Assembly: GCA_009783565.1 (NCBI GenBank)
Contig: WRDF01000005.1
Span: 62,001-126,000, forward strand
Source: Rikenellaceae bacterium
Lineage (GTDB): Bacteria; Bacteroidota; Bacteroidia; Bacteroidales; Rikenellaceae
Direction of reading: 5' to 3'
DNA length: 64,000 nt
Both the position numbers and the translations under genes were made by a program. Within the stretch, counting starts at the first letter, position 1, and the number at the start of each line of letters is the position of its first letter. The notes beneath the pieces were generated by a model that was given only the letters and a program-made list of their open reading frames with translations, did not search any database and was not told the origin of the DNA. Shown here in pieces: positions 1 through 64,000 of this stretch.

Positions 1-255
1 AAAACGGGCGAAGTCAAATATAAAGACGCTGTGCTCGCTTCCAACGGCGTAGTGATCGCTGCCGACGGTATGCTTTACTGCTACACCGAAAGGGGCGATA
101 TGGCGTTGGCAAGGGCTACTCCCGAAAAATTCGATATTGTCAGCAAATTCCCTATCACTATGGGCACTCATCAACATTGGGCGCATCCGGTCATTCACAA
201 TGGCGTTCTGTACGTGCGTCACGGAGATACGCTGATGGCGTACAGGATAAAATAG
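1..255 (+). CDS. PQQ-like beta-propeller protein, 3' end only
   Basis: The reading frame is open from the first base, so this is the last 84 codons of a longer gene. The visible part reads like the closing blades of a PQQ/BamB-type beta-propeller: a hydrophobic strand, a short polar turn (AADGMLYCYTE), then NGVLYVRHGDTLMAYRIK at the end, the usual way such proteins finish (an inside strand ending in a short basic tail). It lies in the same direction as the propeller genes that follow and is separated from them by a perfect hairpin. It probably belongs to the same propeller family. Nothing can be said about its N-terminus, export signal or full length. Confidence 0.7.
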   Translation, partial: KTGEVKYKDAVLASNGVVIAADGMLYCYTERGDMALARATPEKFDIVSKFPITMGTHQHWAHPVIHNGVLYVRHGDTLMAYRIK

Positions 256-263
256 CGGGCTTG

Positions 264-296
264 GAGGCTGTTTTGAATTTCATTCAAAACAGCCTC
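264..296 (+). terminator. perfect 15-bp inverted repeat after the first propeller gene
   Basis: Left arm 264-278 (GAGGCTGTTTTGAAT) and right arm 282-296 are exact reverse complements with a TTC loop. It starts 9 bases after the stop codon, the usual place for an intrinsic terminator, but no T-run follows on the plus strand. It may terminate, attenuate or protect the upstream mRNA 3' end while the downstream operon is transcribed. Confidence 0.65.
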
Positions 297-372
297 TGCT
301 CCTTCGGGGTATTCCCCCACTCCGCCCGCGGGGAAGACACAAAAAAACACAAATAATTACAACCCGAATAAA

Positions 373-1785
373 CTGAAAAAGAGAAGTATAACCATACTTG
401 TCACTGTACTCGTTGTATCGTTTTACATCGGTGCGATCGTATTTTGGCATCTCCATACGCCCGATCACAGTATAACCGTCCAGAATCCCGGAGCGGATAA
501 CCGCCCCGAGGGGACGGCGCGCACGGCCGAAGACGTCGTTATAGGCGAGTTCTTTATGCGTTATGCCGAATACACCCCTTCGCTCACGGGGCAGTGGCCC
601 GGTTTCAGAGGCAGCGACCTAAGGAATATTGCCCGCCCGATCGGCAATATAGATTTTTCGGCCGATTTCCCGGTGCAATGGATAATAGAGACCGGCGAAG
701 GACACGCCGCACCCGCCATATACAACGGACGGGTATATCTGCTCGATTACGATGAGAAGTTGAGTTCCGATGCCTTGCGCTGTTTCTCGTTGGAGACGGG
801 CGTCGAGCTTTGGCGCCGCTGGTATCGGGTGCCCATGAAACGTAATCACGGATTTTCGCGTACTGTTCCCGCCGTGACCGACAAATATGTAATCACGTTC
901 GGGCCGCAGGCGCATGTCATGTGCTGCGACCCCGTTACGGGCGAGTTGAAATGGACGTTCGACGTGAAGAAACATTTCGAGACCGACGTGCCCCCTTGGT
1001 ATGCGGGGCAGTGTCCGCTGATAGACGGCGACCAGTTGATCATCGCTCCTGCCGGAAAGGATGTGCTGATGGCCGGCATCGATTGCGAAACGGGCGAGAT
1101 ACTTTGGCAGACGCCCAATACGTTAGGATATAAAATGTCGCACTCTTCGGTCATGCCTATGACGCTCGGCGGCAAGAAGACCTATGTATATATGGCGGTC
1201 GGAGGGGTCGTCGGAGTGTCGGGCGAAGCCGCCGATAAGGGTGAACTGCTGTGGAACGTTAATTGGCCGCCTTCGGTGGTTGCGCCCTCCGCTTTGCAGC
1301 TGTCGGGCAGCGAAGTAGCCCTGACGGCCGGTTACGGGGCGGGCGGCGCACTGTTGAGCGTGAAAAACAGCGATGGCCGATGGACGGCGAACATGGACCG
1401 CTACCGTCCCAACGAAGGAATGTCGAGCGAACAGCAGACGCCCATATTGTACGATCAGATGGTCATAACGGTCATGCCGAAAGACGGCGGCGGGCTGCGC
1501 GGAAAATTGGTTGCCTATTCGCCGACCGACCTGCGCGTTCCGCTTTGGGAGTCGGCGGCGGACGAGCGTTTCGGATTGGGCCCTTACCTGATGGTCGGCG
1601 ATCATCTGTTCGTCCTTAAAGACGACGGCGAGCTGTTCGTCTACAAACCCGAACGGAGAAGGGCGACGCTGATCAAAAAACAACGCATAATGGACGGTAT
1701 AGACGCTTGGGGCCCGATGGCTTATGCCGACGGATATCTGATATTGCGCGATTCCTATCGGGTCTATTGTCTGAGAATCGACTGA
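373..1785 (+). CDS. membrane-anchored PQQ-like beta-propeller protein (apparent CTG start)
   Basis: About 470 residues. The first in-frame ATG is at 556, but the frame is open and clearly coding before it. From the CTG at 373 it reads as lysine/arginine, then a strongly hydrophobic helix (residues about 5-25), then a polar linker, a normal signal anchor. No in-frame ATG, GTG or TTG lies between the upstream stop at 274 and 556, so the start is either a rare CTG or a mutated ATG. The rest is repeated propeller blades (for example GVELWRRWYR, GELKWTFDVK, GEILWQTPNT) with the W-containing turn typical of PQQ-like repeats. Such folds can be scaffolds (BamB) or cofactor sites; no catalytic quinoprotein motif is evident. 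It is the first complete gene of the redox operon. Confidence 0.75.
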   Translation: MKKRSITILVTVLVVSFYIGAIVFWHLHTPDHSITVQNPGADNRPEGTARTAEDVVIGEFFMRYAEYTPSLTGQWPGFRGSDLRNIARPIGNIDFSADFPVQWIIETGEGHAAPAIYNGRVYLLDYDEKLSSDALRCFSLETGVELWRRWYRVPMKRNHGFSRTVPAVTDKYVITFGPQAHVMCCDPVTGELKWTFDVKKHFETDVPPWYAGQCPLIDGDQLIIAPAGKDVLMAGIDCETGEILWQTPNTLGYKMSHSSVMPMTLGGKKTYVYMAVGGVVGVSGEAADKGELLWNVNWPPSVVAPSALQLSGSEVALTAGYGAGGALLSVKNSDGRWTANMDRYRPNEGMSSEQQTPILYDQMVITVMPKDGGGLRGKLVAYSPTDLRVPLWESAADERFGLGPYLMVGDHLFVLKDDGELFVYKPERRRATLIKKQRIMDGIDAWGPMAYADGYLILRDSYRVYCLRID

Positions 1786-1832
1786 TCCTTTACCCGAAGC
1801 GGATTTACCAACGCATAAATAGACCAAGTTTT

Positions 1833-2801
1833 ATGAACAAGGGATTAAAAATAACTGTAAATATCCTGGTACTCCTCCTGATAGCGGGATTCGGATATTA
1901 CATGATCTCCACCGTGATGTCGGATGAGAAAACGATTCCGGCCGCAGCCGATGACCTGGAAAGCGGATTCGTATCCCCCTACAAAAAAACAGGCAGTTTC
2001 GATGCGGCGTCCGACATAATCTGCTTTTATATATATGAAGAGAAGATTTACGCCGTTTTGGCCGACCGGGTTTCCATTTTCGACCTTTCGGGCAGTCACC
2101 TGAACGATTTCGGGATAGAGACCGGCGTGCGCGACATCGCTGCGGACGACACGGGCGTCTATCTGCTCTATCCCGCCGGAATAGACGTATATACTCTGGC
2201 CGGAGAGGCGGGCGGCGGGTGGAGATCATGCAGCGACAATGCCGATTATTGCGCGCTCACGACCTCACGCGAGTATGTTTTCGTAACGGACGCGACTCAT
2301 AAACATATCACCCAATACAATAAGGAGGGCGGGTTGATACGGTTCATAAGAAGTCCCGAAGGCTTTATCATTCCCAGCTATACTTTCGACATTATCAACA
2401 TAAACGATACTATCTACTGCGCGAATTCGGGCAGGCACAGGATTGAAAGCTACACGCTCGACGGCAGGTTCATCTCCTCGTTCGGCAAGAGCGGAGCGCA
2501 GGCGGGGGCCTTTGCCGGATGCTGCAACCCGGTCTACCTCGCACAAAGCCCCGACGGGCATATACTCACTTCGGAAAAGGGCAACCCCCGCATCTCGTGC
2601 TATTCGAGAGACGGGAAATTCCGCACGATCCTCTTCGACAGCCATGCGCTGGGAGGCGGAACGAGCGCTTACGAAATGCACGTTTCGGGCAAAAAGATAT
2701 ATATAGCGAGTAAAAGGACGATCTCGGTCTACACTTTCGATCCGGCGCTTTCGGCGGGGTCATGCGCCGGATGCACAGCGGTTTGCCCGTTGCGCAAATG
2801 A
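1833..2801 (+). CDS. membrane-anchored NHL-like beta-propeller protein
   Basis: 322 residues from the ATG at 1833, chosen because it gives MNKGLK followed by a transmembrane helix (about residues 6-26); longer frames run into the preceding gene. The body shows NHL/6-bladed propeller features: RHRIESYTLDGRFISSFG followed by a blade with NPVYLAQSPDGHIL and ISCYSRDGKF. It begins 47 bases after the previous propeller gene. The last residues contain CAGCTAVCPLRK, a CxxCxxxCP string like half of a ferredoxin site, in a protein otherwise without clustered cysteines. Family knowledge: NHL propellers mediate protein or ligand binding. Role in the operon is inferred as periplasmic docking, not enzyme activity. 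Confidence 0.65.
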   Translation: MNKGLKITVNILVLLLIAGFGYYMISTVMSDEKTIPAAADDLESGFVSPYKKTGSFDAASDIICFYIYEEKIYAVLADRVSIFDLSGSHLNDFGIETGVRDIAADDTGVYLLYPAGIDVYTLAGEAGGGWRSCSDNADYCALTTSREYVFVTDATHKHITQYNKEGGLIRFIRSPEGFIIPSYTFDIININDTIYCANSGRHRIESYTLDGRFISSFGKSGAQAGAFAGCCNPVYLAQSPDGHILTSEKGNPRISCYSRDGKFRTILFDSHALGGGTSAYEMHVSGKKIYIASKRTISVYTFDPALSAGSCAGCTAVCPLRK

Positions 2802-2822
2802 GGCATGTTGGCTTCAAGCAGG

Positions 2823-2838
2823 CGAGAATTAGTTCTCG
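2823..2838 (+). terminator. small hairpin after the NHL-propeller gene
   Basis: CGAGAA/TTCTCG arms with a TTAG loop, 22 bases after the stop. The stem is short and has no T-run, so it is at best a weak terminator. It marks the boundary to the AT-rich gene that follows. Confidence 0.3.
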
Positions 2839-2881
2839 AAATAACAGTTTGATGATAAAACAAAATGACAAATAAGTTAAA

Positions 2882-3403
2882 ATGAAACACCGTACTTTAA
2901 TAATAACAACTATGGGATTTTTATCAACTCTATTCGGATGCGGACAAGGTAGTACGCAAAAAACGAAAGAAATATTTCCGAAAGAAAATTTTTCGGTAAT
3001 AGAAGCACAATTTGGGGATAAACCAGTTATTGGGTCATTTAACATGGCATACAAAACATATGACAAAAAATCGCAATATCCTTGGTGTTTAACAATTTCT
3101 ATCGCACTTGACATTGAAAATCTATTTGAAAACGGACTTCCTAAAAACGAAGAAAGTGTTATTGCAAATAAACTTGAAGACGAACTATTCGCCGAAATTC
3201 AAAAATTGGCAACAGCGCACTATATCGGACATCTATTTAATAACACATTTTTAGATATTTATGTTTATTTAGACAAACCTGAAAAAGTTCACGAATATCT
3301 ACAAACTCAAGTCAATAAAGAAGGACTTATTCGAGATTTTAAGTACGAAATCAGTGAAGATCCAAAATGGACAAATGTTGAAGGATTTTTACGAGCGAAT
3401 TAA
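2882..3403 (+). CDS. DUF695-like lipoprotein, AT-rich inserted gene
   Basis: 173 residues. The N-terminus (MKHRTLIITT...LFGCGQ) is a signal peptide with a cysteine at about residue 20, so lipid attachment is plausible. The C-terminal half, with GLIRDFKYEISEDPKW and a final FL, resembles the DUF695 family, whose function is unknown. The gene is much more AT-rich than both neighbours (codons such as aaa, gaa, ttt, att dominate) and has no redox cysteines. It sits between the NHL-propeller gene and the ferredoxin gene, interrupting an otherwise coherent operon. I infer recent acquisition. Family assignment rests on remembered motif resemblance only. Confidence 0.6.
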   Translation: MKHRTLIITTMGFLSTLFGCGQGSTQKTKEIFPKENFSVIEAQFGDKPVIGSFNMAYKTYDKKSQYPWCLTISIALDIENLFENGLPKNEESVIANKLEDELFAEIQKLATAHYIGHLFNNTFLDIYVYLDKPEKVHEYLQTQVNKEGLIRDFKYEISEDPKWTNVEGFLRAN

Positions 3404-3463
3404 ATATGATTGAATGCCAGTAGGTAACGGGTGGTGTATACGGGATATTAAATAGCGTAAAAA

Positions 3464-4039
3464 ATGAAAGCGAACAAAAAAAATAAGGCTACTCCCGAAC
3501 AACGCCGCGAATTTCTGCGCACCTGTGGCAGAGTGCTTGCAGGCGGAGCGGTAGTGTCGCTTTTCGGCTTCTCTTTTCGTGATGTCGCTGTATGGAATAC
3601 GACCTCTTTGTGGCAGATCGACCCTGAGAAGTGTACCTTCTGCGGACGCTGCGAGACCGATTGCGTGCTGCCGACGTCGGCCGTAAAATGTATGCATGCG
3701 ATAAAGGTCTGCGGTTTCTGCGATCTGTGCGGAGGCTATTACCGCGCGAACGTGAAGGACCTGAACACCGCCGCCGAGAATCTGATGTGTCCCACCGGCG
3801 CCATCGAGCGCAGGTTCGTGGAAGACCCCTATTTCGAATACAGCATAAACGAAACCCTCTGCAACGGCTGCGGAAAGTGCGCAAAAGGGTGTAATGCGTT
3901 CGGCAACGGCTCGCTCTACCTGCAAATAAAACAGGAGTTATGTAAAAGGTGCAACGAGTGCCGGATAGCGCAGAACTGTCCCTCAGGCGCAATCAGGCGG
4001 GTTTCGCCCTCCGAAGCGTATGTTTTGAAGGGTGCCTAG
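3464..4039 (+). CDS. Tat-exported NapG-like polyferredoxin
   Basis: 191 residues. A twin-arginine signal (RREFLR at 14-19) precedes a hydrophobic stretch (24-37), so the protein should be folded with its clusters in the cytoplasm and exported by Tat. Iron-sulfur cysteines lie at 57/60/63/67, 76/83/86/89, 109 (CPTGAI), 133/136/139/143 and 160/163/166/172, enough for four [4Fe-4S] clusters. Length, Tat signal and cluster number match NapG, which passes electrons between membrane NapH and a periplasmic acceptor. The next gene encodes a NapH-like protein. No nitrate reductase is present, so the acceptor is unknown. tatC and tatA genes lie about 13 kb downstream on the other strand. Confidence 0.85.
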   Translation: MKANKKNKATPEQRREFLRTCGRVLAGGAVVSLFGFSFRDVAVWNTTSLWQIDPEKCTFCGRCETDCVLPTSAVKCMHAIKVCGFCDLCGGYYRANVKDLNTAAENLMCPTGAIERRFVEDPYFEYSINETLCNGCGKCAKGCNAFGNGSLYLQIKQELCKRCNECRIAQNCPSGAIRRVSPSEAYVLKGA

Positions 4040-4076
4040 CGGCACTCGCATGAATGACTTTACATAGACAAAGAAA

Positions 4077-5339
4077 GTGAAGAAAGCGCTAATAACCATA
4101 ATTTCAGTGCTCGTTCCGATGGCAATATTTGCCCAGCATCGTTTCCCTCAGCCGGATTTCGAGTCGGGATACGTCTATCCGGAAAGGCATTACTTCACTC
4201 CCGCCGAACCTTTCTGGTCGTATGCGGATGTTGCGATGCTCGTGCTGCTGATGGGTTTTGTCGCATGGGCCGTTATTCGCAGACAGGTTAGGTGGCCGGT
4301 TATTCTGGTGTCGGTGATCTCGGTGGCATACTTCGGCTTTATGAGAGCCGCATGTGTGTGCAGTATCGGCGGAGTGCAGAATGTGGCATTGGGGCTGGTG
4401 AGCAGTTCATACACGATACCGCTCTTTGTGTTGTTGATGTTCACCCTGCCCATCATCTTCACCCTCTTTTTCGGGAGGGTATTTTGCGCGGGGGTGTGTC
4501 CGTTCGGGGCGTTGCAGGAACTGGTCAATGTCAGGAATTACAGGCTGTCGAAAACCGTTACATCGGTCCTGGGGGTTTTCCCCTGGGTCTATTTGGGGCT
4601 GGCCGTGCTGTTCGCCGTTACCAACAGCCGCTTTATTATCTGTAAGTTCGACCCCTTTGTCGGGATTTTCCGTTTGGGGGGCGAGTTGCCGCTGCTCCTT
4701 TTCGGGGTGGCGCTGCTGGTTCTTTCCATTTTTGTCGGACGGCCGTTCTGCCGGTTTATATGCCCCTATGGAGCTATCCTGAGCCTTTTTTCGAGGGTTT
4801 CGTTCATGCGCGTGAAGATTACGAAGAAAGAGTGCATAAATTGCCAGCTTTGCCATAACGCCTGCCCTGTCGATGCGATACGCCCTCCGTATGAGAACAA
4901 GGTCAAGGAGAGCCGCTCGGCGGGAGTGAACCGTATTTTGCGCTATATCATCCTGTTGCCGCTCGTAACGGTGGCGGGGGCGGTCATAATGTATATGCTG
5001 AGCGACAGGCTGAGCAAGGTGAACAGCGATGTCCGCCTCTATGACATGGTAGTGCAGAACGAAACCCGCCCGATGGAAGTGCAGCCGCTCGAATTACAGA
5101 CATTCTACGGACACGGGAAAACCGTAGAGGAGCTCGCCGCAGAGGTCGCGGAGATAAATAAAGCATTCCGCATCTGGTCGATCGTGATCGGAGCGTTCAT
5201 AGGATTGGTTATCGCGCTGACGCTCATCGGTCTGTCGACCAAAAGGACCCGCAGGTTCTACGAAATCGACGATGCGAATTGTGTCAGTTGCGGAAGATGT
5301 TTCGGTTATTGCCCACAGAATCAGCTTAATAAAAAATGA
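4077..5339 (+). CDS. NapH-like membrane 4Fe-4S protein
   Basis: 420 residues from a GTG start, giving MKKAL and a cleavable-looking signal (1-19). Several membrane helices follow (about 50-66, 74-90, 113-131, 166-182, 204-220, 288-307 and 366-386). It carries the two CxxxCP signatures of NapH/RdxA-type proteins (C137/C141 in GRVFCAGVCPFG and C225/C229 in GRPFCRFICPYG), a [4Fe-4S] motif C253/256/259/263, and a second at the C-terminus C402/405/408/412. Known relatives take electrons from quinol or pass them across the membrane. It is paired with the NapG-like gene and its stop overlaps the next start by ATGA. It is longer than typical NapH because of the extra loop and helix before the last cluster. 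Confidence 0.85.
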   Translation: MKKALITIISVLVPMAIFAQHRFPQPDFESGYVYPERHYFTPAEPFWSYADVAMLVLLMGFVAWAVIRRQVRWPVILVSVISVAYFGFMRAACVCSIGGVQNVALGLVSSSYTIPLFVLLMFTLPIIFTLFFGRVFCAGVCPFGALQELVNVRNYRLSKTVTSVLGVFPWVYLGLAVLFAVTNSRFIICKFDPFVGIFRLGGELPLLLFGVALLVLSIFVGRPFCRFICPYGAILSLFSRVSFMRVKITKKECINCQLCHNACPVDAIRPPYENKVKESRSAGVNRILRYIILLPLVTVAGAVIMYMLSDRLSKVNSDVRLYDMVVQNETRPMEVQPLELQTFYGHGKTVEELAAEVAEINKAFRIWSIVIGAFIGLVIALTLIGLSTKRTRRFYEIDDANCVSCGRCFGYCPQNQLNKK

Positions 5340-7138
5340 GACGAGCGATAAGCAGAAATATAGCCCTGGTGTCGGCAATTTTTATTGTCGTGTTTTCCAC
5401 CATGCTCATAACCAACTATTTTCAGGTCAGCGGCTCGCAGACCATCCAGTCGGAGCTGCTCGAAGGGCTCAGACAGATCAACGAAGAGAGCGGCGGCAAC
5501 CTCCAATTGCAGGAGCAGATCCGGGAGTTGGACCTGCTGGCAAGAAAAGCCTACTTCATCAGCCTTAACAGACTGAGAACGGGCGTTGTCATTTTGCTGG
5601 TCATGGTCGTTGCCTTCGCGGTCAGCTTGCAAGTCTATTTTGCCAAGAGCAGGGATATTCCCGACAAGGAGATCGATCCCATCGACGACTGGCTCACCAA
5701 ATCGCGAACGAGAAAATATATAGTCCGGTCGGCCGGTGCTTTGGCGGTGTGCGGTCTGCTTTTTGCCATACTCACTTCGCCATATATGAGAACGGAGCGC
5801 AGCGAGACGGTCGCATATGCAGACGAATATGAGTATGAATCCCAAATGCCCGAAGAGGCTCTGGCTATGACCGCCGAGCCGGAATCGCAATCCATAGCGT
5901 CCGATCCTGAGACAACGGAGACGGCAGTAGCCGCCGCAGCCGATCCCGCAACAACGGAGACAGTTGCCGCAGCCGACACCATTCAGGTGTCAAGAGTTAC
6001 GCACAACGCATTTCGGGGCAATAATTCGCTCGGCCATAGCAGCGCGACAAAAATTCCGACATCGTGGGACCCGGCCTCAGGCCGAAATATCCTGTGGAGA
6101 GTACCTGTGTCGCGCCAGGGTTATAATTCGCCCGTGATCAACGGCAACAGGGTTTTCTTTACCGGAGCCGACGAAGAGGCAAGGGAGCTTTACTGCTATG
6201 ACCTGACCACGGGCAAGGAGCTGTGGAGGCTGGCGGCAAGGAACATTCCGGGTTCGCCCGCACAAGTGCCCGAAACCACGGACGATACCGGTCTTGCGGC
6301 CTCGACCGTGGCCACAGACGGGGTTCGGGTCTGCGCTATTTTCGCCACGGGCGATGTTATCTGTGCCGATATGGACGGCAACCGGCTCTGGGCTAAAAAC
6401 ATAGGCGTGCCCTCGAACCGTTACGGATACGCTTCTTCTCTGCTTATTTTCGGCAATTCGCTGATAATACAGTACGACAACTCCAACTCGCCGAGGGTTA
6501 TATCGCTCGATCTGGAAACAGGCAACCAACGCTGGGTCAGAGAGCGTCCGCAGAAAATCGCATGGAGTTCTCCGATAATCGCTTATGTCAACCGTCGCCC
6601 GCAGTTGATCCTTATGGGCGACCCCAATATTATTTCGTATAACCCCAATACCGGCGAGGAGAACTGGCGTGTGGAGTGTATGCTGTCGGGAGAGGCCGCA
6701 ACGAGTCCCGCCTTCTCCAACGGGGTCGTTTATGCCGCCAGCGAATATGCGGTCATAATAGCCATCGATGCCGAGACCGGCACGGTGCTCTGGCGGGACA
6801 ACGATATTCTGCCCGACACTTCGAGTCCCGTAGCCACACCGAACGATGTGTTCGTGGCCACACACTACGGCCTCTTTGCACGCTATGACGCCAAGACCGG
6901 CGAGATCACGAAAACTATGGAGCTTAACTCCGAATTTTACGCCTCGCCCATGATAGTCGAGGGTAAGATATACCTTGTCGGCACGGACGGGAGGGTGTTC
7001 ATTCTTTCCGCCCGGAGCGATTTCAGCCTTATCAACTCGTTCGATACGGGCGAGAGAACATACGCCACTCCGGCCTTTACCGACAACAAGATCGTTATCA
7101 AGACCGAGGATAGTATTTATTGCGTAAGCAGCTTATAG
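5336..7138 (+). CDS. three-helix membrane protein with C-terminal PQQ-like propeller
   Basis: 600 residues. Helices at about 10-27, 83-101 and 129-148 are followed by an acidic, repetitive linker (about 152-215, with TTET repeated) and then a propeller from about 226 to the end. Blades show PVINGNRVFFTG, GKELWRLAAR, GEENWRVECM, GTVLWRDNDI. By topology the propeller should be periplasmic. A segment 30-80 between helices 1 and 2 looks like a helical sensor-type loop. It overlaps the NapH-like gene by 4 bases and is 4 bases from the NADH-oxidoreductase gene, so it is translated with them. I know no named family with this architecture. It could be the membrane adaptor that places a propeller next to the NapGH-like electron exit. 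Confidence 0.8.
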   Translation: MRRAISRNIALVSAIFIVVFSTMLITNYFQVSGSQTIQSELLEGLRQINEESGGNLQLQEQIRELDLLARKAYFISLNRLRTGVVILLVMVVAFAVSLQVYFAKSRDIPDKEIDPIDDWLTKSRTRKYIVRSAGALAVCGLLFAILTSPYMRTERSETVAYADEYEYESQMPEEALAMTAEPESQSIASDPETTETAVAAAADPATTETVAAADTIQVSRVTHNAFRGNNSLGHSSATKIPTSWDPASGRNILWRVPVSRQGYNSPVINGNRVFFTGADEEARELYCYDLTTGKELWRLAARNIPGSPAQVPETTDDTGLAASTVATDGVRVCAIFATGDVICADMDGNRLWAKNIGVPSNRYGYASSLLIFGNSLIIQYDNSNSPRVISLDLETGNQRWVRERPQKIAWSSPIIAYVNRRPQLILMGDPNIISYNPNTGEENWRVECMLSGEAATSPAFSNGVVYAASEYAVIIAIDAETGTVLWRDNDILPDTSSPVATPNDVFVATHYGLFARYDAKTGEITKTMELNSEFYASPMIVEGKIYLVGTDGRVFILSARSDFSLINSFDTGERTYATPAFTDNKIVIKTEDSIYCVSSL

Positions 7139-7142
7139 AGAA

Positions 7143-9548
7143 ATGGGTTGTAACTGCTCGAATATCACAGCACAGGAGCGGGAGGGTATGCTCGTCCGTA
7201 CAGACGCCATAATAGAGTCTGTCGGCACGAGCCGCGAGTCTGTAATCCCGCTGTTGCAGGCTTTACAGAACGAGTTCGGTTATCTGCCCCATGCCGCCCT
7301 CGAACGCGTCTATGAAAAGACCGAGATCGACCGCGCGCAACTTATCAGCGTCTCGACATTTTACTCACAATTCAAGCACGCCCCTTCGGGAAAACATATC
7401 ATACGGGTCTGTACAGGCTCTGCCTGTCACGTAAAAGGAGCGGGGAACGTTTATGACGCCTTTATCCGCGAACTGAGGATCGGCGAGGGAGAAATGACCA
7501 CCGAAGACAAGCTCTTTTCCGTAGAAAAGATCGCCTGTCTGGGGTGCTGCACTCTTGCGCCGGTAGTCCAGATCGACGAGAAAATATACGGACATGTCCA
7601 GCCCGGAAAGATCGGCGAAGTAGTCGAAGATTTCCTGAGCCTCGCCGAAGAAAATGAAAAAGAAGAGAAGCGCGGCGAGCGAAAACAGGTTGCAGGCGAG
7701 ATCCGTCTGGGCATGGGCTCGTGCTGTATAGCAAGCGGCTGCGGCGATATTTATAAGGAGTTGGTCGAGGCCTCGCGGCAGCTGGGCATCGAAATACATA
7801 TCAAACAGGTGGGCTGCGTAGGGGTCTGCGCCAAAGTGCCGCTCATCGACGTGGTTCAGCCCGACGGCTCGGTCGTGCGTTACCCCAATGTGAAGGCCGC
7901 CGAGATAAAAGAGATACTGCATCAGCATTTCAAAGCGGCGTCACCCCTGAAACGTTTGAAGAACAGCGTGCTGGAACACCTTCACATGTACCATACCGAC
8001 ACTACGTGGGACAACGTGGTCTGGAAACCGGAGAACGAACGTATGGGGGTTATAGACAGCTTCCTTACGGATCAGCGGCATATCTCCACCGAAGGATACG
8101 GGGTCATTACGCCTCTGAATATAAATGAATACTGTGCGCACGGCGGTTTCGAGGCTTTGAGAAAAACGCTCGCTTCCGCCTCCCGCAGCGAGGTGGTCGA
8201 ATCGGTACTGAAAAGCGGGATACGCGGACGGGGCGGCGGCGGTTTTACTACCGGACGCAAATGGGAGATCGTCGCAAAATCGGACAGCCGGGTTAAATAT
8301 GTCATCTGTAACGGCGACGAGGGCGACCCGGGCGCATTTATGGACAGGATGCTGTTGGAATCCTATCCGTTCCGCGTGATCGAGGGAATGTTGCTCGCTG
8401 CTTATGCGGTCGGCGCGTCACATGGGATTTTCTACATTCGCGCCGAATACCCTCTGGCAGTCACGCGAATACGCGCCGCCATAGAGATTTGCAGAGAGCG
8501 CAAATTGACAGGCGATAACATCCTGGGCAGTGAATTTTCGTTCGATATAGAAGTTTACGAAGGCGCAGGCGCATTCGTCTGCGGCGAGGAGACCGCGCTG
8601 ATAGCCTCCATCGAGGGCGAACGTGGATTTCCCAGACAACGCCCTCCCTATCCGGCGGAACGGGGACTTAACGGCTTTCCGACTCTGGTCAACAATGTGG
8701 AGACCCTCAGCCAGATACCGTTCATTATAAAAGAGGGCGACGAAAAATTCAGAGCCATAGGTACGAAAGGCAGCAAGGGAACGAAAGTTTTCGCCCTGGC
8801 CGGAAAGATAAGGCACGGCGGTCTGATAGAAGTGCCGATGGGCATGACACTCAACCACATAGTGGAAAAGATCGGCGGAGGCGTCGAGGGAGACGCCCGT
8901 CTCAAAGCCGTGCAGGTCGGAGGCCCTTCCGGGGGATGTATCCCTGCGGAGCTGTGCGATGTTCCGGTCGATTTCGACGCTTTCGACCGTATGGGGGCGA
9001 TGATGGGTTCGGGCGGGCTTGTCGTGCTGAGCGACAAGGACTGCATGGTCGATGTGGCACGTTATTTCCTCGAATTTTCCTGCGAACAGTCGTGCGGAAA
9101 GTGTACTTTCTGCCGCGTGGGTATCAAAAGGATGCTGGGCATTCTCGACAAAATAACTTCGGGCAAGGCCGAGTCGGCCGACATCGACAAGTTGGAGCAA
9201 CTTGCGCTGAACATCAAAAAAGCCTCACTGTGCGGACTTGGAAGGACAGCCCCCAATCCGGTGCTGACCACCATAAAATATTTCCGCAAGGAATATGAAG
9301 AGCACGTAAAAGGCATCTGTGCCACAGGCGTTTGCAAGGCTATGGTAAAATATGTCGTGGACGACAACTGCACCGGATGCACCAAATGTGCAAAGGCATG
9401 TCCGGTCGATGCCATTGCTTACGTTCCTTACGAGGTTCACCATATCGACACCGCGAAATGCGTGCAGTGCGGCCTTTGTATCGACGAATGTACTTTCGAC
9501 GCAATTCATAAAGTCCCGTTGAATAAAGCGGACGGCGCAATAATATGA
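7143..9548 (+). CDS. NuoE-NuoF fusion with ferredoxin domains (NADH-oxidising subunit)
   Basis: 801 residues with four modules. Residues 15-165 are NuoE-like, with [2Fe-2S] ligands C90, C95, C132, C136. Residues 188-262 are a second thioredoxin-like [2Fe-2S] domain (C195/C200, C225/C229). Residues 325-725 are NuoF/HydB-like: GRGGGGFTTGRKW at 362-374 for NADH/FMN, GDEGDPGAFMDR at 391-402, and CGKCTFC at 651-657 plus C697 for the N3-type [4Fe-4S]. Residues 740-790 hold two ferredoxin motifs (743/746/749/753 and 773/776/779/783). Relatives are NADH-dehydrogenase modules of complex I and HndC/HydB of NAD(P)-linked hydrogenases. Fusion of NuoE to NuoF is the unusual part. It should exchange electrons between NADH and the neighbouring iron-sulfur proteins in the cytoplasm. 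Confidence 0.9.
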   Translation: MGCNCSNITAQEREGMLVRTDAIIESVGTSRESVIPLLQALQNEFGYLPHAALERVYEKTEIDRAQLISVSTFYSQFKHAPSGKHIIRVCTGSACHVKGAGNVYDAFIRELRIGEGEMTTEDKLFSVEKIACLGCCTLAPVVQIDEKIYGHVQPGKIGEVVEDFLSLAEENEKEEKRGERKQVAGEIRLGMGSCCIASGCGDIYKELVEASRQLGIEIHIKQVGCVGVCAKVPLIDVVQPDGSVVRYPNVKAAEIKEILHQHFKAASPLKRLKNSVLEHLHMYHTDTTWDNVVWKPENERMGVIDSFLTDQRHISTEGYGVITPLNINEYCAHGGFEALRKTLASASRSEVVESVLKSGIRGRGGGGFTTGRKWEIVAKSDSRVKYVICNGDEGDPGAFMDRMLLESYPFRVIEGMLLAAYAVGASHGIFYIRAEYPLAVTRIRAAIEICRERKLTGDNILGSEFSFDIEVYEGAGAFVCGEETALIASIEGERGFPRQRPPYPAERGLNGFPTLVNNVETLSQIPFIIKEGDEKFRAIGTKGSKGTKVFALAGKIRHGGLIEVPMGMTLNHIVEKIGGGVEGDARLKAVQVGGPSGGCIPAELCDVPVDFDAFDRMGAMMGSGGLVVLSDKDCMVDVARYFLEFSCEQSCGKCTFCRVGIKRMLGILDKITSGKAESADIDKLEQLALNIKKASLCGLGRTAPNPVLTTIKYFRKEYEEHVKGICATGVCKAMVKYVVDDNCTGCTKCAKACPVDAIAYVPYEVHHIDTAKCVQCGLCIDECTFDAIHKVPLNKADGAII

Positions 9549-10519
9549 AGATCAGGATAAACGATAAAGAGACAGAGGTTTCCGAGGGCGAAAAAGTAAT
9601 AGAAGTCGCTCGCCGTCTGGGCATCGGGATACCTGCGCTGTGTTACGCACCGGGCTTTAAGCACCGCGCGTCGTGCATGGTTTGCGTGGTAAAAGAGCTG
9701 ACCGGCGGCCGTATGATACCGGCATGTTCCACTCCGGTGGCCGAAGGCATGGATATTCAGACTGAGAGCGAAGAGGTAAAACAACTGCGCGCAATGTCGC
9801 TCGAACTATTGCTGAGCGACCATCGCGCCGATTGCGAGGCTCCCTGTTCGACGGTCTGCCCGTATGGTCTGGATATAGAGCTGATGCTCGGCCTGTACGA
9901 CACCGGCAGGCTCGAAGAGGCGCACGCGCTGATAGCCGCAGCTTTCGCCCTTCCGGTGCTGGGATGCGAGGGGTGTAAAGTGCCCTGCGAGAAGGCCTGC
10001 CGCCGCGCATCGGTGGATAAGGCAGTACCCATCCGAACCGTTATCGGGGAGTTGGCAAAAAAACACGAGCCGCCTCGTGTCGAAACAAAAGCCAAAACAA
10101 AAAAAGAAACGGAAGAAGCCATACTGTTCCAGTCACGGCTGGGGCGTTTCACGGAGAGTGAAAAAGAGCTTCTGAAAGATAGCGTCACGACCCCCTCCGG
10201 TTGCCTGCATTGCGCCTGCGAGGGGCGCGAAGGGTGCAAACTGCGGCTTTACTCGGCGGAGGCGGGTATCAAACGGACGCGGTATGAAATGTCGTCCGCC
10301 TCGCCCGCCATGACAAAACTGCGCGTGACCGACACTATCCGCTTCGAGCCGGCCAAATGTATCAAATGCGGGCTGTGCGTTTATAACAGCAACGATGGCT
10401 TTACGTTCAGCGATCGCGGGTTCGGGATGCAAGTGGTGCTGCCCGCCGAGAGCGCAGGCAATGTCGGCGCGTCGTTGTGTGAAATTTGCCCGACAGGGGC
10501 TTTGTATATCGGAAAATGA
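9545..10519 (+). CDS. NuoG-like [2Fe-2S] protein fused to GltD-type Fe-S domain, no H-cluster
   Basis: 324 residues, overlapping the NuoEF fusion by 4 bases. Residues 1-80 are a plant-type [2Fe-2S] domain (C33, C44, C47, C61) as in the N-terminus of NuoG and HydA. Next comes H93/C97/C101/C105 followed by CEGCKVPCEKACRR (141-153), which resembles the Fer4_20 helical iron-sulfur domain of glutamate synthase small subunit and related flavoenzymes. The C-terminus has C272/275/278 and a distant CEICPTGA (312-315). No hydrogenase H-cluster motifs or molybdopterin domain follow, so it is neither a catalytic HydA nor full NuoG. Its likely job is electron wiring next to the NADH subunit. The domain combination is unusual as far as I know. 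Confidence 0.8.
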   Translation: MKIRINDKETEVSEGEKVIEVARRLGIGIPALCYAPGFKHRASCMVCVVKELTGGRMIPACSTPVAEGMDIQTESEEVKQLRAMSLELLLSDHRADCEAPCSTVCPYGLDIELMLGLYDTGRLEEAHALIAAAFALPVLGCEGCKVPCEKACRRASVDKAVPIRTVIGELAKKHEPPRVETKAKTKKETEEAILFQSRLGRFTESEKELLKDSVTTPSGCLHCACEGREGCKLRLYSAEAGIKRTRYEMSSASPAMTKLRVTDTIRFEPAKCIKCGLCVYNSNDGFTFSDRGFGMQVVLPAESAGNVGASLCEICPTGALYIGK

Positions 10520-11667
10520 AAAGAATAACCATATTTTTCCTCTTATCCATCCTCTTTTTGCCCGCTTGCAGCAACAAAACAGGCAAAGGCGATAACACGT
10601 CCACGGATTGGAGTATTTTCAGAGGGGACACTTCTCTGAGCGCCTATACGAAAGCCTCACTGCCCGACGATCCCGTACTTTTATGGACGTTCAAAAGCGG
10701 TGCTTACACCAAGTCCTCTCCCGTAGTGTATGACCGGGTTGCATATTGGAGCGACAGGCGCGGACGTATTTTCGGCGTGAATCTCGAAGGAGAGCAGGTT
10801 TTCGAGTACGCTTTGCATACAGCGGTAGACGCGAACCCGATGGTTTACGACTCGGTGCTCTACATAGGGCGCATAGACGGTTATCTTTCGGCCGTTTCGC
10901 TCACGACAGGCGAACTCCTGTGGAATTTCGAGACTTTCGGACAAATCGCCGCCTCGCCCAACCGTATGACTTTCGAGGGACGGGAGGCTATAATAGTAGG
11001 CAGTTACGACCACTGGCTCTATTGCATCGACAGCCGCGACGGGACGGAAATAGCGCGTTTCGCCTCGGGCTACTATATCAACGGCGCTGTGGCGCAGAGC
11101 GACAATTATATCGTGTACGGCGGCTGTGACGGCTGGCTGCGGGTAATAGACAGCTCTGCCGGTATGCAGACCGACTCGATGCAGGTGGCGAGTTACATTC
11201 CCGCCTCGCCCGCCATCAGCGGCGACTGGTGCTATGTGGCCGACTATTCGGGAAATCTTTACGAGGTCAGGCTCGACAGGGGCAGGATCGTCTCGTCCGG
11301 AATATTGATCGGCTCGCAGGACGAAAACGGTTCGTTCGTCTCGGTCCCGGCGGTCTCGGAGAGGATGGTGTACGTTATCTCCGACGACAGGAACATATAC
11401 GCGCTGAACCGCAAAGACGGTTCGATAGCGTGGAAATACCTGCTTAAAGGCAACACGGGCGAGAGTTCCCCCGTAATTGCGAACGACAAATTGCTGGCAT
11501 GTACCAGATCCGGGATCGTTTCGATACACGATGCAAAGACCGGAAATCTGCTGTGGGAATACGACACCGGCGAGCAGATATTAGCCTCGCCCGCCGTGAT
11601 AAACGGATATTTCTATGTGCTGACATTTCGGGGAACGCTGTTTTGTTTCGGGGCGGCCGAACGGTAA
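10516..11667 (+). CDS. PQQ-like beta-propeller lipoprotein
   Basis: 383 residues from the ATG at 10516, which overlaps the previous stop (ATGA). A lipobox LPAC gives a lipidated cysteine at residue 18. Seven or so blades follow, each with a strand-turn-strand such as SSPVVYDRVAYWSDRRG, NPMVYDSVLYIGRIDG, GELLWNFET and GSIAWKYLLKG. The size and blade type resemble BamB and other scaffold lipoproteins more than quinoprotein dehydrogenases, which are larger and have calcium-binding catalytic residues I do not see here. It is the fourth propeller protein of the region. It immediately precedes the ABC transporter genes, so it could be a client or a partner of lipoprotein sorting. Confidence 0.8.
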   Translation: MKRITIFFLLSILFLPACSNKTGKGDNTSTDWSIFRGDTSLSAYTKASLPDDPVLLWTFKSGAYTKSSPVVYDRVAYWSDRRGRIFGVNLEGEQVFEYALHTAVDANPMVYDSVLYIGRIDGYLSAVSLTTGELLWNFETFGQIAASPNRMTFEGREAIIVGSYDHWLYCIDSRDGTEIARFASGYYINGAVAQSDNYIVYGGCDGWLRVIDSSAGMQTDSMQVASYIPASPAISGDWCYVADYSGNLYEVRLDRGRIVSSGILIGSQDENGSFVSVPAVSERMVYVISDDRNIYALNRKDGSIAWKYLLKGNTGESSPVIANDKLLACTRSGIVSIHDAKTGNLLWEYDTGEQILASPAVINGYFYVLTFRGTLFCFGAAER

Positions 11668-11679
11668 AAATCAAAGACC

Positions 11680-12345
11680 ATGATACGATTATCCGGAATA
11701 ACAAAAAAATACCCCGACGGAGAGAATTCATTCAACCACGTACTTCGCGGAGTCGACATGAGCGTCGGCAAAGGTGAATTTATCGCCGTCAGAGGGGCGT
11801 CGGGGTCGGGCAAGACCACCCTGCTTTCGATACTTGGGACACTGCTCCTGCCCGACGGGGGCAGCTATGTGCTTGGCGGCATGGAGATATACACGCCAGG
11901 GGTGGATTACTCTGCCGTGCGCAATCAAAAACTCGGGTTCGTTTTTCAGGACCATCGTCTCATGCCCCAGCTTACGGCGCTGGAAAACATATTGCTGCCG
12001 ACTCTGGCTTTCCGGAACAAGGCCGACGAGCGGCAAACCGATTATGCCCGAAAATTGATGGAACTGACAGGCATCGCCGCCGTCGCCCGACAATACCCCG
12101 CAACCCTTTCGGGCGGGGAGGCCTGCCGCGCAGCCTTGTGCCGCGCGCTCATAATGAAACCTCTTGTCGTGCTGGCCGACGAGCCTACCGGACAACTCGA
12201 CGCCGAAAACGCCCGCAATGTGGCGGCGCTGCTGGCAAAAGTGAACAAAGAGCTGGGAACGACCATCGTAATGGTCACGCACTCGGACGAAACGGCCGAC
12301 ATAGCCGGCCGCATCCTGACACTGAAAGATGGCCTGCTATCGTGA
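11680..12345 (+). CDS. ABC transporter ATP-binding protein, LolD/MacB type
   Basis: 221 residues, the normal size for the LolD/FtsE/MacB branch. Walker A is GASGSGKT (39-46), the Q-loop glutamine is in FVFQDHRLMPQLT, the signature is LSGGE (143-147), Walker B is VVLADEPTG (163-171) and the H-loop histidine is in MVTHSDE. LSGGEACR lacks the usual glutamine after the signature glutamate (normally LSGGEQQR), a minor deviation. The stop overlaps the GTG start of the permease gene, so the two form one complex. This branch drives mechanical transport of lipoproteins or envelope proteins rather than pumping small solutes. Substrate is unknown; the neighbouring propeller lipoprotein is an obvious candidate. 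Confidence 0.9.
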   Translation: MIRLSGITKKYPDGENSFNHVLRGVDMSVGKGEFIAVRGASGSGKTTLLSILGTLLLPDGGSYVLGGMEIYTPGVDYSAVRNQKLGFVFQDHRLMPQLTALENILLPTLAFRNKADERQTDYARKLMELTGIAAVARQYPATLSGGEACRAALCRALIMKPLVVLADEPTGQLDAENARNVAALLAKVNKELGTTIVMVTHSDETADIAGRILTLKDGLLS

Positions 12346-15300
12346 ATATCCGCCGTTTCATAACAGGGAGTATCTTCCTCTATAAGCCGTTCTACCGCCT
12401 GATCGCCATAGCGGTCACGGTGGCGGTGGCGGTTATAGTCGGAAGTCTTGTCGTGGGCGATTCGGTGCGCAGCACGCTGGTCGGGCGCGTGGCCGAGCGT
12501 CTCGGAACGACCGAAACGGTTATTTTTTCACAACACTCTTTCCTCGACGATGCTATCCTCGAAAATCCCGTGCTGAAAGATTGTTCGCGGGGCGTTCTTC
12601 TCTCCAACGGGTTCGTTTCGGTGTCGGGAAGGCTCATTCCGGTCATGGTTTGGGGAACCGACGGGCATGGAGTGCAAAGAGGGCGGGCAAAGATAAACGA
12701 GGCGTTGCTGAACGAAATAAAACCTTCGCGGACCGCAGGAGAGGCTATCGTCCTGCGCCTGCCCGCCGCCGGAATGGTGCCTCTGGGTTCGATGTTCGTG
12801 ACCGACACATATACCACGAGCCTGCGTCTCGAACTCGATTCGGTGATTCCCGTCAGTGAGGGCGGGAACATCAACCTGCGGAACGAGCAGACGATCCCGT
12901 TCAATATCTTCGTAAACCGCGCCGAGCTGGCCGAAATAATGGATGTTTCGGGGAAAGTCAATGTTATTCTGTCCGACAGGATGATCTCGACGGCCGATTT
13001 CGCTTCGGCGTGGAACTATGAGTTTTCGGGCTTGAATGTTGAAGCAGAAAACGGCGTAACAACCGTAACCTCCGACCGTATCTTCATCCGGGATAAAGTG
13101 GTACAAACGCTTTGCGCAGACGACCCTGCATCCGACCGTCTGTATGTTTATCTGGCCAATTCCATACGGCGAAACGGCATCAGCATCCCATATTCGTTCA
13201 TTACCGCTGCCGATCATTTCCAGGGAGAGCCGTTACAACCCCACGAGATCATCCTCTCGGATTACGCCGCCCGCAGACTGAACGCCCGCTTGGGCGACAC
13301 CATATCGGTCAGCTATTTCATTTCGCGGCAGTTCAAAACCCTGACGGTCGATTCGGTCTTTCTCAAAGTCGGCCGCATCGTGCCTTTGGCCGATCTGCAA
13401 GCCGACCGGCTGCTGAGGGCCGACTTCCCCGGCCTGTCGAACGTGGAGCGTTGTACCGACTGGAACAGCGACCTGCCCATAGACATTAAGCAGATCACGG
13501 ACGAGGACGAGGATTTTTGGCGAAAACACAAAAACACGCCAAAGGCCATTGCTCCGTATTCCACGCTTGCTCCGCGTTGGGAAAATGCTTTCGGCAGCGC
13601 TACGGCTCTGCGCATCGGCGGCGATGCGGCCGACCGTTTGGAAAAACTGACAAACGAAATGTTCAGCATCGAGGTCATCCATCCCCGCGAGGCAGGCCTT
13701 ACCGCCGCCCGTTCGGGGGTCGATTTTGCAGGCCTGTTCCTTTCGCTCGGATTTTTTATCATCATTTCGGCCGTTATGCTTATGATGGTCCCGTTGTCCG
13801 AAATGCTTTTTCGCAGGCGCGGCGAGATCGGGCTTTTGAAAGCGACCGGATTTGCGAAAAAACGTATTTTGCAGATGCTGCGGCGCGAAGCGGCCCCGGT
13901 CGTCTGCTTATCAGCCATAGCAGGCGTAATTGTCGGACTGGCTTATACTTACGTCATTTTATTCCTGTTGGGAAGCGTGTGGAAAGGGGCGACCCATACC
14001 GAAGGTTTTCGGGCGTATCCCGATTTAATTACCGTTGCGGCGGGGATGATTTCGGGCATTATCCTCTCGTTGTCGTTTCTGTATATCGGCATTACACGTT
14101 CATTTAAGAAGAAAGCAGACAGAAAAAAAAGGACTGACCGCCTGATTTCTCCTTTGATATACTCTGTTATTTTCGCGGGGACGCTGACCGTCAATATCTT
14201 TTTTGTGCAGTCGCCCTTGCTTTTTATATTCGCCGGAGCAGTGTTCCTGTTTACCGCGTGGAGCTGGATGGATTATCTGATCCGCAGGAGGGGCACAAGC
14301 GCGAAAAAACCGGTCGAGTTCCTGAAACTTGTCTGGTCTTCACTCTTTTACACCCGCAGACAGGCGATGCTGTCGTTCGTCACACTGGCCTCGGGGGTAT
14401 TTATCCTCTTTTCGGTCGGACTCAACCGACAGGGGTTTGCCGACAGCTCTCAAATTCAAACTGCCACCGGAGGTTTTGCGCTTTGGGCGGAAACAAGCGT
14501 GCCGGTTTACCACAATCTCCAAACTGAGGAAGGACGTGCAAAATTAGGCCTGACGGATTTGCACGAAGATGTACAAATCATTCAACTTCTGAAATACAGC
14601 GCCGACGACGCAAGCTGCCTGAACCTCAACAAAGTCGTGACCCCCAACGTATTGGGTATAAATATGGAGGAGCTCGCCGCGAGCGACTTCGAAATAATCA
14701 AACCCATTTTCGCCGATGCCGATATTTTTAAGAAATTCAGAACGATCCATAATTCCGCATACCCCGCACTGGTGGACGAAACCGTCCTGCAATGGGGTCT
14801 GGGCAAGAAACTCGGAGATACGATAACATACACGGGCGAAAACGGGCGGCAGGTGACCATAAAGTTGGCCGGAACGCTCCGAAACTCTATTTTTCAGGGT
14901 TATATATTGATAGACAAAGCGCTGTCCACGGAAATATGGAGCGAGATTTCGGGCAGCGAAGTCATGCTGCTAAAAGTGCCGGGCGACCAGGTTGACTATA
15001 CGAAATCGCTTGTTTCCCAAGCACTTAATAATTATGGCATCAGAATAATGACCACCGGCCAGCGGCTGAAAATGTTTTACAGTGTTACGGATACCTACCT
15101 GACAATTTTTCTCACACTGGGAGGACTGGGGCTGCTGCTCGGGATATTCAGCTTTATCATAGTCGTGCGGAAAAATATCCTTATGCGGCTCGGCGAGATA
15201 GCGCTATACCGCTCGCTGGGGTTCGGCGAAAAACGGATGGAACGCCTGCTGTACAGAGAGAATATCATCATACCGCTTTGCGCCGTCTCGACGGGCGCGC

Positions 15301-15449
15301 TCGGCTCTCTGCTCGGCGTAAGCATGGGTCTTGGTAATGTGGGTATTTGGGTTTGGGCTATGGCCGTTATATTTTTGGCTGTCTTCGTTCTTTGCGTGAC
15401 GCTTTTTGTGAAGGTTTCCGTTAAAAACTATTTAAGGAATTGTTTCTGA
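12342..15449 (+). CDS. FtsX/MacB-type ABC permease, large two-part form
   Basis: About 1035 residues from a GTG at 12342 (GTGA overlap with the ATPase stop). Starting here gives VNIRRFITGS and then the first helix (about 18-37); upstream extension would run through the ATPase gene. A large periplasmic domain follows, then an FtsX-type bundle with the coupling stretch RRRGEIGLLKATGFAKKRIL, several more helices, a second periplasmic domain, and a second FtsX bundle with LRLGEIALYRSLGFGEKRM near the C-terminus. Duplicate FtsX bundles in one chain imply it can work as the whole membrane half with the LolD-like ATPase. It should move envelope material by mechanotransmission. It lies 7 bases from the glycosyltransferase gene. 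Confidence 0.85.
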   Translation: MNIRRFITGSIFLYKPFYRLIAIAVTVAVAVIVGSLVVGDSVRSTLVGRVAERLGTTETVIFSQHSFLDDAILENPVLKDCSRGVLLSNGFVSVSGRLIPVMVWGTDGHGVQRGRAKINEALLNEIKPSRTAGEAIVLRLPAAGMVPLGSMFVTDTYTTSLRLELDSVIPVSEGGNINLRNEQTIPFNIFVNRAELAEIMDVSGKVNVILSDRMISTADFASAWNYEFSGLNVEAENGVTTVTSDRIFIRDKVVQTLCADDPASDRLYVYLANSIRRNGISIPYSFITAADHFQGEPLQPHEIILSDYAARRLNARLGDTISVSYFISRQFKTLTVDSVFLKVGRIVPLADLQADRLLRADFPGLSNVERCTDWNSDLPIDIKQITDEDEDFWRKHKNTPKAIAPYSTLAPRWENAFGSATALRIGGDAADRLEKLTNEMFSIEVIHPREAGLTAARSGVDFAGLFLSLGFFIIISAVMLMMVPLSEMLFRRRGEIGLLKATGFAKKRILQMLRREAAPVVCLSAIAGVIVGLAYTYVILFLLGSVWKGATHTEGFRAYPDLITVAAGMISGIILSLSFLYIGITRSFKKKADRKKRTDRLISPLIYSVIFAGTLTVNIFFVQSPLLFIFAGAVFLFTAWSWMDYLIRRRGTSAKKPVEFLKLVWSSLFYTRRQAMLSFVTLASGVFILFSVGLNRQGFADSSQIQTATGGFALWAETSVPVYHNLQTEEGRAKLGLTDLHEDVQIIQLLKYSADDASCLNLNKVVTPNVLGINMEELAASDFEIIKPIFADADIFKKFRTIHNSAYPALVDETVLQWGLGKKLGDTITYTGENGRQVTIKLAGTLRNSIFQGYILIDKALSTEIWSEISGSEVMLLKVPGDQVDYTKSLVSQALNNYGIRIMTTGQRLKMFYSVTDTYLTIFLTLGGLGLLLGIFSFIIVVRKNILMRLGEIALYRSLGFGEKRMERLLYRENIIIPLCAVSTGALGSLLGVSMGLGNVGIWVWAMAVIFLAVFVLCVTLFVKVSVKNYLRNCF

Positions 15450-15456
15450 AAAAGGC

Positions 15457-16731
15457 ATGAAAATATTGCTGATAATACCGGGTTCGGGAGATGCGTTCTA
15501 CTGCGGCAACTGCTTTCGCGATAATTTATATGCGCAGGCGTTGCGCAACGCAGGACACGATGTCATTATTATGCCTCTGTATCTTCCGTTAACTGATAAG
15601 TCGTTTCGCGCCGACACGCCCCTGTTCTTTCCGGCGACATCATACTATGTTGCACAAAAATATTTCGGAGCGGGGAAAATGCCCACCGTTTTGGAAAAGA
15701 TACTCGATTCTCCGTCGCTCTTGCGCTTAGCCTCCTCTTTCTCAGGAACAACCTCCGCCAAAGGCATGGAACAAATGACACTCTCGATGATAAAAGGCGA
15801 CGACAAATACTTCGCCCGACAGACCGAGAAACTGATAGACTGGATCGCGGAGCATGACCGTCCCGACATTATCCATCTGTCGAGTTCGATGCTGACAGGA
15901 ATAGCCAAAGCGATCAAAAACCACATCGATATACCCGTAGTCTGTTCGTTGCAGGACGAGGAGATATGGATAGACAACCTCGAAAGCCGTTATGCACGGC
16001 AGGCATGGGAGTCGATAGGGCAGAATGTGCGATATGTCGACCGGTTCGTCGCTTCGAGCGAATACTACAAATCGGTGGCGATGGAAAAAGTTCCTCAGCT
16101 AACGAAGGTCGAAGTCGTCTATCCGGGAGTGAACATCGAGCGCTACAAGTCGGTTGATTATCCTGCGCAGCCCACCATCGGATTTTATTACCGGATGAGC
16201 TATGAGAACGGGCTGGATATTCTGGCGCAGGCATTCGTGAAATTAAAACGCGAGGATGCGATTCCCGACCTCAAACTGAAAATCGGGGGCGGCTATACGC
16301 GCGAAAACAGGAGTTTTATAAACGGTATCCGCGCTGTTCTGAAACCTTATGCGAACGATGTAATCTGGTCCGACGACTATACTTTGGACGAACATACCGC
16401 TTTTTATAAAGATATTTCGCTGATCTGCGCCCCTTTGCGATTCAACGAGGCGGTAGGATTGTTTATTTGTGAAGCCTTTGCCGCCGGCCGTCCCGCCGTT
16501 GTGCCGGATACGGGTTCTTTCGGCGAGATCGCCGGTAATGCCGGCATGCTTTACTCGCCCAACGATAGCGAACATTTGGCGGAGGCGTTGCGAAAAATGC
16601 TGACCGACAATGCTTTATATGAGCAATATCAGGGAAACGCCCTGAACCTGTCGCAGGAAAGATATAGCGATACGGCCGCCGCCGAAAATTTATTGAAAAT
16701 CTACTGCGAAGCCGATACCGCTAACAAATAA
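15457..16731 (+). CDS. GT4-family glycosyltransferase
   Basis: 424 residues of GT-B fold. The N-terminus MKILLIIPGSGDAFYCGNCF is the first Rossmann strand and loop. The C-terminal donor-binding half holds the EX7E motif (E331 and E339 in FNEAVGLFICEAFAAGRP) and PDTGSFGEI. No signal peptide or membrane helix is seen, so it works on the cytoplasmic face. The N-terminal CGNC is unusual for this family and is seen directly; whether it matters is unknown. It follows the permease gene by 7 bases, which puts it in the redox/ABC operon. Acceptor and sugar cannot be told from sequence; glycosylation of an envelope component handled by the operon is inference. Confidence 0.8.
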   Translation: MKILLIIPGSGDAFYCGNCFRDNLYAQALRNAGHDVIIMPLYLPLTDKSFRADTPLFFPATSYYVAQKYFGAGKMPTVLEKILDSPSLLRLASSFSGTTSAKGMEQMTLSMIKGDDKYFARQTEKLIDWIAEHDRPDIIHLSSSMLTGIAKAIKNHIDIPVVCSLQDEEIWIDNLESRYARQAWESIGQNVRYVDRFVASSEYYKSVAMEKVPQLTKVEVVYPGVNIERYKSVDYPAQPTIGFYYRMSYENGLDILAQAFVKLKREDAIPDLKLKIGGGYTRENRSFINGIRAVLKPYANDVIWSDDYTLDEHTAFYKDISLICAPLRFNEAVGLFICEAFAAGRPAVVPDTGSFGEIAGNAGMLYSPNDSEHLAEALRKMLTDNALYEQYQGNALNLSQERYSDTAAAENLLKIYCEADTANK

Positions 16732-16770
16732 ATGAGAGCCACTCCGGAACGCTAAACCAATTTTGAACCG

Positions 16771-17430
16771 ATGAAAAAGACATTATTTATCCTGTGTTTG
16801 TTACCCTACGCGCTTTTTGCGCAGAGCCCCGTACAGCATGACAAGGAAATCGAAAAAATGCTGCTATTCAGCATGGGGCGTACCACGATCGAAACCCAAA
16901 ATGAGAAATTCGGAGGCAAACCCGCGCCGGCATTCCGGCTGGTAAGCCCCGAGGGCGAGGTTTTTACCAACGAATCGCTTATGGGCAAAGTCGTCGTCAT
17001 GGACTTCTGGGCGACATGGTGCGGGGGCTGCAAGATGATGGCGCGTGATTTTGAGAAGATGCTCACCAAGTTCCCGAAGGACAAGGTGCAACTCCTGGCT
17101 GTAACGTACAAGGAAACCAACGAAGAGTTGGGACTGAACTATTGGAAAGAATCAGAGTATTCATTTCCCATGACACTCAACAGCCTGGAATTCGGCGACA
17201 TCATTGGGGCCGGGCATCCTTCGACACTTGTGATCGACCAGAACGGGATATTTCGCGTATACCAGTCGGCATGGACCGGAAATCGTACCGAGCAATTGGA
17301 ATTATTTATAAGCGCCCTGATCGGGACATTGGATATTTCGATCGAGGGAGCGGCACAGGCAGAAGAAGAGGGATTGAAATTAAAAGCGAATTATATCTAT
17401 GATGCGCTGAAAAAAGAAAATCCGATATAG
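16771..17430 (+). CDS. periplasmic TlpA-like thioredoxin with CGGC active site
   Basis: 219 residues. Signal peptide 1-18 (MKKTLFILCLLPYALFAQ) and a thioredoxin-fold domain starting near 48 (KFGGKPAPAFRL, the AhpC/TSA-TlpA opening). The active site is WATWCGGC (C84, C87), with CGGC in place of the common CGPC or CPPC. The cis-proline region is GHPSTLVIDQNG. It closes the plus-strand run, 39 bases after the glycosyltransferase, and ends only 6 bases from the stop of the convergent tatC gene. Such proteins reduce or exchange disulfides in the periplasm, for example in cytochrome or metalloprotein assembly. Target unknown. Confidence 0.85.
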   Translation: MKKTLFILCLLPYALFAQSPVQHDKEIEKMLLFSMGRTTIETQNEKFGGKPAPAFRLVSPEGEVFTNESLMGKVVVMDFWATWCGGCKMMARDFEKMLTKFPKDKVQLLAVTYKETNEELGLNYWKESEYSFPMTLNSLEFGDIIGAGHPSTLVIDQNGIFRVYQSAWTGNRTEQLELFISALIGTLDISIEGAAQAEEEGLKLKANYIYDALKKENPI

Positions 17431-17436
17431 ATGCGG

Positions 17437-18207
17437 TCAGGCTTGGTTTTTCTTCCTGCGTTCCGTTAGCCTGACAATGACGATGCTCAGTTCGTAAAGC
17501 AGGATTATGGGCACAGATACCAGCATCAGAGTAAAAATGTCGGTGGTCGGGGTTATTATGGCGGCGGCTATAAGTATCGCTACAATGGCGTGTCTGCGGT
17601 ATTTTTTCAGGAAAGAGGCTTTCAGCAGACCGAGTCTTGACAACAGCCATGCCATTACCGGCAGCTCGAAACATAGCCCCATGAGTATCGAAAGGGTCAG
17701 CAGTGTCCCGATGTAGGAGTTAAGCGTGATCATGTTACTGACCTGGCTGCTGACATAGTAGCCGGCGAAGAAACGCAGCGAAAAAGGAAAAATGACGAAG
17801 TAGGATACGAGGATACCGAAGAAAAAAGCGATGAAGAAGAAAAATATGATCCGCGCCGAGTATCGCCTTTCGTTCTCATAAAGCGCCGGAGAAGCATACC
17901 GGAACAGTTTGTAGAACAAGAAAGGCAGAGTCAGTATGAGGCCCACATAGAACGACACTTTCATGTGCATACGAAGCTGGGCGGTGAGTTCGGTGCTGAT
18001 AAGGTTCAGATAGAGTCCTTCCGCGCCCGCGCCGCCCGCGTAGCCCGGCATTATCCTGTATGTCATGAAGTCGGGTGAATTCGGCGCAAGTATCGTATCG
18101 AAGATCGGCTCTTTGAATATAAAAGCCACGACCGTAACGACAACAAACGCCAGCAGCGGATGCACCAGCGTTTTGCGAAGTTCGTCTATATGATCCCAGA
18201 ACGTCAT
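17437..18207 (-). CDS. tatC: Sec-independent protein translocase TatC
   Basis: 256 residues with six predicted helices. The N-terminus MTFWDHIDELRKTL matches the cytoplasmic signature that receives the twin-arginine signal. YASPALYENERR and the FELPV glutamate motif in the fourth helix region are characteristic of TatC. It forms the receptor core for folded, cofactor-containing exported proteins. It begins 9 bases after the stop of tatA on the same strand. Of the proteins in this window, only the NapG-like ferredoxin has a clear RR-signal, and its operon is convergent with this gene pair, so a functional link is likely. Confidence 0.95.
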   Translation of the reverse strand: MTFWDHIDELRKTLVHPLLAFVVVTVVAFIFKEPIFDTILAPNSPDFMTYRIMPGYAGGAGAEGLYLNLISTELTAQLRMHMKVSFYVGLILTLPFLFYKLFRYASPALYENERRYSARIIFFFFIAFFFGILVSYFVIFPFSLRFFAGYYVSSQVSNMITLNSYIGTLLTLSILMGLCFELPVMAWLLSRLGLLKASFLKKYRRHAIVAILIAAAIITPTTDIFTLMLVSVPIILLYELSIVIVRLTERRKKNQA

Positions 18208-18216
18208 TCCCGACGT

Positions 18217-18429
18217 TTATTTTTCTGTCTCTTTTTCTTCGGTGGTGTCGGTGGTCTTGGAAGCAGGTTCTTCGTCCTTGCCGTTCAAGGCGTCCTTAAA
18301 ACTCTTCATTCCTTTGCCGAGCCCTTTCATCAGTTCCGGTATCTTCCTGCCGCCGAAAAGAAGTATCACGACAAGTACGATAAGCAATATCTGGGGACCT
18401 CCGATACGCATGAATAATGGTAGCATCAT
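18217..18429 (-). CDS. tatA: Sec-independent protein translocase TatA
   Basis: 70 residues. A single N-terminal helix with [18 protein letters not shown] is followed by the amphipathic helix [16 protein letters not shown] and an acidic, threonine-rich tail, the standard TatA/E layout. TatA oligomerises around TatBC or TatC alone to form the pore. No tatB-like gene is seen nearby, as in minimal TatAC systems. An in-frame ATG six codons further in (MRIGGPQ) is an equally possible start. Confidence 0.92.
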
Positions 18430-18545
18430 AATATTATGGTTTCAGGTTGATTTTATTCGTCGATCGAAATCAGTTCATTGTCACAGTCATTGAAAAAACG
18501 CCTTCTTCGTATCTGAATATCCGGCCTTTTCGGTCGATTATCCAA

Positions 18546-19238
18546 TTATCGGTATTTCAAAAATATACCTTTATCAAATATAGTCCACAGGCAGCGCTTC
18601 TGTCCGCAGACCGCCAAGGCATGGTTAACCCATGTGTTGCAGGTATAGAACAGGTGGTATCTGCCCCGCGCCTCGTAAAAAGCATCCGTAAGGCCATAAG
18701 CGGCATCGGTCTTTATATTGATGAAGCGGCCGCCGGGACATCTTTTGAAGCGGCCGGAGACGAAATCGACCAGTCTCGCATACTGTTCGCGGCTGATAAC
18801 TATGCGGCGGCAGGAGTCGTCGTCTTCCAGATACTTGTAGTAGGTGGCGTGCATGGCCGTCGAGTTGAACCCGAACGCAGCGTTGAAAGCGAGCCTTAAA
18901 GTAAGGTCGTCCCAAGTCGGCATGTCGAGGAAAAAGCCTTTGTCGCCCCATCCCAGAGCCACGTAAGAATAGACCGTGTCCTGCGAGATGTTGTTGCTGA
19001 AAGGCATTTCCAAACTCCAATCTTTAACCTCGTTACGCACCGGCATCACTATGTCGGTGTGCGCGCCGTTGGTCTTGACGAATATCGTCACCTCTTTCGG
19101 CGCACCCTCCTCTGCCGGTATCGTTATGCGCGAAAAACACCACGCCATACCGAAATATAGCAGCGCAAATCCCGCGACGACCGCCATCGTCAAAAATGCG
19201 ATACGAAGAGTCATTTTAACTATTTTGCGGCCGTTCAT
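18546..19238 (-). CDS. DUF2459 / TIGR02117-family protein
   Basis: 230 residues from the ATG at 19238 (MNGRKIVKMTLRIAFL), chosen because it puts basic residues directly before the single membrane helix (about 8-28); upstream in-frame starts add a poorly conserved tail. Family features are VTIFVKTNGAHTDIVMP near the start, YVALGWGDKGFFLD, AMHATYYK, and the closing YHLFYTCNTWVNHAL with DKGIF near the end. The His-Thr-Asp and Cys-Asn-Thr motifs look like a papain/NlpC-type hydrolase arrangement, but this is an inference; the family is uncharacterised to my knowledge. It is a single gene upstream of the Tat pair on the same strand. Confidence 0.8.
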   Translation of the reverse strand: MNGRKIVKMTLRIAFLTMAVVAGFALLYFGMAWCFSRITIPAEEGAPKEVTIFVKTNGAHTDIVMPVRNEVKDWSLEMPFSNNISQDTVYSYVALGWGDKGFFLDMPTWDDLTLRLAFNAAFGFNSTAMHATYYKYLEDDDSCRRIVISREQYARLVDFVSGRFKRCPGGRFINIKTDAAYGLTDAFYEARGRYHLFYTCNTWVNHALAVCGQKRCLWTIFDKGIFLKYR

Positions 19239-19378
19239 GCGGAACAAAGGTATAAAATTCATGTTCAAGATAACGAAATTCGGGGTCTCCCGCAGATCTA
19301 TGAGCAAAGTTAAGTAAATATTTTGATTTCGGTAGCGGGATATGCCCATAGCAGATTAAGGCTGAAACTGGGTGTGCA

Positions 19379-19417
19379 AATGAGTAATGCGGATCACATC
19401 GACCCGCATTATTCATT
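19379..19417. terminator. 14-bp imperfect hairpin at the end of the first Sus-linked operon
   Basis: Arms AATGAGTAATGCGG (19379-19392) and CCGCATTATTCATT (19404-19417) pair with a single G-T wobble around an 11-base loop. It lies 33 bases beyond the stop of the last minus-strand gene of the locus (19450). No long T-run follows, so termination is likely but not certain. Confidence 0.5.
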
Positions 19418-19449
19418 TACCGCAATTTTTGGACAGCGCCCTTTATTAA

Positions 19450-20583
19450 TTAATTCTCCTGCGCTTTGTTAGCCTCATAGGATTTTTTATATTCCGCCAA
19501 ACAACTTCTGTAATAATTCAACCGGCCCGGATCGGTTTCATATCTTACTGCCGTTTCATGCAATTCTACCAGCATTTTCCTTCTGGCCTGTCTTTCTTCC
19601 GGAGTCAATGTTGCATGATCTTTAAACGTAATGGGTAAATGGACATTCAGGTAAACGAATTCCGTCATGTTCTGAGTGTCCAAGCCGGACATCAGATTAA
19701 TGGAATTATCCGATAAACCCGCATAATTTTTCTGCCTTATATTGTCGAAATTATTCTCGACCAGATCCGAAAATGCCGTTTTGTACAGAGGGTTCAAGTC
19801 GATCCTGTCAAGGTCTTTCCGCAGGTTATCGAATGTCTCCGGAGCATCCGTATCCAACCTTCGGAGTATACTGCTAAGCTGCCTGTTGGAAATGGCGGCA
19901 ATAAAATCAGTGTACTCTTTTTCACCCATGACTCCGGATACTTCCCGCCGATGATTCAGCATATAGACTATAATGAGCGACTCCGTGTTCCTGATATTGC
20001 TGTTATACAGTTCCATGTTCTCATTGGAGAATTTCTCATCTAAACTCTTCGAATCGAAATATTTGTATAGAGCATCGCGGGCCTTATCGGGCCTGCCGAC
20101 ATCATTGGCATATTTAATATATTCCGGGACGTAGGATACGGATACTAATTTCGCGTCCATGTATGCCCAGCTGTTTTCAAGTTTCAGCGCATTTTCGGTT
20201 TTTGCGATAAAGTCTTGGATGCCCCGCGAGCCGCCGACATATCTAGAATATTCCTCTCCGTTCCCGTCGATAAAGATAAATGTAGGGAGTGCCGAGACAT
20301 GATGATCTCTTACCAGATTTTCCGGATCGGCCACGTCGACATTATATTTCACTACGACCAGTCTTTCGTTGATGTAGTCTCCTGCCTCTTCGGTGGGAAA
20401 TACATCTCTTGCAAGCATCTGACATGGCCCGCACCAAGTGGCACAAACGATTATCATTACTTTCTTGTCGGTCGCCTTAGCCTGCGCGACGGCTTCTTTG
20501 AGCGAAATATCCTGAATATTCACCTGGCCCATTGCCGTGAGTGAACAAAATATCGCTATGATGAATAAAATCGACTTCCTCAT
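19450..20583 (-). CDS. secreted thioredoxin-family protein with long helical C-terminus
   Basis: 377 residues. Signal peptide 1-19 (ending in AMGQ), thioredoxin domain about 25-135 with CATWCGPC (C51, C54) and a cis-proline in ALPTFIFIDGNG, then about 240 mostly helical residues without a known domain. It is clearly related to two other proteins in this window (36882-37955 and both halves of 52445-53926): all share a KA-rich first helix, xxxxxFTxEEAGDYxN after the active site and PTFxxxDGxGE. It is the last gene of the first Sus-linked locus, 13 bases after the DsbD-domain protein gene. Its likely role is reducing or isomerising disulfides in the periplasm, with the partner proteins of that locus as possible substrates. 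Confidence 0.85.
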   Translation of the reverse strand: MRKSILFIIAIFCSLTAMGQVNIQDISLKEAVAQAKATDKKVMIIVCATWCGPCQMLARDVFPTEEAGDYINERLVVVKYNVDVADPENLVRDHHVSALPTFIFIDGNGEEYSRYVGGSRGIQDFIAKTENALKLENSWAYMDAKLVSVSYVPEYIKYANDVGRPDKARDALYKYFDSKSLDEKFSNENMELYNSNIRNTESLIIVYMLNHRREVSGVMGEKEYTDFIAAISNRQLSSILRRLDTDAPETFDNLRKDLDRIDLNPLYKTAFSDLVENNFDNIRQKNYAGLSDNSINLMSGLDTQNMTEFVYLNVHLPITFKDHATLTPEERQARRKMLVELHETAVRYETDPGRLNYYRSCLAEYKKSYEANKAQEN

Positions 20584-20596
20584 GCTTAAAAATATT

Positions 20597-22531
20597 TTAG
20601 CGACTGCTTCTTACCAAAGTGGTTCTCAGGCTGATAACTCTTTCCTCAGGCGGGAAGCATATCTGCGGGTCGCAACACTGGTATGAATATTTGATTACGA
20701 TATCCCCTGCTCCGACTCCTTCTATTGGCCTCACGAAGATGAATTCGCCATCCCATATCGTCGTGCCGGAACTGTTGTAATATTGCTCAGGAGGAGATAT
20801 CAGATTTCCGGTAAATCTGTATCCTTCGGGCAGCGTAATATCTATTTCCGTCGTGGTATACGGGTCTTCTTCTGAGACATATCCGTAAATATGATAGCCG
20901 GGATGAACCGCAAATTTTATGACGATCAACTGCTCTCCGCTGCACATGGTCGCAAGGCCTGCCCCCGCAGCCACCGGATTCCTGTGGTCGGTTCTGTTCA
21001 GCATTATGGCCTTCGATGCCGTATGGATTGCCTTGGCCCTGTAATCATTACCCTGAACGTCGGGGTCGAGAGTATTCACCATAAAATACCAGCCGCCGCT
21101 TTGGGAGAAGAATATCCGGGATTTGTTCGCCTCGTACCAATTCCGCCATTCTTTCGCCGTTTCGAATGTGCAAAGGGTGTATCTGTCGAGTATCCTGCGG
21201 GCCTTGTCCGCATCCTCGTTATTTTCGAGCATCGATATGGCCTTGTCCAGCAATCTTATATCGGTGTTAGGTATGCCCAGACTTTTGACATCTTCGTCGA
21301 CGATAAGTTTATAGAACATCGCAGCCCCATACAGATATGGAAAATTATCAAGATAGAATTTATGGTATTCCTCCGGGTCAGTTCCATATATATCGAACTT
21401 CTCTGCCGGCCTGAAACCGCGTCTGAGATAATCCTCAAAGGCCTGCGGCGCAGGCCGTCTGTAATTCAACATGATTGCCTCCCTTCCTACAAGAGGTTCT
21501 CCTCTGGCCTGTTTTTCAAGAGCCACTCTTTGCATAGCTTCATTTCCGGTGGCAACTTTATCGGCCAGTGTAAGTCCGTATTCGTAACCTTCACGGGAGG
21601 TAGAGTGGATGATCTCCTTTACGTATTCTTTCGTAGCCGCACGTTCGTAGAATTTCCGCGCGATGACTTCCTTGCCTTTCAGTGTCGAAGTATAGACCAC
21701 AGCATTTGCAAAGACCTGTTTCGCTTCGTCGGTCATGAAACCGGGCGAAGCCGAAAATCCCCAATAAAAATAGTTGCCGTGCCTGCCTATGGCCACCGCA
21801 TCGAGGGTTTTTTCGCACGTGCCGCTCGATATGAACTCACTGTCGGGAGAGTCGAGGAATCCCCAGGGCCGCGCGACCATTCCGATCCTGGCTCCCTGTA
21901 CTCCTCCCCTTAAAAAATGCTGCACTCTCCACATCGGCACGGTGTCCGGTATCGGGCCATCGTGATAATACGGGTAATTATATACCGCCTCTGGCGTGGG
22001 TTCTTCCGTTATCGTTACAGTCACCGGGAAAGGGCCTTTGAATATATGGTGATTCAGGTCGAAGTTGAGAGCATGATCCCACATGCAAAGGCAATACCAG
22101 TCCGTTTTCAGTCCTATTCCACTGCCCAGTCTCGAACCCATATCCGCCAATAACATAGCCGGATAAGCGAAACCGTCCGAAAGGTATCTCGCACTGTAAT
22201 AATTGACCTGATTCCCGTCACTGTCCAGTTCCTCTTTTATTTCTGCCGTCCGTTTTATCAGGCCGTCGAATATGGTCACGTCATATCCCGCCGACATATC
22301 CTCCGTGTAGTCCGCTCCCTGAACGACCGTGACGTGGGTAAAATATTGATTCAGATATTGCTCGAAGTCAGCCGTCCTTTGTATGGCGCTTTCGGCCTGT
22401 CTCTCGGCAGAAGCAGCGCTGCTCAAATTCGATGAACCCCCGACATACAATATCCTGAGGTTCTGTTTCGTCTGGCCGGAAACTTGCAACGAAACGATCG
22501 CAAACAGCGCCAGTAATAGATACTTTTTCAT
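20597..22531 (-). CDS. large secreted protein with DsbD alpha-like C-terminal domain
   Basis: 644 residues. Signal peptide 1-19. Residues about 24-190 begin LRILYVGGSSNLSS and include YDVTIFDGLI and LNHHIFKGPFPVTV, which resemble a ThuA/class-I glutamine-amidotransferase-like Rossmann domain without an evident catalytic triad. A helical middle (about 290-510) is unassigned. Residues about 530-644 read as the N-terminal DsbD domain: HPGYHIYGYV, PEGYRFTG and YQCCDPQICFPPEE, where C619 and C625 match the spacing of the DsbD alpha reactive pair and C620 is extra. DsbD alpha normally hands electrons to periplasmic oxidoreductases. Here it is fused to an unrelated domain and followed by a thioredoxin gene. 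It is a tandem paralogue of the next gene upstream. Confidence 0.65.
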   Translation of the reverse strand: MKKYLLLALFAIVSLQVSGQTKQNLRILYVGGSSNLSSAASAERQAESAIQRTADFEQYLNQYFTHVTVVQGADYTEDMSAGYDVTIFDGLIKRTAEIKEELDSDGNQVNYYSARYLSDGFAYPAMLLADMGSRLGSGIGLKTDWYCLCMWDHALNFDLNHHIFKGPFPVTVTITEEPTPEAVYNYPYYHDGPIPDTVPMWRVQHFLRGGVQGARIGMVARPWGFLDSPDSEFISSGTCEKTLDAVAIGRHGNYFYWGFSASPGFMTDEAKQVFANAVVYTSTLKGKEVIARKFYERAATKEYVKEIIHSTSREGYEYGLTLADKVATGNEAMQRVALEKQARGEPLVGREAIMLNYRRPAPQAFEDYLRRGFRPAEKFDIYGTDPEEYHKFYLDNFPYLYGAAMFYKLIVDEDVKSLGIPNTDIRLLDKAISMLENNEDADKARRILDRYTLCTFETAKEWRNWYEANKSRIFFSQSGGWYFMVNTLDPDVQGNDYRAKAIHTASKAIMLNRTDHRNPVAAGAGLATMCSGEQLIVIKFAVHPGYHIYGYVSEEDPYTTTEIDITLPEGYRFTGNLISPPEQYYNSSGTTIWDGEFIFVRPIEGVGAGDIVIKYSYQCCDPQICFPPEERVISLRTTLVRSSR

Positions 22532-22560
22532 GATATTTCTATTTTATCGATTGATCGGTG

Positions 22561-24069
22561 TTATTCGGCCCTGCGGGCTGCCTTAGCCCTGTAATTATTG
22601 CCCGGCTCATTGGGATCGAGCGTGTTCACCATAAAATACCAGCCGCCGCTTTCGGTGAAGAATATCCGGGATTTGTTCGCCTCGAACCAGTCACGCCACT
22701 CTTTCGCCGTTTCGAATGTGCAGAGGGTGTATCTGTCGAGTATCCTGCGGGCCTTTGCCACATCCTCGTTCCTTTCGAGCATGGATATGGCCTTGTCCAG
22801 CAGTCTTATGTCGTTGTTCGGGATGCCCAGACTCTTGACATCCTCATCGACGATAAAGTCATAGAATATCAGAGAACCTGCGTACAGATAGGGTAAGTTA
22901 TCGGTGTAAAATCTGCTATACCCCTCCATGTCGTTACCCCATCTCTCGAATTTATCTCCCAACGCTCTTCTGAGAAAATCCTCATAAGTCTGAACCGGAG
23001 GCCGTCGATAACCTATAATAGATCGTTCTCTTCCTACAAGAGGTTCTCCTCTGGCCTGTTTTTCAAGAGCTACCTTGAGTATAGCTTCATTACTGTCAGC
23101 AACCGCAGCGGCTCTGGCTATCTCCACATTGTAATGATCTCTGGTGGCGAAATACAACATCTCGTCCACGTATTCTTTCGTAGCGACCCTGTCGTGATAT
23201 TTTCTTGCAATAACTCTCTCCCCTTTCAGCGTCGAAGTATATACCACGGCATTTGCAAAGACCTGTCTCGCTTCATCGGTCATAAAGGGTGGGGAAGCTG
23301 AAAATCCCCAGTGAAAATAATTGCCGTGCCGTCCTATTGCAACTGCCAAAGGGCTTTTTTCGCACGTGCCGCTCGATATGAACTCACTGTCGGGGGAGTC
23401 CGTGAATCCCAACCACCTTGAAACCAATCCGATCCTGTTTCCCGACCCCTGTTGTCCTTCTAACCTTAAAAAATGCTGCACTCTCCACATGGGCATCGTA
23501 TCGGGGACATTGCGGTTTGGGAAGTAGGTTACGTAAATGCTTGCCGCATCGGGCGTAGGTTGATGTTCAACGGTTATCCGTACAGGGAACGGGCCTGCAA
23601 ATATCTGGTGATTCAGGTCGAAGTTGAGAGCATGATCCCAAAGACAAAGACAATAATGGTCGAATTTAAGGCCTATCGGAACTCCTAACAGAGGGCTCGT
23701 GTCCGCCAACATCATAGCCGGATTAGCGAAATCTTCCGAAAGATATTGTGCATCTCTGCCTGATCCGGATATCGGGGTTATCGCACCGTCGAATATGGTG
23801 ACATCGTAACGGGCTGACATATTCTCCGTGTAGTCTTTCCCCTGAACAACTCCGACATGGGTAAAATATTCATTCAGATACGCCTCGAACGCGGCCGTTC
23901 TTTGTCTGGCGCTTTCGGCAGTTCTCTCGGTCTCGGCAGCAGAACTACCGCGACCGCCGCCCAAATTTGCTGAACCACCGACGTACAATACCCTGAGGTT
24001 TTGTTTTTCATGTGCGAAAACCTGCGACGAAACGAGCGCAAATAATGCCAAGACTAGTATTTTTTTCAT
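22561..24069 (-). CDS. paralogue of the DsbD-domain protein, C-terminal domain absent
   Basis: 502 residues. Signal peptide 1-19, then the same ThuA-like region (LRVLYVGGSANLGG, YDVTIFDGAI, LNHQIFAGPFPVRI) and helical middle as the 644-residue neighbour, with long identical stretches such as KARRILDRYTLCTFETAKEW. Homology runs to NTLDP and YRAKA, then this copy stops after AARRAE, so it lacks the whole DsbD alpha domain. Only 29 bases separate the two genes. Base-level similarity continues up to the stop (gccctg...ccttagccctgtaattattgcc), which points to a tandem duplication followed by C-terminal loss in this copy or domain gain in the other. Function unknown. Confidence 0.7.
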   Translation of the reverse strand: MKKILVLALFALVSSQVFAHEKQNLRVLYVGGSANLGGGRGSSAAETERTAESARQRTAAFEAYLNEYFTHVGVVQGKDYTENMSARYDVTIFDGAITPISGSGRDAQYLSEDFANPAMMLADTSPLLGVPIGLKFDHYCLCLWDHALNFDLNHQIFAGPFPVRITVEHQPTPDAASIYVTYFPNRNVPDTMPMWRVQHFLRLEGQQGSGNRIGLVSRWLGFTDSPDSEFISSGTCEKSPLAVAIGRHGNYFHWGFSASPPFMTDEARQVFANAVVYTSTLKGERVIARKYHDRVATKEYVDEMLYFATRDHYNVEIARAAAVADSNEAILKVALEKQARGEPLVGRERSIIGYRRPPVQTYEDFLRRALGDKFERWGNDMEGYSRFYTDNLPYLYAGSLIFYDFIVDEDVKSLGIPNNDIRLLDKAISMLERNEDVAKARRILDRYTLCTFETAKEWRDWFEANKSRIFFTESGGWYFMVNTLDPNEPGNNYRAKAARRAE

Positions 24070-24156
24070 GTGTAAAAGATTTGATTGTTATGGGTTTTTG
24101 TGTTAATTGGCGCGGGTCCTTCGACTCCGCTTAGGATCCGTGCCTACGGGTTTATA

Positions 24157-25233
24157 TTATCTTCCGAGAAGTCTCTCTAATTTCTCATCCAATTCTTCGC
24201 CCTTTATGTTTTTTGCGATAATGATGCCGTTCGGATCAAGCAACACCGAGTGCGGAAGGCTCGAAACATTATAACGTATTGCACCTTCGCTTCGGATATA
24301 TTTCAAATCCGACATTTGCGGCCAGTCAGGCATGTTCAGTTCTTTCATACCGTTAGCCCATGTCTCATGATCTCTGTCGAACCAAATGCCGACAATATTA
24401 AACCCTTTGTCTTTGAATCTGTTATAAGTTGCGATCATGTCCGGTTTTTGCGCACGACACGGGCCGCACCAAACAGCTGTAAAATCAAGGAGTACATAGT
24501 CGCCTTTTCCGGCAAAATCGGAAATGGCAATTTCTTTCCCGTTGACATCGGGCATCCGAAGATCAACGAACCGTTGTCCGATAGCCGTTTGTTCTATTGC
24601 CTGAACGTAGTCTACAATTCTTACCACTTCGGGCACTCGCAAGGTTGCAGGGGTTGCATGGGCGATGATTTCTTTCAGCTGTTCAATCGGCAGACTACTC
24701 CTTAGATTATTCAATTGACTCTGACCGGCGGGATTGTTGATGTTGTTTTTTGCAAATTCTATTCTGAGTTCTTGCAGTTCATCGACGTATTTGCGAGACT
24801 CTTCCTCAGATGATGATGCTCTTCTTTTCCGTTGAAGAATTAGTTCGGCATCCAAAAACGCTTGAAGAATGTCATTGTTTTTTGTTCCTGAAACTCTGCT
24901 GTCCCCTTCTGCATCAGTGGTTATGTTGATTCTTGCATTTTCAAGAATCACGTTGTGATGCAGAGGAGAAGACATCCGCCCTGTTCGGGGATCGGCCAGA
25001 TTCAACCGGACATTAGTAGGTGCTTTGACAGAGCCCGTAAACGTATAGGTTCCATCAACAATCAGGGCTGAATCCATTGTGAGCATTTGTCCATCTATGA
25101 ATTGGATCATTCTGACTTGTGCACCCTCCATTTCATGGTTGGCTACGGTGCCGGTAATGGTGAAGGTGGTTTCTTGTTGTTTGCAAGCAAAAAATGTCAA
25201 TGCTGCAACAGCGATAATCAAGATATTTTTCAT
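24157..25233 (-). CDS. DUF4369-TlpA thioredoxin lipoprotein
   Basis: 358 residues. Lipobox FFAC puts the lipidated cysteine at 17. Residues 22-110 are a beta-rich DUF4369 domain (FTITGTVANHEMEGAQV, GTYTFTGSV). A helical linker follows, then a TlpA-type thioredoxin from about 222 with WCGPC (C256, C259) and HSVLLDPNGIII. This two-domain form is common in Bacteroidota. It should be tethered to a membrane facing the periplasm and act as a thiol reductant. It lies in the first Sus-linked locus between the PKD-like lipoprotein and the tandem paralogues, after a perfect hairpin. Confidence 0.88.
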   Translation of the reverse strand: MKNILIIAVAALTFFACKQQETTFTITGTVANHEMEGAQVRMIQFIDGQMLTMDSALIVDGTYTFTGSVKAPTNVRLNLADPRTGRMSSPLHHNVILENARINITTDAEGDSRVSGTKNNDILQAFLDAELILQRKRRASSSEEESRKYVDELQELRIEFAKNNINNPAGQSQLNNLRSSLPIEQLKEIIAHATPATLRVPEVVRIVDYVQAIEQTAIGQRFVDLRMPDVNGKEIAISDFAGKGDYVLLDFTAVWCGPCRAQKPDMIATYNRFKDKGFNIVGIWFDRDHETWANGMKELNMPDWPQMSDLKYIRSEGAIRYNVSSLPHSVLLDPNGIIIAKNIKGEELDEKLERLLGR

Positions 25234-25266
25234 TACGATTATGGATTTTTAGTGAATGTGAGCTCT

Positions 25267-25295
25267 AAGCGGGAGAACTAATCGTTCTCCCGCTT
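25267..25295 (-). terminator. perfect 12-bp inverted repeat inside the first Sus-linked operon
   Basis: Arms AAGCGGGAGAAC (25267-25278) and GTTCTCCCGCTT (25284-25295) with a TAATC loop sit between the PKD-lipoprotein stop and the TlpA start. There is no T-run. It is well placed to lower expression of the thioredoxin part relative to the SusCD part, or to stabilise the upstream transcript. Confidence 0.6.
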
Positions 25296-25320
25296 AACAT
25301 TTAGAAGTTTAGGTTTAGAT

Positions 25321-27000
25321 TTAGATGAAGACAATGTCTTTGATAGCGCCGAATTTCCGGCCGTCCGCACTGACGGTATGCCGCTGAACTGTCGGGAAAC
25401 CGCCGTGCATTCCTTCTTCGGCTCTGCCTGCGCTGTTGAGAACCAACACTACCAGTTCACCGCTGCCGTCAGGCATATTGTACGCTATCCCCAGAGTACG
25501 ATCCAGAGGGAATATTGCATCCGGATAATTCGACCCGATATCTCTGTTAGAAGAAGTATCATCGGCAAATTTAAGTGCTATTGGCGTTGCTCCTGGATCA
25601 GGATGCTGCCAGATCAACGTTGGCTGCGATTCCGCCAAAGCAAAATCGAGCCTGTATATTTTGTTGTCGATAGCATAGAACAATATACGATTGTATTCTA
25701 TACTGCTGGCCATAAGTGTATTTCCATCGACTCCGGCGGGAGTATCGATAACGTAATATTCGGTGAACGGAGCAGGGTCCGAATTATCGCCGACAGTAAG
25801 CATCGGACGTGAGTGGAACACGAATATATGAGATTTCGGTGTGTCACGATTGACGGCGTAAGCATACATCGTATAGCGCTGCCAGGGTGCAGTGTTGTTA
25901 AATCCCAGGTAATGTCCCGATCCCATATACACCATCTGCTTATCGGACCCTATATTATTAGGATCGATCGACTGATTGTTCAAAGGAGTATTTCGTATCC
26001 TCTCTATTCTACCACGCGTCATATCGGGAATTCCCGACCAACCGACCCATGTAGTGTTGTCGCGCGTGTAGAGTTGAAGGAAACGGTTGTTAAGTCCGTC
26101 AAATAACAGATAGCTTTGTGACACCATAGCTATATGTGAAATGTAGAAGTCAGGGCTATCTTCGGCTGCGGCATTATCAAGTACAGCTCTGCCCATCGCT
26201 CCCGAATTATTTGCTCCCTGAAACACATATCCGTTACTGGCGATAACTCCTCCCCCTATCATACGGCGACAACCGTATATTTTTGCGGGGTCGAATGAAG
26301 CCAAATCCACAGGGAACATACGCTGAGTATTTGCCACGAGCCTGAAATTATCATCCTGTGCAAGCATCCCGCTCTCTTCCGGATTGGAAGTAAACGCAAA
26401 AAATGCAGTGAGCGAACTGTTGCCCTGTTTAGGACTATAAGCATGAAATACTCCGAGGCTGTAACCGGTGCCGGAGAGCCTGTGTCCCGTTTTGGAGTAA
26501 TAAGCATCGTTATCGATCACCATGTCATTGCCGAGGTATTCCAACGAAGCTATACGAGAAATGCCTTCCTGGTGGTGGAGTATCATCCATGCGCCTTCAT
26601 ACGGTTTCGCGATACGCAATTCGGTAAAGAACATTTGCTCGATTCCTGTCAGCACGTCGGTAATATACAACCTGAAAAAGCGGTTATATCTGAAATTGGC
26701 TTCCGCAGGATCGATCACTATATTTATATGATCGTCAGTACCGAACTCCGTACCTTTCTCGTTGGGGTTATCGCTGACAAACCAGGCGAAACTAAGGTTA
26801 TCGGTTCCTGTGTAGCGAGACTGTTCGATAGTGGGTGTGATCGTGAACGTCTGGGCTTCCATACGTGTTCCATAAACACTTCTCATCACGACATTAATAT
26901 CATTTACCGAATAGTCGTAGTCGTAATTCCCCTTGTCTTCGTAACAGGAGAATGCCAACATTGTGATCACGGATAACACAAATATTTGTTTTGCATTCAT
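25321..27000 (-). CDS. PKD-like family lipoprotein
   Basis: 559 residues. The signal ends at a cysteine (LAFSCYEDKGNYDYDY, C19); CYxDKGNYDY is the recognisable opening of the PKD-like lipoproteins that accompany some SusCD pairs. An Ig/PKD-type domain of about 120 residues (VVMRSVYG to LRIAKPYEG) is followed by a large beta-rich domain likely to be a propeller (repeats such as ESQPTLIWQHPD). No catalytic motif is seen. It should sit on the outer membrane surface beside SusD and help bind the imported ligand. Counterpart in the second locus: 37982-39562. Confidence 0.8.
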   Translation of the reverse strand: MNAKQIFVLSVITMLAFSCYEDKGNYDYDYSVNDINVVMRSVYGTRMEAQTFTITPTIEQSRYTGTDNLSFAWFVSDNPNEKGTEFGTDDHINIVIDPAEANFRYNRFFRLYITDVLTGIEQMFFTELRIAKPYEGAWMILHHQEGISRIASLEYLGNDMVIDNDAYYSKTGHRLSGTGYSLGVFHAYSPKQGNSSLTAFFAFTSNPEESGMLAQDDNFRLVANTQRMFPVDLASFDPAKIYGCRRMIGGGVIASNGYVFQGANNSGAMGRAVLDNAAAEDSPDFYISHIAMVSQSYLLFDGLNNRFLQLYTRDNTTWVGWSGIPDMTRGRIERIRNTPLNNQSIDPNNIGSDKQMVYMGSGHYLGFNNTAPWQRYTMYAYAVNRDTPKSHIFVFHSRPMLTVGDNSDPAPFTEYYVIDTPAGVDGNTLMASSIEYNRILFYAIDNKIYRLDFALAESQPTLIWQHPDPGATPIALKFADDTSSNRDIGSNYPDAIFPLDRTLGIAYNMPDGSGELVVLVLNSAGRAEEGMHGGFPTVQRHTVSADGRKFGAIKDIVFI

Positions 27001-27044
27001 AGTTCAAAATTTTAGTCGTTAAACAACATCCGTTAAGCCGGAGA

Positions 27045-27821
27045 TTAAGGCCGGAATACAACCGGATTCCCATTTTCATCCGTCAGCGGATTACCCGGAT
27101 TATCTCTGTTATAGCGGAACAAAGCGTCTTCGAGATCGCCTATCACATAGCTTGGCCAGACCCCGCCGCGTCTGACATCGGCGACGTAATCCGGCAGCCC
27201 GTTAGGATACCAGCGTCTCAGGGTTGCATCGTTACCCACCATGAAACGTACTTTTATAGACGACGGTGCGCCGATCAGAGGCGCCAGCCATTCGTTATAT
27301 GTATCGAGCGTGATTTTGAGATACTTGTCCGTTCCCCATTCATAAATAAAGCTGTCGTCAGCGGTTATCGTGAATTTACTGCGCTCCATTATGCCCGGTT
27401 CCAGACCGGACGCTTCATAGTCGATAACAATATTGCCTCTGAAAGTTACCCCGCCATTCGCCGGACGGTTAATCCGAAAATACAGTTTAGCGGTATAGCT
27501 GTTAGCCGGAATCACCGGATCGCTTATAAATACGACATCCGGAGAGGCGAACCCTTCGACCGGTTCGATATCGAGCTTAACCGTCAGGTCTTTTGAAATA
27601 GCCATGCCCTGAATACGCACCTCGACACTGTCGAGAATGGAAGGGTTGTAAACAGAAGTGAAATCGTAGGCTTTTGCAAACGTGTTATTCTCATCGCCGC
27701 CAACAGATACGAATACAACCCGCGTAGCTTCGTTATACCTGAATACTTCCTCTTCCGTACATCCGGCTATAACCAGCGGCAGGAAAGCAAACAGCGCGAT
27801 TTTTACAAATATATTTTTCAT
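27045..27821 (-). CDS. DUF4843-family lipoprotein
   Basis: 258 residues. Signal with IAGC gives a lipid anchor at C21. ATRVVFVSVGGDENN and the regular alternation of beta strands match the DUF4843 type, which in this phylum is found between SusD and PKD-like genes. The C-terminal part (KYLKITLDTYNEWLAP, SYVIGDLEDALFRYNRDNP) is typical of the family's second half. It begins 14 bases after the SusD stop. Inferred role: accessory surface lipoprotein of the uptake complex. Confidence 0.78.
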   Translation of the reverse strand: MKNIFVKIALFAFLPLVIAGCTEEEVFRYNEATRVVFVSVGGDENNTFAKAYDFTSVYNPSILDSVEVRIQGMAISKDLTVKLDIEPVEGFASPDVVFISDPVIPANSYTAKLYFRINRPANGGVTFRGNIVIDYEASGLEPGIMERSKFTITADDSFIYEWGTDKYLKITLDTYNEWLAPLIGAPSSIKVRFMVGNDATLRRWYPNGLPDYVADVRRGGVWPSYVIGDLEDALFRYNRDNPGNPLTDENGNPVVFRP

Positions 27822-27835
27822 AGGTCAGAGATTTA

Positions 27836-29287
27836 TTAGTTGATTAAACCCAGAACTGCTTCGTCTTCCGGAATAGCAAAACGGTAGTTTGCATCGGTCA
27901 GATCCGGCAGTGTCGTCGGATACCCCGTAAAACGCCTGTAAGCATGGCGTTTGTAGAAATACCAAAGCTGCCCTTCGGCATAAAATTCCTTGCGGTACTC
28001 TTTCTCGATAGCAGCTATACGCTCAGCTTCATTTTGGAATGGAGATACCGTATTGATACCGCGTGCTACCCGTACCAGATTGATATGGTGTGTGGCTTCC
28101 GGCAGGTCGGAGGTACATTCGGCTACTATATAGTGCATCTCAGGCAGACGGACCAGCGGCATCGTATTCAGGACAGAAAACGAAAATGCGCGCGTTTGAT
28201 CGTATTTCAATGTCATAGCGCCCGTAGTGCCTAACAGGAATCCTTGTCCCTCGCGCAGGCGCATATCATTGCGTCCGTCTACGGTTACATCGAAAATATT
28301 GTAGACAAAATCACTGGAAGAACAGTAATAATTACCCATCATCCATATCCTGAAATCTGCGGCCACCTGCACATCGAAATCCTTCATACTTAGCGAGAAG
28401 ATCAACTCCGTGGACATGACCCTGTCCTGAGTATTATCGGTTACCAGTCTGAACATCGGATCGGAATTCGGTCTTCTCGCATTGATAACCTCTCTTGCAT
28501 ACTTCAAGGCATTTTCCTTATCGTTTTTGTACATATACACCCTTGCCAGCATGGCTTTCACGGCATATTTGTTCAAACGTTTGAAGCGGAAATCCAGAAA
28601 TCCTCTATGTGTATATACCGAAGTGGGGAAAACGAGATTCATAGGATCATTTTCCAGTAATTCTTCGGCGAGTTTAAGATCGGCAATAATTTTTTCGATG
28701 ATCTGATTCGCAGATTCCAAAGGGAGGTCTTCGCGCTTCAATGCGCTGCGGTAGATGATCGATCTGTCGGCGGGGTTATTCATATATATCGGTCCCCACA
28801 TACGCAGCAGGTCGAAATGCATAAATGCCCTAAGTCCATATGCTTCACCTTTTATGATATTGTAATACCCTTCGGTGAAAGTCACTTCATGGCCTTTCTC
28901 GTCTAACCAGTACAGCAGGTTATTGATATTGGCGATCACATTGTAACCGTCTCTCCATATAGCATTGGTTCTACTTTCATTATGAGTAGAAGGAAACTGG
29001 TAGTTAAGAGGGCTTGTATAGTCGATGGAGTAAATAGAAGGGCTGGGACGGTAACGTTGGGCCAATCCGTCGATCAGTCCGTAAGTCAATTCACGACCAT
29101 ACAGAGAAGTCTTGTTCATGGACATGTAGATGCCGGTAAGGGCTTCTTTGTAGCCTTGTTCTTTCGAGAACAGTAATTCTTCACTGACAGCAACCTTAGG
29201 TTGAACGTCGAGCCAGTCTCTGCACGAAGCAAAGCCCAGGCAAAGAATCGTAAGGAAAAGTATCCGGATATTTATTATTCTTTTCAT
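27836..29287 (-). CDS. SusD/RagB-type surface lipoprotein (locus 1)
   Basis: 483 residues. Lipobox FASC gives a lipid anchor at C22, followed by RDWLDVQPK, the standard SusD start. TPR-like helices with LLFSKEQGYKEALTGIY and KGEAYGLRAFMHFDLLRMWG, and the C-terminal YRKEFYAEGQLWYFYKRHAY, are family hallmarks. SusD lids the SusC channel and captures the ligand outside the cell. It lies 14 bases after the SusC stop. The ligand cannot be read from the sequence; no glycoside hydrolase accompanies it. Confidence 0.95.
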   Translation of the reverse strand: MKRIINIRILFLTILCLGFASCRDWLDVQPKVAVSEELLFSKEQGYKEALTGIYMSMNKTSLYGRELTYGLIDGLAQRYRPSPSIYSIDYTSPLNYQFPSTHNESRTNAIWRDGYNVIANINNLLYWLDEKGHEVTFTEGYYNIIKGEAYGLRAFMHFDLLRMWGPIYMNNPADRSIIYRSALKREDLPLESANQIIEKIIADLKLAEELLENDPMNLVFPTSVYTHRGFLDFRFKRLNKYAVKAMLARVYMYKNDKENALKYAREVINARRPNSDPMFRLVTDNTQDRVMSTELIFSLSMKDFDVQVAADFRIWMMGNYYCSSSDFVYNIFDVTVDGRNDMRLREGQGFLLGTTGAMTLKYDQTRAFSFSVLNTMPLVRLPEMHYIVAECTSDLPEATHHINLVRVARGINTVSPFQNEAERIAAIEKEYRKEFYAEGQLWYFYKRHAYRRFTGYPTTLPDLTDANYRFAIPEDEAVLGLIN

Positions 29288-29301
29288 AGCACGTCAGATT
29301 T

Positions 29302-32300
29302 TTAGAATACGAGGTTTAAGGACATCGATACCGAATTTGTGAACGGATAATTGATACCGCGCTCCATTTTGATAGTCGACAAACGGCCCATATCCTCCAT
29401 GTATAATCCTACGGATGCACTGCTCAGCCCCATACGTTTGATGAACGGATTGAAGCGGCTTTCGAAACGGTATTGAAGGTTGATCGTAGAGAGTACGAAT
29501 TCGTTGTTATTCATCACGAATCTGGAAGATGCTCTTGTACTTTGCCCTGCGGCGGCGGTGGAAACCCCTTTGAATGCAGTCAGTTCACCCTGGCTCTGCC
29601 AGCGTTCGGTCAATGCACGGCGGTCTACGTTGTAACGGAGATTTGCATTTTCCACTTTGTCTATCAAAGTTTGATTGAAAAGCTGCCCGCCGAACTGGTA
29701 TCTGTTACCCATTGTCAGGCTGAAACCTTTCCAGTTTACGTTAAGGTTCAAACTTCCGCGTAATGTCGGTTCCGTATCTCCATACGGTATCTGATCCATG
29801 CTGTTGTATATATTGGTCATCCGACCGTCACGGGTAAGGAATACTTCCCTCCCGTCGTAAGGATCGATACCCAGCGACTTCACGACCCAGATGCGGCTCA
29901 TCGAATAGCCTTCTTCGTAACGCGGGAGAGGGCGATCTGTCGTGCTGTTACGCGATTCTTCGTTACGCACGCGCAATGCGTTGGAAATACTGCGGATCGT
30001 GTTCTTGTTGTGACCTCCCATCGCGACGATAGAAACATTCAAACGCCGGGCAGGGTTATTATACGGCATAACACGCAAGGTAACCTCATAGCCTTCGTTG
30101 GAGATATTTCCCATATTATCGACAATCTCGGTGAAACCGATAGAAGGTGCCAGCGAGAAATCGAGAAGGGTATTTTTAGTGTATTTATAGTAATACTCGA
30201 AACGTCCGCTAAAAATACGATCGAACAAAGTGAAATCGAGTCCGAGGTTGTAATTATCGGTTTTCTGCCATTTCAGATCGGGATTACCCAGAGATCTTAT
30301 TACCGTACCGAGAACATCCGAACCGTTATAAACATACATCATATTGTCGTATGTGTACATTTGCAACGCCTGATAGGGGGTGAAACCCTGCGAACCCGTG
30401 ATACCGTAAGTCCCGCGCAGCACGAGTTCGTTGATGATCTTGGAATCTCTCAGGAAATTTTCATTATGGGCATTCCAGCGAAGACCTGTCGTCCAGAAAG
30501 GTGCAAAGCGGTTATTGCGTCCGAATTCGGACGAAGCGTCGATCCGTCCGCTGAAATCGAATGCATAGCGCCGGTCGTAGGAATAGCTGACCGTTCCGAC
30601 CGTGCCTATCGAACGATAGGTGCTCTCGCTGCCCGTAGGATCATTCGCTCTCGCCCCGAGGAATATATCATCCATATTTTCATTCGGGAAACCGGTAGCG
30701 AAATTGTTTGCGATACGAACTTTACGCTGGTTTATCTCGGCGCGCGCAAAAACAGCCAGTAAGTGTCTGCCGAACATCTTATTATAGCTGGCCATGAGGC
30801 TCGTATTGAAGCTGTCGGAAGTATTGTGAGTCCAACTGTAAGAGCCTCTGAGTTCCGGGGTCAGGAAAGTAGCAGAGCCAAATGAAGAATGTTCTGCGGG
30901 CAGGAATACATCGGTGTCCGATGAAATCCTGCTGATAGTCGCATCGAATGTCAGGCGTAGATTCTCCGTCACCAGATACTCTGCTCTGAATATATTACGT
31001 ACTTCGAAAGCCTTATTCTGATTTTTCTGTTTCAGCAGACTGTCCCAGGCGGGGTTCTCCATACCGCCGCTACCGCTGTACTCCATACCGAAGTTATAGT
31101 ATGTTTCCAGATAACGCTGCATGTTTCCGTTCAGGTCATAGTAACGGTAATATGGGTTCATACGGGCATATTCGGTAAAATTTCCGTACGGAGAAGTACG
31201 GTTGCTTACAGTGTGGTCTACGAACATTACATTCGACACCAGAAGCCCTTTGTAGCGATAACGCAGGTCGATACTTCCGCTTTTGCCTTCGACGCCGGTT
31301 TTCTTCATCACACCCGGAGCGCTGTTCACTCCGAAGTATAACTTATAACGAAGAGTATTGTCTCCACCCTCCAAATTAAGACCGTGACGATGATTGAATG
31401 CCGACGTCAAAGGTTTCGCCAACCAGTAAGTATCCACACCGCGCAGTACATCCAGCATGCGGAATCTGTAATCATTATATAAACGATTGATCGCTGCCGG
31501 AGTGGTTCCTGCTTCATAAATGCCGGCATTCTTTTCTAGTTGCAGTTTTTCTGCGGCATTAAGCAGATTATAACCGTTAAGGTTCGGCGCCAGGTATTTG
31601 TAATTACCATTATAAGACACCCGCAGCGAACCTTGTTGAGGAGATTTTGTTTCGACCACGACGATACCGTTCGCACCCCTCGATCCGTAGAGAACCATGG
31701 CCGCTGCATCTTTGAGTACGGTAACACTTTGAACCTGGGCCGGGTCTAAGTCTATGATCTTCGTTACCTCTACTATCATACCGTCGAGCACGAACAGGGG
31801 CTGATTGGGGTGTGTATCCAGATCACCGCGAAAGATAACATCTCCGTCTGTGGAGTAGTCGCCCATATTCGATTGTCCGCGCATTTGAAACTGCGGTATG
31901 ACCGAAGGATTCGATCCGTACATATTATTTACATCCATTCTGAACCCCGGATCGAGCATCTCGACCGCACGAAGGATATTACCCGAGCTGAGGCTGCTTA
32001 ATTCCTCACCTGAAATCGTATTTGACGATCCGGTAAAACTGTCCCTACGACGATCGAAGATTCCGGTCACCACGACCTCTTGGATGGCGGCGGCGACATC
32101 TTTCATCGTAACCGTAATCTCAGGCTGTCCGGTATAAGCGACCTCGACAAGCTCTTTTCCGATAAATGAAAACACCAGTATCGCTCTGTCGGCAGGTGGC
32201 ACCTGCAAGGTAAAGTTTCCGTTAGCATCCGTTATTGTTCCGCCTCTCATACCTTTCAGTGCAACGGTCACACCAATGATAGGTGTGCCGTCGGGTTCAG

Positions 32301-32727
32301 TGACTTTACCCCGAACAACTGCGGCTTGCGGTGTCTGGACGCGGGGTGTCTGGACGTGTGGAGTCTGGGCACGACCGATAGATACGGTGTCCTCGTCGAT
32401 CTTGTAAGTAAATCCGTTTTTGACCAGGATTTCATTAAGGATCTCGTTGATGTTTGCCTGCCTGAGATCGATCGTGACGAAAACATCCTGCGGAACGACT
32501 CCATCGAAATAGAAAAAATGATAGCCGGTCTGTGTTCTCAGGTCTTCCAGCACTTTTACAAGCGAAACCCTCTCGTATAGCACGTCGAGTTTCGTCTGCT
32601 GGGAGTAGGTCTGTGAGGCCGACAAAGTCCCGACCGAACAGAGCAAAACGATGAGTTTGAGCTTCATGAAGAAAAGAATTTTTCTCCACGTCCCGGACGG
32701 GAAATGGCAGTAGTTAAAATTTTTCAT
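29302..32727 (-). CDS. SusC/RagA-type TonB-dependent transporter with STN domain (locus 1)
   Basis: 1141 residues. A basic, hydrophobic N-terminus (cleavage near 40) is followed by an STN signalling domain at about 47-119 (LRTQTGYHFFYFDG, LNEILVKNGFTYKI), a QTPHVQTPRVQTPQ repeat linker, a carboxypeptidase-regulatory-like beta domain (about 138-210), a plug starting IQEVVVTGIFDRRRDSFTG, and a 22-strand barrel ending in NSVSMSLNLVF with terminal phenylalanine. The STN domain lets the transporter signal through FecR to the ECF sigma factor. It lies downstream of fecR on the same strand, with the hairpin at 32750 between them. An internal ATG at codon 21 is a possible alternative start. Confidence 0.95.
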   Translation of the reverse strand: MKNFNYCHFPSGTWRKILFFMKLKLIVLLCSVGTLSASQTYSQQTKLDVLYERVSLVKVLEDLRTQTGYHFFYFDGVVPQDVFVTIDLRQANINEILNEILVKNGFTYKIDEDTVSIGRAQTPHVQTPRVQTPQAAVVRGKVTEPDGTPIIGVTVALKGMRGGTITDANGNFTLQVPPADRAILVFSFIGKELVEVAYTGQPEITVTMKDVAAAIQEVVVTGIFDRRRDSFTGSSNTISGEELSSLSSGNILRAVEMLDPGFRMDVNNMYGSNPSVIPQFQMRGQSNMGDYSTDGDVIFRGDLDTHPNQPLFVLDGMIVEVTKIIDLDPAQVQSVTVLKDAAAMVLYGSRGANGIVVVETKSPQQGSLRVSYNGNYKYLAPNLNGYNLLNAAEKLQLEKNAGIYEAGTTPAAINRLYNDYRFRMLDVLRGVDTYWLAKPLTSAFNHRHGLNLEGGDNTLRYKLYFGVNSAPGVMKKTGVEGKSGSIDLRYRYKGLLVSNVMFVDHTVSNRTSPYGNFTEYARMNPYYRYYDLNGNMQRYLETYYNFGMEYSGSGGMENPAWDSLLKQKNQNKAFEVRNIFRAEYLVTENLRLTFDATISRISSDTDVFLPAEHSSFGSATFLTPELRGSYSWTHNTSDSFNTSLMASYNKMFGRHLLAVFARAEINQRKVRIANNFATGFPNENMDDIFLGARANDPTGSESTYRSIGTVGTVSYSYDRRYAFDFSGRIDASSEFGRNNRFAPFWTTGLRWNAHNENFLRDSKIINELVLRGTYGITGSQGFTPYQALQMYTYDNMMYVYNGSDVLGTVIRSLGNPDLKWQKTDNYNLGLDFTLFDRIFSGRFEYYYKYTKNTLLDFSLAPSIGFTEIVDNMGNISNEGYEVTLRVMPYNNPARRLNVSIVAMGGHNKNTIRSISNALRVRNEESRNSTTDRPLPRYEEGYSMSRIWVVKSLGIDPYDGREVFLTRDGRMTNIYNSMDQIPYGDTEPTLRGSLNLNVNWKGFSLTMGNRYQFGGQLFNQTLIDKVENANLRYNVDRRALTERWQSQGELTAFKGVSTAAAGQSTRASSRFVMNNNEFVLSTINLQYRFESRFNPFIKRMGLSSASVGLYMEDMGRLSTIKMERGINYPFTNSVSMSLNLVF

Positions 32728-32749
32728 ATATTTGTGTTGTGTTTGAATT

Positions 32750-32768
32750 CGTCTGCACCGTGCAGACG
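32750..32768 (-). promoter_or_regulatory. perfect hairpin between FecR and SusC genes (locus 1)
   Basis: CGTCTGCAC and GTGCAGACG arms around a single base. It lies 22 bases before the susC start and 44 bases after the fecR stop. It could end fecR transcription or act in the susC leader. The second locus has a weaker GTCTG/CAGAC stem in the same position (about 45267-45283). Confidence 0.45.
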
Positions 32769-32812
32769 GAGTTTATCACTGCATGGGGGGATGGCCAGAT
32801 CCCCTCATGTTT

Positions 32813-33889
32813 TTATTTGGCGCTCTTTATGTTTATCCGATTGCCTTTTATGTCGAATCTGGCTTCCCCGGAGGCTTCGATCAAGTTCAATATCTGGGAA
32901 ATATCGTTTTTTACGGACATCGTACCGCGGGTTAGCAGACTTTTAATGCTTTCGTCTTCAAAAGCAAACTCTATATCATATATGCGCGCCAGTTTCGTCA
33001 TCATCTGTTCGAGTGTATTGCCCTCGAAAACGATAACATTTTCGCGCCATGCCGCCATGTCCGCCACCTTTACCTTATGCTGCGTGAACTGATCGGAATC
33101 GAGGTTCAGTCGTGCCTGCATTCCCGGAACAAGAGTGATTTCGGCATGTGTGCCGACGGTTTTGAGTGATACTTTCCCTTCGATGAGGGTTGTGTAGATC
33201 ACACCGTCGTCTTTGTATGCCGATATATTGAACCGCGTTCCGAGTACGGTCAGTACCTGCCTGTTCGTTTCGACGATAAACGGTTTTTCGGCGTCGGGAG
33301 CTACATCGAAGTATGCCTCTCCCTCTACGAAGACACGCCTTTCCCCGCCGGAAAAAACAGCCGGATAGCGGAGGTACGAATCGGCATTCATCCATACGCG
33401 TGTCCCGTCTTCGAGGACAATGTCGAATTTGGCTCCCCTGGGCACTTCCAGTCCGTAATAGCGCATATCCGCAATATCGATGGCGGCATCTTTTCTCCGC
33501 ATTAACAGAGTGCCATCTTCCTTTTCCAGCATAACATCGATTTCGTCGGCAATATGTCCGGTCCTGGTATCATCCAAAACGACCTCACCGCCGTCGGGCA
33601 TTATGAGTCTCGGAATGCCAGTATGCCGGACTATTACGCCGTCTTCCGCAGGATTGTCCGTATAGAGCCATACCCCGACCGCCGCCAGCAAAAGCGGGAC
33701 GGCTATGGCTGCGACGTTGCGCAGCAATAATCTTCTTCGCCGACGAAGGTGTTTTTTCCGTATCGTATTGCCGACTCTTTCATATAGTCCGACGTCGTCG
33801 ACTCCGTCCATGATCTCGATAGTCCTGAGGATATCTTCCAACTCTTCATCGGTTCGGCAGTACCTGTCTTGTGATTCGATCTTATTCAT
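32813..33889 (-). CDS. FecR-type anti-sigma factor (locus 1)
   Basis: 358 residues. A cytoplasmic N-terminus rich in acidic residues, an arginine block (KKHLRRRRRLLLR), one membrane helix (about 57-75), the FecR domain (PRGAKFDIVLEDGTRVWMNA, GGERRVFVEGEAYFDV, VLGTRFNISAY, LIEGKVSL) and a C-terminal DUF4974-type domain (LEQMMTKLARIYDIEFAF). It binds the STN domain of SusC in the periplasm and controls the ECF sigma factor. It is divergent from the sigma gene at 33983 and upstream of its susC. Confidence 0.93.
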   Translation of the reverse strand: MNKIESQDRYCRTDEELEDILRTIEIMDGVDDVGLYERVGNTIRKKHLRRRRRLLLRNVAAIAVPLLLAAVGVWLYTDNPAEDGVIVRHTGIPRLIMPDGGEVVLDDTRTGHIADEIDVMLEKEDGTLLMRRKDAAIDIADMRYYGLEVPRGAKFDIVLEDGTRVWMNADSYLRYPAVFSGGERRVFVEGEAYFDVAPDAEKPFIVETNRQVLTVLGTRFNISAYKDDGVIYTTLIEGKVSLKTVGTHAEITLVPGMQARLNLDSDQFTQHKVKVADMAAWRENVIVFEGNTLEQMMTKLARIYDIEFAFEDESIKSLLTRGTMSVKNDISQILNLIEASGEARFDIKGNRINIKSAK

Positions 33890-33957
33890 TTACCTGACTT
33901 TTATATATGCTACAGTTTAGAGAGGCGAAATGCGTAACCGGAATGAAATTTTTATAT

Positions 33958-33965
33958 TATTTTTG
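33958..33965 (+). promoter_or_regulatory. -7 box of the first ECF sigma gene
   Basis: TATTTTTG fits the Bacteroidota -7 consensus TAnnTTTG and ends 17 bases before the ATG at 33983. No matching -33 TTG box is seen at the usual distance, so this is a partial promoter match. Confidence 0.4.
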
Positions 33966-33982
33966 CATTATACTCAGCCGGT

Positions 33983-34537
33983 ATGCGTAAGCGCACGAAT
34001 GATAAGTTCGGATTATTGAGCGATTCTTTCGAATCTCTATTCTTTACTTATGCCAAAGGGCTTGTGGCCTATGCCGTGGAATATTTGCACAGCAAGGAGG
34101 ATGCGGAGGATATCGTACACGATTGTTTTGTGAACCTTTGGGAGAAAATCGATAATATCGATCCTGAAAAAGTGAGAGGTTATCTTTTCAACGCCACCCG
34201 TAATATGTGCATCAATCACCTGTCACACCGTAAGGTCCGGTCACAGTATCAGGAAAAAATAATAGCCGGGGACATATCTCCGGCGAAAGATAATACGGAC
34301 TTTTATGTGGAATCTGAATTGCGCCGGATACTGGACGAGGCCATTGCTGCAATGCCGCCTCAGCGCAGGCAGGTCTTTATCAAGAGCAGGCTCGAAGGTA
34401 AATCGGCTGATGATATTGCCGCAGAAATGAATATTGCACGACGGACCGTTGATAAACACATCCAGATATCATCGAAAGAGATCAAAGAATATATCATTAA
34501 ATATATGTATGCCCTGATCGTCTCCGGTATAATTTAA
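33983..34537 (+). CDS. ECF-type RNA polymerase sigma factor (locus 1)
   Basis: 184 residues. Region 2 is at about 13-75 (FFTYAKGLVAYAVEYLHSKE, AEDIVHDCFVNLWEK), region 4 at about 112-170 (MPPQRRQVFIKSRLEGKSAD, IARRTVDKHI), the layout of the Bacteroidota sigma-70 family 1 group. It should be held inactive by the divergent FecR and activate the susC operon when the transporter is loaded. Start chosen at the ATG just after the TAnnTTTG box. Confidence 0.95.
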   Translation: MRKRTNDKFGLLSDSFESLFFTYAKGLVAYAVEYLHSKEDAEDIVHDCFVNLWEKIDNIDPEKVRGYLFNATRNMCINHLSHRKVRSQYQEKIIAGDISPAKDNTDFYVESELRRILDEAIAAMPPQRRQVFIKSRLEGKSADDIAAEMNIARRTVDKHIQISSKEIKEYIIKYMYALIVSGII

Positions 34538-34736
34538 TAGGTCCAAGTGTCCTGTCCCGACAGATTTACTACAAAATAGCCGAATGATTAAGCGGCGAGA
34601 TTTCCCACGAGATAAACCTTTTGCGGTCTCAGGAAAATCTCGTCGAATGATTTACGCTTTTTTGATGCGGTAATGTGCGCAAAAGTTCGTAAAAAACGTG
34701 CAAAAACCAAATTTTCGGAGAAAAAAGCAAAAGAAA

Positions 34737-34754
34737 AGCCGCCATTAGGCGGCT
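34737..34754. terminator. short GC-rich hairpin before the recombinase remnant
   Basis: AGCCGCC-ATTA-GGCGGCT, a perfect 7-bp stem lying 26 bases upstream of the recombinase ATG and 200 bases after the sigma factor stop. It has no T-run. The rest of 34538-34779 shows no gene; it is AT-rich with homopolymer runs. Confidence 0.35.
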
Positions 34755-34779
34755 AACTTGCTGATTATCAGTTTGTGGT

Positions 34780-35283
34780 ATGGCAGTACTCTATCCCTAT
34801 GTTAAACCTAATTATATCGCCACTGACGGAAAAACACCGTTATATGTGCGCTACAACTATGATCGCACTAAACGGACGCTTATAGCTACCGGCTGTAATA
34901 TAAGACCCGACCATCGGGATGATAAAAAGAGGTGGGTTAAACGCGCCTGCCCGCAGTTCGAGGAGATTGACTCTCTCCTGACAAAAATAACATCAAAGTT
35001 GGACGAAATATTGACTTATGCGAAAGATAACGGCATTGACCCGACTGTGGACTTCGTTCTGCTGGAATTGGAGAAGAACCGTGAGTATGAGCAACGTTCT
35101 AATCGGGTCAATATGTTCGATACGCTGGATTTATATATTGAAGAGAAAAAAGGTAAAGTGTCAGCCGAGGAGCTTATGAAGATATCCGGACACAAAAGTC
35201 CGGCAGCGTTTATGCGCTACATAAAGGTGGACAATATTCAAGCGGCAAACAGACTGAAAGAATTGCGAGCTACTCTAAAATAA
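34780..35283 (+). pseudogene. tyrosine recombinase with internal in-frame deletion
   Basis: 167 residues, against roughly 400 for relatives. The first 125 residues are the arm-binding and start of the core-binding domain of a Bacteroides-type integrase (PLYVRYNYDRTKRTLIATGC, MFDTLDLYIEEKKGKV). The sequence then jumps directly to the very end of the catalytic domain: ELMKISGHKSPAAFMRYIKV, with the late GHK histidine and the nucleophile-region tyrosine. The middle, with the remaining catalytic residues, is missing but the frame is kept. It cannot recombine DNA by itself. It might still bind arm sites. It marks an old integration between the two Sus loci. Confidence 0.75.
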
Positions 35284-35411
35284 TATAAAGAGAAATTTAC
35301 GTCCCTAAAACATTTCGCTTACAAATGAAAGAGAGAAATTTGCAATCGATTTTTTTCGTTGTAAGTTATACCTGATTTTTGTAAATTATTGATTTTGAAG
35401 TAGTTGCCAAA

Positions 35412-35443
35412 TTTGCATGATCGAAAACCTTGTCTTAACTTTG
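35412..35443 (+). promoter_or_regulatory. Bacteroidota-type promoter for the AAA ATPase gene
   Basis: TTTG at 35412-35415 and TAACTTTG at 35436-35443 are 20 bases apart, matching the -33/-7 pattern of this phylum. A second -7 box, TATATTTG at 35474-35481, lies closer to the ATG (35498). Confidence 0.5.
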
Positions 35444-35497
35444 CATCAGATTCAAATATAAACGAAAAATATCTATATTTGCGCAAAACATTCTGCT

Positions 35498-36766
35498 ATG
35501 AACGAAAAAATAGCGCTTCTGCGAAAGTATAATTTATGGGATTCAAACGTCTCCGACTTGGGATATCGACGGAGTGAGTACTCCGACAAGATAGCCGGCT
35601 ATGTCGGCAACAGGCTTATCAAAGTGCTTGTAGGTCAGCGTCGTTCCGGCAAAAGCTATATTTTAAGACAGATCGCCAAGCAGCTTGTCGATAACGGCGC
35701 GAAACCTGAAAATACACTGTATATCAACCGAGAACTTGCCGAGTTCGATTTTCTGAAAACCTATAAAGATTTGGACGAGCTGGTAAAGTCGTACAGAAAA
35801 GAGCTGAAACCTGTCGGCAAGGTCTATATTTTTATAGATGAGGTGCAAATGATAGACGGTTGGGAAACGATTGTCAATTCGTATTCGCAGGATTTTGTCG
35901 AAAGCTATGAGATATTCATTAGCGGCTCGAACTCAAAGATGCTATCAGGCGAATTGGCAACGCTACTTTCCGGCAGATATGTCAAATTTGAGATATTCCC
36001 GTTCAGTTATTCCGAATATTTGGGGATTACTCAAAAAGAGAGCGGGCGGCAAAGCTATACGGAATATATGAACAGCGGCGGACTTCCCGAGCTTTTCATG
36101 CTGCAAAAACAGGAACTTAAACGTAATTATGTGTCTGCGTTAAAGGACACCGTATTGCTGCGTAACATTATTCAACGCTACAACATAAGAGACCCGCAAC
36201 TACTCGAAGATATCTTTGTCTTTTTGGTGAACAATGCCTCGAATTTTACTTCCATCGCCAACATAGTCAAGTATTTCAAAGGGCTGGGGCGCCGGACGAG
36301 TTATGATGCCGTTTCTGCCTATATAGGCTATATCGAAGATACGTTTCTTGTCCACCGCTGCAACAGATACGACATAAAAGGCAAAGATACGCTGTCGGGC
36401 AATGCCAAATTCTATATCAACGATTTAGCCTACAAGAATTATCTTTATCCGGGTTATGGATATGGGGTTGGCTACATGGTCGATAATTTGATCTACCTGG
36501 AACTATGTCGTGCAGGATTTGATGTATATGTCGGAAGTTTGCGGAATAAAGAGGTCGATTTTGTCGCCATCAAGGGCGACCGCGTCCTTTACGTTCAATG
36601 CGCCTATATATTGGTGGACAGGCAAACAATCGACCGGGAGTACTCCTCATTAGAGGCTATCGACGACAGTTTTGAAAAAATAGTCGTTTCACTTGACGAA
36701 ATTACCCTGCCATCAAAAGGCGGCATCAAGCATATTCAGGCATGGAGGCTTAGTGAGCTTTTGTAA
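35498..36766 (+). CDS. AAA-family ATPase with DUF4143 domain
   Basis: 422 residues. Walker A GQRRSGKS (46-53), Walker B IFIDEVQ (111-117), sensor-like ISGSNSKML (141-149), then the SGRYVKFEIFPFSYSEYL stretch that typifies the AAA_14/DUF4143 family. The C-terminal DUF4143 part (about 210-390) includes NKEVDFVAI, the nuclease-like E-V-D-F signature. These are orphan, often horizontally spread genes of unknown role. It has its own promoter and a strong terminator, so it is a self-contained unit next to the recombinase remnant. Confidence 0.85.
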   Translation: MNEKIALLRKYNLWDSNVSDLGYRRSEYSDKIAGYVGNRLIKVLVGQRRSGKSYILRQIAKQLVDNGAKPENTLYINRELAEFDFLKTYKDLDELVKSYRKELKPVGKVYIFIDEVQMIDGWETIVNSYSQDFVESYEIFISGSNSKMLSGELATLLSGRYVKFEIFPFSYSEYLGITQKESGRQSYTEYMNSGGLPELFMLQKQELKRNYVSALKDTVLLRNIIQRYNIRDPQLLEDIFVFLVNNASNFTSIANIVKYFKGLGRRTSYDAVSAYIGYIEDTFLVHRCNRYDIKGKDTLSGNAKFYINDLAYKNYLYPGYGYGVGYMVDNLIYLELCRAGFDVYVGSLRNKEVDFVAIKGDRVLYVQCAYILVDRQTIDREYSSLEAIDDSFEKIVVSLDEITLPSKGGIKHIQAWRLSELL

Positions 36767-36794
36767 TCCGTAATTGGTCTCGGCGCTGGGTGTT

Positions 36795-36843
36795 AAACAA
36801 AATCGCTAAGATATTGCTGTGCAATATCTTAGCGATTTTGTTT
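36795..36843. terminator. perfect 23-bp bidirectional terminator
   Basis: Left arm 36795-36817 and right arm 36821-36843 are exact complements around TGT, with a T-rich tail (TTTTATT) on the plus strand and T-rich arm end on the minus strand. It lies between the convergent ATPase and thioredoxin genes and can serve both. Confidence 0.85.
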
Positions 36844-36881
36844 TATTGGTAGAGCCGCATTGCAACAGGGTCGGGCTATTG

Positions 36882-37955
36882 TTATTGAAGTGCTTTTTCT
36901 AAATTTTCTAAACTTCCGGCATAACTTTTGAAGGCAGCTGCCTGTTCGGTCAGAAACTTCCTTATTTTAGCTTTTTGCTCTTCGGGCAGATCTTTAACTT
37001 TCGGATTTTGAAATACATTCCTTGCCATAAAGTAAGTGTCGCGATCTAATCCCCGGGCCATGCTTATGGCGGAAAAGTAATCGGCTGCCGCTCCATAGTC
37101 GTCATCGTTTATCATCAGTGCAATCCTTCCAATATATGCCATATTCGGCCATCTGGGGTTGCTTACTATTGCGAGAATCTGCGCTGCTTTTTCTATATCC
37201 TGCTTCGGCATTTTCCTCTGTCCTCTTACCACGGGATTGAGATATTCCACATAAATACCCCTGATTAAATCGTTTATTTTATATGCGCCCAAACGCCATT
37301 CGGCCTCCGGTCTATTCAACAGGATATCGTCAATAACCGGATCGGATATGGGCAGGTTGACCATGGCGGTTCTCAACAACTCCTCATTGTACTTGTGCGA
37401 CGGCCGCAGGAAATAAATTTCTCGTATAATATCGTGCGCCTCATCGTTGTAACCGGCATTTTTCAGGTGGCTCATATATTCCAACCCGTTCTCCAGATTT
37501 TTATTCTGCATATAATTCTCTCTGGATTTGTCCAATATATCCGGATCCGTCACCGGGCGGAATTGGGCTATGAATGACCTTATATCCCTTTCGAATCCTA
37601 TCTGCTTTTTCAGCACTTCGCCGTCACCGTTAAGCACCAGGAAAGTAGGGTATACGGTGGCTCCGTACTTCTTCGCTATTTCGGGACCACCCTCATCATT
37701 TACAACATCTATTTTGAAGCTGACGAAACGAGGGTTGAAAAAATCGCCTGCTTCTTTAGTCGTGAAGAGATTTTTTTGCACCCATATACATGGTCCACAC
37801 CCTTGGTAGTAACAGTCAAGAAATACCAATTTATTCTCACTTTTAGCCTTCGCGATGACCTGCTCCAGCGTTAACCCTTGTTCGAATATTATTCCCTGAG
37901 AGTAGCAGTTTAGGCTTATTGTTACGGCCGCCAACAACATCAGTAATTTTTTCAT
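36882..37955 (-). CDS. secreted thioredoxin-family protein (locus 2)
   Basis: 357 residues. Signal peptide 1-19 (ending in CYSQ), thioredoxin domain with DCYYQGCGPC (C53, C56) and VYPTFLVLNGDGE, then a long helical tail. It is a paralogue of the thioredoxin that closes locus 1. It is the last gene of the second Sus-linked locus, 26 bases from the PKD-like gene. Inferred periplasmic thiol oxidoreductase acting with the uptake system. Confidence 0.85.
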   Translation of the reverse strand: MKKLLMLLAAVTISLNCYSQGIIFEQGLTLEQVIAKAKSENKLVFLDCYYQGCGPCIWVQKNLFTTKEAGDFFNPRFVSFKIDVVNDEGGPEIAKKYGATVYPTFLVLNGDGEVLKKQIGFERDIRSFIAQFRPVTDPDILDKSRENYMQNKNLENGLEYMSHLKNAGYNDEAHDIIREIYFLRPSHKYNEELLRTAMVNLPISDPVIDDILLNRPEAEWRLGAYKINDLIRGIYVEYLNPVVRGQRKMPKQDIEKAAQILAIVSNPRWPNMAYIGRIALMINDDDYGAAADYFSAISMARGLDRDTYFMARNVFQNPKVKDLPEEQKAKIRKFLTEQAAAFKSYAGSLENLEKALQ

Positions 37956-37981
37956 ACTTTTAATGTTTGGTCGTTCGATGA

Positions 37982-39562
37982 TTACATTGATTTCAGATTA
38001 ACGTCATAAATGCGTCCAAAACCGGTGAACGTTCTATGCGACTCGGCTTGCCCCGTCATGTTATCGATCATTATTGCATGGAGTGTACCGACGCCATTTT
38101 CGTAAGTACCTACAAGCATCATTCTGTTGGCGCGATGATAAGCAGATATGCCTGTAAATACAGGAGACTTTAGAATCTTCATCATTGTAATTTCTCCGGT
38201 GAACGGAACCTGTTCAGCGCCCACCATCAGTTTCCGTGCGTCGCTCGTCCCGCTTTCCCGCAGTACGGCATACTGATAAACAGCCGTGCTTGTGGCATAG
38301 TAGCAAGTACTGCTGTTCGCACCGACTGCGTGGAATTTTGCCGATTCAAATTCCGGAAGCCGCGATATATTGTATTTGGCAACCGCGAAAGCGTTTGCGT
38401 CTGACGTATTTGCTGCATTGAAATTGATTTCGCCAAGAAATATGGTCCCATCATCTTCCTGGAATACGCCAAGATGATTACCACTCGCACCTATTCCGAT
38501 GTTGTCGAGATAGAGCAAATCCGCCTGCATATTTGCCGGATTGAACGGTCCCCAGCCGGCAGAATTAATGATAGTGGGGGCGACCTCGCCAACAGTTGTA
38601 AGACTGGCACGTATAAAACCTCTTGTGTTCTCGTCGAAAATCAAGCCCTGCAGATTCTGATTCACTATAAAACTGTGTTTTGAGGCTTTTAGGTTCGGCC
38701 TTCCGGTAAAAACTTTTGGTATAGAGAATCTGGAATTCGCTAAGCCGGTTGAAACAAATAAAACACCGTCATCTATAACGCATCTGTTGTTGTTGTTGTA
38801 GAATTGGATTTTTTGCAGATTGCCATTATTCAAGGAAGGCGAAGTTGGAGTTGAATAGAACAAATCCATATAATCGCCTTTTTTCACCATACCTTCCGCT
38901 CCTGCAAACAGCGCTGCCTGATCAGTTCTTATAAAAATATTGCACGTTTCGATTGGTACTACTCCGCCAGTCATGTGCTGCTGTATTATAAAAACTCCCC
39001 TGCCCGGTATTTTTGCTCCGTTGACAGAAGAATAACTGTTATAGACAATTCTTTCCTCGATCTGAGCATTGGCACTTACAAGGAAATGGCGGTCCATGAT
39101 AATTCCTATATCGCTTTCGGTATCGTTGCCGTGCAGCACCATAAGACCCAGATCACCGCCGCTGATAGTAATGGTAATCAGCGAAGAGTACATGCTATGG
39201 GTATGGCCGTCAATCTCCCTCGATACTCTAAGCCTGACACTATAACTCCCGAATGTAGGGAAATAATTATCAGGTCTTATAATGAAGTCGAAATCCCTAC
39301 CCTCGCCGAATTCTCTAAACCGGCTGTTTTCATCGAATATTTCCCACATGTACTTCAGTTCGGATTCGGGAACATCGGAAGTAACCGTTACGGGAATTAT
39401 GAGATGCTGACCCATTTGAACCAGATATGTGTGAATACCTGATGAAACAGTAACGACAACATTCCCGATATCGGTGTAGTCGTAGTTGCCCTTGTCTTTA
39501 TAGCAGCCGGTTGAGCCAAATGTCATAGCTGCCAAAATCATATAACAAAATATCTTTTTCAT
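37982..39562 (-). CDS. PKD-like family lipoprotein (locus 2)
   Basis: 526 residues from the ATG at 39562; an in-frame TTG three codons earlier is less likely. Lipobox STGC (C20) followed by YKDKGNYDYTD, the family opening. A PKD-like domain follows (ESELKYMWEIFDENS), then a beta-rich region. It has the same position as the PKD-like gene in locus 1, but the large domain differs enough to suggest different ligands. Starts 14 bases downstream of the DUF4843 gene. Confidence 0.8.
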   Translation of the reverse strand: MKKIFCYMILAAMTFGSTGCYKDKGNYDYTDIGNVVVTVSSGIHTYLVQMGQHLIIPVTVTSDVPESELKYMWEIFDENSRFREFGEGRDFDFIIRPDNYFPTFGSYSVRLRVSREIDGHTHSMYSSLITITISGGDLGLMVLHGNDTESDIGIIMDRHFLVSANAQIEERIVYNSYSSVNGAKIPGRGVFIIQQHMTGGVVPIETCNIFIRTDQAALFAGAEGMVKKGDYMDLFYSTPTSPSLNNGNLQKIQFYNNNNRCVIDDGVLFVSTGLANSRFSIPKVFTGRPNLKASKHSFIVNQNLQGLIFDENTRGFIRASLTTVGEVAPTIINSAGWGPFNPANMQADLLYLDNIGIGASGNHLGVFQEDDGTIFLGEINFNAANTSDANAFAVAKYNISRLPEFESAKFHAVGANSSTCYYATSTAVYQYAVLRESGTSDARKLMVGAEQVPFTGEITMMKILKSPVFTGISAYHRANRMMLVGTYENGVGTLHAIMIDNMTGQAESHRTFTGFGRIYDVNLKSM

Positions 39563-39576
39563 CTTGATCAAAGTTT

Positions 39577-40293
39577 TTAATATCCTGGTAAAAATCGCAC
39601 TTCAGTACCGTCATCCGGATACCTGATATCATGTTCCTCGCAATAGTTATTCAGTAACAACCGATATAGATTCCATGCGACAGTGTCGGCGCGGGGATTT
39701 TCCATACTTCCGAGAACTATTTGGAGTATCTGCATCTTGATTACATGGTATCTGCCAAAATAGAACTCCGACATAGCATCTGTACCCCACCAACTTGGCC
39801 TCTCTATACCATTGTAAAACGTGATGTGGCGCGTAGAGGCTACGTTTTCCATATTTCTGTTGTAGAGCGCCATATCTGCGATTAAATCGTTAGAGCCTTT
39901 CAACTTGATGGTTATCGTATCGCGATCCGTATCTAAATTCGGCGTCCGCCACAATCTGATCTCTATATTGGCAGTACTCTCATTGGCTTTCAATATGGAA
40001 GGCTGGATAATCTCGTATCTTGTCTGGGAATGCCCTGCATTTTTCAATACCTCTACATAAAATACACGGTCGTGGCCGACAAGATTGCCGGCGAGATTAA
40101 CCTCAACAGTGAAAATTGCCGATTCCACCGTGGGATCGGGTAGCGTGGCAAATCCGAAGCGCGATATATCGGTAGAATTTACAAAATATACGCAGTCGGT
40201 CGGCTCCCAGGTCATAACTTTTTCCGTTTGACATGCAGACAGTAGCGTCGCTACGGAAAGAGCCGTTAAAATTCCTTTAATCGTTGTTTTCAT
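39577..40293 (-). CDS. DUF4843-family lipoprotein (locus 2)
   Basis: 238 residues from the ATG at 40293 (MKTTIKGIL); another in-frame ATG four codons earlier at 40305 is also possible. Lipobox LSAC (C21). TDCVYFVNSTDISRFG and a beta-sandwich pattern, then a conserved-type C-terminal WGTDAMSEFYFGRYHVIKM. Positioned directly after the susD stop. Accessory surface protein by analogy with locus 1. Confidence 0.75.
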   Translation of the reverse strand: MKTTIKGILTALSVATLLSACQTEKVMTWEPTDCVYFVNSTDISRFGFATLPDPTVESAIFTVEVNLAGNLVGHDRVFYVEVLKNAGHSQTRYEIIQPSILKANESTANIEIRLWRTPNLDTDRDTITIKLKGSNDLIADMALYNRNMENVASTRHITFYNGIERPSWWGTDAMSEFYFGRYHVIKMQILQIVLGSMENPRADTVAWNLYRLLLNNYCEEHDIRYPDDGTEVRFLPGY

Positions 40294-40305
40294 ATTCGTT
40301 TGCAT

Positions 40306-41793
40306 TTATAGTTCACGGTTTCCATAGAGGATTTCATTTTCCGGATATGGGAATATATATGCCTCCAATCCTCTGTTGAACGTCATATTGGTAATGGCAG
40401 GGGATTGCTGTCGCTTATACCAAAACCACAACTGTCCTTCGCCTGTAAATTCCTTGCGGTACTCCGTGTATATCTCATTGAGCAGTGTTTGCTGGTTGTT
40501 CACATTGGTTAACGGCATGGTGGTATATCCGCGCTGGCGGCGTACGATTTCGAGGTATTCCAAACCATCCTCCCAATTGTCTGCACATTCCGCTACAATG
40601 TAATACATCTCCGAAATGCGGATCAGCGGCATACGGTATTTGAAATGGGAAGAAACCATGGCGGGTTGGTAAAATTTGGAAAGCATAAACTCGTTGGCGG
40701 AATGCATGGTGTACATATACCTGAACCTCGGGTCAACTCCCTGGTCATTTGTGGCGAACATATTCCGCATTGATGTCAGTCTTAGATTAGTTCCATCGCT
40801 TACCGGTATGTTATTCAGGAAACCTGATATCAGGTTATCCATATTCATTACATTGAGTGCAAAAATATGCTCCGTGGCAAAAGTCCTGTCCTGGTTAGTT
40901 CCCGATCCGAGTTCGATAGAAGTAAGGTTGGTTGTAAGTACCCATGGGAATCGGGTTGGCTGGTCGTCAATTACTTCGAGTGCCGTTCTCAGGGCATTTT
41001 CTTTATCGCCTTTCCAGAGATATACCCTTGCCAGCGTCGCTTTTGCCGCATAATAATTAAAGTGGAAGCGGCGGTTGTGCCATGCACTTATGTTACCAGA
41101 AGTACTTGATGCCAATACATGTGGGGGCGTGGTACCCAAGCGCATCGGATCGTTTTCGAGTAGCCTCACAGCCTCTTCGAGTTGGGATATAATAACACTC
41201 ATCATCTCTTCGCCGGTAAGCAGGGGCGTTACGAGTGGTGTCAGTTTTACGACATAAGGCAGTATTTCCTGATCTTTACTCTTTTCATATACATCGGCAA
41301 ACATGCGGTAGAGCTCGAAATGGAGGAAAGCACGCAGGCCGATAGCTTCGCCTTTGATTACAGAATAATTATCTTCAGTGAAAAGATACCTGTTGTCATC
41401 TATGTTTTCAAGTATTGAGTTGATGCCTGCAATAACATTATAGAGCCCCGACCAGAATTGCTCCAGCATTCTGACAGCATCAGTGCTTACAGAAGAGCCA
41501 CCTGATTCAACGTATGCATATTCTTTTATACCGTTGTACATTGCGGGAAGAGTGAGGGCTGTGTAATTCCCTGCCAGTACGTCCATAGCGCCCCATGTCA
41601 TTTCACGGCCATAAAGAGAAGCGCGGCACATTCGTGCATAAATACCTGCAATGGCTTCGCCATACCCCTTTTCGGAAGAGAGAAGTTCCTCCCTGTCTAA
41701 CTGTGTAGAGGGTTTCACATCAAGCCAGTCGCTGCACGAGACGAAGGTTAGCGTCGCCGTGAAACAAATCAGTAAAGAAATATGTTTCTTCAT
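40306..41793 (-). CDS. SusD/RagB-type surface lipoprotein (locus 2)
   Basis: 495 residues. Lipobox FVSC (C20) then SDWLDVKPSTQLDREEL. GYGEAIAGIYARMCRASLYG, KGEAIGLRAFLHFELYRMF and YRKEFTGEGQLWFWYKRQQ are standard SusD features and align with the locus 1 SusD. It lies 20 bases after the SusC stop. Confidence 0.95.
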   Translation of the reverse strand: MKKHISLLICFTATLTFVSCSDWLDVKPSTQLDREELLSSEKGYGEAIAGIYARMCRASLYGREMTWGAMDVLAGNYTALTLPAMYNGIKEYAYVESGGSSVSTDAVRMLEQFWSGLYNVIAGINSILENIDDNRYLFTEDNYSVIKGEAIGLRAFLHFELYRMFADVYEKSKDQEILPYVVKLTPLVTPLLTGEEMMSVIISQLEEAVRLLENDPMRLGTTPPHVLASSTSGNISAWHNRRFHFNYYAAKATLARVYLWKGDKENALRTALEVIDDQPTRFPWVLTTNLTSIELGSGTNQDRTFATEHIFALNVMNMDNLISGFLNNIPVSDGTNLRLTSMRNMFATNDQGVDPRFRYMYTMHSANEFMLSKFYQPAMVSSHFKYRMPLIRISEMYYIVAECADNWEDGLEYLEIVRRQRGYTTMPLTNVNNQQTLLNEIYTEYRKEFTGEGQLWFWYKRQQSPAITNMTFNRGLEAYIFPYPENEILYGNREL

Positions 41794-41813
41794 TTTGTGT
41801 CGTTTTTAATTGG

Positions 41814-44800
41814 TTAAAATGTGGCTTGCAACGAAAACGAGAAGTTGCGCGCAAAAGGATAGCTTGTGCCTCTTTCGATCTCGATGGACGAAAAACGGAA
41901 AAGTTCGTTCATATAGAATTGAACCCTCAACCGCTCTATACCGACCTTCGTAAGCGCCCTGAGATTCCGGAAATCGTAACCCGCATTCACAGAAGAGATA
42001 TAAAGCTCATTGTCTTTCATTATGAAACGGGATGTTGGTCTGGTAGGTTGTCCACCGGTGAAAGCCATCTGGGAAATGTAAAGTCTGGTAAAAGACGCTG
42101 CTTCGCCGGGGTTATTCCAACTTTGCAGTATCCTGCGGTCAAGGTTGTGTTCGGCATAAACATTTTCAACTTTATCCACAAGCGTAGTGTTGTACCTGTC
42201 GCCGCCGAATTTGTAGCTTGCCGAAACCGCAAATGTGAAACCTTTGTAGCCTGCACTTAGGTTGATGTTGCCTCTAAGTGTAGGTGCGGTGTTGCCTATC
42301 ACGACCTGATTGAGCGCCGACCAGGCTCTGACTAAGTTACCGTCGAGGTCGTAAAATACCTCATCTCCCGTTATCGGATTAACGCCTGCCGAGCGCACAC
42401 CCCAGATTGCGGTCATAGACTGCCCTTCGTAGTAAAGCGTAGACGGGCGGGTATATTGTTTTCTGAGCTCATCGTTGATAATATAAGTGGCAGGGGCGGT
42501 TGCTGTTTTATCTGCATTTTGTGTATTGTTGCGATGTTCAAACGTGTCGGATATCTCTTTTATCCTGTTTCTATTGTGCATTCCGGAGACTGAGACTGTA
42601 AACCAGCCGCGCTTATTGGAATCACGCCACAATCGAAGCGCCAGATTTGTTTCGAATCCCCTGTTCTCAATTTTCCCGAGATTCTCCATGAAAGTAGAGA
42701 AACCTGTTGAGGGAGGAATGGCTACATTAATCAGCATGTCGTCAGTAATTCCTGTAAAATAGTCGAACGTGGCGGTTATCATACCATTAAGGAGCACGAA
42801 GTCAGTACCTATATTGTAGTCGAATACGCGCTGCCATTTAAGGTTATCGTTAGGCAGGCCAAGGATAAATGGGCCATATCTGCCGTCGTAAGTGTGCTCG
42901 GAGTATTCATATCTCGCCCTTGCCATATATGGGTCGAAATTCTGCGAACCCGTGTATCCGACTGAGCCACGAATCTTAAACCTGTCAAGCCACTCGACAT
43001 CCTTTGCAAAAGCCTCTTTATGAATGTTCCATCCGAGCCCCAACGACCAGAAAAGCCCCCATTTGTTATTGGCGCCAAACATTGAAGAGGCACTGGAACG
43101 CGTCGAAACGTCGAAAAGATAACGGTCGTCGAAAGAGTAGTTTAATGCCCCCACAACGCCTACCTCTCTACGGTTATTACTTGAACCGCTGGGACGAGAA
43201 CCGGTCAGCCATTGAGCGCCGAAAGATATATTATCGGCATTGTCGTTACCGAATCCTTCAGCGGTGAAACGATAACTTTCACTTTCCTGTGACGATATGT
43301 TCCATCTCGCATTGGCAAAGAACATGTGCTTGCCGAAAGATTTACTATAATTCACACCGAAGTCAGCCTGATAAGATGTGGACGCGCCGTACCCTTTTGT
43401 ATAACGCCCTTTGCGGTTACTGTCTCTCTCGTCGTAATTTATAAACATACTGTGACTCGCCGGATAAAAAAGATCCGATTCGTTTGTATGGTTTGTATAA
43501 TTGAAACGGCCGATGAGCCTGAGGGTTGATAAAACTTTCCATTCCGCCTGGAAGTTGTTGCGCAATTCTTTATACGATGAAGAGTTTTTCCCGTTTAGCG
43601 TAGCGTTGTAGAGCGGGTTATGTCTCGTATTGCCATGCCACCCCCGATAGGTCATTATCAGATTACCATCATCATCATACGGTGCCCAGTAGGGGTTCAG
43701 TCTCGTATATTCGTCAAAAGTGCCGTAAGGTGAATTATTGGCATTATTATGCACAACCCCGAGTGAATTACGGAAAACCAAATTTTTATAGGTATATGCA
43801 AGGTTCACGTTACCGGAGAAAGTATTTCTGTCTGATCCTTTCATTACGCCGACAGTATTGTTGTAGCCGAGGCCGATACCGTAAAGCATCCGCTCATCGC
43901 CTCCTTCAAGATTGAACGAATGTTTATGGCCAATCCCTGTTTGCAACGGCTGGCTTAGCCAGTAGGTATCAACACCATTTAAAACATTACGCAGTAGTGC
44001 GTTGTATTCACGATCCAATGCCTGCTGCACGATGGGGGTTCCGCTATTTCCGGTACCGATATACACACCGCGCGATCTCTCAAATTCGAGTTTTTCGGCA
44101 GCGTTCATAAGGTTGTAACCCGTCAGGTCGGGAGCCTCTATATCAAGCGAACCAGAATAAGAAACCCTCAGCCTTCCGGGCGTGGGACGTATTGTAGTGA
44201 TAACCACAACTCCGTTACCGGCCTTGGAGCCGTAGATAGCCTTCGCCGCGGCATCTTTGAGGATAGTGATGCTCTCCACGCGGTTCATATCGAGGTCAAA
44301 TATCATTTGAAGCGAGGCTTCGAAACCGTCGAGAATAAAGAGCGGCTGGTTGGGGTTGCCCGAATACTCACCCTGCAAATCGGCGAAAGAACTTTGGCCG
44401 CGCAGCATTATTTCAGGCATCCGGTTGGGGTCCGAGCCGAATTCGAGGCTTTCCATTATCATAAACGAAGGGTCGAGATTGGAAAGGCTGCGCAGTACAT
44501 TCTGGTTGCCGACCGTCAATAACTCCTCGCGCGTAAAAACTGACGATGATCCCGTAAAGCTCTCGGCACGGCGGTCGAACATACCGGTTACCACCACCTG
44601 CTGGATTTCTTCCACGCTGTCTTCCATGCGAACGTCGATCACCCGCTGGCCGGTATATGGTATTTCGACGCTCTTCCTGCCGAGGTAAGAGTATACCAGT
44701 ACGTCGCCCTGCCAGGCCGTTATCGTATATCTGCCGTCTGCTCCGGTTATCGTACCCCTGCCCGAGTTCTTAACGGCGACGGTAACGCCGGCAAGAGGTT

Positions 44801-45239
44801 GTCCGGCCATCCCACAGACGATGGTGCCGCTTACAGTAGTGGGGGGAGTAGCCTGAGCAGGCTGCTGCCCGACCAACGCCCTGCTTATCGCAACAGATTG
44901 TCCCTGAATAGAATATTCAAAGCCGTTTTTCACAAGCACCGCATCGAGAATGGTTTCCATAGACGCATCATTGAGTTGTACAGACACCCGCTGACCTGGG
45001 GATATTACGCCTTCCCGATAAACAAACAGATATCCGGTGCGGGCTCTCAGATCTTCCAATACGGAAATTATCGTACTGTTCTCGTAGTTCACGTCCAACT
45101 TGGCTTGCTGCGAAAACGACGGGTTAGCATACACCTGTACGGTACAGCATAGTAGTAAAACAAACTTGATTTTCATCACCAAAGGGATTTTACGCCATTT
45201 CCCGGATTGGGAATGACGCATCTTGTAGATTTTTTTCAT
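41814..45239 (-). CDS. SusC/RagA-type TonB-dependent transporter with STN domain (locus 2)
   Basis: 1141 residues from the ATG at 45239, the same length as the locus 1 SusC; an upstream in-frame start would add a non-conserved stretch. STN domain about 48-120 (LEDLRARTGYLFVYREGVIS, LVKNGFEYSI), carboxypeptidase-regulatory-like domain about 135-207 (GQPLAGVTVAVKNSGRGTIT), plug opening VVVTGMFDRRAESFTG, barrel ending FARNFSFSLQATF. The plug openings of both SusC proteins share FDRR-x2-SFTGSS, so they are paralogues. Confidence 0.95.
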   Translation of the reverse strand: MKKIYKMRHSQSGKWRKIPLVMKIKFVLLLCCTVQVYANPSFSQQAKLDVNYENSTIISVLEDLRARTGYLFVYREGVISPGQRVSVQLNDASMETILDAVLVKNGFEYSIQGQSVAISRALVGQQPAQATPPTTVSGTIVCGMAGQPLAGVTVAVKNSGRGTITGADGRYTITAWQGDVLVYSYLGRKSVEIPYTGQRVIDVRMEDSVEEIQQVVVTGMFDRRAESFTGSSSVFTREELLTVGNQNVLRSLSNLDPSFMIMESLEFGSDPNRMPEIMLRGQSSFADLQGEYSGNPNQPLFILDGFEASLQMIFDLDMNRVESITILKDAAAKAIYGSKAGNGVVVITTIRPTPGRLRVSYSGSLDIEAPDLTGYNLMNAAEKLEFERSRGVYIGTGNSGTPIVQQALDREYNALLRNVLNGVDTYWLSQPLQTGIGHKHSFNLEGGDERMLYGIGLGYNNTVGVMKGSDRNTFSGNVNLAYTYKNLVFRNSLGVVHNNANNSPYGTFDEYTRLNPYWAPYDDDGNLIMTYRGWHGNTRHNPLYNATLNGKNSSSYKELRNNFQAEWKVLSTLRLIGRFNYTNHTNESDLFYPASHSMFINYDERDSNRKGRYTKGYGASTSYQADFGVNYSKSFGKHMFFANARWNISSQESESYRFTAEGFGNDNADNISFGAQWLTGSRPSGSSNNRREVGVVGALNYSFDDRYLFDVSTRSSASSMFGANNKWGLFWSLGLGWNIHKEAFAKDVEWLDRFKIRGSVGYTGSQNFDPYMARARYEYSEHTYDGRYGPFILGLPNDNLKWQRVFDYNIGTDFVLLNGMITATFDYFTGITDDMLINVAIPPSTGFSTFMENLGKIENRGFETNLALRLWRDSNKRGWFTVSVSGMHNRNRIKEISDTFEHRNNTQNADKTATAPATYIINDELRKQYTRPSTLYYEGQSMTAIWGVRSAGVNPITGDEVFYDLDGNLVRAWSALNQVVIGNTAPTLRGNINLSAGYKGFTFAVSASYKFGGDRYNTTLVDKVENVYAEHNLDRRILQSWNNPGEAASFTRLYISQMAFTGGQPTRPTSRFIMKDNELYISSVNAGYDFRNLRALTKVGIERLRVQFYMNELFRFSSIEIERGTSYPFARNFSFSLQATF

Positions 45240-45330
45240 ACTTTTGAAATGGATTTGTAGTTTAACGTCTGGTGCTAACAGACAAATTGCAATTTCAGGT
45301 GGGGGAATTGACCGTTCCTCCACTTTTTGT

Positions 45331-46497
45331 TTAGTTTTTCTCGACTTTTATTTTCCCATATTTATTCAGTTGAAATTGGACATTTCCCGCTTTACTAAGA
45401 GTAGACAACATCGTTTCAAAAGTTTCATCGGCGTACATACCACCTATAAACTTCATATCAGCTATGTCACTGTTACCGGCAAGATCAAACTCGACATCGA
45501 ATATGCGGGATATTTTCGCAAGAATTTGTTCAAAAGAAATGCCGTCGAAGCTGATCTCCCCGTCTTTCCATGAAGCGAAGTTCCGGGCATTCACATTCCT
45601 GATTGCGAAATTTCCCGAATCCGGATCGAATCTAGATTGCTGGCCCGGCCTGAGAATCGCTTCTTCGTGAAGATGGGCTATCTGTACTTTCACACTCCCC
45701 GAAACCAGTGTCGTAACAGTGTTTTCATCCGGATAAGTGCTCACATTGAACTGTGTGCCCAAAACGATAGCGGATTGCGATCCCGACTCCACGATAAAAG
45801 GTTTATTATCATCCTTTACGACATCAAAAAACGCCTCCCCCACAAGGCGTACCCGCCTTTCGTCGCCTGTGAAACTCAAAGGATATTCCAAACGGCTGTC
45901 CAAATTGAGCCAGACGGTGCTGCCATCGGCAAATGTAACCCGTTGGACCTCAGACCCGCGCGGTACGATCAACCTATTATAAATGAGTTCTGTTCCTGCA
46001 ACATCGTTATTCAGGTAGAATACTTCGTTGTTCTCCAACAACAACTGCGTGCCGTCTTTCTCAACGAGCTGTGCTCCCGATTGCCACATCACATACCGAG
46101 AGCCATCAGACAATTCAAGGATCGGCATATTATCCGCCCGGGCGATCGTGGATAAGTCATTGACGGGGCTATCGCCCCAATTTTGGAATAACAATACGGC
46201 TACAACAGCTACAGCCGCAGCCGAAACCGACGATGCCCATGCAACGATACGCCGCCGTTTGTTCCGGCTAATTATATTATTTATGGATTTCGCTGCTTCC
46301 TGCGGAGAATATTTCTCTGCTTCGACTATGTCTCGTAAAATGACTTTACCGTCTTTGATATTCTCATAAAACAATTTATTGCGTGGCGATTCGTCAATCC
46401 AACTGTTGAGCAGTCCGGATTCCTCGGACGAGATCGGGATATTCAGCGCGATCCGCGATAATATTTCGGATATTTCTGTCAATTTTATGAATGTCAT
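45331..46497 (-). CDS. FecR-type anti-sigma factor (locus 2)
   Basis: 388 residues. An N-terminal cytoplasmic helical part, basic KRRRIVAW before one membrane helix (about 87-105), FecR domain (PRGSEVQRVTFADGSTVWLN, GDERRVRLVGEAFFDV, VLGTQFNVSTY, LVSGSVKV) and C-terminal STN-like region (FEQILAKISRIFDVEFDL). Same place and strand relative to its sigma and susC genes as in locus 1. Confidence 0.93.
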   Translation of the reverse strand: MTFIKLTEISEILSRIALNIPISSEESGLLNSWIDESPRNKLFYENIKDGKVILRDIVEAEKYSPQEAAKSINNIISRNKRRRIVAWASSVSAAAVAVVAVLLFQNWGDSPVNDLSTIARADNMPILELSDGSRYVMWQSGAQLVEKDGTQLLLENNEVFYLNNDVAGTELIYNRLIVPRGSEVQRVTFADGSTVWLNLDSRLEYPLSFTGDERRVRLVGEAFFDVVKDDNKPFIVESGSQSAIVLGTQFNVSTYPDENTVTTLVSGSVKVQIAHLHEEAILRPGQQSRFDPDSGNFAIRNVNARNFASWKDGEISFDGISFEQILAKISRIFDVEFDLAGNSDIADMKFIGGMYADETFETMLSTLSKAGNVQFQLNKYGKIKVEKN

Positions 46498-46565
46498 AGC
46501 TGTTCTTAGTTTTTAATGTAGGTGTATGAGAAGGGGAAAAGTATATATCGTGAATGAAAAAATCC

Positions 46566-46573
46566 TACATTTG
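46566..46573 (+). promoter_or_regulatory. -7 box of the second ECF sigma gene
   Basis: TACATTTG matches TAnnTTTG and ends 30 bases before the ATG at 46604. No clear -33 TTG was found at the usual spacing. Confidence 0.4.
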
Positions 46574-46603
46574 CAGTAATACCCCACGTCAGATATCGGT
46601 ATA

Positions 46604-47146
46604 ATGGGCGATAAAGAACTGATGCATAATATCGTGCAAGGCGACAGGGAGGCATTCAACCTCTTGACGGTGAAATATTACCCTGCGCTGTTCATGTTTG
46701 CCGAAAGCATAATCCCGGGAAAAGATGCCGCGAAGGACATCGTCCAGGAGGCATTCGTATATCTGTGGGAAAAGCGTAAAAAGCTGACGGATGTTATATC
46801 TGTGAAAAATTATCTCTATACGGCGGTGCGTAACTATTGCTATATCCATCTGCGCAGTTCGAAACTACGCGCCAATTTGCCTGCCGGCAATATGACGGTC
46901 CAGGAGGAAGACATCCATTATAATTACGTGAGGGCCGAGACCATACGCCTGCTCTCTGCCGCTATCGATACCCTGCCATCCCGCACGGCCGAGGTAATCA
47001 GGCTGACCTTGGAGGGATTACGGCAGGAAAAGATCGCCGAGTCCATGAATATAACCGTCGCTACGGTAAAACTGCTCAAAGCTCGTGGAATTATCCGGCT
47101 TCGGGAGCTGTTAGGCTCGACTTACAACTGGCTTTTCATGCTTTAG
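46604..47146 (+). CDS. ECF-type RNA polymerase sigma factor (locus 2)
   Basis: 180 residues. Region 2: EAFNLLTVKYYPALFMFAES, KDAAKDIVQEAFVYLWEKR. Region 4: LPSRTAEVIRLTLEGLRQEK, MNITVATVKLLKARGI. Divergent from fecR. It belongs to the same family as the locus 1 sigma factor but is not a close copy. Confidence 0.94.
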   Translation: MGDKELMHNIVQGDREAFNLLTVKYYPALFMFAESIIPGKDAAKDIVQEAFVYLWEKRKKLTDVISVKNYLYTAVRNYCYIHLRSSKLRANLPAGNMTVQEEDIHYNYVRAETIRLLSAAIDTLPSRTAEVIRLTLEGLRQEKIAESMNITVATVKLLKARGIIRLRELLGSTYNWLFML

Positions 47147-47177
47147 TATTATCCGTTAATTTAGGATCGAGATAACA

Positions 47178-47595
47178 TCAAGACTTTTTGCTTTCCTCAT
47201 ACTGCCTATACCAGTACGTGGCATCCTGTTTCCATTTACGGTATTCGTGTATGTAGTATCCGGCGAGGAAGGCGGACAGGAGGGTGATAGCTCACATCAC
47301 GATATACCAAACCAGGCCTCTGGACGGGCGTTTGACCTTTTTGAGCTTGCGCTCCATTTCATGGATGAAATAACGGTTCAACTGCTCGAATCGCTCTGTA
47401 TCGATCGGGATGCGCCTTTCGTACAGAATTGCCTACGCTTTCTCTGACTTTGGTAGTAGTTTCGTTGTTTATACGGGAAATCTCCCTCATCCGGTCTATC
47501 TGTCCAAAGAGTATGTGGTCTGCCGTTTCACGGGAAACATCCTCTTTCCCCGCGAATTTGTTCCGGCGCTTGGCCGGTTTACCGTTGTCGTCCAT
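47178..47595 (-). pseudogene. decayed mobilization-associated membrane protein gene
   Basis: Reads MDDNGKPAKRRNKFAG through VRESVGNSVRKA in one frame. The sense then continues in another frame (IPIDTERFEQLNRYFIHEME, KKVKRPSRGLVWYIVM) after a one-base shift near 47400-47435. An in-frame stop at 47292-47294 interrupts a membrane helix, after which AITLLSAFLAGYYIHEYRKW and a short tail finish at the stop at 47178. So at least one frameshift and one nonsense mutation break a protein of about 138 residues with one helix. It overlaps the gene upstream by 17 bases, as genes following relaxases often do. Family identity is uncertain; mobilization context is inferred. Confidence 0.6.
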
Positions 47596-47953
47596 AACTT
47601 CTCTTTTTACGTTTCTTATTTTTAAGGGTTAAATCATTCTGATTATCGTCTCCCGGATAGCCGTGTCCGTTCGGAGTAAATAGATCGGACAATAGCGAGC
47701 CTATACCTGTACTGAGGGAGTGGGATGGTTGATAGCTGGCTGTGCTGTGGTCATTCGAGTGCTGAACCTGCTGTGATTGGCTCGGCTCCTGTGAAAGGGG
47801 AAAGTTTTTGGCTATCGAGTGCAGAAAGTGAGTTACATCCGCTTGCCCTTTCTGTTGCTGAATCTTAAAACTCGCATAGTAGAACTTCAGAATCGCTACA
47901 TCCGAAGTTTTCAAAAAATTATCGTTATACAACTTGCGATACTTGTCTTGCAT
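47579..47953 (-). pseudogene. probable relaxase C-terminal remnant
   Basis: 124 residues from the ATG at 47953; the frame stays open and coding-like for about 15 more codons upstream (SLILQANLIISAM) before a stop, with no ATG, which suggests a missing front. It starts with a helical stretch (DKYRKLYNDNFLKTSDV), then a glutamine/serine-rich linker, then a GIGSLLSDLF and lysine/arginine-rich end. That order resembles the C-terminal tails of Bacteroidota MobB-type relaxases. None of the relaxase catalytic motifs are present. Could instead be a small intact gene of unknown role. Confidence 0.45.
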
Positions 47954-48076
47954 GGCCGAAATAATCAAATTCGCCTGTAAAATCAGCGAATTCCCTTTGG
48001 TTTAATCATATTTGATATGATTTTCTATCGGCGAGGACAAGACTGGGCAAAACCCAATTTGCAACACAACAAAAAG

Positions 48077-48112
48077 AAAACACCTGGCAATCGATTGATT
48101 GTCAGGTGTTTT
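48077..48112 (-). terminator. intrinsic terminator of tRNA-Asp
   Basis: Read on the minus strand, AAAACACCTG and CAGGTGTTTT plus inner CAATC/GATTG arms form a long stem with one mismatch and a 4-base loop, followed by CTTTTTG. It begins right at the encoded CCA end of the tRNA. Confidence 0.85.
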
Positions 48113-48188
48113 GGCGGTATGGACGGGACTCGAACCCGCGACCCCCTGCGTGACAGGCAGGTATTCTAACCAACTGAACTACCACACC
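48112..48188 (-). tRNA. tRNA-Asp (GTC)
   Basis: The 77-base minus-strand sequence folds as a cloverleaf: acceptor GGTGTGG/CCATACC with one G-U pair, D-arm with AGTTGGTTAGA, anticodon stem CCTGC/GCAGG around CTGTCAC (anticodon GTC, aspartate), T-loop GGTTCGAGTCC and discriminator G followed by an encoded CCA. Its 3' side abuts the mobilization remnants, a common integration position. Confidence 0.96.
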
Positions 48189-48282
48189 GTTTTTATGTGC
48201 AATACAACTTTACAAAGAAAACTCGATTGCGATGCAAAAGTAATCAAAATTCCGGAATCTGCAAAAATTTCGCAGACAAATA

Positions 48283-48819
48283 TCATCTTTTCTCGAATAT
48301 CGAAAAATGAACGTTCCCGTAACTCCTTGACTGTATGAACAAAGGATGTGCCGAGTAATCCGCACCACGTGCATGTTCGAGAATAAACAGTCCGCCCGAA
48401 ACTAAAATATCGTTCCCTAAGGCCAGGCCTGTCAATTCTTCGCTACAAGCCAAGTCGTACGGCGGATCGGCAAATATCAAATCGAATTGCTGAGGGGTCG
48501 CCCGCAAATATCGTAACGCATTAGCCTTCACCGCATGGAAATTTGCGAAACCAAGCTCACAGGCCATACGTTTAATATAGGTGAAATGAACGGTGTTGAT
48601 TTCGACAGCGGTGACACTCGCCGCGCCACGCGATGCGAATTCATAACCGATCGATCCCGTGCCGGCAAAGAGGTCGAGTACACGCAGCCCCTCGAAATCG
48701 ACGAGATTGCCGAGCACGTTAAAGAGGTTTTCTTTCGCGAAATCGGTCGTCGGCCGCGCCCTCAGGTTGCGCGGCGGCTCGATGATGCGCCCCTTATGTG
48801 TACCGCTGATTATTCGCAT
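48283..48819 (-). CDS. rsmD: 16S rRNA (guanine(966)-N2)-methyltransferase RsmD
   Basis: 178 residues. MRIISGTHKGRIIEPP is the family start, ARPTTDFAKENLFNVL the substrate-binding segment, VLDLFAGTGSIGYEFASRGA the SAM-binding loop and IFADPPYD the catalytic (N/D)PPY motif. It methylates G966 of 16S rRNA during small-subunit assembly. The first 22 bases of the gene (48797-48818) are duplicated at 48883-48904, just upstream, flanking an inserted palindromic repeat. Confidence 0.95.
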   Translation of the reverse strand: MRIISGTHKGRIIEPPRNLRARPTTDFAKENLFNVLGNLVDFEGLRVLDLFAGTGSIGYEFASRGAASVTAVEINTVHFTYIKRMACELGFANFHAVKANALRYLRATPQQFDLIFADPPYDLACSEELTGLALGNDILVSGGLFILEHARGADYSAHPLFIQSRSYGNVHFSIFEKR

Positions 48820-48904
48820 TTCATTTCACAACGTACTACGATCGGCAGACTTTCCCCGCCCCCATTCAAAAACACGCGCGCGTGTGTACCGCTGATTATT
48901 CGCA
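48797..48904. repeat. 22-bp direct duplication of the rsmD start flanking a palindrome
   Basis: TGTGTACCGCTGATTATTCG plus CA occurs at 48797-48818 (rsmD codons 1-8, minus strand) and again at 48883-48904. The 64 bases between them end in the palindrome ACACGCGCGCGTGT (48872-48885). The upstream copy would start with GTG instead of ATG and reads into an unrelated short peptide, so 48819 remains the better start. Confidence 0.75.
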
Positions 48905-48927
48905 CGCGCGGATGTTTTAGATGATAC

Positions 48928-48960
48928 TCATCCGGCAGGCTGGAAAACACGCGCGCGTGT
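48928..48960. repeat. CCGGCAGGCTGG + ACACGCGCGCGTGT element inside a gene end
   Basis: TCATCCGGCAGGCTGGAAAA followed by the 14-bp palindrome at 48947-48960. The same two-part unit, in either orientation, is found at 51830-51860 and 55741-55769. Here it encodes the end of the DUF3822 protein. Confidence 0.75.
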
Positions 48961-49683
48961 AAATCGCTTGCGCAGAAACTTTGCGACCGCCGCCGCATCC
49001 GTACCATGCACGAACAGCGGCGATGACGCAGCATCGAGCAACCCTGCCCCGGCAAGCGTACATGCATAGTAAAGTATATCCGCCGCAGAGGCAAAAGGCA
49101 ACACTTCGCAGTACTGCCACCGTCCATCGTCCGCACACTGCACGGTTATGTAAACATTATGCGGCGTGAGGTATAACGTAGCGAAACTGTGTTCCGCCGT
49201 CTTTTTTTTACCCCTGACGGCCGAAGCAGCCGATGCCGCAATTTCGCCCATGACCTCGAAAGGCGATGCAAACCTTACGCGTGGGCCGAAAAGTTCACCG
49301 AACGCATCCACCGCCTCGCCATCGCAAACTATGATCGAGACTGCCTCTTCATCACCCGCCGTAAATTCGCATACGACAACCCGCTCAGTCGCCGCGAGTG
49401 TCATGTTGTTAAGCCTTAAATAGTCGACCACGCGCGCGCTGTCGAACAGCACGGCGGGAACGATCACCGTCTTACCGGCATCGACGATCACCCGCACTGC
49501 CACGTCATCCGCACCGCCACGCCGCCGTCCTTTACTCATATATCTTGCTACGGCGGCGCGAATGTTCGCGCCCATGCCGAACTCCGCATCGAAACCCACC
49601 GTGACCTCGCGAGAGCCGTCTCCCCGCCAAAAAGAAAGTCCATCCGGCGATAACCGGATGGACAGCAGGCGAGCCTGTTTCAT
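48928..49683 (-). CDS. DUF3822-family protein
   Basis: 251 residues from the ATG at 49683 (MKQARLLSIRLSPDGLSFW); an eight-codon extension upstream looks non-conserved. An actin/ASKHA-like pattern of strands (VIVPAVLFDSARVVDYLRL, NVYITVQCADDGRWQYCEVL) fits DUF3822, a Bacteroidota protein found next to rsmD. Function unknown. The last ten residues (TRARVFQPAG) and the stop codon are encoded by the palindromic repeat at 48928-48960, so the natural C-terminus has been replaced or extended by the repeat. Confidence 0.82.
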   Translation of the reverse strand: MKQARLLSIRLSPDGLSFWRGDGSREVTVGFDAEFGMGANIRAAVARYMSKGRRRGGADDVAVRVIVDAGKTVIVPAVLFDSARVVDYLRLNNMTLAATERVVVCEFTAGDEEAVSIIVCDGEAVDAFGELFGPRVRFASPFEVMGEIAASAASAVRGKKKTAEHSFATLYLTPHNVYITVQCADDGRWQYCEVLPFASAADILYYACTLAGAGLLDAASSPLFVHGTDAAAVAKFLRKRFTRARVFQPAG

Positions 49684-49725
49684 AGTATTTCGACTGGACG
49701 ATGGCATCTACGCGTGCGCGGAGGC

Positions 49726-50358
49726 CTACTCCGGTCTGTTGAGAGCTTCGTTCGTCGCCGTGCGCAAATCGCCCACCTTGATGCCCGGATACAGGTTACG
49801 GGTGTTCATCTGGTCATCTATCAGGTTATCCACCATCTGGCGGTCCATATCGTGCAGGAAGAAATTGAACGGCGCGCGCAACTCGAACACCGGCACTATT
49901 ATCCGCGTCTCCGTCGTTACGAAACCCGTTTCAAGGAAGAATCGTTTGTTTTCCGAGTGCGGAATGATCGGCAATTGATGCACCTGCTGGGGCGTGAGCC
50001 GTCGCGGCGAGAAAATGGTGTCGATGACCGCGACGCGCGTCTCTTCCTGATACACCAACCCGCGGGCGACAGCCACCGAGTCGTCGAGCGACCCGACAGA
50101 ACGGATCACCGTGATCGAATCGTGAAGAATAAAGTAGATCAGCTCATTGAAATCGTCTGTGAAATTGCCATACATGGAGCGGAATGCACGTTGCGCTGCG
50201 CGTATATCGCGTGCATTCTGGATGACATCCGCTTCGCGGCGGCTCACTTCCCTGTCGAACTGGATCGGCTTGTTTATCGAGGCTATCAGCCACCATGCCA
50301 GACCGACGATCGCAAGGAATAAAAAAATCTGTATCCCTATTAGTAACGGTTTTTTCAT
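49726..50358 (-). CDS. conserved hypothetical single-helix membrane protein
   Basis: 210 residues from the ATG at 50358, which gives MKKPLLIGIQIFLFLAIVGL and a signal anchor at about 5-23. The rest is soluble, with a helix VIQNARDIRAAQRAFRSMYG of the type seen after pilin-like anchors and a beta-rich C-terminal part (RIIVPVFELRAPFNFFLHD). I do not recognise a named family. It lies between DUF3822 and the divergent helicase gene; 55 bases separate the two divergent starts. Confidence 0.75.
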   Translation of the reverse strand: MKKPLLIGIQIFLFLAIVGLAWWLIASINKPIQFDREVSRREADVIQNARDIRAAQRAFRSMYGNFTDDFNELIYFILHDSITVIRSVGSLDDSVAVARGLVYQEETRVAVIDTIFSPRRLTPQQVHQLPIIPHSENKRFFLETGFVTTETRIIVPVFELRAPFNFFLHDMDRQMVDNLIDDQMNTRNLYPGIKVGDLRTATNEALNRPE

Positions 50359-50413
50359 TTCGTTTTTATGGGTTAAATTTGTGTCTGCAATCACAAGATA
50401 ATCGCACCGAAAA

Positions 50414-51829
50414 ATGTTGAACGACTTTCTCGCGAGCCAAATTTACAAAAGTTTTGGATTCGCTCCAACTTTTGGGCAAAAAAAAACGATAGAAAAGATT
50501 TCGGCGTGGCTTGCCGACCCTGAGGACGGTTCGATATTCCTTCTGAACGGCTATGCCGGAACAGGCAAGACGACCCTTATTGCGGCCCTTGTAGCGGCGC
50601 TTAAAGAACTGAAAATCAGCTTCGTACTTCTTGCCCCTACGGGGCGTGCGGCGAAAGTCGTCGCACAATATACCGGCGAAAAATCGAGCACCATACATAA
50701 AAAAATATATCGGCAAAAGAGTTCGGACATCGATGCAGGTTTCGCGCTCGATTTCAACAAAGATACCGACACCTTATATATAGTTGACGAGGGGTCGATG
50801 ATCGGCGATACGGGCAGCGGCAGCGACCGGCTTTTCGGCACGGGCAGCCTGCTCGAAGACCTGGTGAGCTATGTACGCGCCGGCAAGCGGTGTCGGCTGC
50901 TCGTCGCGGGCGACGAGGCGCAGCTACCGCCCATCGGGCATGATTTCAGCCCCGCGCTCGACGTGGCGCTGATGTCGCGCTATGGAACGGTGGAGAGCAG
51001 TTCGCTCGACGAGGTGGTGCGTCAGCAGGCCGAGTCGGGCATACTGTTCAACGCCACTCTGGTGCGCTGCATGATCGAGGCGCAGATCTACGAGCCGCCG
51101 TTGTTTCGCACCGACGGTTTCACCGATGTACGTCGCATCGAGGGCGGCGAATTTCTCGAAGAAATAGAGGGGTGTTACTCTCGATACGGGCGCGACCAAA
51201 CGATCGTGATCACGCGCTCGAACAAACGCGCCGGACGGTTCAACGAGGCCGTCCGCCGCCATGTGCTCGGTGCGGAAGACGAAATAGAGTCGGGCGATAT
51301 GCTGATGGTCGTGCGCAATAATTATTCTCACAAAGACGACGAACGTATCGATTTCATCGCCAACGGCGATACGGCGCGCCTCACGCGCATCCGGCGTTTC
51401 GAGAATATTTACGGTTTCCGATTCGCCGAGGCGCGGCTCGAATTTCCCGACTACGACGATGTGGAAATCGAGGGCAAAGTGCTGTTAGATACGCTCGCTG
51501 CCGATACCCCGTCGCTCTCGCGCGAGGATGGCAGCCGGCTGTTCTACGCCATTGCTGAGGATTATCCCGAAATAAAAAATCGGGCAAAACGCAACAAGCT
51601 GGTGATGGAAAGTCCTTATTATAATGCGTTGCAGGTGAAATTCGCCTACGCCGTGACATGCCACAAAGCACAGGGCGGACAGTGGAGCGCAGTGTTCATC
51701 GACCGCATGTTATTCGGCGACGAGCCGATGTCGCGCGACCTGATGCGCTGGCTCTACACGGCCATCACGCGTGCAACCGAGCGGCTCTATTTCGTAAATT
51801 TCGACGAACGGTTTTTCGAGCACATATAG
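50414..51829 (+). CDS. RecD/Dda-like superfamily 1 DNA helicase
   Basis: 471 residues. Walker A GYAGTGKTT (46-54), motif Ia LAPTGRAAKV, motif II IVDEGSMIGD, motif III LLVAGDEAQLPPIG, and the C-terminal UvrD_C_2 signature VTCHKAQGGQW with YTAITRATERLYFV. Shorter than RecD2 and lacking its N-terminal helix-hairpin-helix part, closer to phage Dda type. Unwinds DNA 5' to 3' in repair or recombination by family knowledge. The stop codon is followed at once by the palindromic repeats at 51830. Confidence 0.88.
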   Translation: MLNDFLASQIYKSFGFAPTFGQKKTIEKISAWLADPEDGSIFLLNGYAGTGKTTLIAALVAALKELKISFVLLAPTGRAAKVVAQYTGEKSSTIHKKIYRQKSSDIDAGFALDFNKDTDTLYIVDEGSMIGDTGSGSDRLFGTGSLLEDLVSYVRAGKRCRLLVAGDEAQLPPIGHDFSPALDVALMSRYGTVESSSLDEVVRQQAESGILFNATLVRCMIEAQIYEPPLFRTDGFTDVRRIEGGEFLEEIEGCYSRYGRDQTIVITRSNKRAGRFNEAVRRHVLGAEDEIESGDMLMVVRNNYSHKDDERIDFIANGDTARLTRIRRFENIYGFRFAEARLEFPDYDDVEIEGKVLLDTLAADTPSLSREDGSRLFYAIAEDYPEIKNRAKRNKLVMESPYYNALQVKFAYAVTCHKAQGGQWSAVFIDRMLFGDEPMSRDLMRWLYTAITRATERLYFVNFDERFFEHI

Positions 51830-51978
51830 TGTGTTTTCCAGCCTGCCGCACGCGCGCGTGTTTTATTGCCTGCCGGATGATTGTCATTGGAGGTTGCGGG
51901 TCAAGCCCGCAATGACAAAGCCGGAAAAACACACGCGTGTGTCTCGTCGCGCCTCGCGCGCTCGCTCGGGATGACAAA
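51830..51978. repeat. composite palindromic repeat cluster after the helicase gene
   Basis: In order: TTTTCCAGCCTGCC (from 51833), palindrome CACGCGCGCGTG (51849-51860), TTGCCTGCCGGATGA, hairpin with TGTCATT...AATGACA ends (51882-51917), CCGGAAAA with palindrome ACACACGCGTGTGT (51929-51942), and a fragment TCGTCGCGC...CTCGGGATGACA matching the right end of the 109-bp elements. It fills the 168-base gap between two convergent genes. No other feature is seen there. Confidence 0.7.
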
Positions 51979-51997
51979 GAGTAATCGCAGCTATCTG

Positions 51998-52438
51998 CTA
52001 CAAACAATTCTCTTCCGGAATCTGGACTGTTTCGATACCTACACGGCGCAGCAGGTCGAGGCCGTCTGCCGAGTGATAGGAATCGCAGTAGACAACGCGG
52101 ATGATGCCTGCCTGTATAATGAGTTTCGCGCACTCGATGCAAGGCATGGCAGTTATGTAGAGCGTCGCGCCCTCGCTGCTGTTGGCGCTTTTGGCCACTT
52201 TGGTTATCGCATTGGCCTCGGCGTGCAGGACATAAGGCTTTGTCGCGCCGTGTTCATCCTCGCACAGGTTCTCGAAACCGGCCGGTGTCCCGTTATAACC
52301 GTCCGAAATGATCATCTTGTCCTTGACGATCAGCGCTCCCACCTTGCGGCGCACACAGTATGAATTCTCGGCCCAGATGCGTGCCATGCGTATGTAGCGG
52401 ATGTCTAACTGCCGCTGTTTTTCCTCGTAGTAGCCCAT
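51998..52438 (-). CDS. deoxycytidylate deaminase
   Basis: 146 residues. Zinc-binding HAE (H72, E74) and PCIEC (C100, C103) with the RKVGALIVKD and GYNGTPAGFENL segments of dCMP deaminases (ComEB type). It converts dCMP to dUMP for thymidylate synthesis, in the cytosol. It starts 6 bases from the stop of the double-thioredoxin gene upstream, so they are probably cotranscribed. Confidence 0.93.
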   Translation of the reverse strand: MGYYEEKQRQLDIRYIRMARIWAENSYCVRRKVGALIVKDKMIISDGYNGTPAGFENLCEDEHGATKPYVLHAEANAITKVAKSANSSEGATLYITAMPCIECAKLIIQAGIIRVVYCDSYHSADGLDLLRRVGIETVQIPEENCL

Positions 52439-52444
52439 GCTTTA

Positions 52445-53926
52445 TTACTCCATCGGTTTTTGTAACGCATCCTCTAAACGCGAGACGAACGCCGCGCCAT
52501 TGGGCGAAGTGCCCCTGAGCATATCGAATAACGCGCCGTTGGGTTCGAAAATAAGAAACGTCGGGACAGTCCTTATCCCGTGTGCTTCCGCGATCTTACG
52601 CCCCTCGTCCGTCTGCATATCCATTTTGATATTTATAAAACGGCTGTTGAGGTAATCACCCACCTCTTCCAACGTGAAGACGTTATCACTCATATATTTG
52701 CACGGCCCGCACGACTGGGTATAACCGTAAACGAACAACCGCCGCTGTTCGCGCATAGCCTGCGCCAGCGCGGCCTCGAACGTCTCGAACTCGTCCCAGC
52801 AGATGCCCACCGTACTCTTACGCTTATATTGCGCCGCCAGATTACTCGCGCCAAGCCCGTTCATCTCGACTCTCGCACGCTCGGCCACCTCTGTTGCCAT
52901 TTCATTCATATGCACGTAGAGCGCCTTCGTCCCGTCGCTTCCCTCAGCAAGCGCGTCGGCCCGAACGAGCGCCCTTAGCACCTCGTGATCTTGCGTCTGT
53001 CGATAACTCTCGCCGAGCAAAGCGACATACTTTTCCGCATCACCCGCCGCGTACGCATCCGCCAGCAAGAGCGGCGACATCAGCCGGGTTTTATTTCTCA
53101 ACTCGATCGGTTCGAGGCGCGCAATGAGATCGCGCACCAGTTGCACATCCACCGGCCGACGCGGATCGAGCGCCCGTATGTTCGCCGTGCCGAATGCTCC
53201 TTCGATCAATCTGTCTACCACACTCTCGCCATGCTCACGTTCCAGCTCCCTGCGGTTATCGAGCACGAACGTCATTCCCTCGCCCATCACGTCGTCTGCC
53301 GCCGCATTCTGCACGACCGGCCAATAATCTGCGCTCAGTTTCTCCTGCCGCGAAAGTTTTGTGTAAAGAGCGCCGGCCACTTCTGCCGTCTTCTCACGAC
53401 TTACGCTGCCACGGGCGCGCAATATCTGCCAATAAGTGATCAGGTCACGTTTGGAGATCGTTCCGCTTTCATACTCCTGCCCGAACTGTTCGACAGATTT
53501 CTCTGCGTTTATGCCCACATCGACGCGCGCGATAAAATCTTCCAGCCCGCCGCCGCCCACCACGCGGTGAATCTCCCGTCCGTCGGCGTCGAGTATCAGA
53601 AATGTCGGGAAGGCCGTGACGTCGTACTTATCCTTCAACGCCGGTCCTTCGCCCTTTTCCATATCGATCTTTATATTCACGAAATGCCGGTTGAAATAAT
53701 CGCCCGCCGCCGCAAGCGTAAAGACGTTGTCGGTCATGTGCTTGCACGGCGCGCACCAGTCGGTATAGCAATCCAGGAATACCGGCTTACCCTCTGCGCG
53801 GCTCGCGGCAAGGGCCTCGTCGAATGTAATGTCGCGCCAATCGACGCCCTGAGCCGTTGTTTTTTGTGTGAACGCTGCGACGCATAGCACGAGCGCGGCG
53901 GCAGTTATAAAGAGTTTATTTGTCAT
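52445..53926 (-). CDS. secreted protein with two thioredoxin domains
   Basis: 493 residues. Signal peptide (cleavage near 26), thioredoxin domain 1 with DCYTDWCAPC (C58, C61) and AFPTFLILDADGRE, a helical middle (about 150-380), and thioredoxin domain 2 at the C-terminus with GYTQSCGPC (C406, C409) and VPTFLIFEPNGA. Both domains carry the VFTLxxxGDYxNxxFxNIKxDM stretch and are related to the thioredoxins of the two Sus-linked loci. Two CxxC sites in one chain suggest disulfide relay or two-step reduction in the periplasm; target unknown. Confidence 0.88.
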   Translation of the reverse strand: MTNKLFITAAALVLCVAAFTQKTTAQGVDWRDITFDEALAASRAEGKPVFLDCYTDWCAPCKHMTDNVFTLAAAGDYFNRHFVNIKIDMEKGEGPALKDKYDVTAFPTFLILDADGREIHRVVGGGGLEDFIARVDVGINAEKSVEQFGQEYESGTISKRDLITYWQILRARGSVSREKTAEVAGALYTKLSRQEKLSADYWPVVQNAAADDVMGEGMTFVLDNRRELEREHGESVVDRLIEGAFGTANIRALDPRRPVDVQLVRDLIARLEPIELRNKTRLMSPLLLADAYAAGDAEKYVALLGESYRQTQDHEVLRALVRADALAEGSDGTKALYVHMNEMATEVAERARVEMNGLGASNLAAQYKRKSTVGICWDEFETFEAALAQAMREQRRLFVYGYTQSCGPCKYMSDNVFTLEEVGDYLNSRFINIKMDMQTDEGRKIAEAHGIRTVPTFLIFEPNGALFDMLRGTSPNGAAFVSRLEDALQKPME

Positions 53927-53987
53927 AATTGAAAAACGTTGCGGTTAGTAGAATTATTAGGCTAAGGTAATAAAAATCACATAAATT

Positions 53988-54022
53988 CCGGCAGCCGGCA
54001 GCCGGAAAACACACGCGTGTGT
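53988..54022. repeat. CCGGCAG tandem plus ACACACGCGTGTGT palindrome
   Basis: CCGGCAGCCGGCAGCCGG followed by AAAACACACGCGTGTGT (palindrome 54009-54022). The palindrome's last base begins the TTA that is the stop codon (TAA) of the minus-strand SLOG gene at 54022. The remainder of 53927-54021 holds no gene. Confidence 0.65.
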
Positions 54023-54525
54023 TATTCCAGATTTATGATCCTCAGCCCGCCTGCGAGTGCGCGGCGAACGGTGTATTGCGTGCCGCCGCGCGAACCATTG
54101 TAATAGCATATCAGCACGGAGGCGTGCGCCACCAGCCAGTCGTTGCGGCGATGAAAGCAGTCGGCGGTGTAGCGGGGCGAGATGACCTCGACGCTATCGG
54201 CCGCCGCCAACAAATCTTCATACCTTTCTCGTGTCTGTACGCCGAACGCACGGGCCTGTTCGGGAAACGGCACGACGGCCGTAAGCCGCACGGCAGGATA
54301 ATCGCGCCGCACGGCGACGACCGCTTCCGCTGCGAGCAGGTCGAACCCCTCCGCCATTCCGCACAGAAAATCGGTATACCCTTCCTCGGCGAGCGCGGTG
54401 AGCGTTTCGCACAAACGCACCGCCATATCACCGTCGCAAGCCCCTGCCGCCCCGAAAAGCGTGCGCCCCATCTTGAAAGTCCTATGACCGCTGAAAGCTG
54501 CCGTGCGCGATTTTTCCCGTTCCAT
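54022..54525 (-). CDS. SLOG/DUF1273 (YpsA-like) family protein
   Basis: 167 residues from the ATG at 54525 (MEREKSRTAAFSGHRTF); a longer frame upstream would overlap the divergent TlpA gene by more than 180 bases and is rejected. SGHR at the start, GMAEGFDLLAAEAVVAVR and YTADCFHRRNDWLVAHAS are the nucleotide-binding Rossmann motifs of the family, with a closing GGTQYTVRRAL. SLOG proteins bind nucleotide-derived ligands; the exact role is unknown. Stop codon lies in a palindromic repeat. Confidence 0.85.
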   Translation of the reverse strand: MEREKSRTAAFSGHRTFKMGRTLFGAAGACDGDMAVRLCETLTALAEEGYTDFLCGMAEGFDLLAAEAVVAVRRDYPAVRLTAVVPFPEQARAFGVQTRERYEDLLAAADSVEVISPRYTADCFHRRNDWLVAHASVLICYYNGSRGGTQYTVRRALAGGLRIINLE

Positions 54526-54553
54526 CGTCACAAAGATATAAAGATATATTTTG

Positions 54554-54561
54554 TAACTTTG
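54554..54561 (+). promoter_or_regulatory. -7 box very close to the TlpA lipoprotein start
   Basis: TAACTTTG (TAnnTTTG) ends 7 bases before the ATG at 54569. If transcription starts at the usual distance, the mRNA would have almost no 5' leader. No good -33 box was found. Confidence 0.4.
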
Positions 54562-54568
54562 CGGCATT

Positions 54569-55090
54569 ATGAGACATCTATTAATTTTGACAATATTTCT
54601 CGCCTCGTGCGTCAGCGGCGGTGGGGAGAAACCACCCGAAACACCTATCGACCGCGTGCCGGAGTTCATGTTGGAATACGGTAGCAGCAGCGGAGAATTC
54701 CGTTCGCCCGACGATTTTTTGGGCAATAAAACATTACTGATGTTCTTCACAATACAGTGCCCGCACTGCCGACGCGAACTGCCGTTCGTCGATTACGCAT
54801 ACCGTGAACTGAGCGGGGCGGGGCTGAGCGTGGTTGTCGTGAACCGCGAAGGGCTGCGTGAGACGACCGAAGAATATTGGAGCGACAATGGACTCGTCAT
54901 GCCATGGTGGCTCGACCCTGACAGAGCGGTATTCGATCTGTTTGCCACAGCGGGCGTGCCACGCTTTTATCTTATCGATGAAGAAGGCGTTGCAGTGTGG
55001 GAGCGCGTGGGAAGAATAGGCAGCGGCGACTTTACCGAAGAGGGCGGCAATCTGTTCAATGCGTTAATTACTGAAAAACTGGAACTATGA
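54569..55090 (+). CDS. TlpA-like thioredoxin lipoprotein
   Basis: 173 residues. Lipobox LASC (C14), then a thioredoxin-fold domain with MFFTIQCPHC (C64, C67; a CPHC site as in DsbA, more oxidising than CGPC) and GVPRFYLIDEEGVAVW with the cis-proline. Likely membrane-tethered disulfide exchange protein. Its stop overlaps the transaldolase start by ATGA, an odd pairing of an envelope redox protein with sugar metabolism. Confidence 0.85.
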   Translation: MRHLLILTIFLASCVSGGGEKPPETPIDRVPEFMLEYGSSSGEFRSPDDFLGNKTLLMFFTIQCPHCRRELPFVDYAYRELSGAGLSVVVVNREGLRETTEEYWSDNGLVMPWWLDPDRAVFDLFATAGVPRFYLIDEEGVAVWERVGRIGSGDFTEEGGNLFNALITEKLEL

Positions 55091-55740
55091 AATTTTTTAT
55101 CGACACGGCCAACCTCGACCAGATCAGAGAGGCCAACGCGCTGGGTATTCTCGACGGCGTGACCACGAATCCGTCGCTGATGGCCAAAGAGGGTATCCGC
55201 GGCGAAGCGAACGTCCTGCAACATTATGTGGATATTTGCAATATCGTAAGCGGCGACGTGAGTGCCGAAGTGCTCTCGGTAGATTACGACGGGATGATCG
55301 CCGAAGGCGTGCGGTTGGCCGCACTGCACCCGCAGATCGTTGTGAAAGTGCCGTGCACACGCGACGGCATCCGCGCCATCAAATGGTTCACGGACAATAA
55401 GATAAAAACCAACTGTACGCTCGTCTTTACCGTAGGCCAGGCGTTGCTGGCGGCTAAGGCGGGCGCGACTTATGTGTCGCCGTTCGTGGGCCGGCTGGAC
55501 GATATTTCGAGCGACGGCATAGCTCTCGTAGCGGCAATTGTCGAAGTTTTCGACTATTACGGCTACGACACGCAGGTCCTGGCCGCATCGATCCGCACCA
55601 CGCAGCATATCATTCAGTGCATCGAGGCCGGAGCAGACGTTGCTACATGTCCGCTGTCGTCGATACTCGGCCTTCTGAACCATCCGCTGACGGATAAAGG
55701 TGTCGAAATTTTCGTGCGCGACGCCGCGAAAATGGAGTAG
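55087..55740 (+). CDS. transaldolase / fructose-6-phosphate aldolase family enzyme
   Basis: 217 residues, the short TalC/FSA form. MKFFIDTANLDQIREA with the catalytic aspartate, DGVTTNPSLM, the Schiff-base lysine K87 in VVKVPCT, and TLVFTVGQALLAAKAGATYV and SPFVGRLDD. Cytosolic; transfers or cleaves dihydroxyacetone units in pentose phosphate metabolism. Transaldolase and FSA activity cannot be told apart with confidence here. The stop is directly followed by the palindromic repeat at 55741. Confidence 0.92.
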   Translation: MKFFIDTANLDQIREANALGILDGVTTNPSLMAKEGIRGEANVLQHYVDICNIVSGDVSAEVLSVDYDGMIAEGVRLAALHPQIVVKVPCTRDGIRAIKWFTDNKIKTNCTLVFTVGQALLAAKAGATYVSPFVGRLDDISSDGIALVAAIVEVFDYYGYDTQVLAASIRTTQHIIQCIEAGADVATCPLSSILGLLNHPLTDKGVEIFVRDAAKME

Positions 55741-55823
55741 CACGCGCGCGTGGTTTCCAGCCTGCCGGATAACTGTCATTGCGGACTTGATCCGCAATCC
55801 TCGGCTCGGAGGCCGCAATGACA
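55741..55823. repeat. palindrome plus TGTCATTGCGG hairpin after the aldolase gene
   Basis: CACGCGCGCGTG (55741-55752), TTTCCAGCCTGCCGGAT, then a hairpin with TGTCATTGCGG and CCGCAATGACA ends (55774-55823) and an inner GATCCGCAATCC. It lies between convergent genes and starts at the base after the stop codon. Confidence 0.7.
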
Positions 55824-55837
55824 ATATTCATAATTGT

Positions 55838-57319
55838 CTATAACAGCGGGCTGAGCAGTCGTGCGAACGATTCGTAGATGCCGTGCAGATCGGAGCGTTT
55901 ATCCCACTTCTGCGGCGTAAGAAGTAAACTGTTGCGCAGGTCTTCGAAGAAATGGCTTTCCAACTCGCGCGTGATATGCGGATCGTAAATGATCGCCGAG
56001 ACTTCGAAGTTGTCCTCGAAACTGCGCACGTCCATATTGGCCGTCCCCACCGACGAGAATTTACTGTCGATCATAATGATCTTCGAATGGTTGAACCCCT
56101 TGCGGTAGAAATAGACCTTGATACCCGCCTCCATCAGTTCGGAGATGTAAGAGCGCGTAGCCCAATATACCATCTTGGAGTCGGAGCGGCTGGGGAGCAT
56201 CACGCGCACGTCGATGCCGCCGAGCGCTGCGACTTTCAGGGCGGTGAGCACCGCCTGATTCGGCAGAAAATACGGCGATGAGATATAGATATGCTCGCGC
56301 GCGTGGGTGATGGCCGAGAAGAAAGCCTGCATTATGGCCGCCCAATCCGAATCGGGGCCCGACGTCGCGATCTGCACCGCACACTCCTCATCGACAGTGA
56401 GTACGGAGGGCGGCGGGAAGAATTTTTTTCCGTCCAGCGTCTCTTTCTTATTCAGGAAATACCAATCGGTCGTGAACACCGTTTGGAGCATCGCAACGGA
56501 TTCGCCCTCTAACTGCAAGTGCGTGTCGCGCCACATGCCGTTCTTGCCGCGCCGCACCAGGTAACGGTCGGCGATATTTATACCGCCCGTGAATGCCAAC
56601 CGACCGTCCACGACTATGATCTTGCGATGGTTACGGTAGTTTATCTTGCTCGTTAGCCAAGGGAAGACCACCGGTTGGAAGCATCGTACCTGCACCCCCG
56701 CACGGCGCAACTCGCGCAGGAACTTCGGACTGAGGCCCCAACTGCCTACATCGTCATAGATGAACCGCACCTCGACACCGGCACGCGCTTTCTCCATAAG
56801 AATCTTGGCCACCTTGCTGCCGATGCGGTCGTTCTCGAATATGTAATATTCGAGGTTTATCGTCTCTTTCGCATCTCTCAAAGCGCGCAGAATAGCCGCA
56901 AACGTATCCCTGCCGTTGTTCAGAACCCTGATGCGGTTGCACGTGGTGAGCGGCGCTTTATTGTTATTGAGCAGCAGCGTGATGATGCCGCGGTACTCGG
57001 CGATTTCGGGCGAGAGAGGAAAATCGGGGTCACAGATCGCTTTGAGCTGCTCGCGGCAGATGCGCTCGAACTGTTCCAAGTCCTTGATCTCTTTGAGGTT
57101 GAACATCTTTTCCTTGCGGTGGTTGCGCCCGAAGAGAATATAGAGCACGATGCCCACTACGGGCAGCAGAGCGATGACCGTTATCCACGCCAACGCCTTG
57201 ACCGGATCGCGCTTATCATGGATAATAAACCCGATAACCACGATGATGAAAATGGTGTAGGCCACTGTCATCAGTAGTTTCAGCTGAGCGAGTTGTATGA
57301 GCGGCAAAGCGAATGTCAT
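55838..57319 (-). CDS. cls: cardiolipin synthase
   Basis: 493 residues. Two N-terminal helices (about 15-33 and 43-63), then two phospholipase D domains with HKD motifs: H231/K233/D238 in NHRKIIVVDG and H411/K413/D418 in NHSKIIMID, followed by GTANMDVRSFEDNFEV. Transfers a phosphatidyl group between two phosphatidylglycerol molecules at the inner membrane. Typical size and layout for bacterial Cls. Confidence 0.94.
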   Translation of the reverse strand: MTFALPLIQLAQLKLLMTVAYTIFIIVVIGFIIHDKRDPVKALAWITVIALLPVVGIVLYILFGRNHRKEKMFNLKEIKDLEQFERICREQLKAICDPDFPLSPEIAEYRGIITLLLNNNKAPLTTCNRIRVLNNGRDTFAAILRALRDAKETINLEYYIFENDRIGSKVAKILMEKARAGVEVRFIYDDVGSWGLSPKFLRELRRAGVQVRCFQPVVFPWLTSKINYRNHRKIIVVDGRLAFTGGINIADRYLVRRGKNGMWRDTHLQLEGESVAMLQTVFTTDWYFLNKKETLDGKKFFPPPSVLTVDEECAVQIATSGPDSDWAAIMQAFFSAITHAREHIYISSPYFLPNQAVLTALKVAALGGIDVRVMLPSRSDSKMVYWATRSYISELMEAGIKVYFYRKGFNHSKIIMIDSKFSSVGTANMDVRSFEDNFEVSAIIYDPHITRELESHFFEDLRNSLLLTPQKWDKRSDLHGIYESFARLLSPLL

Positions 57320-57360
57320 GTTCTATAAAATCTTATACTAATGGTTTGTCCTCACAAATT

Positions 57361-57468
57361 TGTCATTCCGAACGCCCTGCAAGGGCGGAGGAATCTATCG
57401 CTCGTCTCCCTTCTGACTTATAAACTCGCGATAGATCTCTCCGTTTCTCCGAAACGTTCGGGATGACA
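57361..57468. repeat. 109-bp-class inverted-repeat element, copy 1
   Basis: Starts TGTCATTCCGAAC and ends TTCGGGATGACA; inner arms GAGGAATCTATCGC and GCGATAGATCTCTC, so it can fold as a nested stem-loop. Followed by TGCGTGCGTGTTA, where TTA is the stop codon of the minus-strand gene at 57479. Other copies at 59018 and 62847. Nothing else seen in 57320-57478. Confidence 0.8.
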
Positions 57469-57478
57469 TGCGTGCGTG

Positions 57479-58945
57479 TTATCTCATCTCTTCGATTCCC
57501 GTAATTCCGGTGCGGTTGAACGATACGCGGTAGCGTTTATATTTGGTCTGTCCCTCGAATTGCATCTGCAAAATGATGTTGATATAGTAGCCCTTTTCAC
57601 CGTCGATGATGAGGACATTGCCCTGTTCGTCGAGTTTGTGGAGCGACACCTCAGGGTTGTCGGTCTTCTCGACGAAACGCGTGAAGTGAAGGCGCGTGAT
57701 GTCGTTGATGCCCGACAGAGTGTACTCGCTATTGGCATTCAGCGACTCGCGGTCGATGCGAACCAATTTTCGATACAGGAGAATTTTTTCGTCCAACGTG
57801 CGGTTCTCGGCCTCCAACAGCGGCGAGCGGCTGCGGATTTCCATCACCTCAGGCGGTGTCTTTTGGTCGGTCACGAAGTCCACCGCCTCCTTTATCCATC
57901 CTATCTCGGCATCCTTGATCCCGATGTGCGCCTTGTTGTCAAAGTACCTGCGGCTCAGCGTGTGAGCAAAATAATAGCGCATCTTTTCCTTGATCCGATC
58001 TTTGAACATATATCCGATCACCAGAGCGAAGAAGAACGAAAACGTGAAGTTACCGTATCTGAGCTGACTCCAAAACGCGACGACCGTAGCGACGACCATC
58101 GCAATGCCGGCAGCGATACTATACAGGAACTGCTCGGCAATGACGCCGTCTTTCTTTTTTCGCGAAATCAGGAATAAATCGCTGTTGATGTACTTTTTCA
58201 GCACCCCGTGCCGGAAGACCAGGTCGCGGTTGTTGGCCGGGTTGTCGCTCTCCACCACCAGATAACCCATCCCGCGCTTGTAGCGGTTCTCATCGCGGAT
58301 CAGCTCTTTGAGCAGCGTGATAAGCTGGGCGTCGGCATGCGGCAGGCGCATTTCTTCCAGACCCTCTATGAGGCGATAAGTATTCTGCTCGGCGATGTTG
58401 CTCAGGAATTCGTCGCCGAACGTGTAATAATTCATCACCTCCTGTGTGACCGTGGGAACGTCGATTATCTTGCGCAGCGAGCGGTATTGCTGCGTTATAT
58501 CCACGACATTGCGCGCATACGAGCGCACCAGATAATCGAGGTCGTTTCCGCGCTTATTGCTTATGATATGCGCAATCTCGTCGCGCTGTGCGCTCTTGAC
58601 GATGGCCGAGAACATTTTTATCTGATACTCGTACTCGCCGACATTCGTGCGCGTAGGGTCGTTGGCCAGCGCCGTCATCGCCTTTTCGAGGTTATGCAGC
58701 GGCAGGGCGTTGCCCGACACTATCTCGCGCAGCAGGAATTTCGGCGTGATGAGCCTCACGTTCGACTTAACGTCACGATAGAACTGCGGCTTGGTATATG
58801 TTACCGGGTTCAGATCGAGGCTGTTGGGTATGAATATCCACGTATTGATAGCAAAGTCGTTGTCTTTGAGCTTGCGCCTCACGACGAACCCGACCTTGAA
58901 CTCGATGCTGAACCGATCGTGAATTCTGACTTTAATATCTATCAT
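57479..58945 (-). CDS. conserved hypothetical membrane protein
   Basis: 488 residues. The first half is soluble and helical (KVGFVVRRKLKDNDFAINTW, TYRLIEGLEEMRLPHADA). Two adjacent membrane helices lie at about 280-315 (SIAAGIAMVVATVVAFWSQL, FTFSFFFALVIGYMF). The last 150 residues look beta-rich (GYYINIILQMQFEGQTKYKR). I do not recognise the family; no catalytic motif is visible. It is a single gene flanked by 109-bp-class repeats on both sides, and the stop codon touches one of them. Confidence 0.75.
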   Translation of the reverse strand: MIDIKVRIHDRFSIEFKVGFVVRRKLKDNDFAINTWIFIPNSLDLNPVTYTKPQFYRDVKSNVRLITPKFLLREIVSGNALPLHNLEKAMTALANDPTRTNVGEYEYQIKMFSAIVKSAQRDEIAHIISNKRGNDLDYLVRSYARNVVDITQQYRSLRKIIDVPTVTQEVMNYYTFGDEFLSNIAEQNTYRLIEGLEEMRLPHADAQLITLLKELIRDENRYKRGMGYLVVESDNPANNRDLVFRHGVLKKYINSDLFLISRKKKDGVIAEQFLYSIAAGIAMVVATVVAFWSQLRYGNFTFSFFFALVIGYMFKDRIKEKMRYYFAHTLSRRYFDNKAHIGIKDAEIGWIKEAVDFVTDQKTPPEVMEIRSRSPLLEAENRTLDEKILLYRKLVRIDRESLNANSEYTLSGINDITRLHFTRFVEKTDNPEVSLHKLDEQGNVLIIDGEKGYYINIILQMQFEGQTKYKRYRVSFNRTGITGIEEMR

Positions 58946-59017
58946 ACTTTTTTATTACATGCGCTACTTGCGAAAATAGCAAAATAAACGCCAAAAATGT
59001 CATGCCCTGCGAATTAT

Positions 59018-59126
59018 TGTCATTCCGAACGCACGAAGTGCAGAGGAATCTATCGCTCGTCTGTCTTTATAATTTATAAACTCGCGATAGATCCCTCGTC
59101 GCGCGGCGCGCTCGCTCGGGATGACA
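59018..59126. repeat. 109-bp-class inverted-repeat element, copy 2
   Basis: Starts TGTCATTCCGAAC, inner arms GAGGAATCTATCGC and GCGATAGATCCCTC, ends CTCGGGATGACA, followed by TGCACGCGCGCGCC. Its right part codes, on the minus strand, for the last residues and stop of the pyruvyl transferase gene. Confidence 0.8.
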
Positions 59127-60240
59127 TGCACGCGCGCGCCAATTCTGCCGCAAGATACTCCCGCGTACGTACTTTCTCGTCGGCGATTATGCGGTTGGTC
59201 TGCGCGTAATCCGTTGGAGTTTCGAGCACGGCGGCAATATCGGCAGACGTGGCGGCACGGCGATTATCAAGCGCAAGCCAGCGCAACAGCGAACCTAACT
59301 TTTCGCTGTTCGACGCGCGCACCAGAGTGCAGAACGGACGGTGGGTGATGGCGGAGAAGATCGTGCCGTGAAACGTATCGGTGACGACATAATCGGCATC
59401 GCGGATCCACGCCAGCACGTCAAACGGCGTCGGCGGGATAACCGATTCGTCGCACCAATCGTAGGCGCTGAAAATCGACACCAGCCGCTTACCTTTCGCA
59501 CGCGCAAATGCCCTTATCGCTTCGACTTCCGCACGGTCGCGGATGCGCTCGGCGTAAGCGTAGACCACGATATAATCGCTTCGGCCCGACGTTCGCCCTT
59601 CCAGCTCACGCGAAAAATCATAGACAAGCACGGGGTCGAGGTGCTTCACTGCCTCACGCCCCGTGAGACGGCGCACAAGCTCATAAGAGTTATCGTCGCG
59701 CACCGAGATAGCGTCCAACTTCATGAGATTCGCGGCAATTTCGTCCGCCACACCTGCGCGCTGCAAGTCGCCGAGCGTCGCGTTGCCGAACGATCCGGCA
59801 TAGCTGATGATATGCCCGGCCTGCGGAATATCGCCATAGAGCTGCGTCGTGAAACCCCATGGGTTGCGCTCGAAACAGTTGAACACCTGATCGCTGCCGA
59901 TGACGGCAAGGTCGTAGCGCGCCGGCGGCAGGGCATTGAGTCCGAGCATCGTATAATATTCGTCATGGTAGCGCGCACGCATGGCCCTGTAAAACTTTCG
60001 CCCGCGCATCTTCATGCCGAGTTCTCCGGTCAGCAGCGCTTTCGCGAGTTCACGCGCACGCACCCAATGCTTCCTGAACCCTTTGGCGTTATGCCCGGGC
60101 AGCTGCCGACCGGGCACGATGTCGATGAACGACACATCTGCGCCTAATTCACTGAGCATCTGCCGCAGCGCCCACGCCTGCATAAACGACCCGTAGTTGG
60201 CCACGCGCTGCATCGAGAGTATGCCTACTTTCATATTCAT
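59074..60240 (-). CDS. polysaccharide pyruvyl transferase family protein
   Basis: 388 residues. MKVGILSMQRVANYGSFMQA and AVIGSDQVFN near the start, TDTFHGTIFSAITHRPF near the end are the family marks. Such enzymes add ketal-linked pyruvate from phosphoenolpyruvate to surface sugars. The final 20 or so residues (ACMSSRASAPRDEGSIASL) are encoded by the inverted-repeat element at 59018-59126 and are not expected in the family. The start ATG shares its last base with the ispG stop, so the genes are cotranscribed. Confidence 0.88.
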   Translation of the reverse strand: MNMKVGILSMQRVANYGSFMQAWALRQMLSELGADVSFIDIVPGRQLPGHNAKGFRKHWVRARELAKALLTGELGMKMRGRKFYRAMRARYHDEYYTMLGLNALPPARYDLAVIGSDQVFNCFERNPWGFTTQLYGDIPQAGHIISYAGSFGNATLGDLQRAGVADEIAANLMKLDAISVRDDNSYELVRRLTGREAVKHLDPVLVYDFSRELEGRTSGRSDYIVVYAYAERIRDRAEVEAIRAFARAKGKRLVSIFSAYDWCDESVIPPTPFDVLAWIRDADYVVTDTFHGTIFSAITHRPFCTLVRASNSEKLGSLLRWLALDNRRAATSADIAAVLETPTDYAQTNRIIADEKVRTREYLAAELARACMSSRASAPRDEGSIASL

Positions 60241-61703
60241 TATAATATGTGACCGTCCTTCTTAATAACCTCGACCAAAATATCCGCAGCCTCTGCCTGT
60301 GGTACGCCGCGCCGCACGACTTCGCGGCCGCGATATATCGTCACGCGCCCCGCCCCCTCGCCTACGTAGCCGTAATCGGCATCGGCCATCTCGCCCGGAC
60401 CGTTCACGATACACCCCATAACGGCGATACGCAGTCCTGCGAGATGCGAGGTACGGCTGCGAACTTCGGCCAACGCGCCCTGCAAATCATAACTCGTTCG
60501 CCCGCAGCCCGGGCAGGCGATGTACTCCGTGCTGCTCATCCGCGCACGCGCGGCTTGGAGGATCATCAGCGCAAGCGCGTCGAGTTCGGCCTGCGGCGTG
60601 CCACGATTCATAATGCGAATACCGTCGGCGAGGCCGTCCACGAACGCCGCGCCGAAATCTGCCGCCGCCTTTATCGGCAACGTTCCAGGCGATGTTCCGA
60701 GATATTTTTTATACAAAATGACAGGGTGGTCGTCCGCTTCTGTCGCGCTGAACTCGTCGGGCAAGAACATCGCGACGCATCCTTCACTGATACCCGCACG
60801 CGCCTCTGCATCGAGTTCGCTGTATAACAAGGGTATGCGACCGCCACCGATATTACCGACGGGCATCGCATTGCGGCGGCAATATTCATGAATGCCGCTC
60901 GGTTTGCACCGCCTTTCTTTGAAATGTGCGACGAGCGCGAGTGCGGGTACGATCTCGTTTTCGGGCGGCTCGGTAAGTGATACACGTATAGTGTCTCCCA
61001 ACCCCTCGCCCAGCAATGCTCCTATCCCGACCGCCGATTTTACACGTCCCGCGACCCCGTCACCCGCTTCCGTTACGCCCAAATGCAGCGGGTAGCGCAT
61101 CCATTCCACACGCATCGTGGCAGCCAACAGCCTGTAAGCGTGCACCATAACGCGCACATTGCTCGACTTCATCGAAACGACGACCTGATCGAAACCGAAC
61201 TCGCGGCACACGCGCAAGTATTCCATCGCCGACTCCACCATTCCGCGCGGCGTGTCGCCCCAGCGTTCCACTATATGCGAGGCGAGCGAACCGTGATTGA
61301 CACCGACGCGCAGCGCTACGCCACGCTTGCGGCACTTTTCGATAAGCCTTATGAAATTCTTGTCCGCCCCGCCGAAGTTACCTGGATTTATGCGCACCTT
61401 GTCGGCGTGCTCGGCAGCCGCAATAGCCGCCTGCGGCGCGAAATGCACATCCGCTACTAACGCTACATCACCATAACCTGCCTCAACCGCCGCAGCGCGT
61501 ATGTTCGCCAGATTCTCCGCCTCGCGCACGCCTTGCACCGCAAGGCGCACGATGCGGCAACCCGCCGCACGCAGCCGCCCGATCTGCTCCACGCACGCCG
61601 CCGTATCCATCGTGCTGCAATCGAGCATCGACTGCACGGCTACCGGCCGCCCGCCGCCGATAATGGTCTGACCTATTTTGACTTCGACCGTCTCCACCTG
61701 CAC
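60240..61703 (-). CDS. ispG: 4-hydroxy-3-methylbut-2-enyl diphosphate synthase IspG
   Basis: About 487 residues from a GTG at 61703 (reading VQVETVEVKIGQTIIGGG); the frame continues much further upstream but through low-complexity sequence inside the preceding gene, so it is not used. A GTG two codons later is equally possible. TIM-barrel start RPVAVQSMLDCSTMD, DVHFAPQAAIAAAEHADKVR and RINPGNFGG, then an insertion of about 150 residues before the [4Fe-4S] domain with CPGCGR and MGCIVNGPGE. It makes HMBPP in the MEP isoprenoid pathway using ferredoxin electrons. The insertion is expected for this phylum but seems short. It overlaps the FrhB-like gene by about 31 bases. Confidence 0.92.
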   Translation of the reverse strand: MQVETVEVKIGQTIIGGGRPVAVQSMLDCSTMDTAACVEQIGRLRAAGCRIVRLAVQGVREAENLANIRAAAVEAGYGDVALVADVHFAPQAAIAAAEHADKVRINPGNFGGADKNFIRLIEKCRKRGVALRVGVNHGSLASHIVERWGDTPRGMVESAMEYLRVCREFGFDQVVVSMKSSNVRVMVHAYRLLAATMRVEWMRYPLHLGVTEAGDGVAGRVKSAVGIGALLGEGLGDTIRVSLTEPPENEIVPALALVAHFKERRCKPSGIHEYCRRNAMPVGNIGGGRIPLLYSELDAEARAGISEGCVAMFLPDEFSATEADDHPVILYKKYLGTSPGTLPIKAAADFGAAFVDGLADGIRIMNRGTPQAELDALALMILQAARARMSSTEYIACPGCGRTSYDLQGALAEVRSRTSHLAGLRIAVMGCIVNGPGEMADADYGYVGEGAGRVTIYRGREVVRRGVPQAEAADILVEVIKKDGHIL

Positions 61704-62833
61704 ATTTTTCGTTTTACTCTGTAACCGAGCCGCCAAGCGTAGAGCCGCAGGCGGTAACGGCGGTATATCTGCGCGAGCGTACGCGGTCCAGTAAGTTCGC
61801 TCAGCAATCGGCCACGCGCCGCAGGTACGGGTTGCGCGCCGCTCGGACGACCTTCCATCACCGTCTCGGCCGTTTCGGCATGGAGCGTGACGCCATCGGT
61901 CTGCAATAATGCCGTACGCCCTTTTTCGGTCACCGCTACGACGACCGAGACCCCTTCGCCGTTGTCGGCATACTTTTCGCCCCAAAAGTCACCCAGACGC
62001 ACATCGGCCGCCGAATTTTCATCCCTAAAAGGACACTCGTAACACGCCTTCTGCTGAACGTAACGGCGCAGAAAAAACTTGTAGAACAGGTCGTCGCGCT
62101 CCTTCGAGAGATAGACCGTCGCGCCGGCACGCGTACCGCGTATGCGGTATGAGGCGTGCCAGCCGTCGGTCTTGTCGCGGAACGTCACGCTGTCGGCCTC
62201 GCCGAGCGTCGCTGCATGGTCGCCTACATACTTACGCCACAGATTCATCGACGGCACGCCGAAACAAAAGAAATCAACCAGCAAAAACTGTTCTTCACGC
62301 CCACGCAGGCGCAAATAACGCCGTAGAGATGCCACCTGGCACGGCGTCCCTGTGAACATCACCTCGCCCTTGTCACTCAGTGCCCGCCGCAATGCAGAGG
62401 GGCTGTCGCTCTGCATATATTTCGACCCTCGCGCCTCCGCCGTCTCTTCGGGCGCGGTCGTGAAAAAATGTTCCGCTGCCCGCGCCGCCGCGTCGTACCG
62501 TGCGCCGCAGAACGCTCCGCCGCGCGCCGTCCACGACCGTGCAAGTTCATAGCCCACGCCGCCCGACGAGGTCTGCCGTCGCGTCTCGCGGTTATCGGAA
62601 AACCCCGCGAAATACCCGACGCTTTCCGCCGTCCCGCATCCGCCGGCCAACGCCGCACAGCTGTCGGCACAGAACCCGCATTCGGTGCATTGCTTACCGT
62701 CGGCTACCGTCGGCCGGTAGAACCCTGCGCCGTCTGTCTCGAAACGGATGATTTCCACCGGACACACCGCCGCGCATACCCCACAGCCGAAGCATCGCTC
62801 GCCTATATCTATTATTTTTTCGTAAGGCTTCAC
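61673..62833 (-). CDS. FrhB-like coenzyme F420 hydrogenase/dehydrogenase beta subunit family protein
   Basis: 386 residues. Two ferredoxin motifs at C14/17/20/24 and C49/52/55/59, then the FrhB N and C domains (MFTGTPCQVASLRRYL, VDFFCFGVPSMNLWRKYV, YECPFRDENSAADVRLGDFW). In Bacteroidota such genes sit in surface-polysaccharide clusters beside pyruvyl transferases and flippases, as here, and probably act as flavin/Fe-S reductases on polysaccharide precursors; the substrate is not known. Located between the flippase-like gene and ispG. Confidence 0.88.
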   Translation of the reverse strand: MKPYEKIIDIGERCFGCGVCAAVCPVEIIRFETDGAGFYRPTVADGKQCTECGFCADSCAALAGGCGTAESVGYFAGFSDNRETRRQTSSGGVGYELARSWTARGGAFCGARYDAAARAAEHFFTTAPEETAEARGSKYMQSDSPSALRRALSDKGEVMFTGTPCQVASLRRYLRLRGREEQFLLVDFFCFGVPSMNLWRKYVGDHAATLGEADSVTFRDKTDGWHASYRIRGTRAGATVYLSKERDDLFYKFFLRRYVQQKACYECPFRDENSAADVRLGDFWGEKYADNGEGVSVVVAVTEKGRTALLQTDGVTLHAETAETVMEGRPSGAQPVPAARGRLLSELTGPRTLAQIYRRYRLRLYAWRLGYRVKRKMCRWRRSKSK

Positions 62834-62846
62834 ATTATTATGACGT

Positions 62847-62955
62847 TGTCATTCCGAACGTCTCGAAGAGACGGAGGAATCTATCGCGAATTTAATATAA
62901 AGATAGACTAGCGATAGATTCCTCGTCGGCACTATGCGCCTCACTCGGAATGACA
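62847..62955. repeat. 109-bp-class inverted-repeat element, copy 3
   Basis: Starts TGTCATTCCGAACG, inner arms GAGGAATCTATCGC and GCGATAGATTCCTC, ends CTCGGAATGACA. It ends 2 bases before the stop of the minus-strand flippase gene and fills most of the gap to the FrhB-like gene. Same length class as the copies at 57361 and 59018. Confidence 0.8.
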
Positions 62956-62957
62956 TT

Positions 62958-64000
62958 TTATCTCTTCCTTATTCTTTTCCGCACGGCATCGATTAAAAAC
63001 TTACGTTCGCTCGCGCGCATTCCGACTACAAAGATCACCAGTCCCGCCCACACGACCGACGCAAAAGTCACCACCGCGATACCCGAAAACCCGCCACCCG
63101 CCACAAAACGACTTACTGCCCACGGTACGGGTACAACTAACACTGTCACCACCACAAGCACCAACGCCACCTGCCGCAGATATTGCCCCACGGGGAACGC
63201 CAGCCGTAGCCCGACGTAAGCGATACGCACAAAGAACGCCACGACGCTCACGCCCACGCGCACTGCCAGCGCACTTTCGGGCGGGTAGCCCATTCGCACC
63301 GCAAGCCACGCCAGCGGCAGGCTGAGGAACGTCAGCGCACTCATCATTATCTGATAGGCGCGAATTTTGCCTGTCGCCTGCACCGCGCTCCACAACGGCC
63401 CTGCGGCAGCGTCGATAAGCAGCGTGGCCATCAGCAGACGCATGAACGACGCCGTATGGTCGGGGACCGCTCCCGCTCCCAGCCACAGGTCGAGCAGCGG
63501 CACGGCGCACAGCATCACCGGCAGCGCGATGACGAGCAGCAGAAAATAAGAATATTTCGACGCGCGGAAGATCAGGTAACGAAAATACGCCATGTCGCCC
63601 GCCGCATACGATTTCATTATCTGCGGATTGAACGCCGTCTGAAAGTTCATCACGAAGGCGTTCACCGAATTACTCACCTGCGCTGCCTTTTCCATCGCCA
63701 CGTTCAGCACCCCGCCCAGCATCACGTTCAGAAGGACGTTGATCCCGTGCATCGACGCCGCATTCGCGCCGCTTCCCAACAGACTCCATCCCGAAAACCC
63801 CGTCATACGCCGCGCCAACGCACCATCGCGCGTAAATTTGTAGCGGCAAATATCGAACCGGCGGCGGCAGTAATAGCGATAGATCAGCGTCACACCCAGC
63901 ACCACGACGGCCGTGAGCGCCGCGTAGAGGATCAGTTTATCGCCCGCCAGGACGATCAGCAGCCACACCGACACCAACCGCAAGCCCGCCTCGGCCAGCG
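62958..64000 (-). CDS. polysaccharide flippase-like membrane protein, 5' end outside the window
   Basis: The frame runs off the window edge; about 347 codons are visible and no true start is seen (the first possible start, a TTG at 63983, is preceded by open coding sequence LAEAG). Repeated long hydrophobic helices (LIVLAGDKLILYAALTAVVV, NVLLNVMLGGVLNVAMEKAA, FLLLVIALPVMLCAVPLLDL) and KAAQVSNSVNAFVMNFQTAF with NPQIMKSYAAGD match the C-terminal half of Wzx/MATE-like O-antigen flippases. It would move lipid-linked sugar repeats across the inner membrane. Consistent with the neighbouring FrhB-like and pyruvyl transferase genes. Confidence 0.85.
   Translation of the reverse strand, partial: LAEAGLRLVSVWLLIVLAGDKLILYAALTAVVVLGVTLIYRYYCRRRFDICRYKFTRDGALARRMTGFSGWSLLGSGANAASMHGINVLLNVMLGGVLNVAMEKAAQVSNSVNAFVMNFQTAFNPQIMKSYAAGDMAYFRYLIFRASKYSYFLLLVIALPVMLCAVPLLDLWLGAGAVPDHTASFMRLLMATLLIDAAAGPLWSAVQATGKIRAYQIMMSALTFLSLPLAWLAVRMGYPPESALAVRVGVSVVAFFVRIAYVGLRLAFPVGQYLRQVALVLVVVTVLVVPVPWAVSRFVAGGGFSGIAVVTFASVVWAGLVIFVVGMRASERKFLIDAVRKRIRKR

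Follow-up and report, generated by a model that had tools for sequence, protein, structure and literature searches.

Two SusCD loci with DUF4843, PKD_2 and thioredoxin genes in a Rikenellaceae bacterium point to a distinct class of Bacteroidota importers with possible peptide cargo

SusCD pairs are commonly taken for sugar importers, and in Bacteroides there are SusCD loci under ECF/FecR control that serve the use of host glycans. The combination of an ECF sigma factor, FecR and an STN domain is the plan of siderophore systems. The SusC homologs RagA and BT2264, however, are peptide carriers (PMC7782687, PMC11817032); the ligand of the TonB-dependent SusC/SusD pairs RagAB (P. gingivalis) and BT2263-2264 (B. 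thetaiotaomicron) is an oligopeptide and not a glycan. In B12 uptake by the BtuB-BtuG system of Bacteroides, a surface β-propeller lipoprotein works with an outer-membrane TonB transporter (PMC10404256).

Two loci in a window of 64,000 nucleotides (the whole stretch of DNA analysed) from a Rikenellaceae bacterium share features with these systems. Both follow a common plan of divergent ECF sigma factor, FecR, SusC, SusD, DUF4843-position lipoprotein, PKD_2 lipoprotein and secreted thioredoxin:

33983-34537, plus strand, locus 1 ECF sigma factor, divergent (Sigma70_r2 and r4_2 above cut-off)
32813-33889, minus strand, locus 1 FecR anti-sigma factor (FecR and FecR_C above cut-off)
29302-32727, minus strand, locus 1 SusC, 1141 aa, N-terminal STN-like domain (TIGR04056; STN E 9.6e-6)
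27836-29287, minus strand, locus 1 SusD lipoprotein (SusD-like_3 and SusD_RagB above cut-off)
27045-27821, minus strand, locus 1 DUF4843-position predicted surface lipoprotein (paralog alignment)
25321-27000, minus strand, locus 1 PKD_2 lipoprotein (PF16407, 100.2 bits)
24157-25233, minus strand, locus 1 TlpA/ResA-like lipoprotein with DUF4369 and VWCGPC (AhpC-TSA, Thioredoxin_8 and DUF4369 above cut-off)
22561-24069, minus strand, locus 1 secreted protein of 502 aa without DsbD_N (tandem paralog of the 20597-22531 product)
20597-22531, minus strand, locus 1 secreted protein of 644 aa with C-terminal DsbD_N (PF11412, 29.3 bits against 25)
19450-20583, minus strand, locus 1 predicted periplasmic thioredoxin, TWCGPC, C-terminal extension (Thioredoxin_7 and Thioredoxin above cut-off)
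46604-47146, plus strand, locus 2 ECF sigma factor, divergent (Sigma70_r2, r4_2)
45331-46497, minus strand, locus 2 FecR anti-sigma factor (FecR and FecR_C above cut-off)
41814-45239, minus strand, locus 2 SusC, 1141 aa from Met29, STN-like domain (Plug, CarbopepD_reg_2, STN)
40306-41793, minus strand, locus 2 SusD lipoprotein (SusD-like_3 and SusD_RagB above cut-off)
39577-40305, minus strand, locus 2 DUF4843 lipoprotein (PF16132, 62 bits)
37982-39571, minus strand, locus 2 PKD_2 predicted surface lipoprotein (PF16407, 55.8 bits)
36882-37955, minus strand, locus 2 predicted periplasmic thioredoxin, QGCGPC (Thioredoxin_7, 31.3 bits against 27)

A sequence-only reading of this DNA had described the same gene order and strand plan in both loci, SusC proteins of equal length, related secreted thioredoxins at the ends and a lack of carbohydrate enzymes. 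Gene calls and family matches agree with that order, the terminal thioredoxins are 27% identical (E 1.6e-22), and glycoside hydrolase, lyase and sulfatase families match none of the genes of either locus. The SusC lengths also coincide at 1141 aa once the locus 2 protein is started at Met29, which is conserved in the alignment, instead of the mechanical ORF start, a GTG at 45323. Position 46604, where that description ended, is the start codon of the locus 2 ECF gene.

The SusC proteins score 548.7 (locus 1) and 601.8 bits (locus 2, match at G000:C5:103817-106837) against TIGR04056 (cut-off 368.25), and the adjoining SusD in each locus matches PF14322 and PF07980 above cut-off; by these matches both loci are classed as SusCD/RagAB nutrient importers. 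The ECF sigma and FecR genes adjoin the transporter genes in both. STN matches in the two SusCs (25.7 and 24.2 bits, E 9.6e-6 and 2.8e-5) lie below the Pfam cut-off of 28.4, and STN is matched at E<=0.01 in 18 of the genome's 19 SusCs. A divergent ECF sigma factor, a FecR with FecR_C and, going by these matches below cut-off, a putative STN-like domain on the transporter are shared with FecI/FecR/FecA signalling, but here the transporter is a SusC rather than a siderophore receptor and signalling is predicted from the genes. By analogy with that system, the loci would be autoregulated. The levan carrier 5t3r and RagA are both among the solved SusCs nearest in sequence, and homology therefore cannot choose between glycan and peptide. 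The consulted descriptions of RagAB and BT2263-2264 mention neither DUF4843 and PKD_2 propeller lipoproteins nor thioredoxins; sequence comparison revealed no homology to BT2261/BT2262, which is no proof of absence.

What might the accessory lipoproteins do? The locus 2 DUF4843 protein exceeds the PF16132 cut-off of 34.5. The Pfam DUF4843 model gives no match to its locus 1 counterpart, which owes its assignment to its position, its length, its lipobox and its alignment with paralogs, several of them PF16132 members; CTEEE follows its lipobox. Both PKD_2 proteins exceed the PF16407 cut-off of 39.2. An AlphaFold2 model of the locus 2 protein, of moderate confidence (mean pLDDT 75.6), has an N-terminal PKD-like part and a C-terminal β-propeller, with which the C-terminal region of the locus 1 protein aligns. 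Residues 140-529 of the model superpose on BtuG1 with Z 23.5 (rmsd 3.5, 299 aligned), so the PKD_2 protein is predicted to end in a BtuG-like β-propeller. Searches of the PDB, by the sequences of the DUF4843-position and PKD proteins and by the profiles of the two families, turned up no credible match. As in BtuB-BtuG, a β-propeller lipoprotein, predicted to be at the surface, stands beside a TonB-dependent outer-membrane transporter; the window loci differ in adding SusD and an N-terminal part on PKD_2, and the likeness is of fold only, from a model.

This likeness raises the import of a cofactor or metal complex (corrinoid, heme, siderophore or copper complex), with the propeller as a capture lid, siderophore-like control and a thioredoxin that handles the metal or exposed thiols. 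Such a reading draws on the siderophore plan of the ECF/FecR/STN genes and on the PKD_2 C-terminal region being closest to BtuG/BtuK. In P. gingivalis a thioredoxin-domain protein, HBP35, is also reported to have a link with heme use (PMC2907840). Other propellers nevertheless reach Z 20, and a shared propeller fold shows no function; the loci have true SusC/SusD pairs and not small-ligand TonB receptors, and a single cofactor would not account for as many as 31-34 copies in a genome. We regard it as the least likely of the alternatives weighed here.

The number of loci had been given as two. Both are real, but the 2.03 Mb genome carries a SusCD-PKD-type family of 12-13 members, 12 complete and one cut by a contig end. 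Each window locus is closer to a locus elsewhere in the genome than to its neighbour. A recent tandem duplication was considered and rejected, as the window SusCs are 39% identical and each has a 54-57% relative elsewhere. In the SusC tree the genome's 12 PKD-type SusCs fall on one side, and its seven other SusCs together with 40 control loci on the other; the tree thus supports a single clade of PKD-type SusCs.

Relatives in other genomes were collected by a scan seeded with the SusC alignment, the 13-member PKD alignment being too divergent as a seed, and compared with 40 other SusC loci from other genomes (101 accessory proteins). PKD_2 stands behind SusC/SusD in 64 of 80 related loci. A Trx/TlpA protein follows PKD in the run in 48 of 61 informative relatives versus one of the 40 controls (Fisher p 1.4e-15), and the SusCD-DUF4843-PKD-thioredoxin order thus recurs across Bacteroidota. 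Together with the separate SusC clade, this gives good support to the proposal that these SusCD systems are a class apart from polysaccharide loci. No description of the DUF4843/PKD_2/thioredoxin order was found in the open-access literature searched. The loci share with Sus-type polysaccharide utilisation loci the SusCD core and (predicted) accessory surface lipoproteins, and differ in their lack of carbohydrate enzymes, their SusC clade and their predicted periplasmic redox proteins. In each of five Butyricimonas/Odoribacter genomes there are 21-34 PKD_2 genes; Butyricimonas synergistica, which can be cultured, has 31.

Carbohydrate enzymes in orthologous loci had been named as evidence that would count against a non-glycan ligand. 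To a small extent they do occur: glycosidases were identified in two of 61 related same-strand runs, a GH127 pair in L092 and GH2 in L094, in both cases after TlpA/Trx and beyond a gap of 218-269 bp. These genes and the levan carrier among the nearest solved SusCs, together with the known host-glycan loci under ECF/FecR control, are what speaks for import of a glycan or glycopeptide (e.g., a host or plant glycoconjugate), with the enzymes encoded at other sites of the genome and thioredoxins that just protect envelope proteins. Glycosidases are frequent among the control accessory genes, in contrast, with about two dozen family matches in 101 proteins, and none was found among the scanned sibling-locus accessory genes of this genome, leaving a glycan cargo improbable in our estimate. 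Peptidases occur in sibling loci of this genome (S46 in L009, two met-zincins in L014), in its non-PKD locus L022 (S8) and in related loci (S46 in L089, S8 in L034, HtrA-like in L054), and an aspartyl peptidase was also found in sibling or related loci. They lend indirect support to a peptide or protein cargo, although only a handful of PKD-type loci contain them and the window loci encode none.

How do the redox proteins fit? Acidic residues after the lipid anchor are a surface-export signal in B. thetaiotaomicron (PMC6222051). At least two at positions +2 to +6 are found in 65-78% of SusD, DUF4843 and PKD lipoproteins versus 5% of TlpA lipoproteins; none of the TrxL proteins has a lipobox, and the locus 1 thioredoxin has an N terminus of the signal peptidase I type. 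SusD, DUF4843 and PKD proteins are thus consistently predicted to be surface lipoproteins, and TlpA and thioredoxin to be periplasmic. CxxC is kept in 68 of 72 Trx/TlpA proteins, and reduction during uptake would fit these intact motifs and periplasmic signal sequences. The tandem paralogs of locus 1 are 66% identical and have no match in PHROGs; only the 644-aa protein has DsbD_N, with a C-x5-C pair (C619-x5-C625, QCCDPQICFPP), as do relatives L028, L030 and L031. Its structure model (pLDDT 49.5) is too low for use. A ThuA-like reading of its N-terminal sequence is an impression only. The genome has a single DsbD_TM. CxxC thioredoxin-fold proteins and the C-x5-C cysteines of DsbD_N are shared with the DsbD/TlpA-ResA reductive pathway, whereas in locus 1 DsbD_N forms part of a larger secreted protein that belongs to a nutrient locus.

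Rather than acting on cargo, the thioredoxins may be reductases for the envelope at large, under joint control with surface nutrient systems and serving in oxidative stress or in the maturation of cysteines in the SusD, PKD or peptidase proteins of the locus. Six of the genome's seven non-PKD SusCD loci also carry Trx/TlpA, and the association therefore extends beyond DUF4843/PKD; 13 of the 61 PKD-type loci have no Trx/TlpA in the run, so the class can do without disulfide reduction. SusD and PKD proteins hold medians of 4 and 5 cysteines beyond residue 60, but apart from the lipid anchor their positions are mostly unconserved (best column 63% in SusD, 44% in PKD). Locus 1, the richest in redox genes, has a DUF4843-position protein with no cysteine besides the lipidated one and a PKD protein with one. 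The plug/barrel of both window SusCs has none at all, so that transporter maturation does little to explain the redox genes. Cysteine in SusC was rejected as a class marker as stated, PKD and non-PKD SusCs of this genome being alike. Given also the rarity of Trx in SusCD loci of other genomes (1 of 40), we consider envelope reductases unlikely, if the least so of the alternatives.

We put at an even chance that the window loci are autoregulated importers and that the disulfides of their peptide or protein cargo undergo reduction in the periplasm. Each would be a separately regulated TonB-dependent SusCD importer of peptide or protein-derived cargo, captured by SusD with the help of DUF4843 and PKD_2 (with its BtuG-like propeller end) and crossing the outer membrane via SusC. 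The STN domain would signal occupancy to FecR, freeing the ECF sigma factor and raising locus expression. Once in the periplasm, imported cargo would have its disulfides reduced by the locus thioredoxin and/or TlpA ahead of digestion by peptidases, whose genes lie in some sister loci and in other cases elsewhere. The single DsbD would supply the electrons, relayed in locus 1 by the DsbD_N fusion. On the ligand itself our judgement is about equally divided for and against a peptide or disulfide, and peptide, thiol compound and glycoconjugate are not told apart by the gene data here.

More tentatively, and with the balance of probability somewhat against it, such loci may form a phylum-wide set for reductive protein utilisation, coupling SusCD import to cargo disulfide reduction by thioredoxins and DsbD_N fusions and expanded to about 20-34 copies in Butyricimonas/Odoribacter. 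If a large, recognisable SusCD clade does serve peptides with disulfides, many loci of gut and rumen Bacteroidota that are now annotated for polysaccharides would have to be read anew. Amino-acid fermenters, Butyricimonas and Odoribacter among them, would in that case have a new candidate system for uptake. The SusC-SusD-DUF4843-PKD_2-TlpA/Trx order offers a simple marker for picking test strains.

Two loci with the layout described by the sequence-only reading are borne out by the ORF and family data, each with an ECF gene divergent from a minus-strand FecR-SusC-SusD-DUF4843-PKD_2-thioredoxin run:

19450-34537, locus 1
29302-32727 (-), SusC1
36882-47146, locus 2
41814-45239 (-), SusC2, from Met29
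37982-39571 (-), PKD_2 protein of locus 2

The two SusCs are equal in length, as had been stated (1141 aa each), when SusC2 is started at Met29, a methionine nearly invariant in an alignment of the genome's 19 SusCs. With gaps of 0-91 bp between genes (ORF table, SusC2 from Met29), each minus-strand run looks from its sequence like a single transcription unit. The reported absence of carbohydrate enzymes also holds, no such family being matched in any gene of either locus, and the cysteine motifs of the thioredoxin, TlpA and DsbD_N domains are intact. The stretch between the loci (34780-36766, +) encodes a 167-aa Arm-DNA-binding integrase fragment as well as an AAA_14/DUF4143 ATPase, which suggests past mobile-element activity there. 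Approximately 5 kb past locus 2, a 499-aa open frame (52541-53842, -) carries two Thioredoxin_7 domains.

The loci are not, as first read, a pair, but members of a family of 12-13 within the source genome (2.03 Mb, 92% complete). Profile searches found 19 full SusCs, 12 PKD_2 genes and 8 DUF4843 matches. Among all SusC loci fetched (numbered L), 12 are complete PKD-type loci (including L010 and L012, assigned by inspection because the ORF calls lack a gene there), one more (L020) is cut by a contig end, and 7 are other SusCD loci. Recent duplication is ruled out as the origin of the adjacency in the window, since SusC1 and SusC2 share 39% identity whereas closer relatives, at 57% (L012) and 54% (L015), sit on other contigs. 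A thioredoxin-fold gene is present in 9/12 PKD-type and 6/7 other SusCD loci, and ~17 of roughly 28 Thioredoxin_7/8 genes fall in SusCD runs (enrichment p about 3e-12, assuming 150 operon genes of 1750). Some SusCD loci (the related L039, L083 and L101, and the genome's own L023 and L025) run on into genes for an ABC ATPase and for large ABC-2 permeases (ABC_transp_aux) that resemble GldA/F/G in size and composition; the runs of L083, L101 and L025 showed no Trx/TlpA.

An alignment search of GTDB genomes with SusC gave at least 556 relatives. In the best 80, which were read, the SusCD-DUF4843-PKD-thioredoxin order recurs: a PKD_2-type gene stands behind SusC-SusD in 64/80, usually with DUF4843 between, and TlpA or thioredoxin comes next in 48/61 informative cases. 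Of 40 high-scoring control SusC loci, drawn from 12 further genomes of Bacteroidia, one has TlpA and none PKD; nearly all lack ECF/FecR, so what the comparison shows is a TlpA/Trx association of the ECF/FecR/PKD class as a whole, rather than of PKD by itself. Besides the source, 2/198 sampled Bacteroidota genomes gave a PKD_2 match, yet five Butyricimonas/Odoribacter genomes, chosen for already holding a match, carry 25, 31, 31, 21 and 34 copies. FastTree, run on 140 SusCs, gave a tree in which one side (support 1.0) holds 75/77 PKD/DUF4843-labelled SusCs and the other all controls plus 7 of the genome's own; 15 unlabelled SusCs on the PKD side are mostly at contig ends or beside missed gene calls. 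Gathering relatives by SusC similarity biases toward this split, but the own-genome division (12 in, 7 out) does not suffer from it, and the proposed distinctness from polysaccharide loci is supported. The class is real and recurrent, of the SusCD/RagAB kind; the open literature that was searched gives no description of it.

What do the redox genes serve? Locus 1 encodes a thioredoxin, a TlpA protein and a 644-aa secreted protein that ends in a DsbD_N domain bearing C-x5-C. Its secreted tandem paralog (22561-24069, 66% identity; the pair spans 20597-24069) has no C-terminal DsbD_N, which was either lost or never there. Fragments of a relative (L152, L158) have the same protein immediately behind a SusD gene. 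FG-GAP/DsbD_N proteins with C-x5-C also occur in Butyricimonas and Odoribacter relatives. At the end of source contig C15 (L148), FG-GAP and DsbD_N with C-x5-C are joined in one protein, with a FecR-like domain (E 4.5e-36) between them; the C3 end (L149) opens with a peptide stretch shared with this protein and then has a further DsbD_N and TlpA, which makes a repeated FG-GAP/DsbD_N-type gene the probable site of the assembly break. Only one DsbD transmembrane domain is present in the source genome. A role for the redox genes on SusC itself is unlikely, because neither window SusC has Cys in plug or barrel. Relatives' SusCs (L028-L107) have 0-7 there, often at recurring spacings (41, 106, 233), whereas control SusCs are almost Cys-free, which may be a lineage effect.

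In B. thetaiotaomicron, surface export requires acidic residues after the lipid cysteine (PMC6222051). Such residues are present in the SusD, DUF4843 and PKD lipoproteins but not in the TlpA lipoproteins, and none of the TrxL proteins carries a lipobox, from which we predict a surface capture module (SusD, DUF4843, PKD) and a periplasmic redox module (TlpA, TrxL). The model of the locus-2 PKD_2 protein (moderate confidence, pLDDT 75.6) forms a beta-propeller over residues 140-529, closest to BtuG1/BtuG2 (Z 23.5, 299 aligned); as other propellers reach Z 20, the modeled likeness is claimed for fold only.

The ligand had been proposed to be possibly a protein, peptide or thiol/disulfide compound. 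Peptidases occur in own PKD loci (S46 in L009, two met-zincins in L014), in the own non-PKD locus L022 (S8 and an aspartyl protease, along with thioredoxin) and in relatives (S46 in L089, S8 in L034, an HtrA-like protease in L054). Downstream of TlpA lie a PatB-type C-S lyase (L038:18437-19591) and an SDH_alpha enzyme (L054:14215-15498), possibly a cysteine desulfidase; together they hint at sulfur amino acids. Glycosidases were identified in the runs of two relatives, following TlpA/Trx: a GH127 pair (L092:18643-23206) and a GH2 beta-galactosidase (L094:18547-21657), the only glycosidases identified among the Pfam matches listed. The Pfam tally of 45 accessory proteins outside assigned roles covers the 25 commonest of 63 families and could therefore hide single further enzymes. 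Among the solved SusCs closest to these are glycan carriers as well as peptide carriers. Peptidases in siblings and relatives, and few glycosidases against glycosidase-rich control accessory genes, favour a peptide or protein cargo; for a peptide/disulfide cargo we would put the chances at about even. The simplest putative role of the thioredoxins would then be reduction before proteolysis.

Follow-up and report, generated by a model that had tools for sequence, protein, structure and literature searches.

A DsbD-alpha domain fused to a ThuA-like protein in a SusC-SusD cassette of a Rikenellaceae bacterium: a possible reductive relay

The window analysed here, a 64,000-nucleotide stretch of contig WRDF01000005.1 from a Rikenellaceae bacterium, encodes two secreted proteins in tandem, which we call LONG and SHORT. 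Their coordinates and parts, with the evidence behind each, are as follows.

20597-22531, minus strand: LONG, a 644-residue secreted protein with a ThuA-like front, a helical middle and a C-terminal DsbD-alpha domain (open reading frame, Pfam DsbD_N, predicted fold)
20615-20989, minus strand: LONG residues 515-639, DsbD-alpha (nDsbD) domain (PF11412, VIA-align 2)
20657-20677, minus strand: LONG C619-C620-x4-C625 (CCDPQIC) (translation, E. coli alignment, comparison of DsbD_N motifs)
21002-21634, minus strand: LONG residues about 300-510, helical middle (secondary structure of the predicted model)
21674-22465, minus strand: LONG residues 23-286, predicted ThuA/GATase1-like fold (VIA-align 2 structure match)
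22085-22093, minus strand: LONG C147-x-C149, the invariant C-x-C of the ThuA-like domain (19/19 aligned copies, translation)
22561-24069, minus strand: SHORT, a 502-residue sister paralogue without the DsbD-alpha domain (open reading frame, alignment, tree, predicted fold)
23221-24003, minus strand: SHORT residues 23-283, predicted ThuA-like fold (VIA-align 2)
23644-23652, minus strand: SHORT C140-x-C142, equivalent of LONG C147/C149 (alignment of copies, translation)

The first-pass annotation of this DNA had described tandem secreted paralogues sharing a ThuA-like front and a helical middle, and both points stand. The two proteins show 66% identity across 515 alignment columns, group as sisters with support of 100/100 in a tree of 19 copies, and are both predicted to have a ThuA-like front and a helical middle. 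Both start like signal peptides, and by eye neither N-terminal sequence contains a lipobox cysteine; they are therefore probably not on the surface, and from these sequence features we place both, provisionally, in the periplasm. SHORT stops right at the domain junction, 29 bases before the start of LONG, and most likely lost its DsbD-alpha domain following a local duplication, since 18 of 21 loci elsewhere carry the fusion. The dN/dS ratio between the pair is 0.25 (492 codons), so both look maintained, which speaks for SHORT being functional.

The pair sits in a SusC-SusD (SusCD) cassette with the following neighbours.

19450-20583, minus strand: Thioredoxin_7 (Trx_7) protein, 377 residues, secreted, 13 bases downstream of LONG (Pfam, E 4.3e-14)
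24157-25233, minus strand: TlpA/AhpC-TSA-type thioredoxin-fold protein with DUF4369 (Pfam)
25321-27000, minus strand: PKD_2 protein of the SusCD cassette (Pfam)
27045-27821, minus strand: protein in the DUF4843 position, itself without a Pfam match (position compared with the DUF4843 gene at 39577-40305)
27836-29287, minus strand: SusD-like protein (Pfam SusD-like_3)
29302-32727, minus strand: SusC-like TonB-dependent receptor (Pfam)
32813-33889, minus strand: FecR anti-sigma factor (Pfam)
33983-34537, plus strand: ECF-type sigma factor (Pfam)

Because the gaps between SHORT and LONG and between LONG and the Trx_7 gene are only 29 and 13 bases, these three genes are likely on one transcript. 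A second cassette of similar layout and the same orientation (SusC-SusD-DUF4843-PKD_2-Trx_7) lies at 36882-45323; it lacks TlpA, SHORT and LONG, ends in a Trx_7 gene and contains no DsbD alpha. GC content is 0.42-0.49 over 14001-48000, against 0.53-0.56 on either side, and the low stretch stops near a tRNA-Asp gene at 48112. We considered an island bounded by this tRNA and rejected it: for neither end of the tRNA (48112-48188) does the window contain another exact copy at least 14 bases long.

The front of LONG and SHORT has no Pfam or NCBIfam match, and no ThuA match at E 1. The family is thus unclassified; it is a fusion of known folds within a known kind of cassette. The predicted structures (LONG, pLDDT 88 and pTM 0.82; SHORT, pLDDT 86) nevertheless support a ThuA-like fold. 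In VIA-align 2, LONG 23-286 matches 4jqs_A with Z 12.3 (3.5 A over 194 residues) and 4pxy_A with Z 12.0, and the SHORT front matches 4jqs_A (Z 12.4), 1t0b_A (12.1) and 2gk3_E (11.9), the first four structure matches of SHORT being 4jqs, 1t0b, 4pxy and 2gk3. These ThuA-like structures outscore the next-placed amidotransferases by about 1-2 Z. The likeness to the ThuA-like proteins (BACUNI_01602, 4jqs/4pxy; 1t0b; STM3548, 2gk3) is one of predicted fold at Z about 12, whereas sequence identity is only 7-11%, and LONG differs from them in its invariant C-x-C and long helical extension. Both cysteines of this motif, C147 and C149, are kept in 19/19 aligned copies, SHORT among them, and K142, H161, D227, E232, K241, R250, N253 and W257 are likewise invariant. 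Judged by strand and helix order only, the GATase nucleophile elbow would fall near residues 128-130, where there is no cysteine, while C147/C149 lie on the next strand; the model thus does not favour either as a GATase nucleophile.

In the C-terminal end, the evidence for a DsbD-alpha domain comes from three sides. Pfam DsbD_N (PF11412) matches LONG alone of the pair, at residues 532-635 (E 9.6e-7, 29.3 bits, above the gathering cut-off of 25 bits), as anticipated from the sequence by the first-pass annotation. The predicted model has the immunoglobulin-like nDsbD fold, and LONG 515-640, compared with DsbD alpha as that annotation had proposed, matches 1vrs_C with Z 10.3 (2.3 A over 104 residues), 5nhi_B with 10.1 and 1jpe with 9.9 (VIA-align 2). 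In Foldseek, ScsB and DsbD alpha domains come top at E about 1e-5, the best match being the N-terminal domain of ScsB (6c29), practically level with ordinary structures of DsbD alpha. Since adaptin ear domains reach similar scores, the fold alone is no proof of DsbD alpha; the gap is filled by the Pfam match together with a profile match to the solved DsbD alpha 1l6p (E 1.6e-6). Taken together, Pfam, profile and predicted fold support the assignment.

The place of the cysteine pair is also that of DsbD alpha. C620 and C625 align, in this order, with the two active cysteines of E. coli DsbD alpha (C103/C109) and stand one residue closer together, giving C-x4-C where E. coli DsbD has C-x5-C. Both are conserved in 17/17 aligned domain copies, and C-x4-C occurs in all 47 distinct motifs among 51 DsbD_N domain matches from other Bacteroidota loci; the motif pattern itself required C-x4-C, yet every domain match had it. 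By alignment, the canonical pair is therefore C620/C625 and C619 is the extra cysteine, which reverses the earlier assignment of C619/C625 as the pair with C620 extra. The extra cysteine at 619 is found in 15/17 family copies but in only 5/47 other DsbD_N motifs, and a further one at 613, where LONG has isoleucine, in 13/17 against 1/47.

Unlike in DsbD, the domain lies at the C-terminus of the chain. DsbD_N is the only Pfam match in the 644 residues, and the transmembrane beta domain (DsbD_TM) and the thioredoxin-like gamma domain are not in the LONG chain, in keeping with the earlier description of a DsbD alpha domain away from beta and gamma and beside thioredoxin-fold genes. By itself this is not unusual: Bacteroidota often have a DsbD alpha domain outside DsbD, and the class-wide profile search returned many frames of about 150 residues; such small DsbD_N proteins and fusions, however, have no ThuA-like front with C-x-C. 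On contig C3 of the window's own genome, a separate 129-residue DsbD_N protein (L004:1471-1860) lies just upstream of a TlpA/DUF4369 gene (L004:323-1466) that is seemingly split over two frames. On contig C15, one 525-residue frame at the contig end (L052:15303-16880) joins FG-GAP, FecR-like and DsbD_N parts, a further DsbD_N fusion of an unusual kind.

We searched for the architecture in other genomes, as the first-pass annotation had suggested. With LONG as query, 10/200 genomes of the family and 7/393 of the order matched, the window's own in both, and the contig scan matched Bacteroidia bacterium MS502-39 and Mucilaginibacter aquaedulcis. A class-wide profile search matched 254/395 genomes, but outside the window's genome the matches listed cover the DsbD_N end only, and a phylum-wide search with the Mucilaginibacter copy matched 1/395 genomes, which was the window's own. 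The comparison of loci covered 21 from other genomes, L040 and L041 being taken as one broken gene. In local profile scans, DsbD_N lies in the same chain at 18/21 loci, and SusC and SusD lie upstream on the same strand at all 19 loci having upstream sequence; part of the training set of the SusD profile came from these same loci, but Pfam confirmed SusD in 10/10 tested. The LONG-type gene comes immediately after SusD at 13/21 loci, and copies from genus g22 begin LAGCSSSG-like, a lipobox-type start.

All three loci lacking the fusion belong to a single genome, G413, which has short forms only. At two of them (L046 and L051) a separate DsbD_N gene lies downstream on the same strand; at the third (L049) the short form is broken by a stop, and the examined stretch contains no DsbD_N gene. 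The split in G413 against the fusion elsewhere indicates that the two parts go together, whether as one chain or two. Joint action of the two parts is what this pattern favours, but it says nothing about the direction of electron flow, and the conservation would also suit metal binding or a structural role. In total, G413 has 19 DsbD_N matches (e.g. in L046:176-6650). Four of these fall within a single stretch of 11 kb, close to a short form and to TlpA and FG-GAP genes. A possible electron source is widespread: DsbD_TM was found in 15/16 carrier genomes, where the one without a match is 59% complete, and in 13/13 at completeness of at least 90%, and the window's genome has a separate, complete DsbD gene with all three domains.

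The adjacent thioredoxin gene had been taken as a hint that the DsbD-alpha domain is a thiol acceptor. The gene is there, but its adjacency is weak evidence. Counting an AhpC-TSA (TlpA-type) gene no more than 8 kb downstream of SusD on the same strand, 9/18 SusD genes in the window's genome have one nearby, the window's cassette included, as do 4/11 in genome G421 among the matches listed. Thioredoxin-fold neighbours are thus a general trait of SusCD cassettes in these genomes, and these counts, together with the Trx_7 gene of the second cassette, led us to drop adjacency as proof of partnership. At the 21 loci elsewhere, local profile scans found no Trx_7 neighbour; TlpA lies on the same strand at nine and divergently beside SusC at six (15/21 in all; Pfam confirmed 10/10 tested) and is absent from the examined stretch at the other 6/21.

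In the DsbD cascade, DsbD alpha has the known role of periplasmic hub. We propose that LONG would be a periplasmic accessory protein of the SusC-SusD uptake cassette. Its C620/C625 would receive electrons from the gamma domain of DsbD, the membrane reductase of this genome, or else from a thioredoxin resembling gamma, for which the neighbouring Trx_7 protein is a candidate. From there the electrons would go on to the C-x-C in the ThuA-like front of LONG itself and, in trans, of SHORT, with the cassette's TlpA-type thioredoxins as further possible acceptors; the reduced C-x-C might act on, or bind, whatever the SusCD pair imports. E. coli DsbD alpha gets electrons from the gamma domain (cDsbD) and reduces DsbC, CcmG and DsbG (PMC7347389), and CcmG-like TlpA genes lie at 15/21 of our loci. 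Against such a relay stand SHORT and the G413 copy L049, which have no DsbD alpha of their own, and the extra cysteines C613 and C619, which a simple relay leaves unexplained. The architecture, cysteine conservation, cassette context and presence of DsbD are computed observations, while the direction of flow, the partners and the role of the C-x-C are our inference; as a whole we advance the relay tentatively, at a little under even chances. The earlier idea of a free-standing thiol acceptor survives in part: the domain is probably a thiol-exchange module, but it is not free-standing, because it is the C-terminal part of a conserved chain made of two parts, the front of which carries an invariant C-x-C of its own.

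The same cysteines could instead serve metal handling. On this reading, the C-x-C, H161 and the CC-x4-C cluster would be ligands for a soft metal (copper, zinc, iron or a metalloid), the SusCD pair would move a metal complex, and the DsbD-alpha fold would be a metal site or a keeper of reduced thiols, as in ScsB and copper-tolerance proteins. The invariance of C147, C149 and H161 in 19/19 copies fits this, as do the enrichment of cysteines at 613 and 619 relative to other DsbD_N motifs and the first rank of 6c29 in Foldseek. Yet the lead of 6c29 over ordinary structures of DsbD alpha is negligible, the added cysteines are not universal, and Pfam recognised none of the cassette genes examined as a transporter or regulator of metals, so that we regard metal handling as unlikely.

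The front might also bind carbohydrate, with the C-x-C and the DsbD-alpha domain mainly structural or for quality control. A place directly after SusD is usual for surface glycan-binding proteins, and LONG-type genes often hold it (the 13/21 above). Structure matches point the same way: 7cbe turns up for both models and 1t0b for SHORT. In a SusCD-associated protein of Bacteroides, the domain that binds levan is similar to the ThuA-like 1T0B and the transferase 7CBE (PMC7618045), so that a glycan may be the ligand here too. That protein of the Bacteroides levan utilisome shares with LONG a ThuA-like fold and the SusCD link, but it binds glycan at the cell surface and contains Ig-like domains (PMC7618045), whereas LONG has no lipobox and carries DsbD alpha. 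LONG and SHORT are probably not on the surface, an invariant C-x-C would be unusual in a binding domain, and the conserved DsbD-alpha pair would stand idle; glycan binding as the main role is thus improbable in our judgement. That the DsbD-alpha domain mainly reduces the cassette's TlpA or Trx_7 protein, the ThuA-like part being a mere carrier or docking part, is more doubtful still: the TlpA-type gene beside 15/21 loci, the Trx_7 gene 13 bases from LONG and the reduction of TlpA-like CcmG by E. coli DsbD alpha (PMC7347389) are in its favour, but TlpA adjacency is little above the SusD-gene background in these genomes, 6/21 loci have no TlpA in the examined stretch, and the invariant C-x-C, kept even in SHORT, is left unexplained.

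The relay from DsbD through the DsbD-alpha module to the C-x-C of LONG and SHORT is thus the reading we prefer. In the literature searched, no paper was found linking SusCD uptake to DsbD or thioredoxin reducing power, and the ThuA-DsbD-alpha architecture was not named (titles and abstract openings). A bolder extension, which we hold with considerable doubt, is that this branch of SusCD systems has its own reductive relay and that the imported nutrient is processed or released by periplasmic thiol chemistry; if true, nutrient uptake by that branch would depend on cytoplasmic reducing power. Being part of a single chain in most lineages and separate in one, the module offers a testable partner pair. 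The conserved family, with its DsbD alpha hard-wired to a ThuA fold in SusCD cassettes, suggests a need for reducing power in some uptake systems of Bacteroidota.
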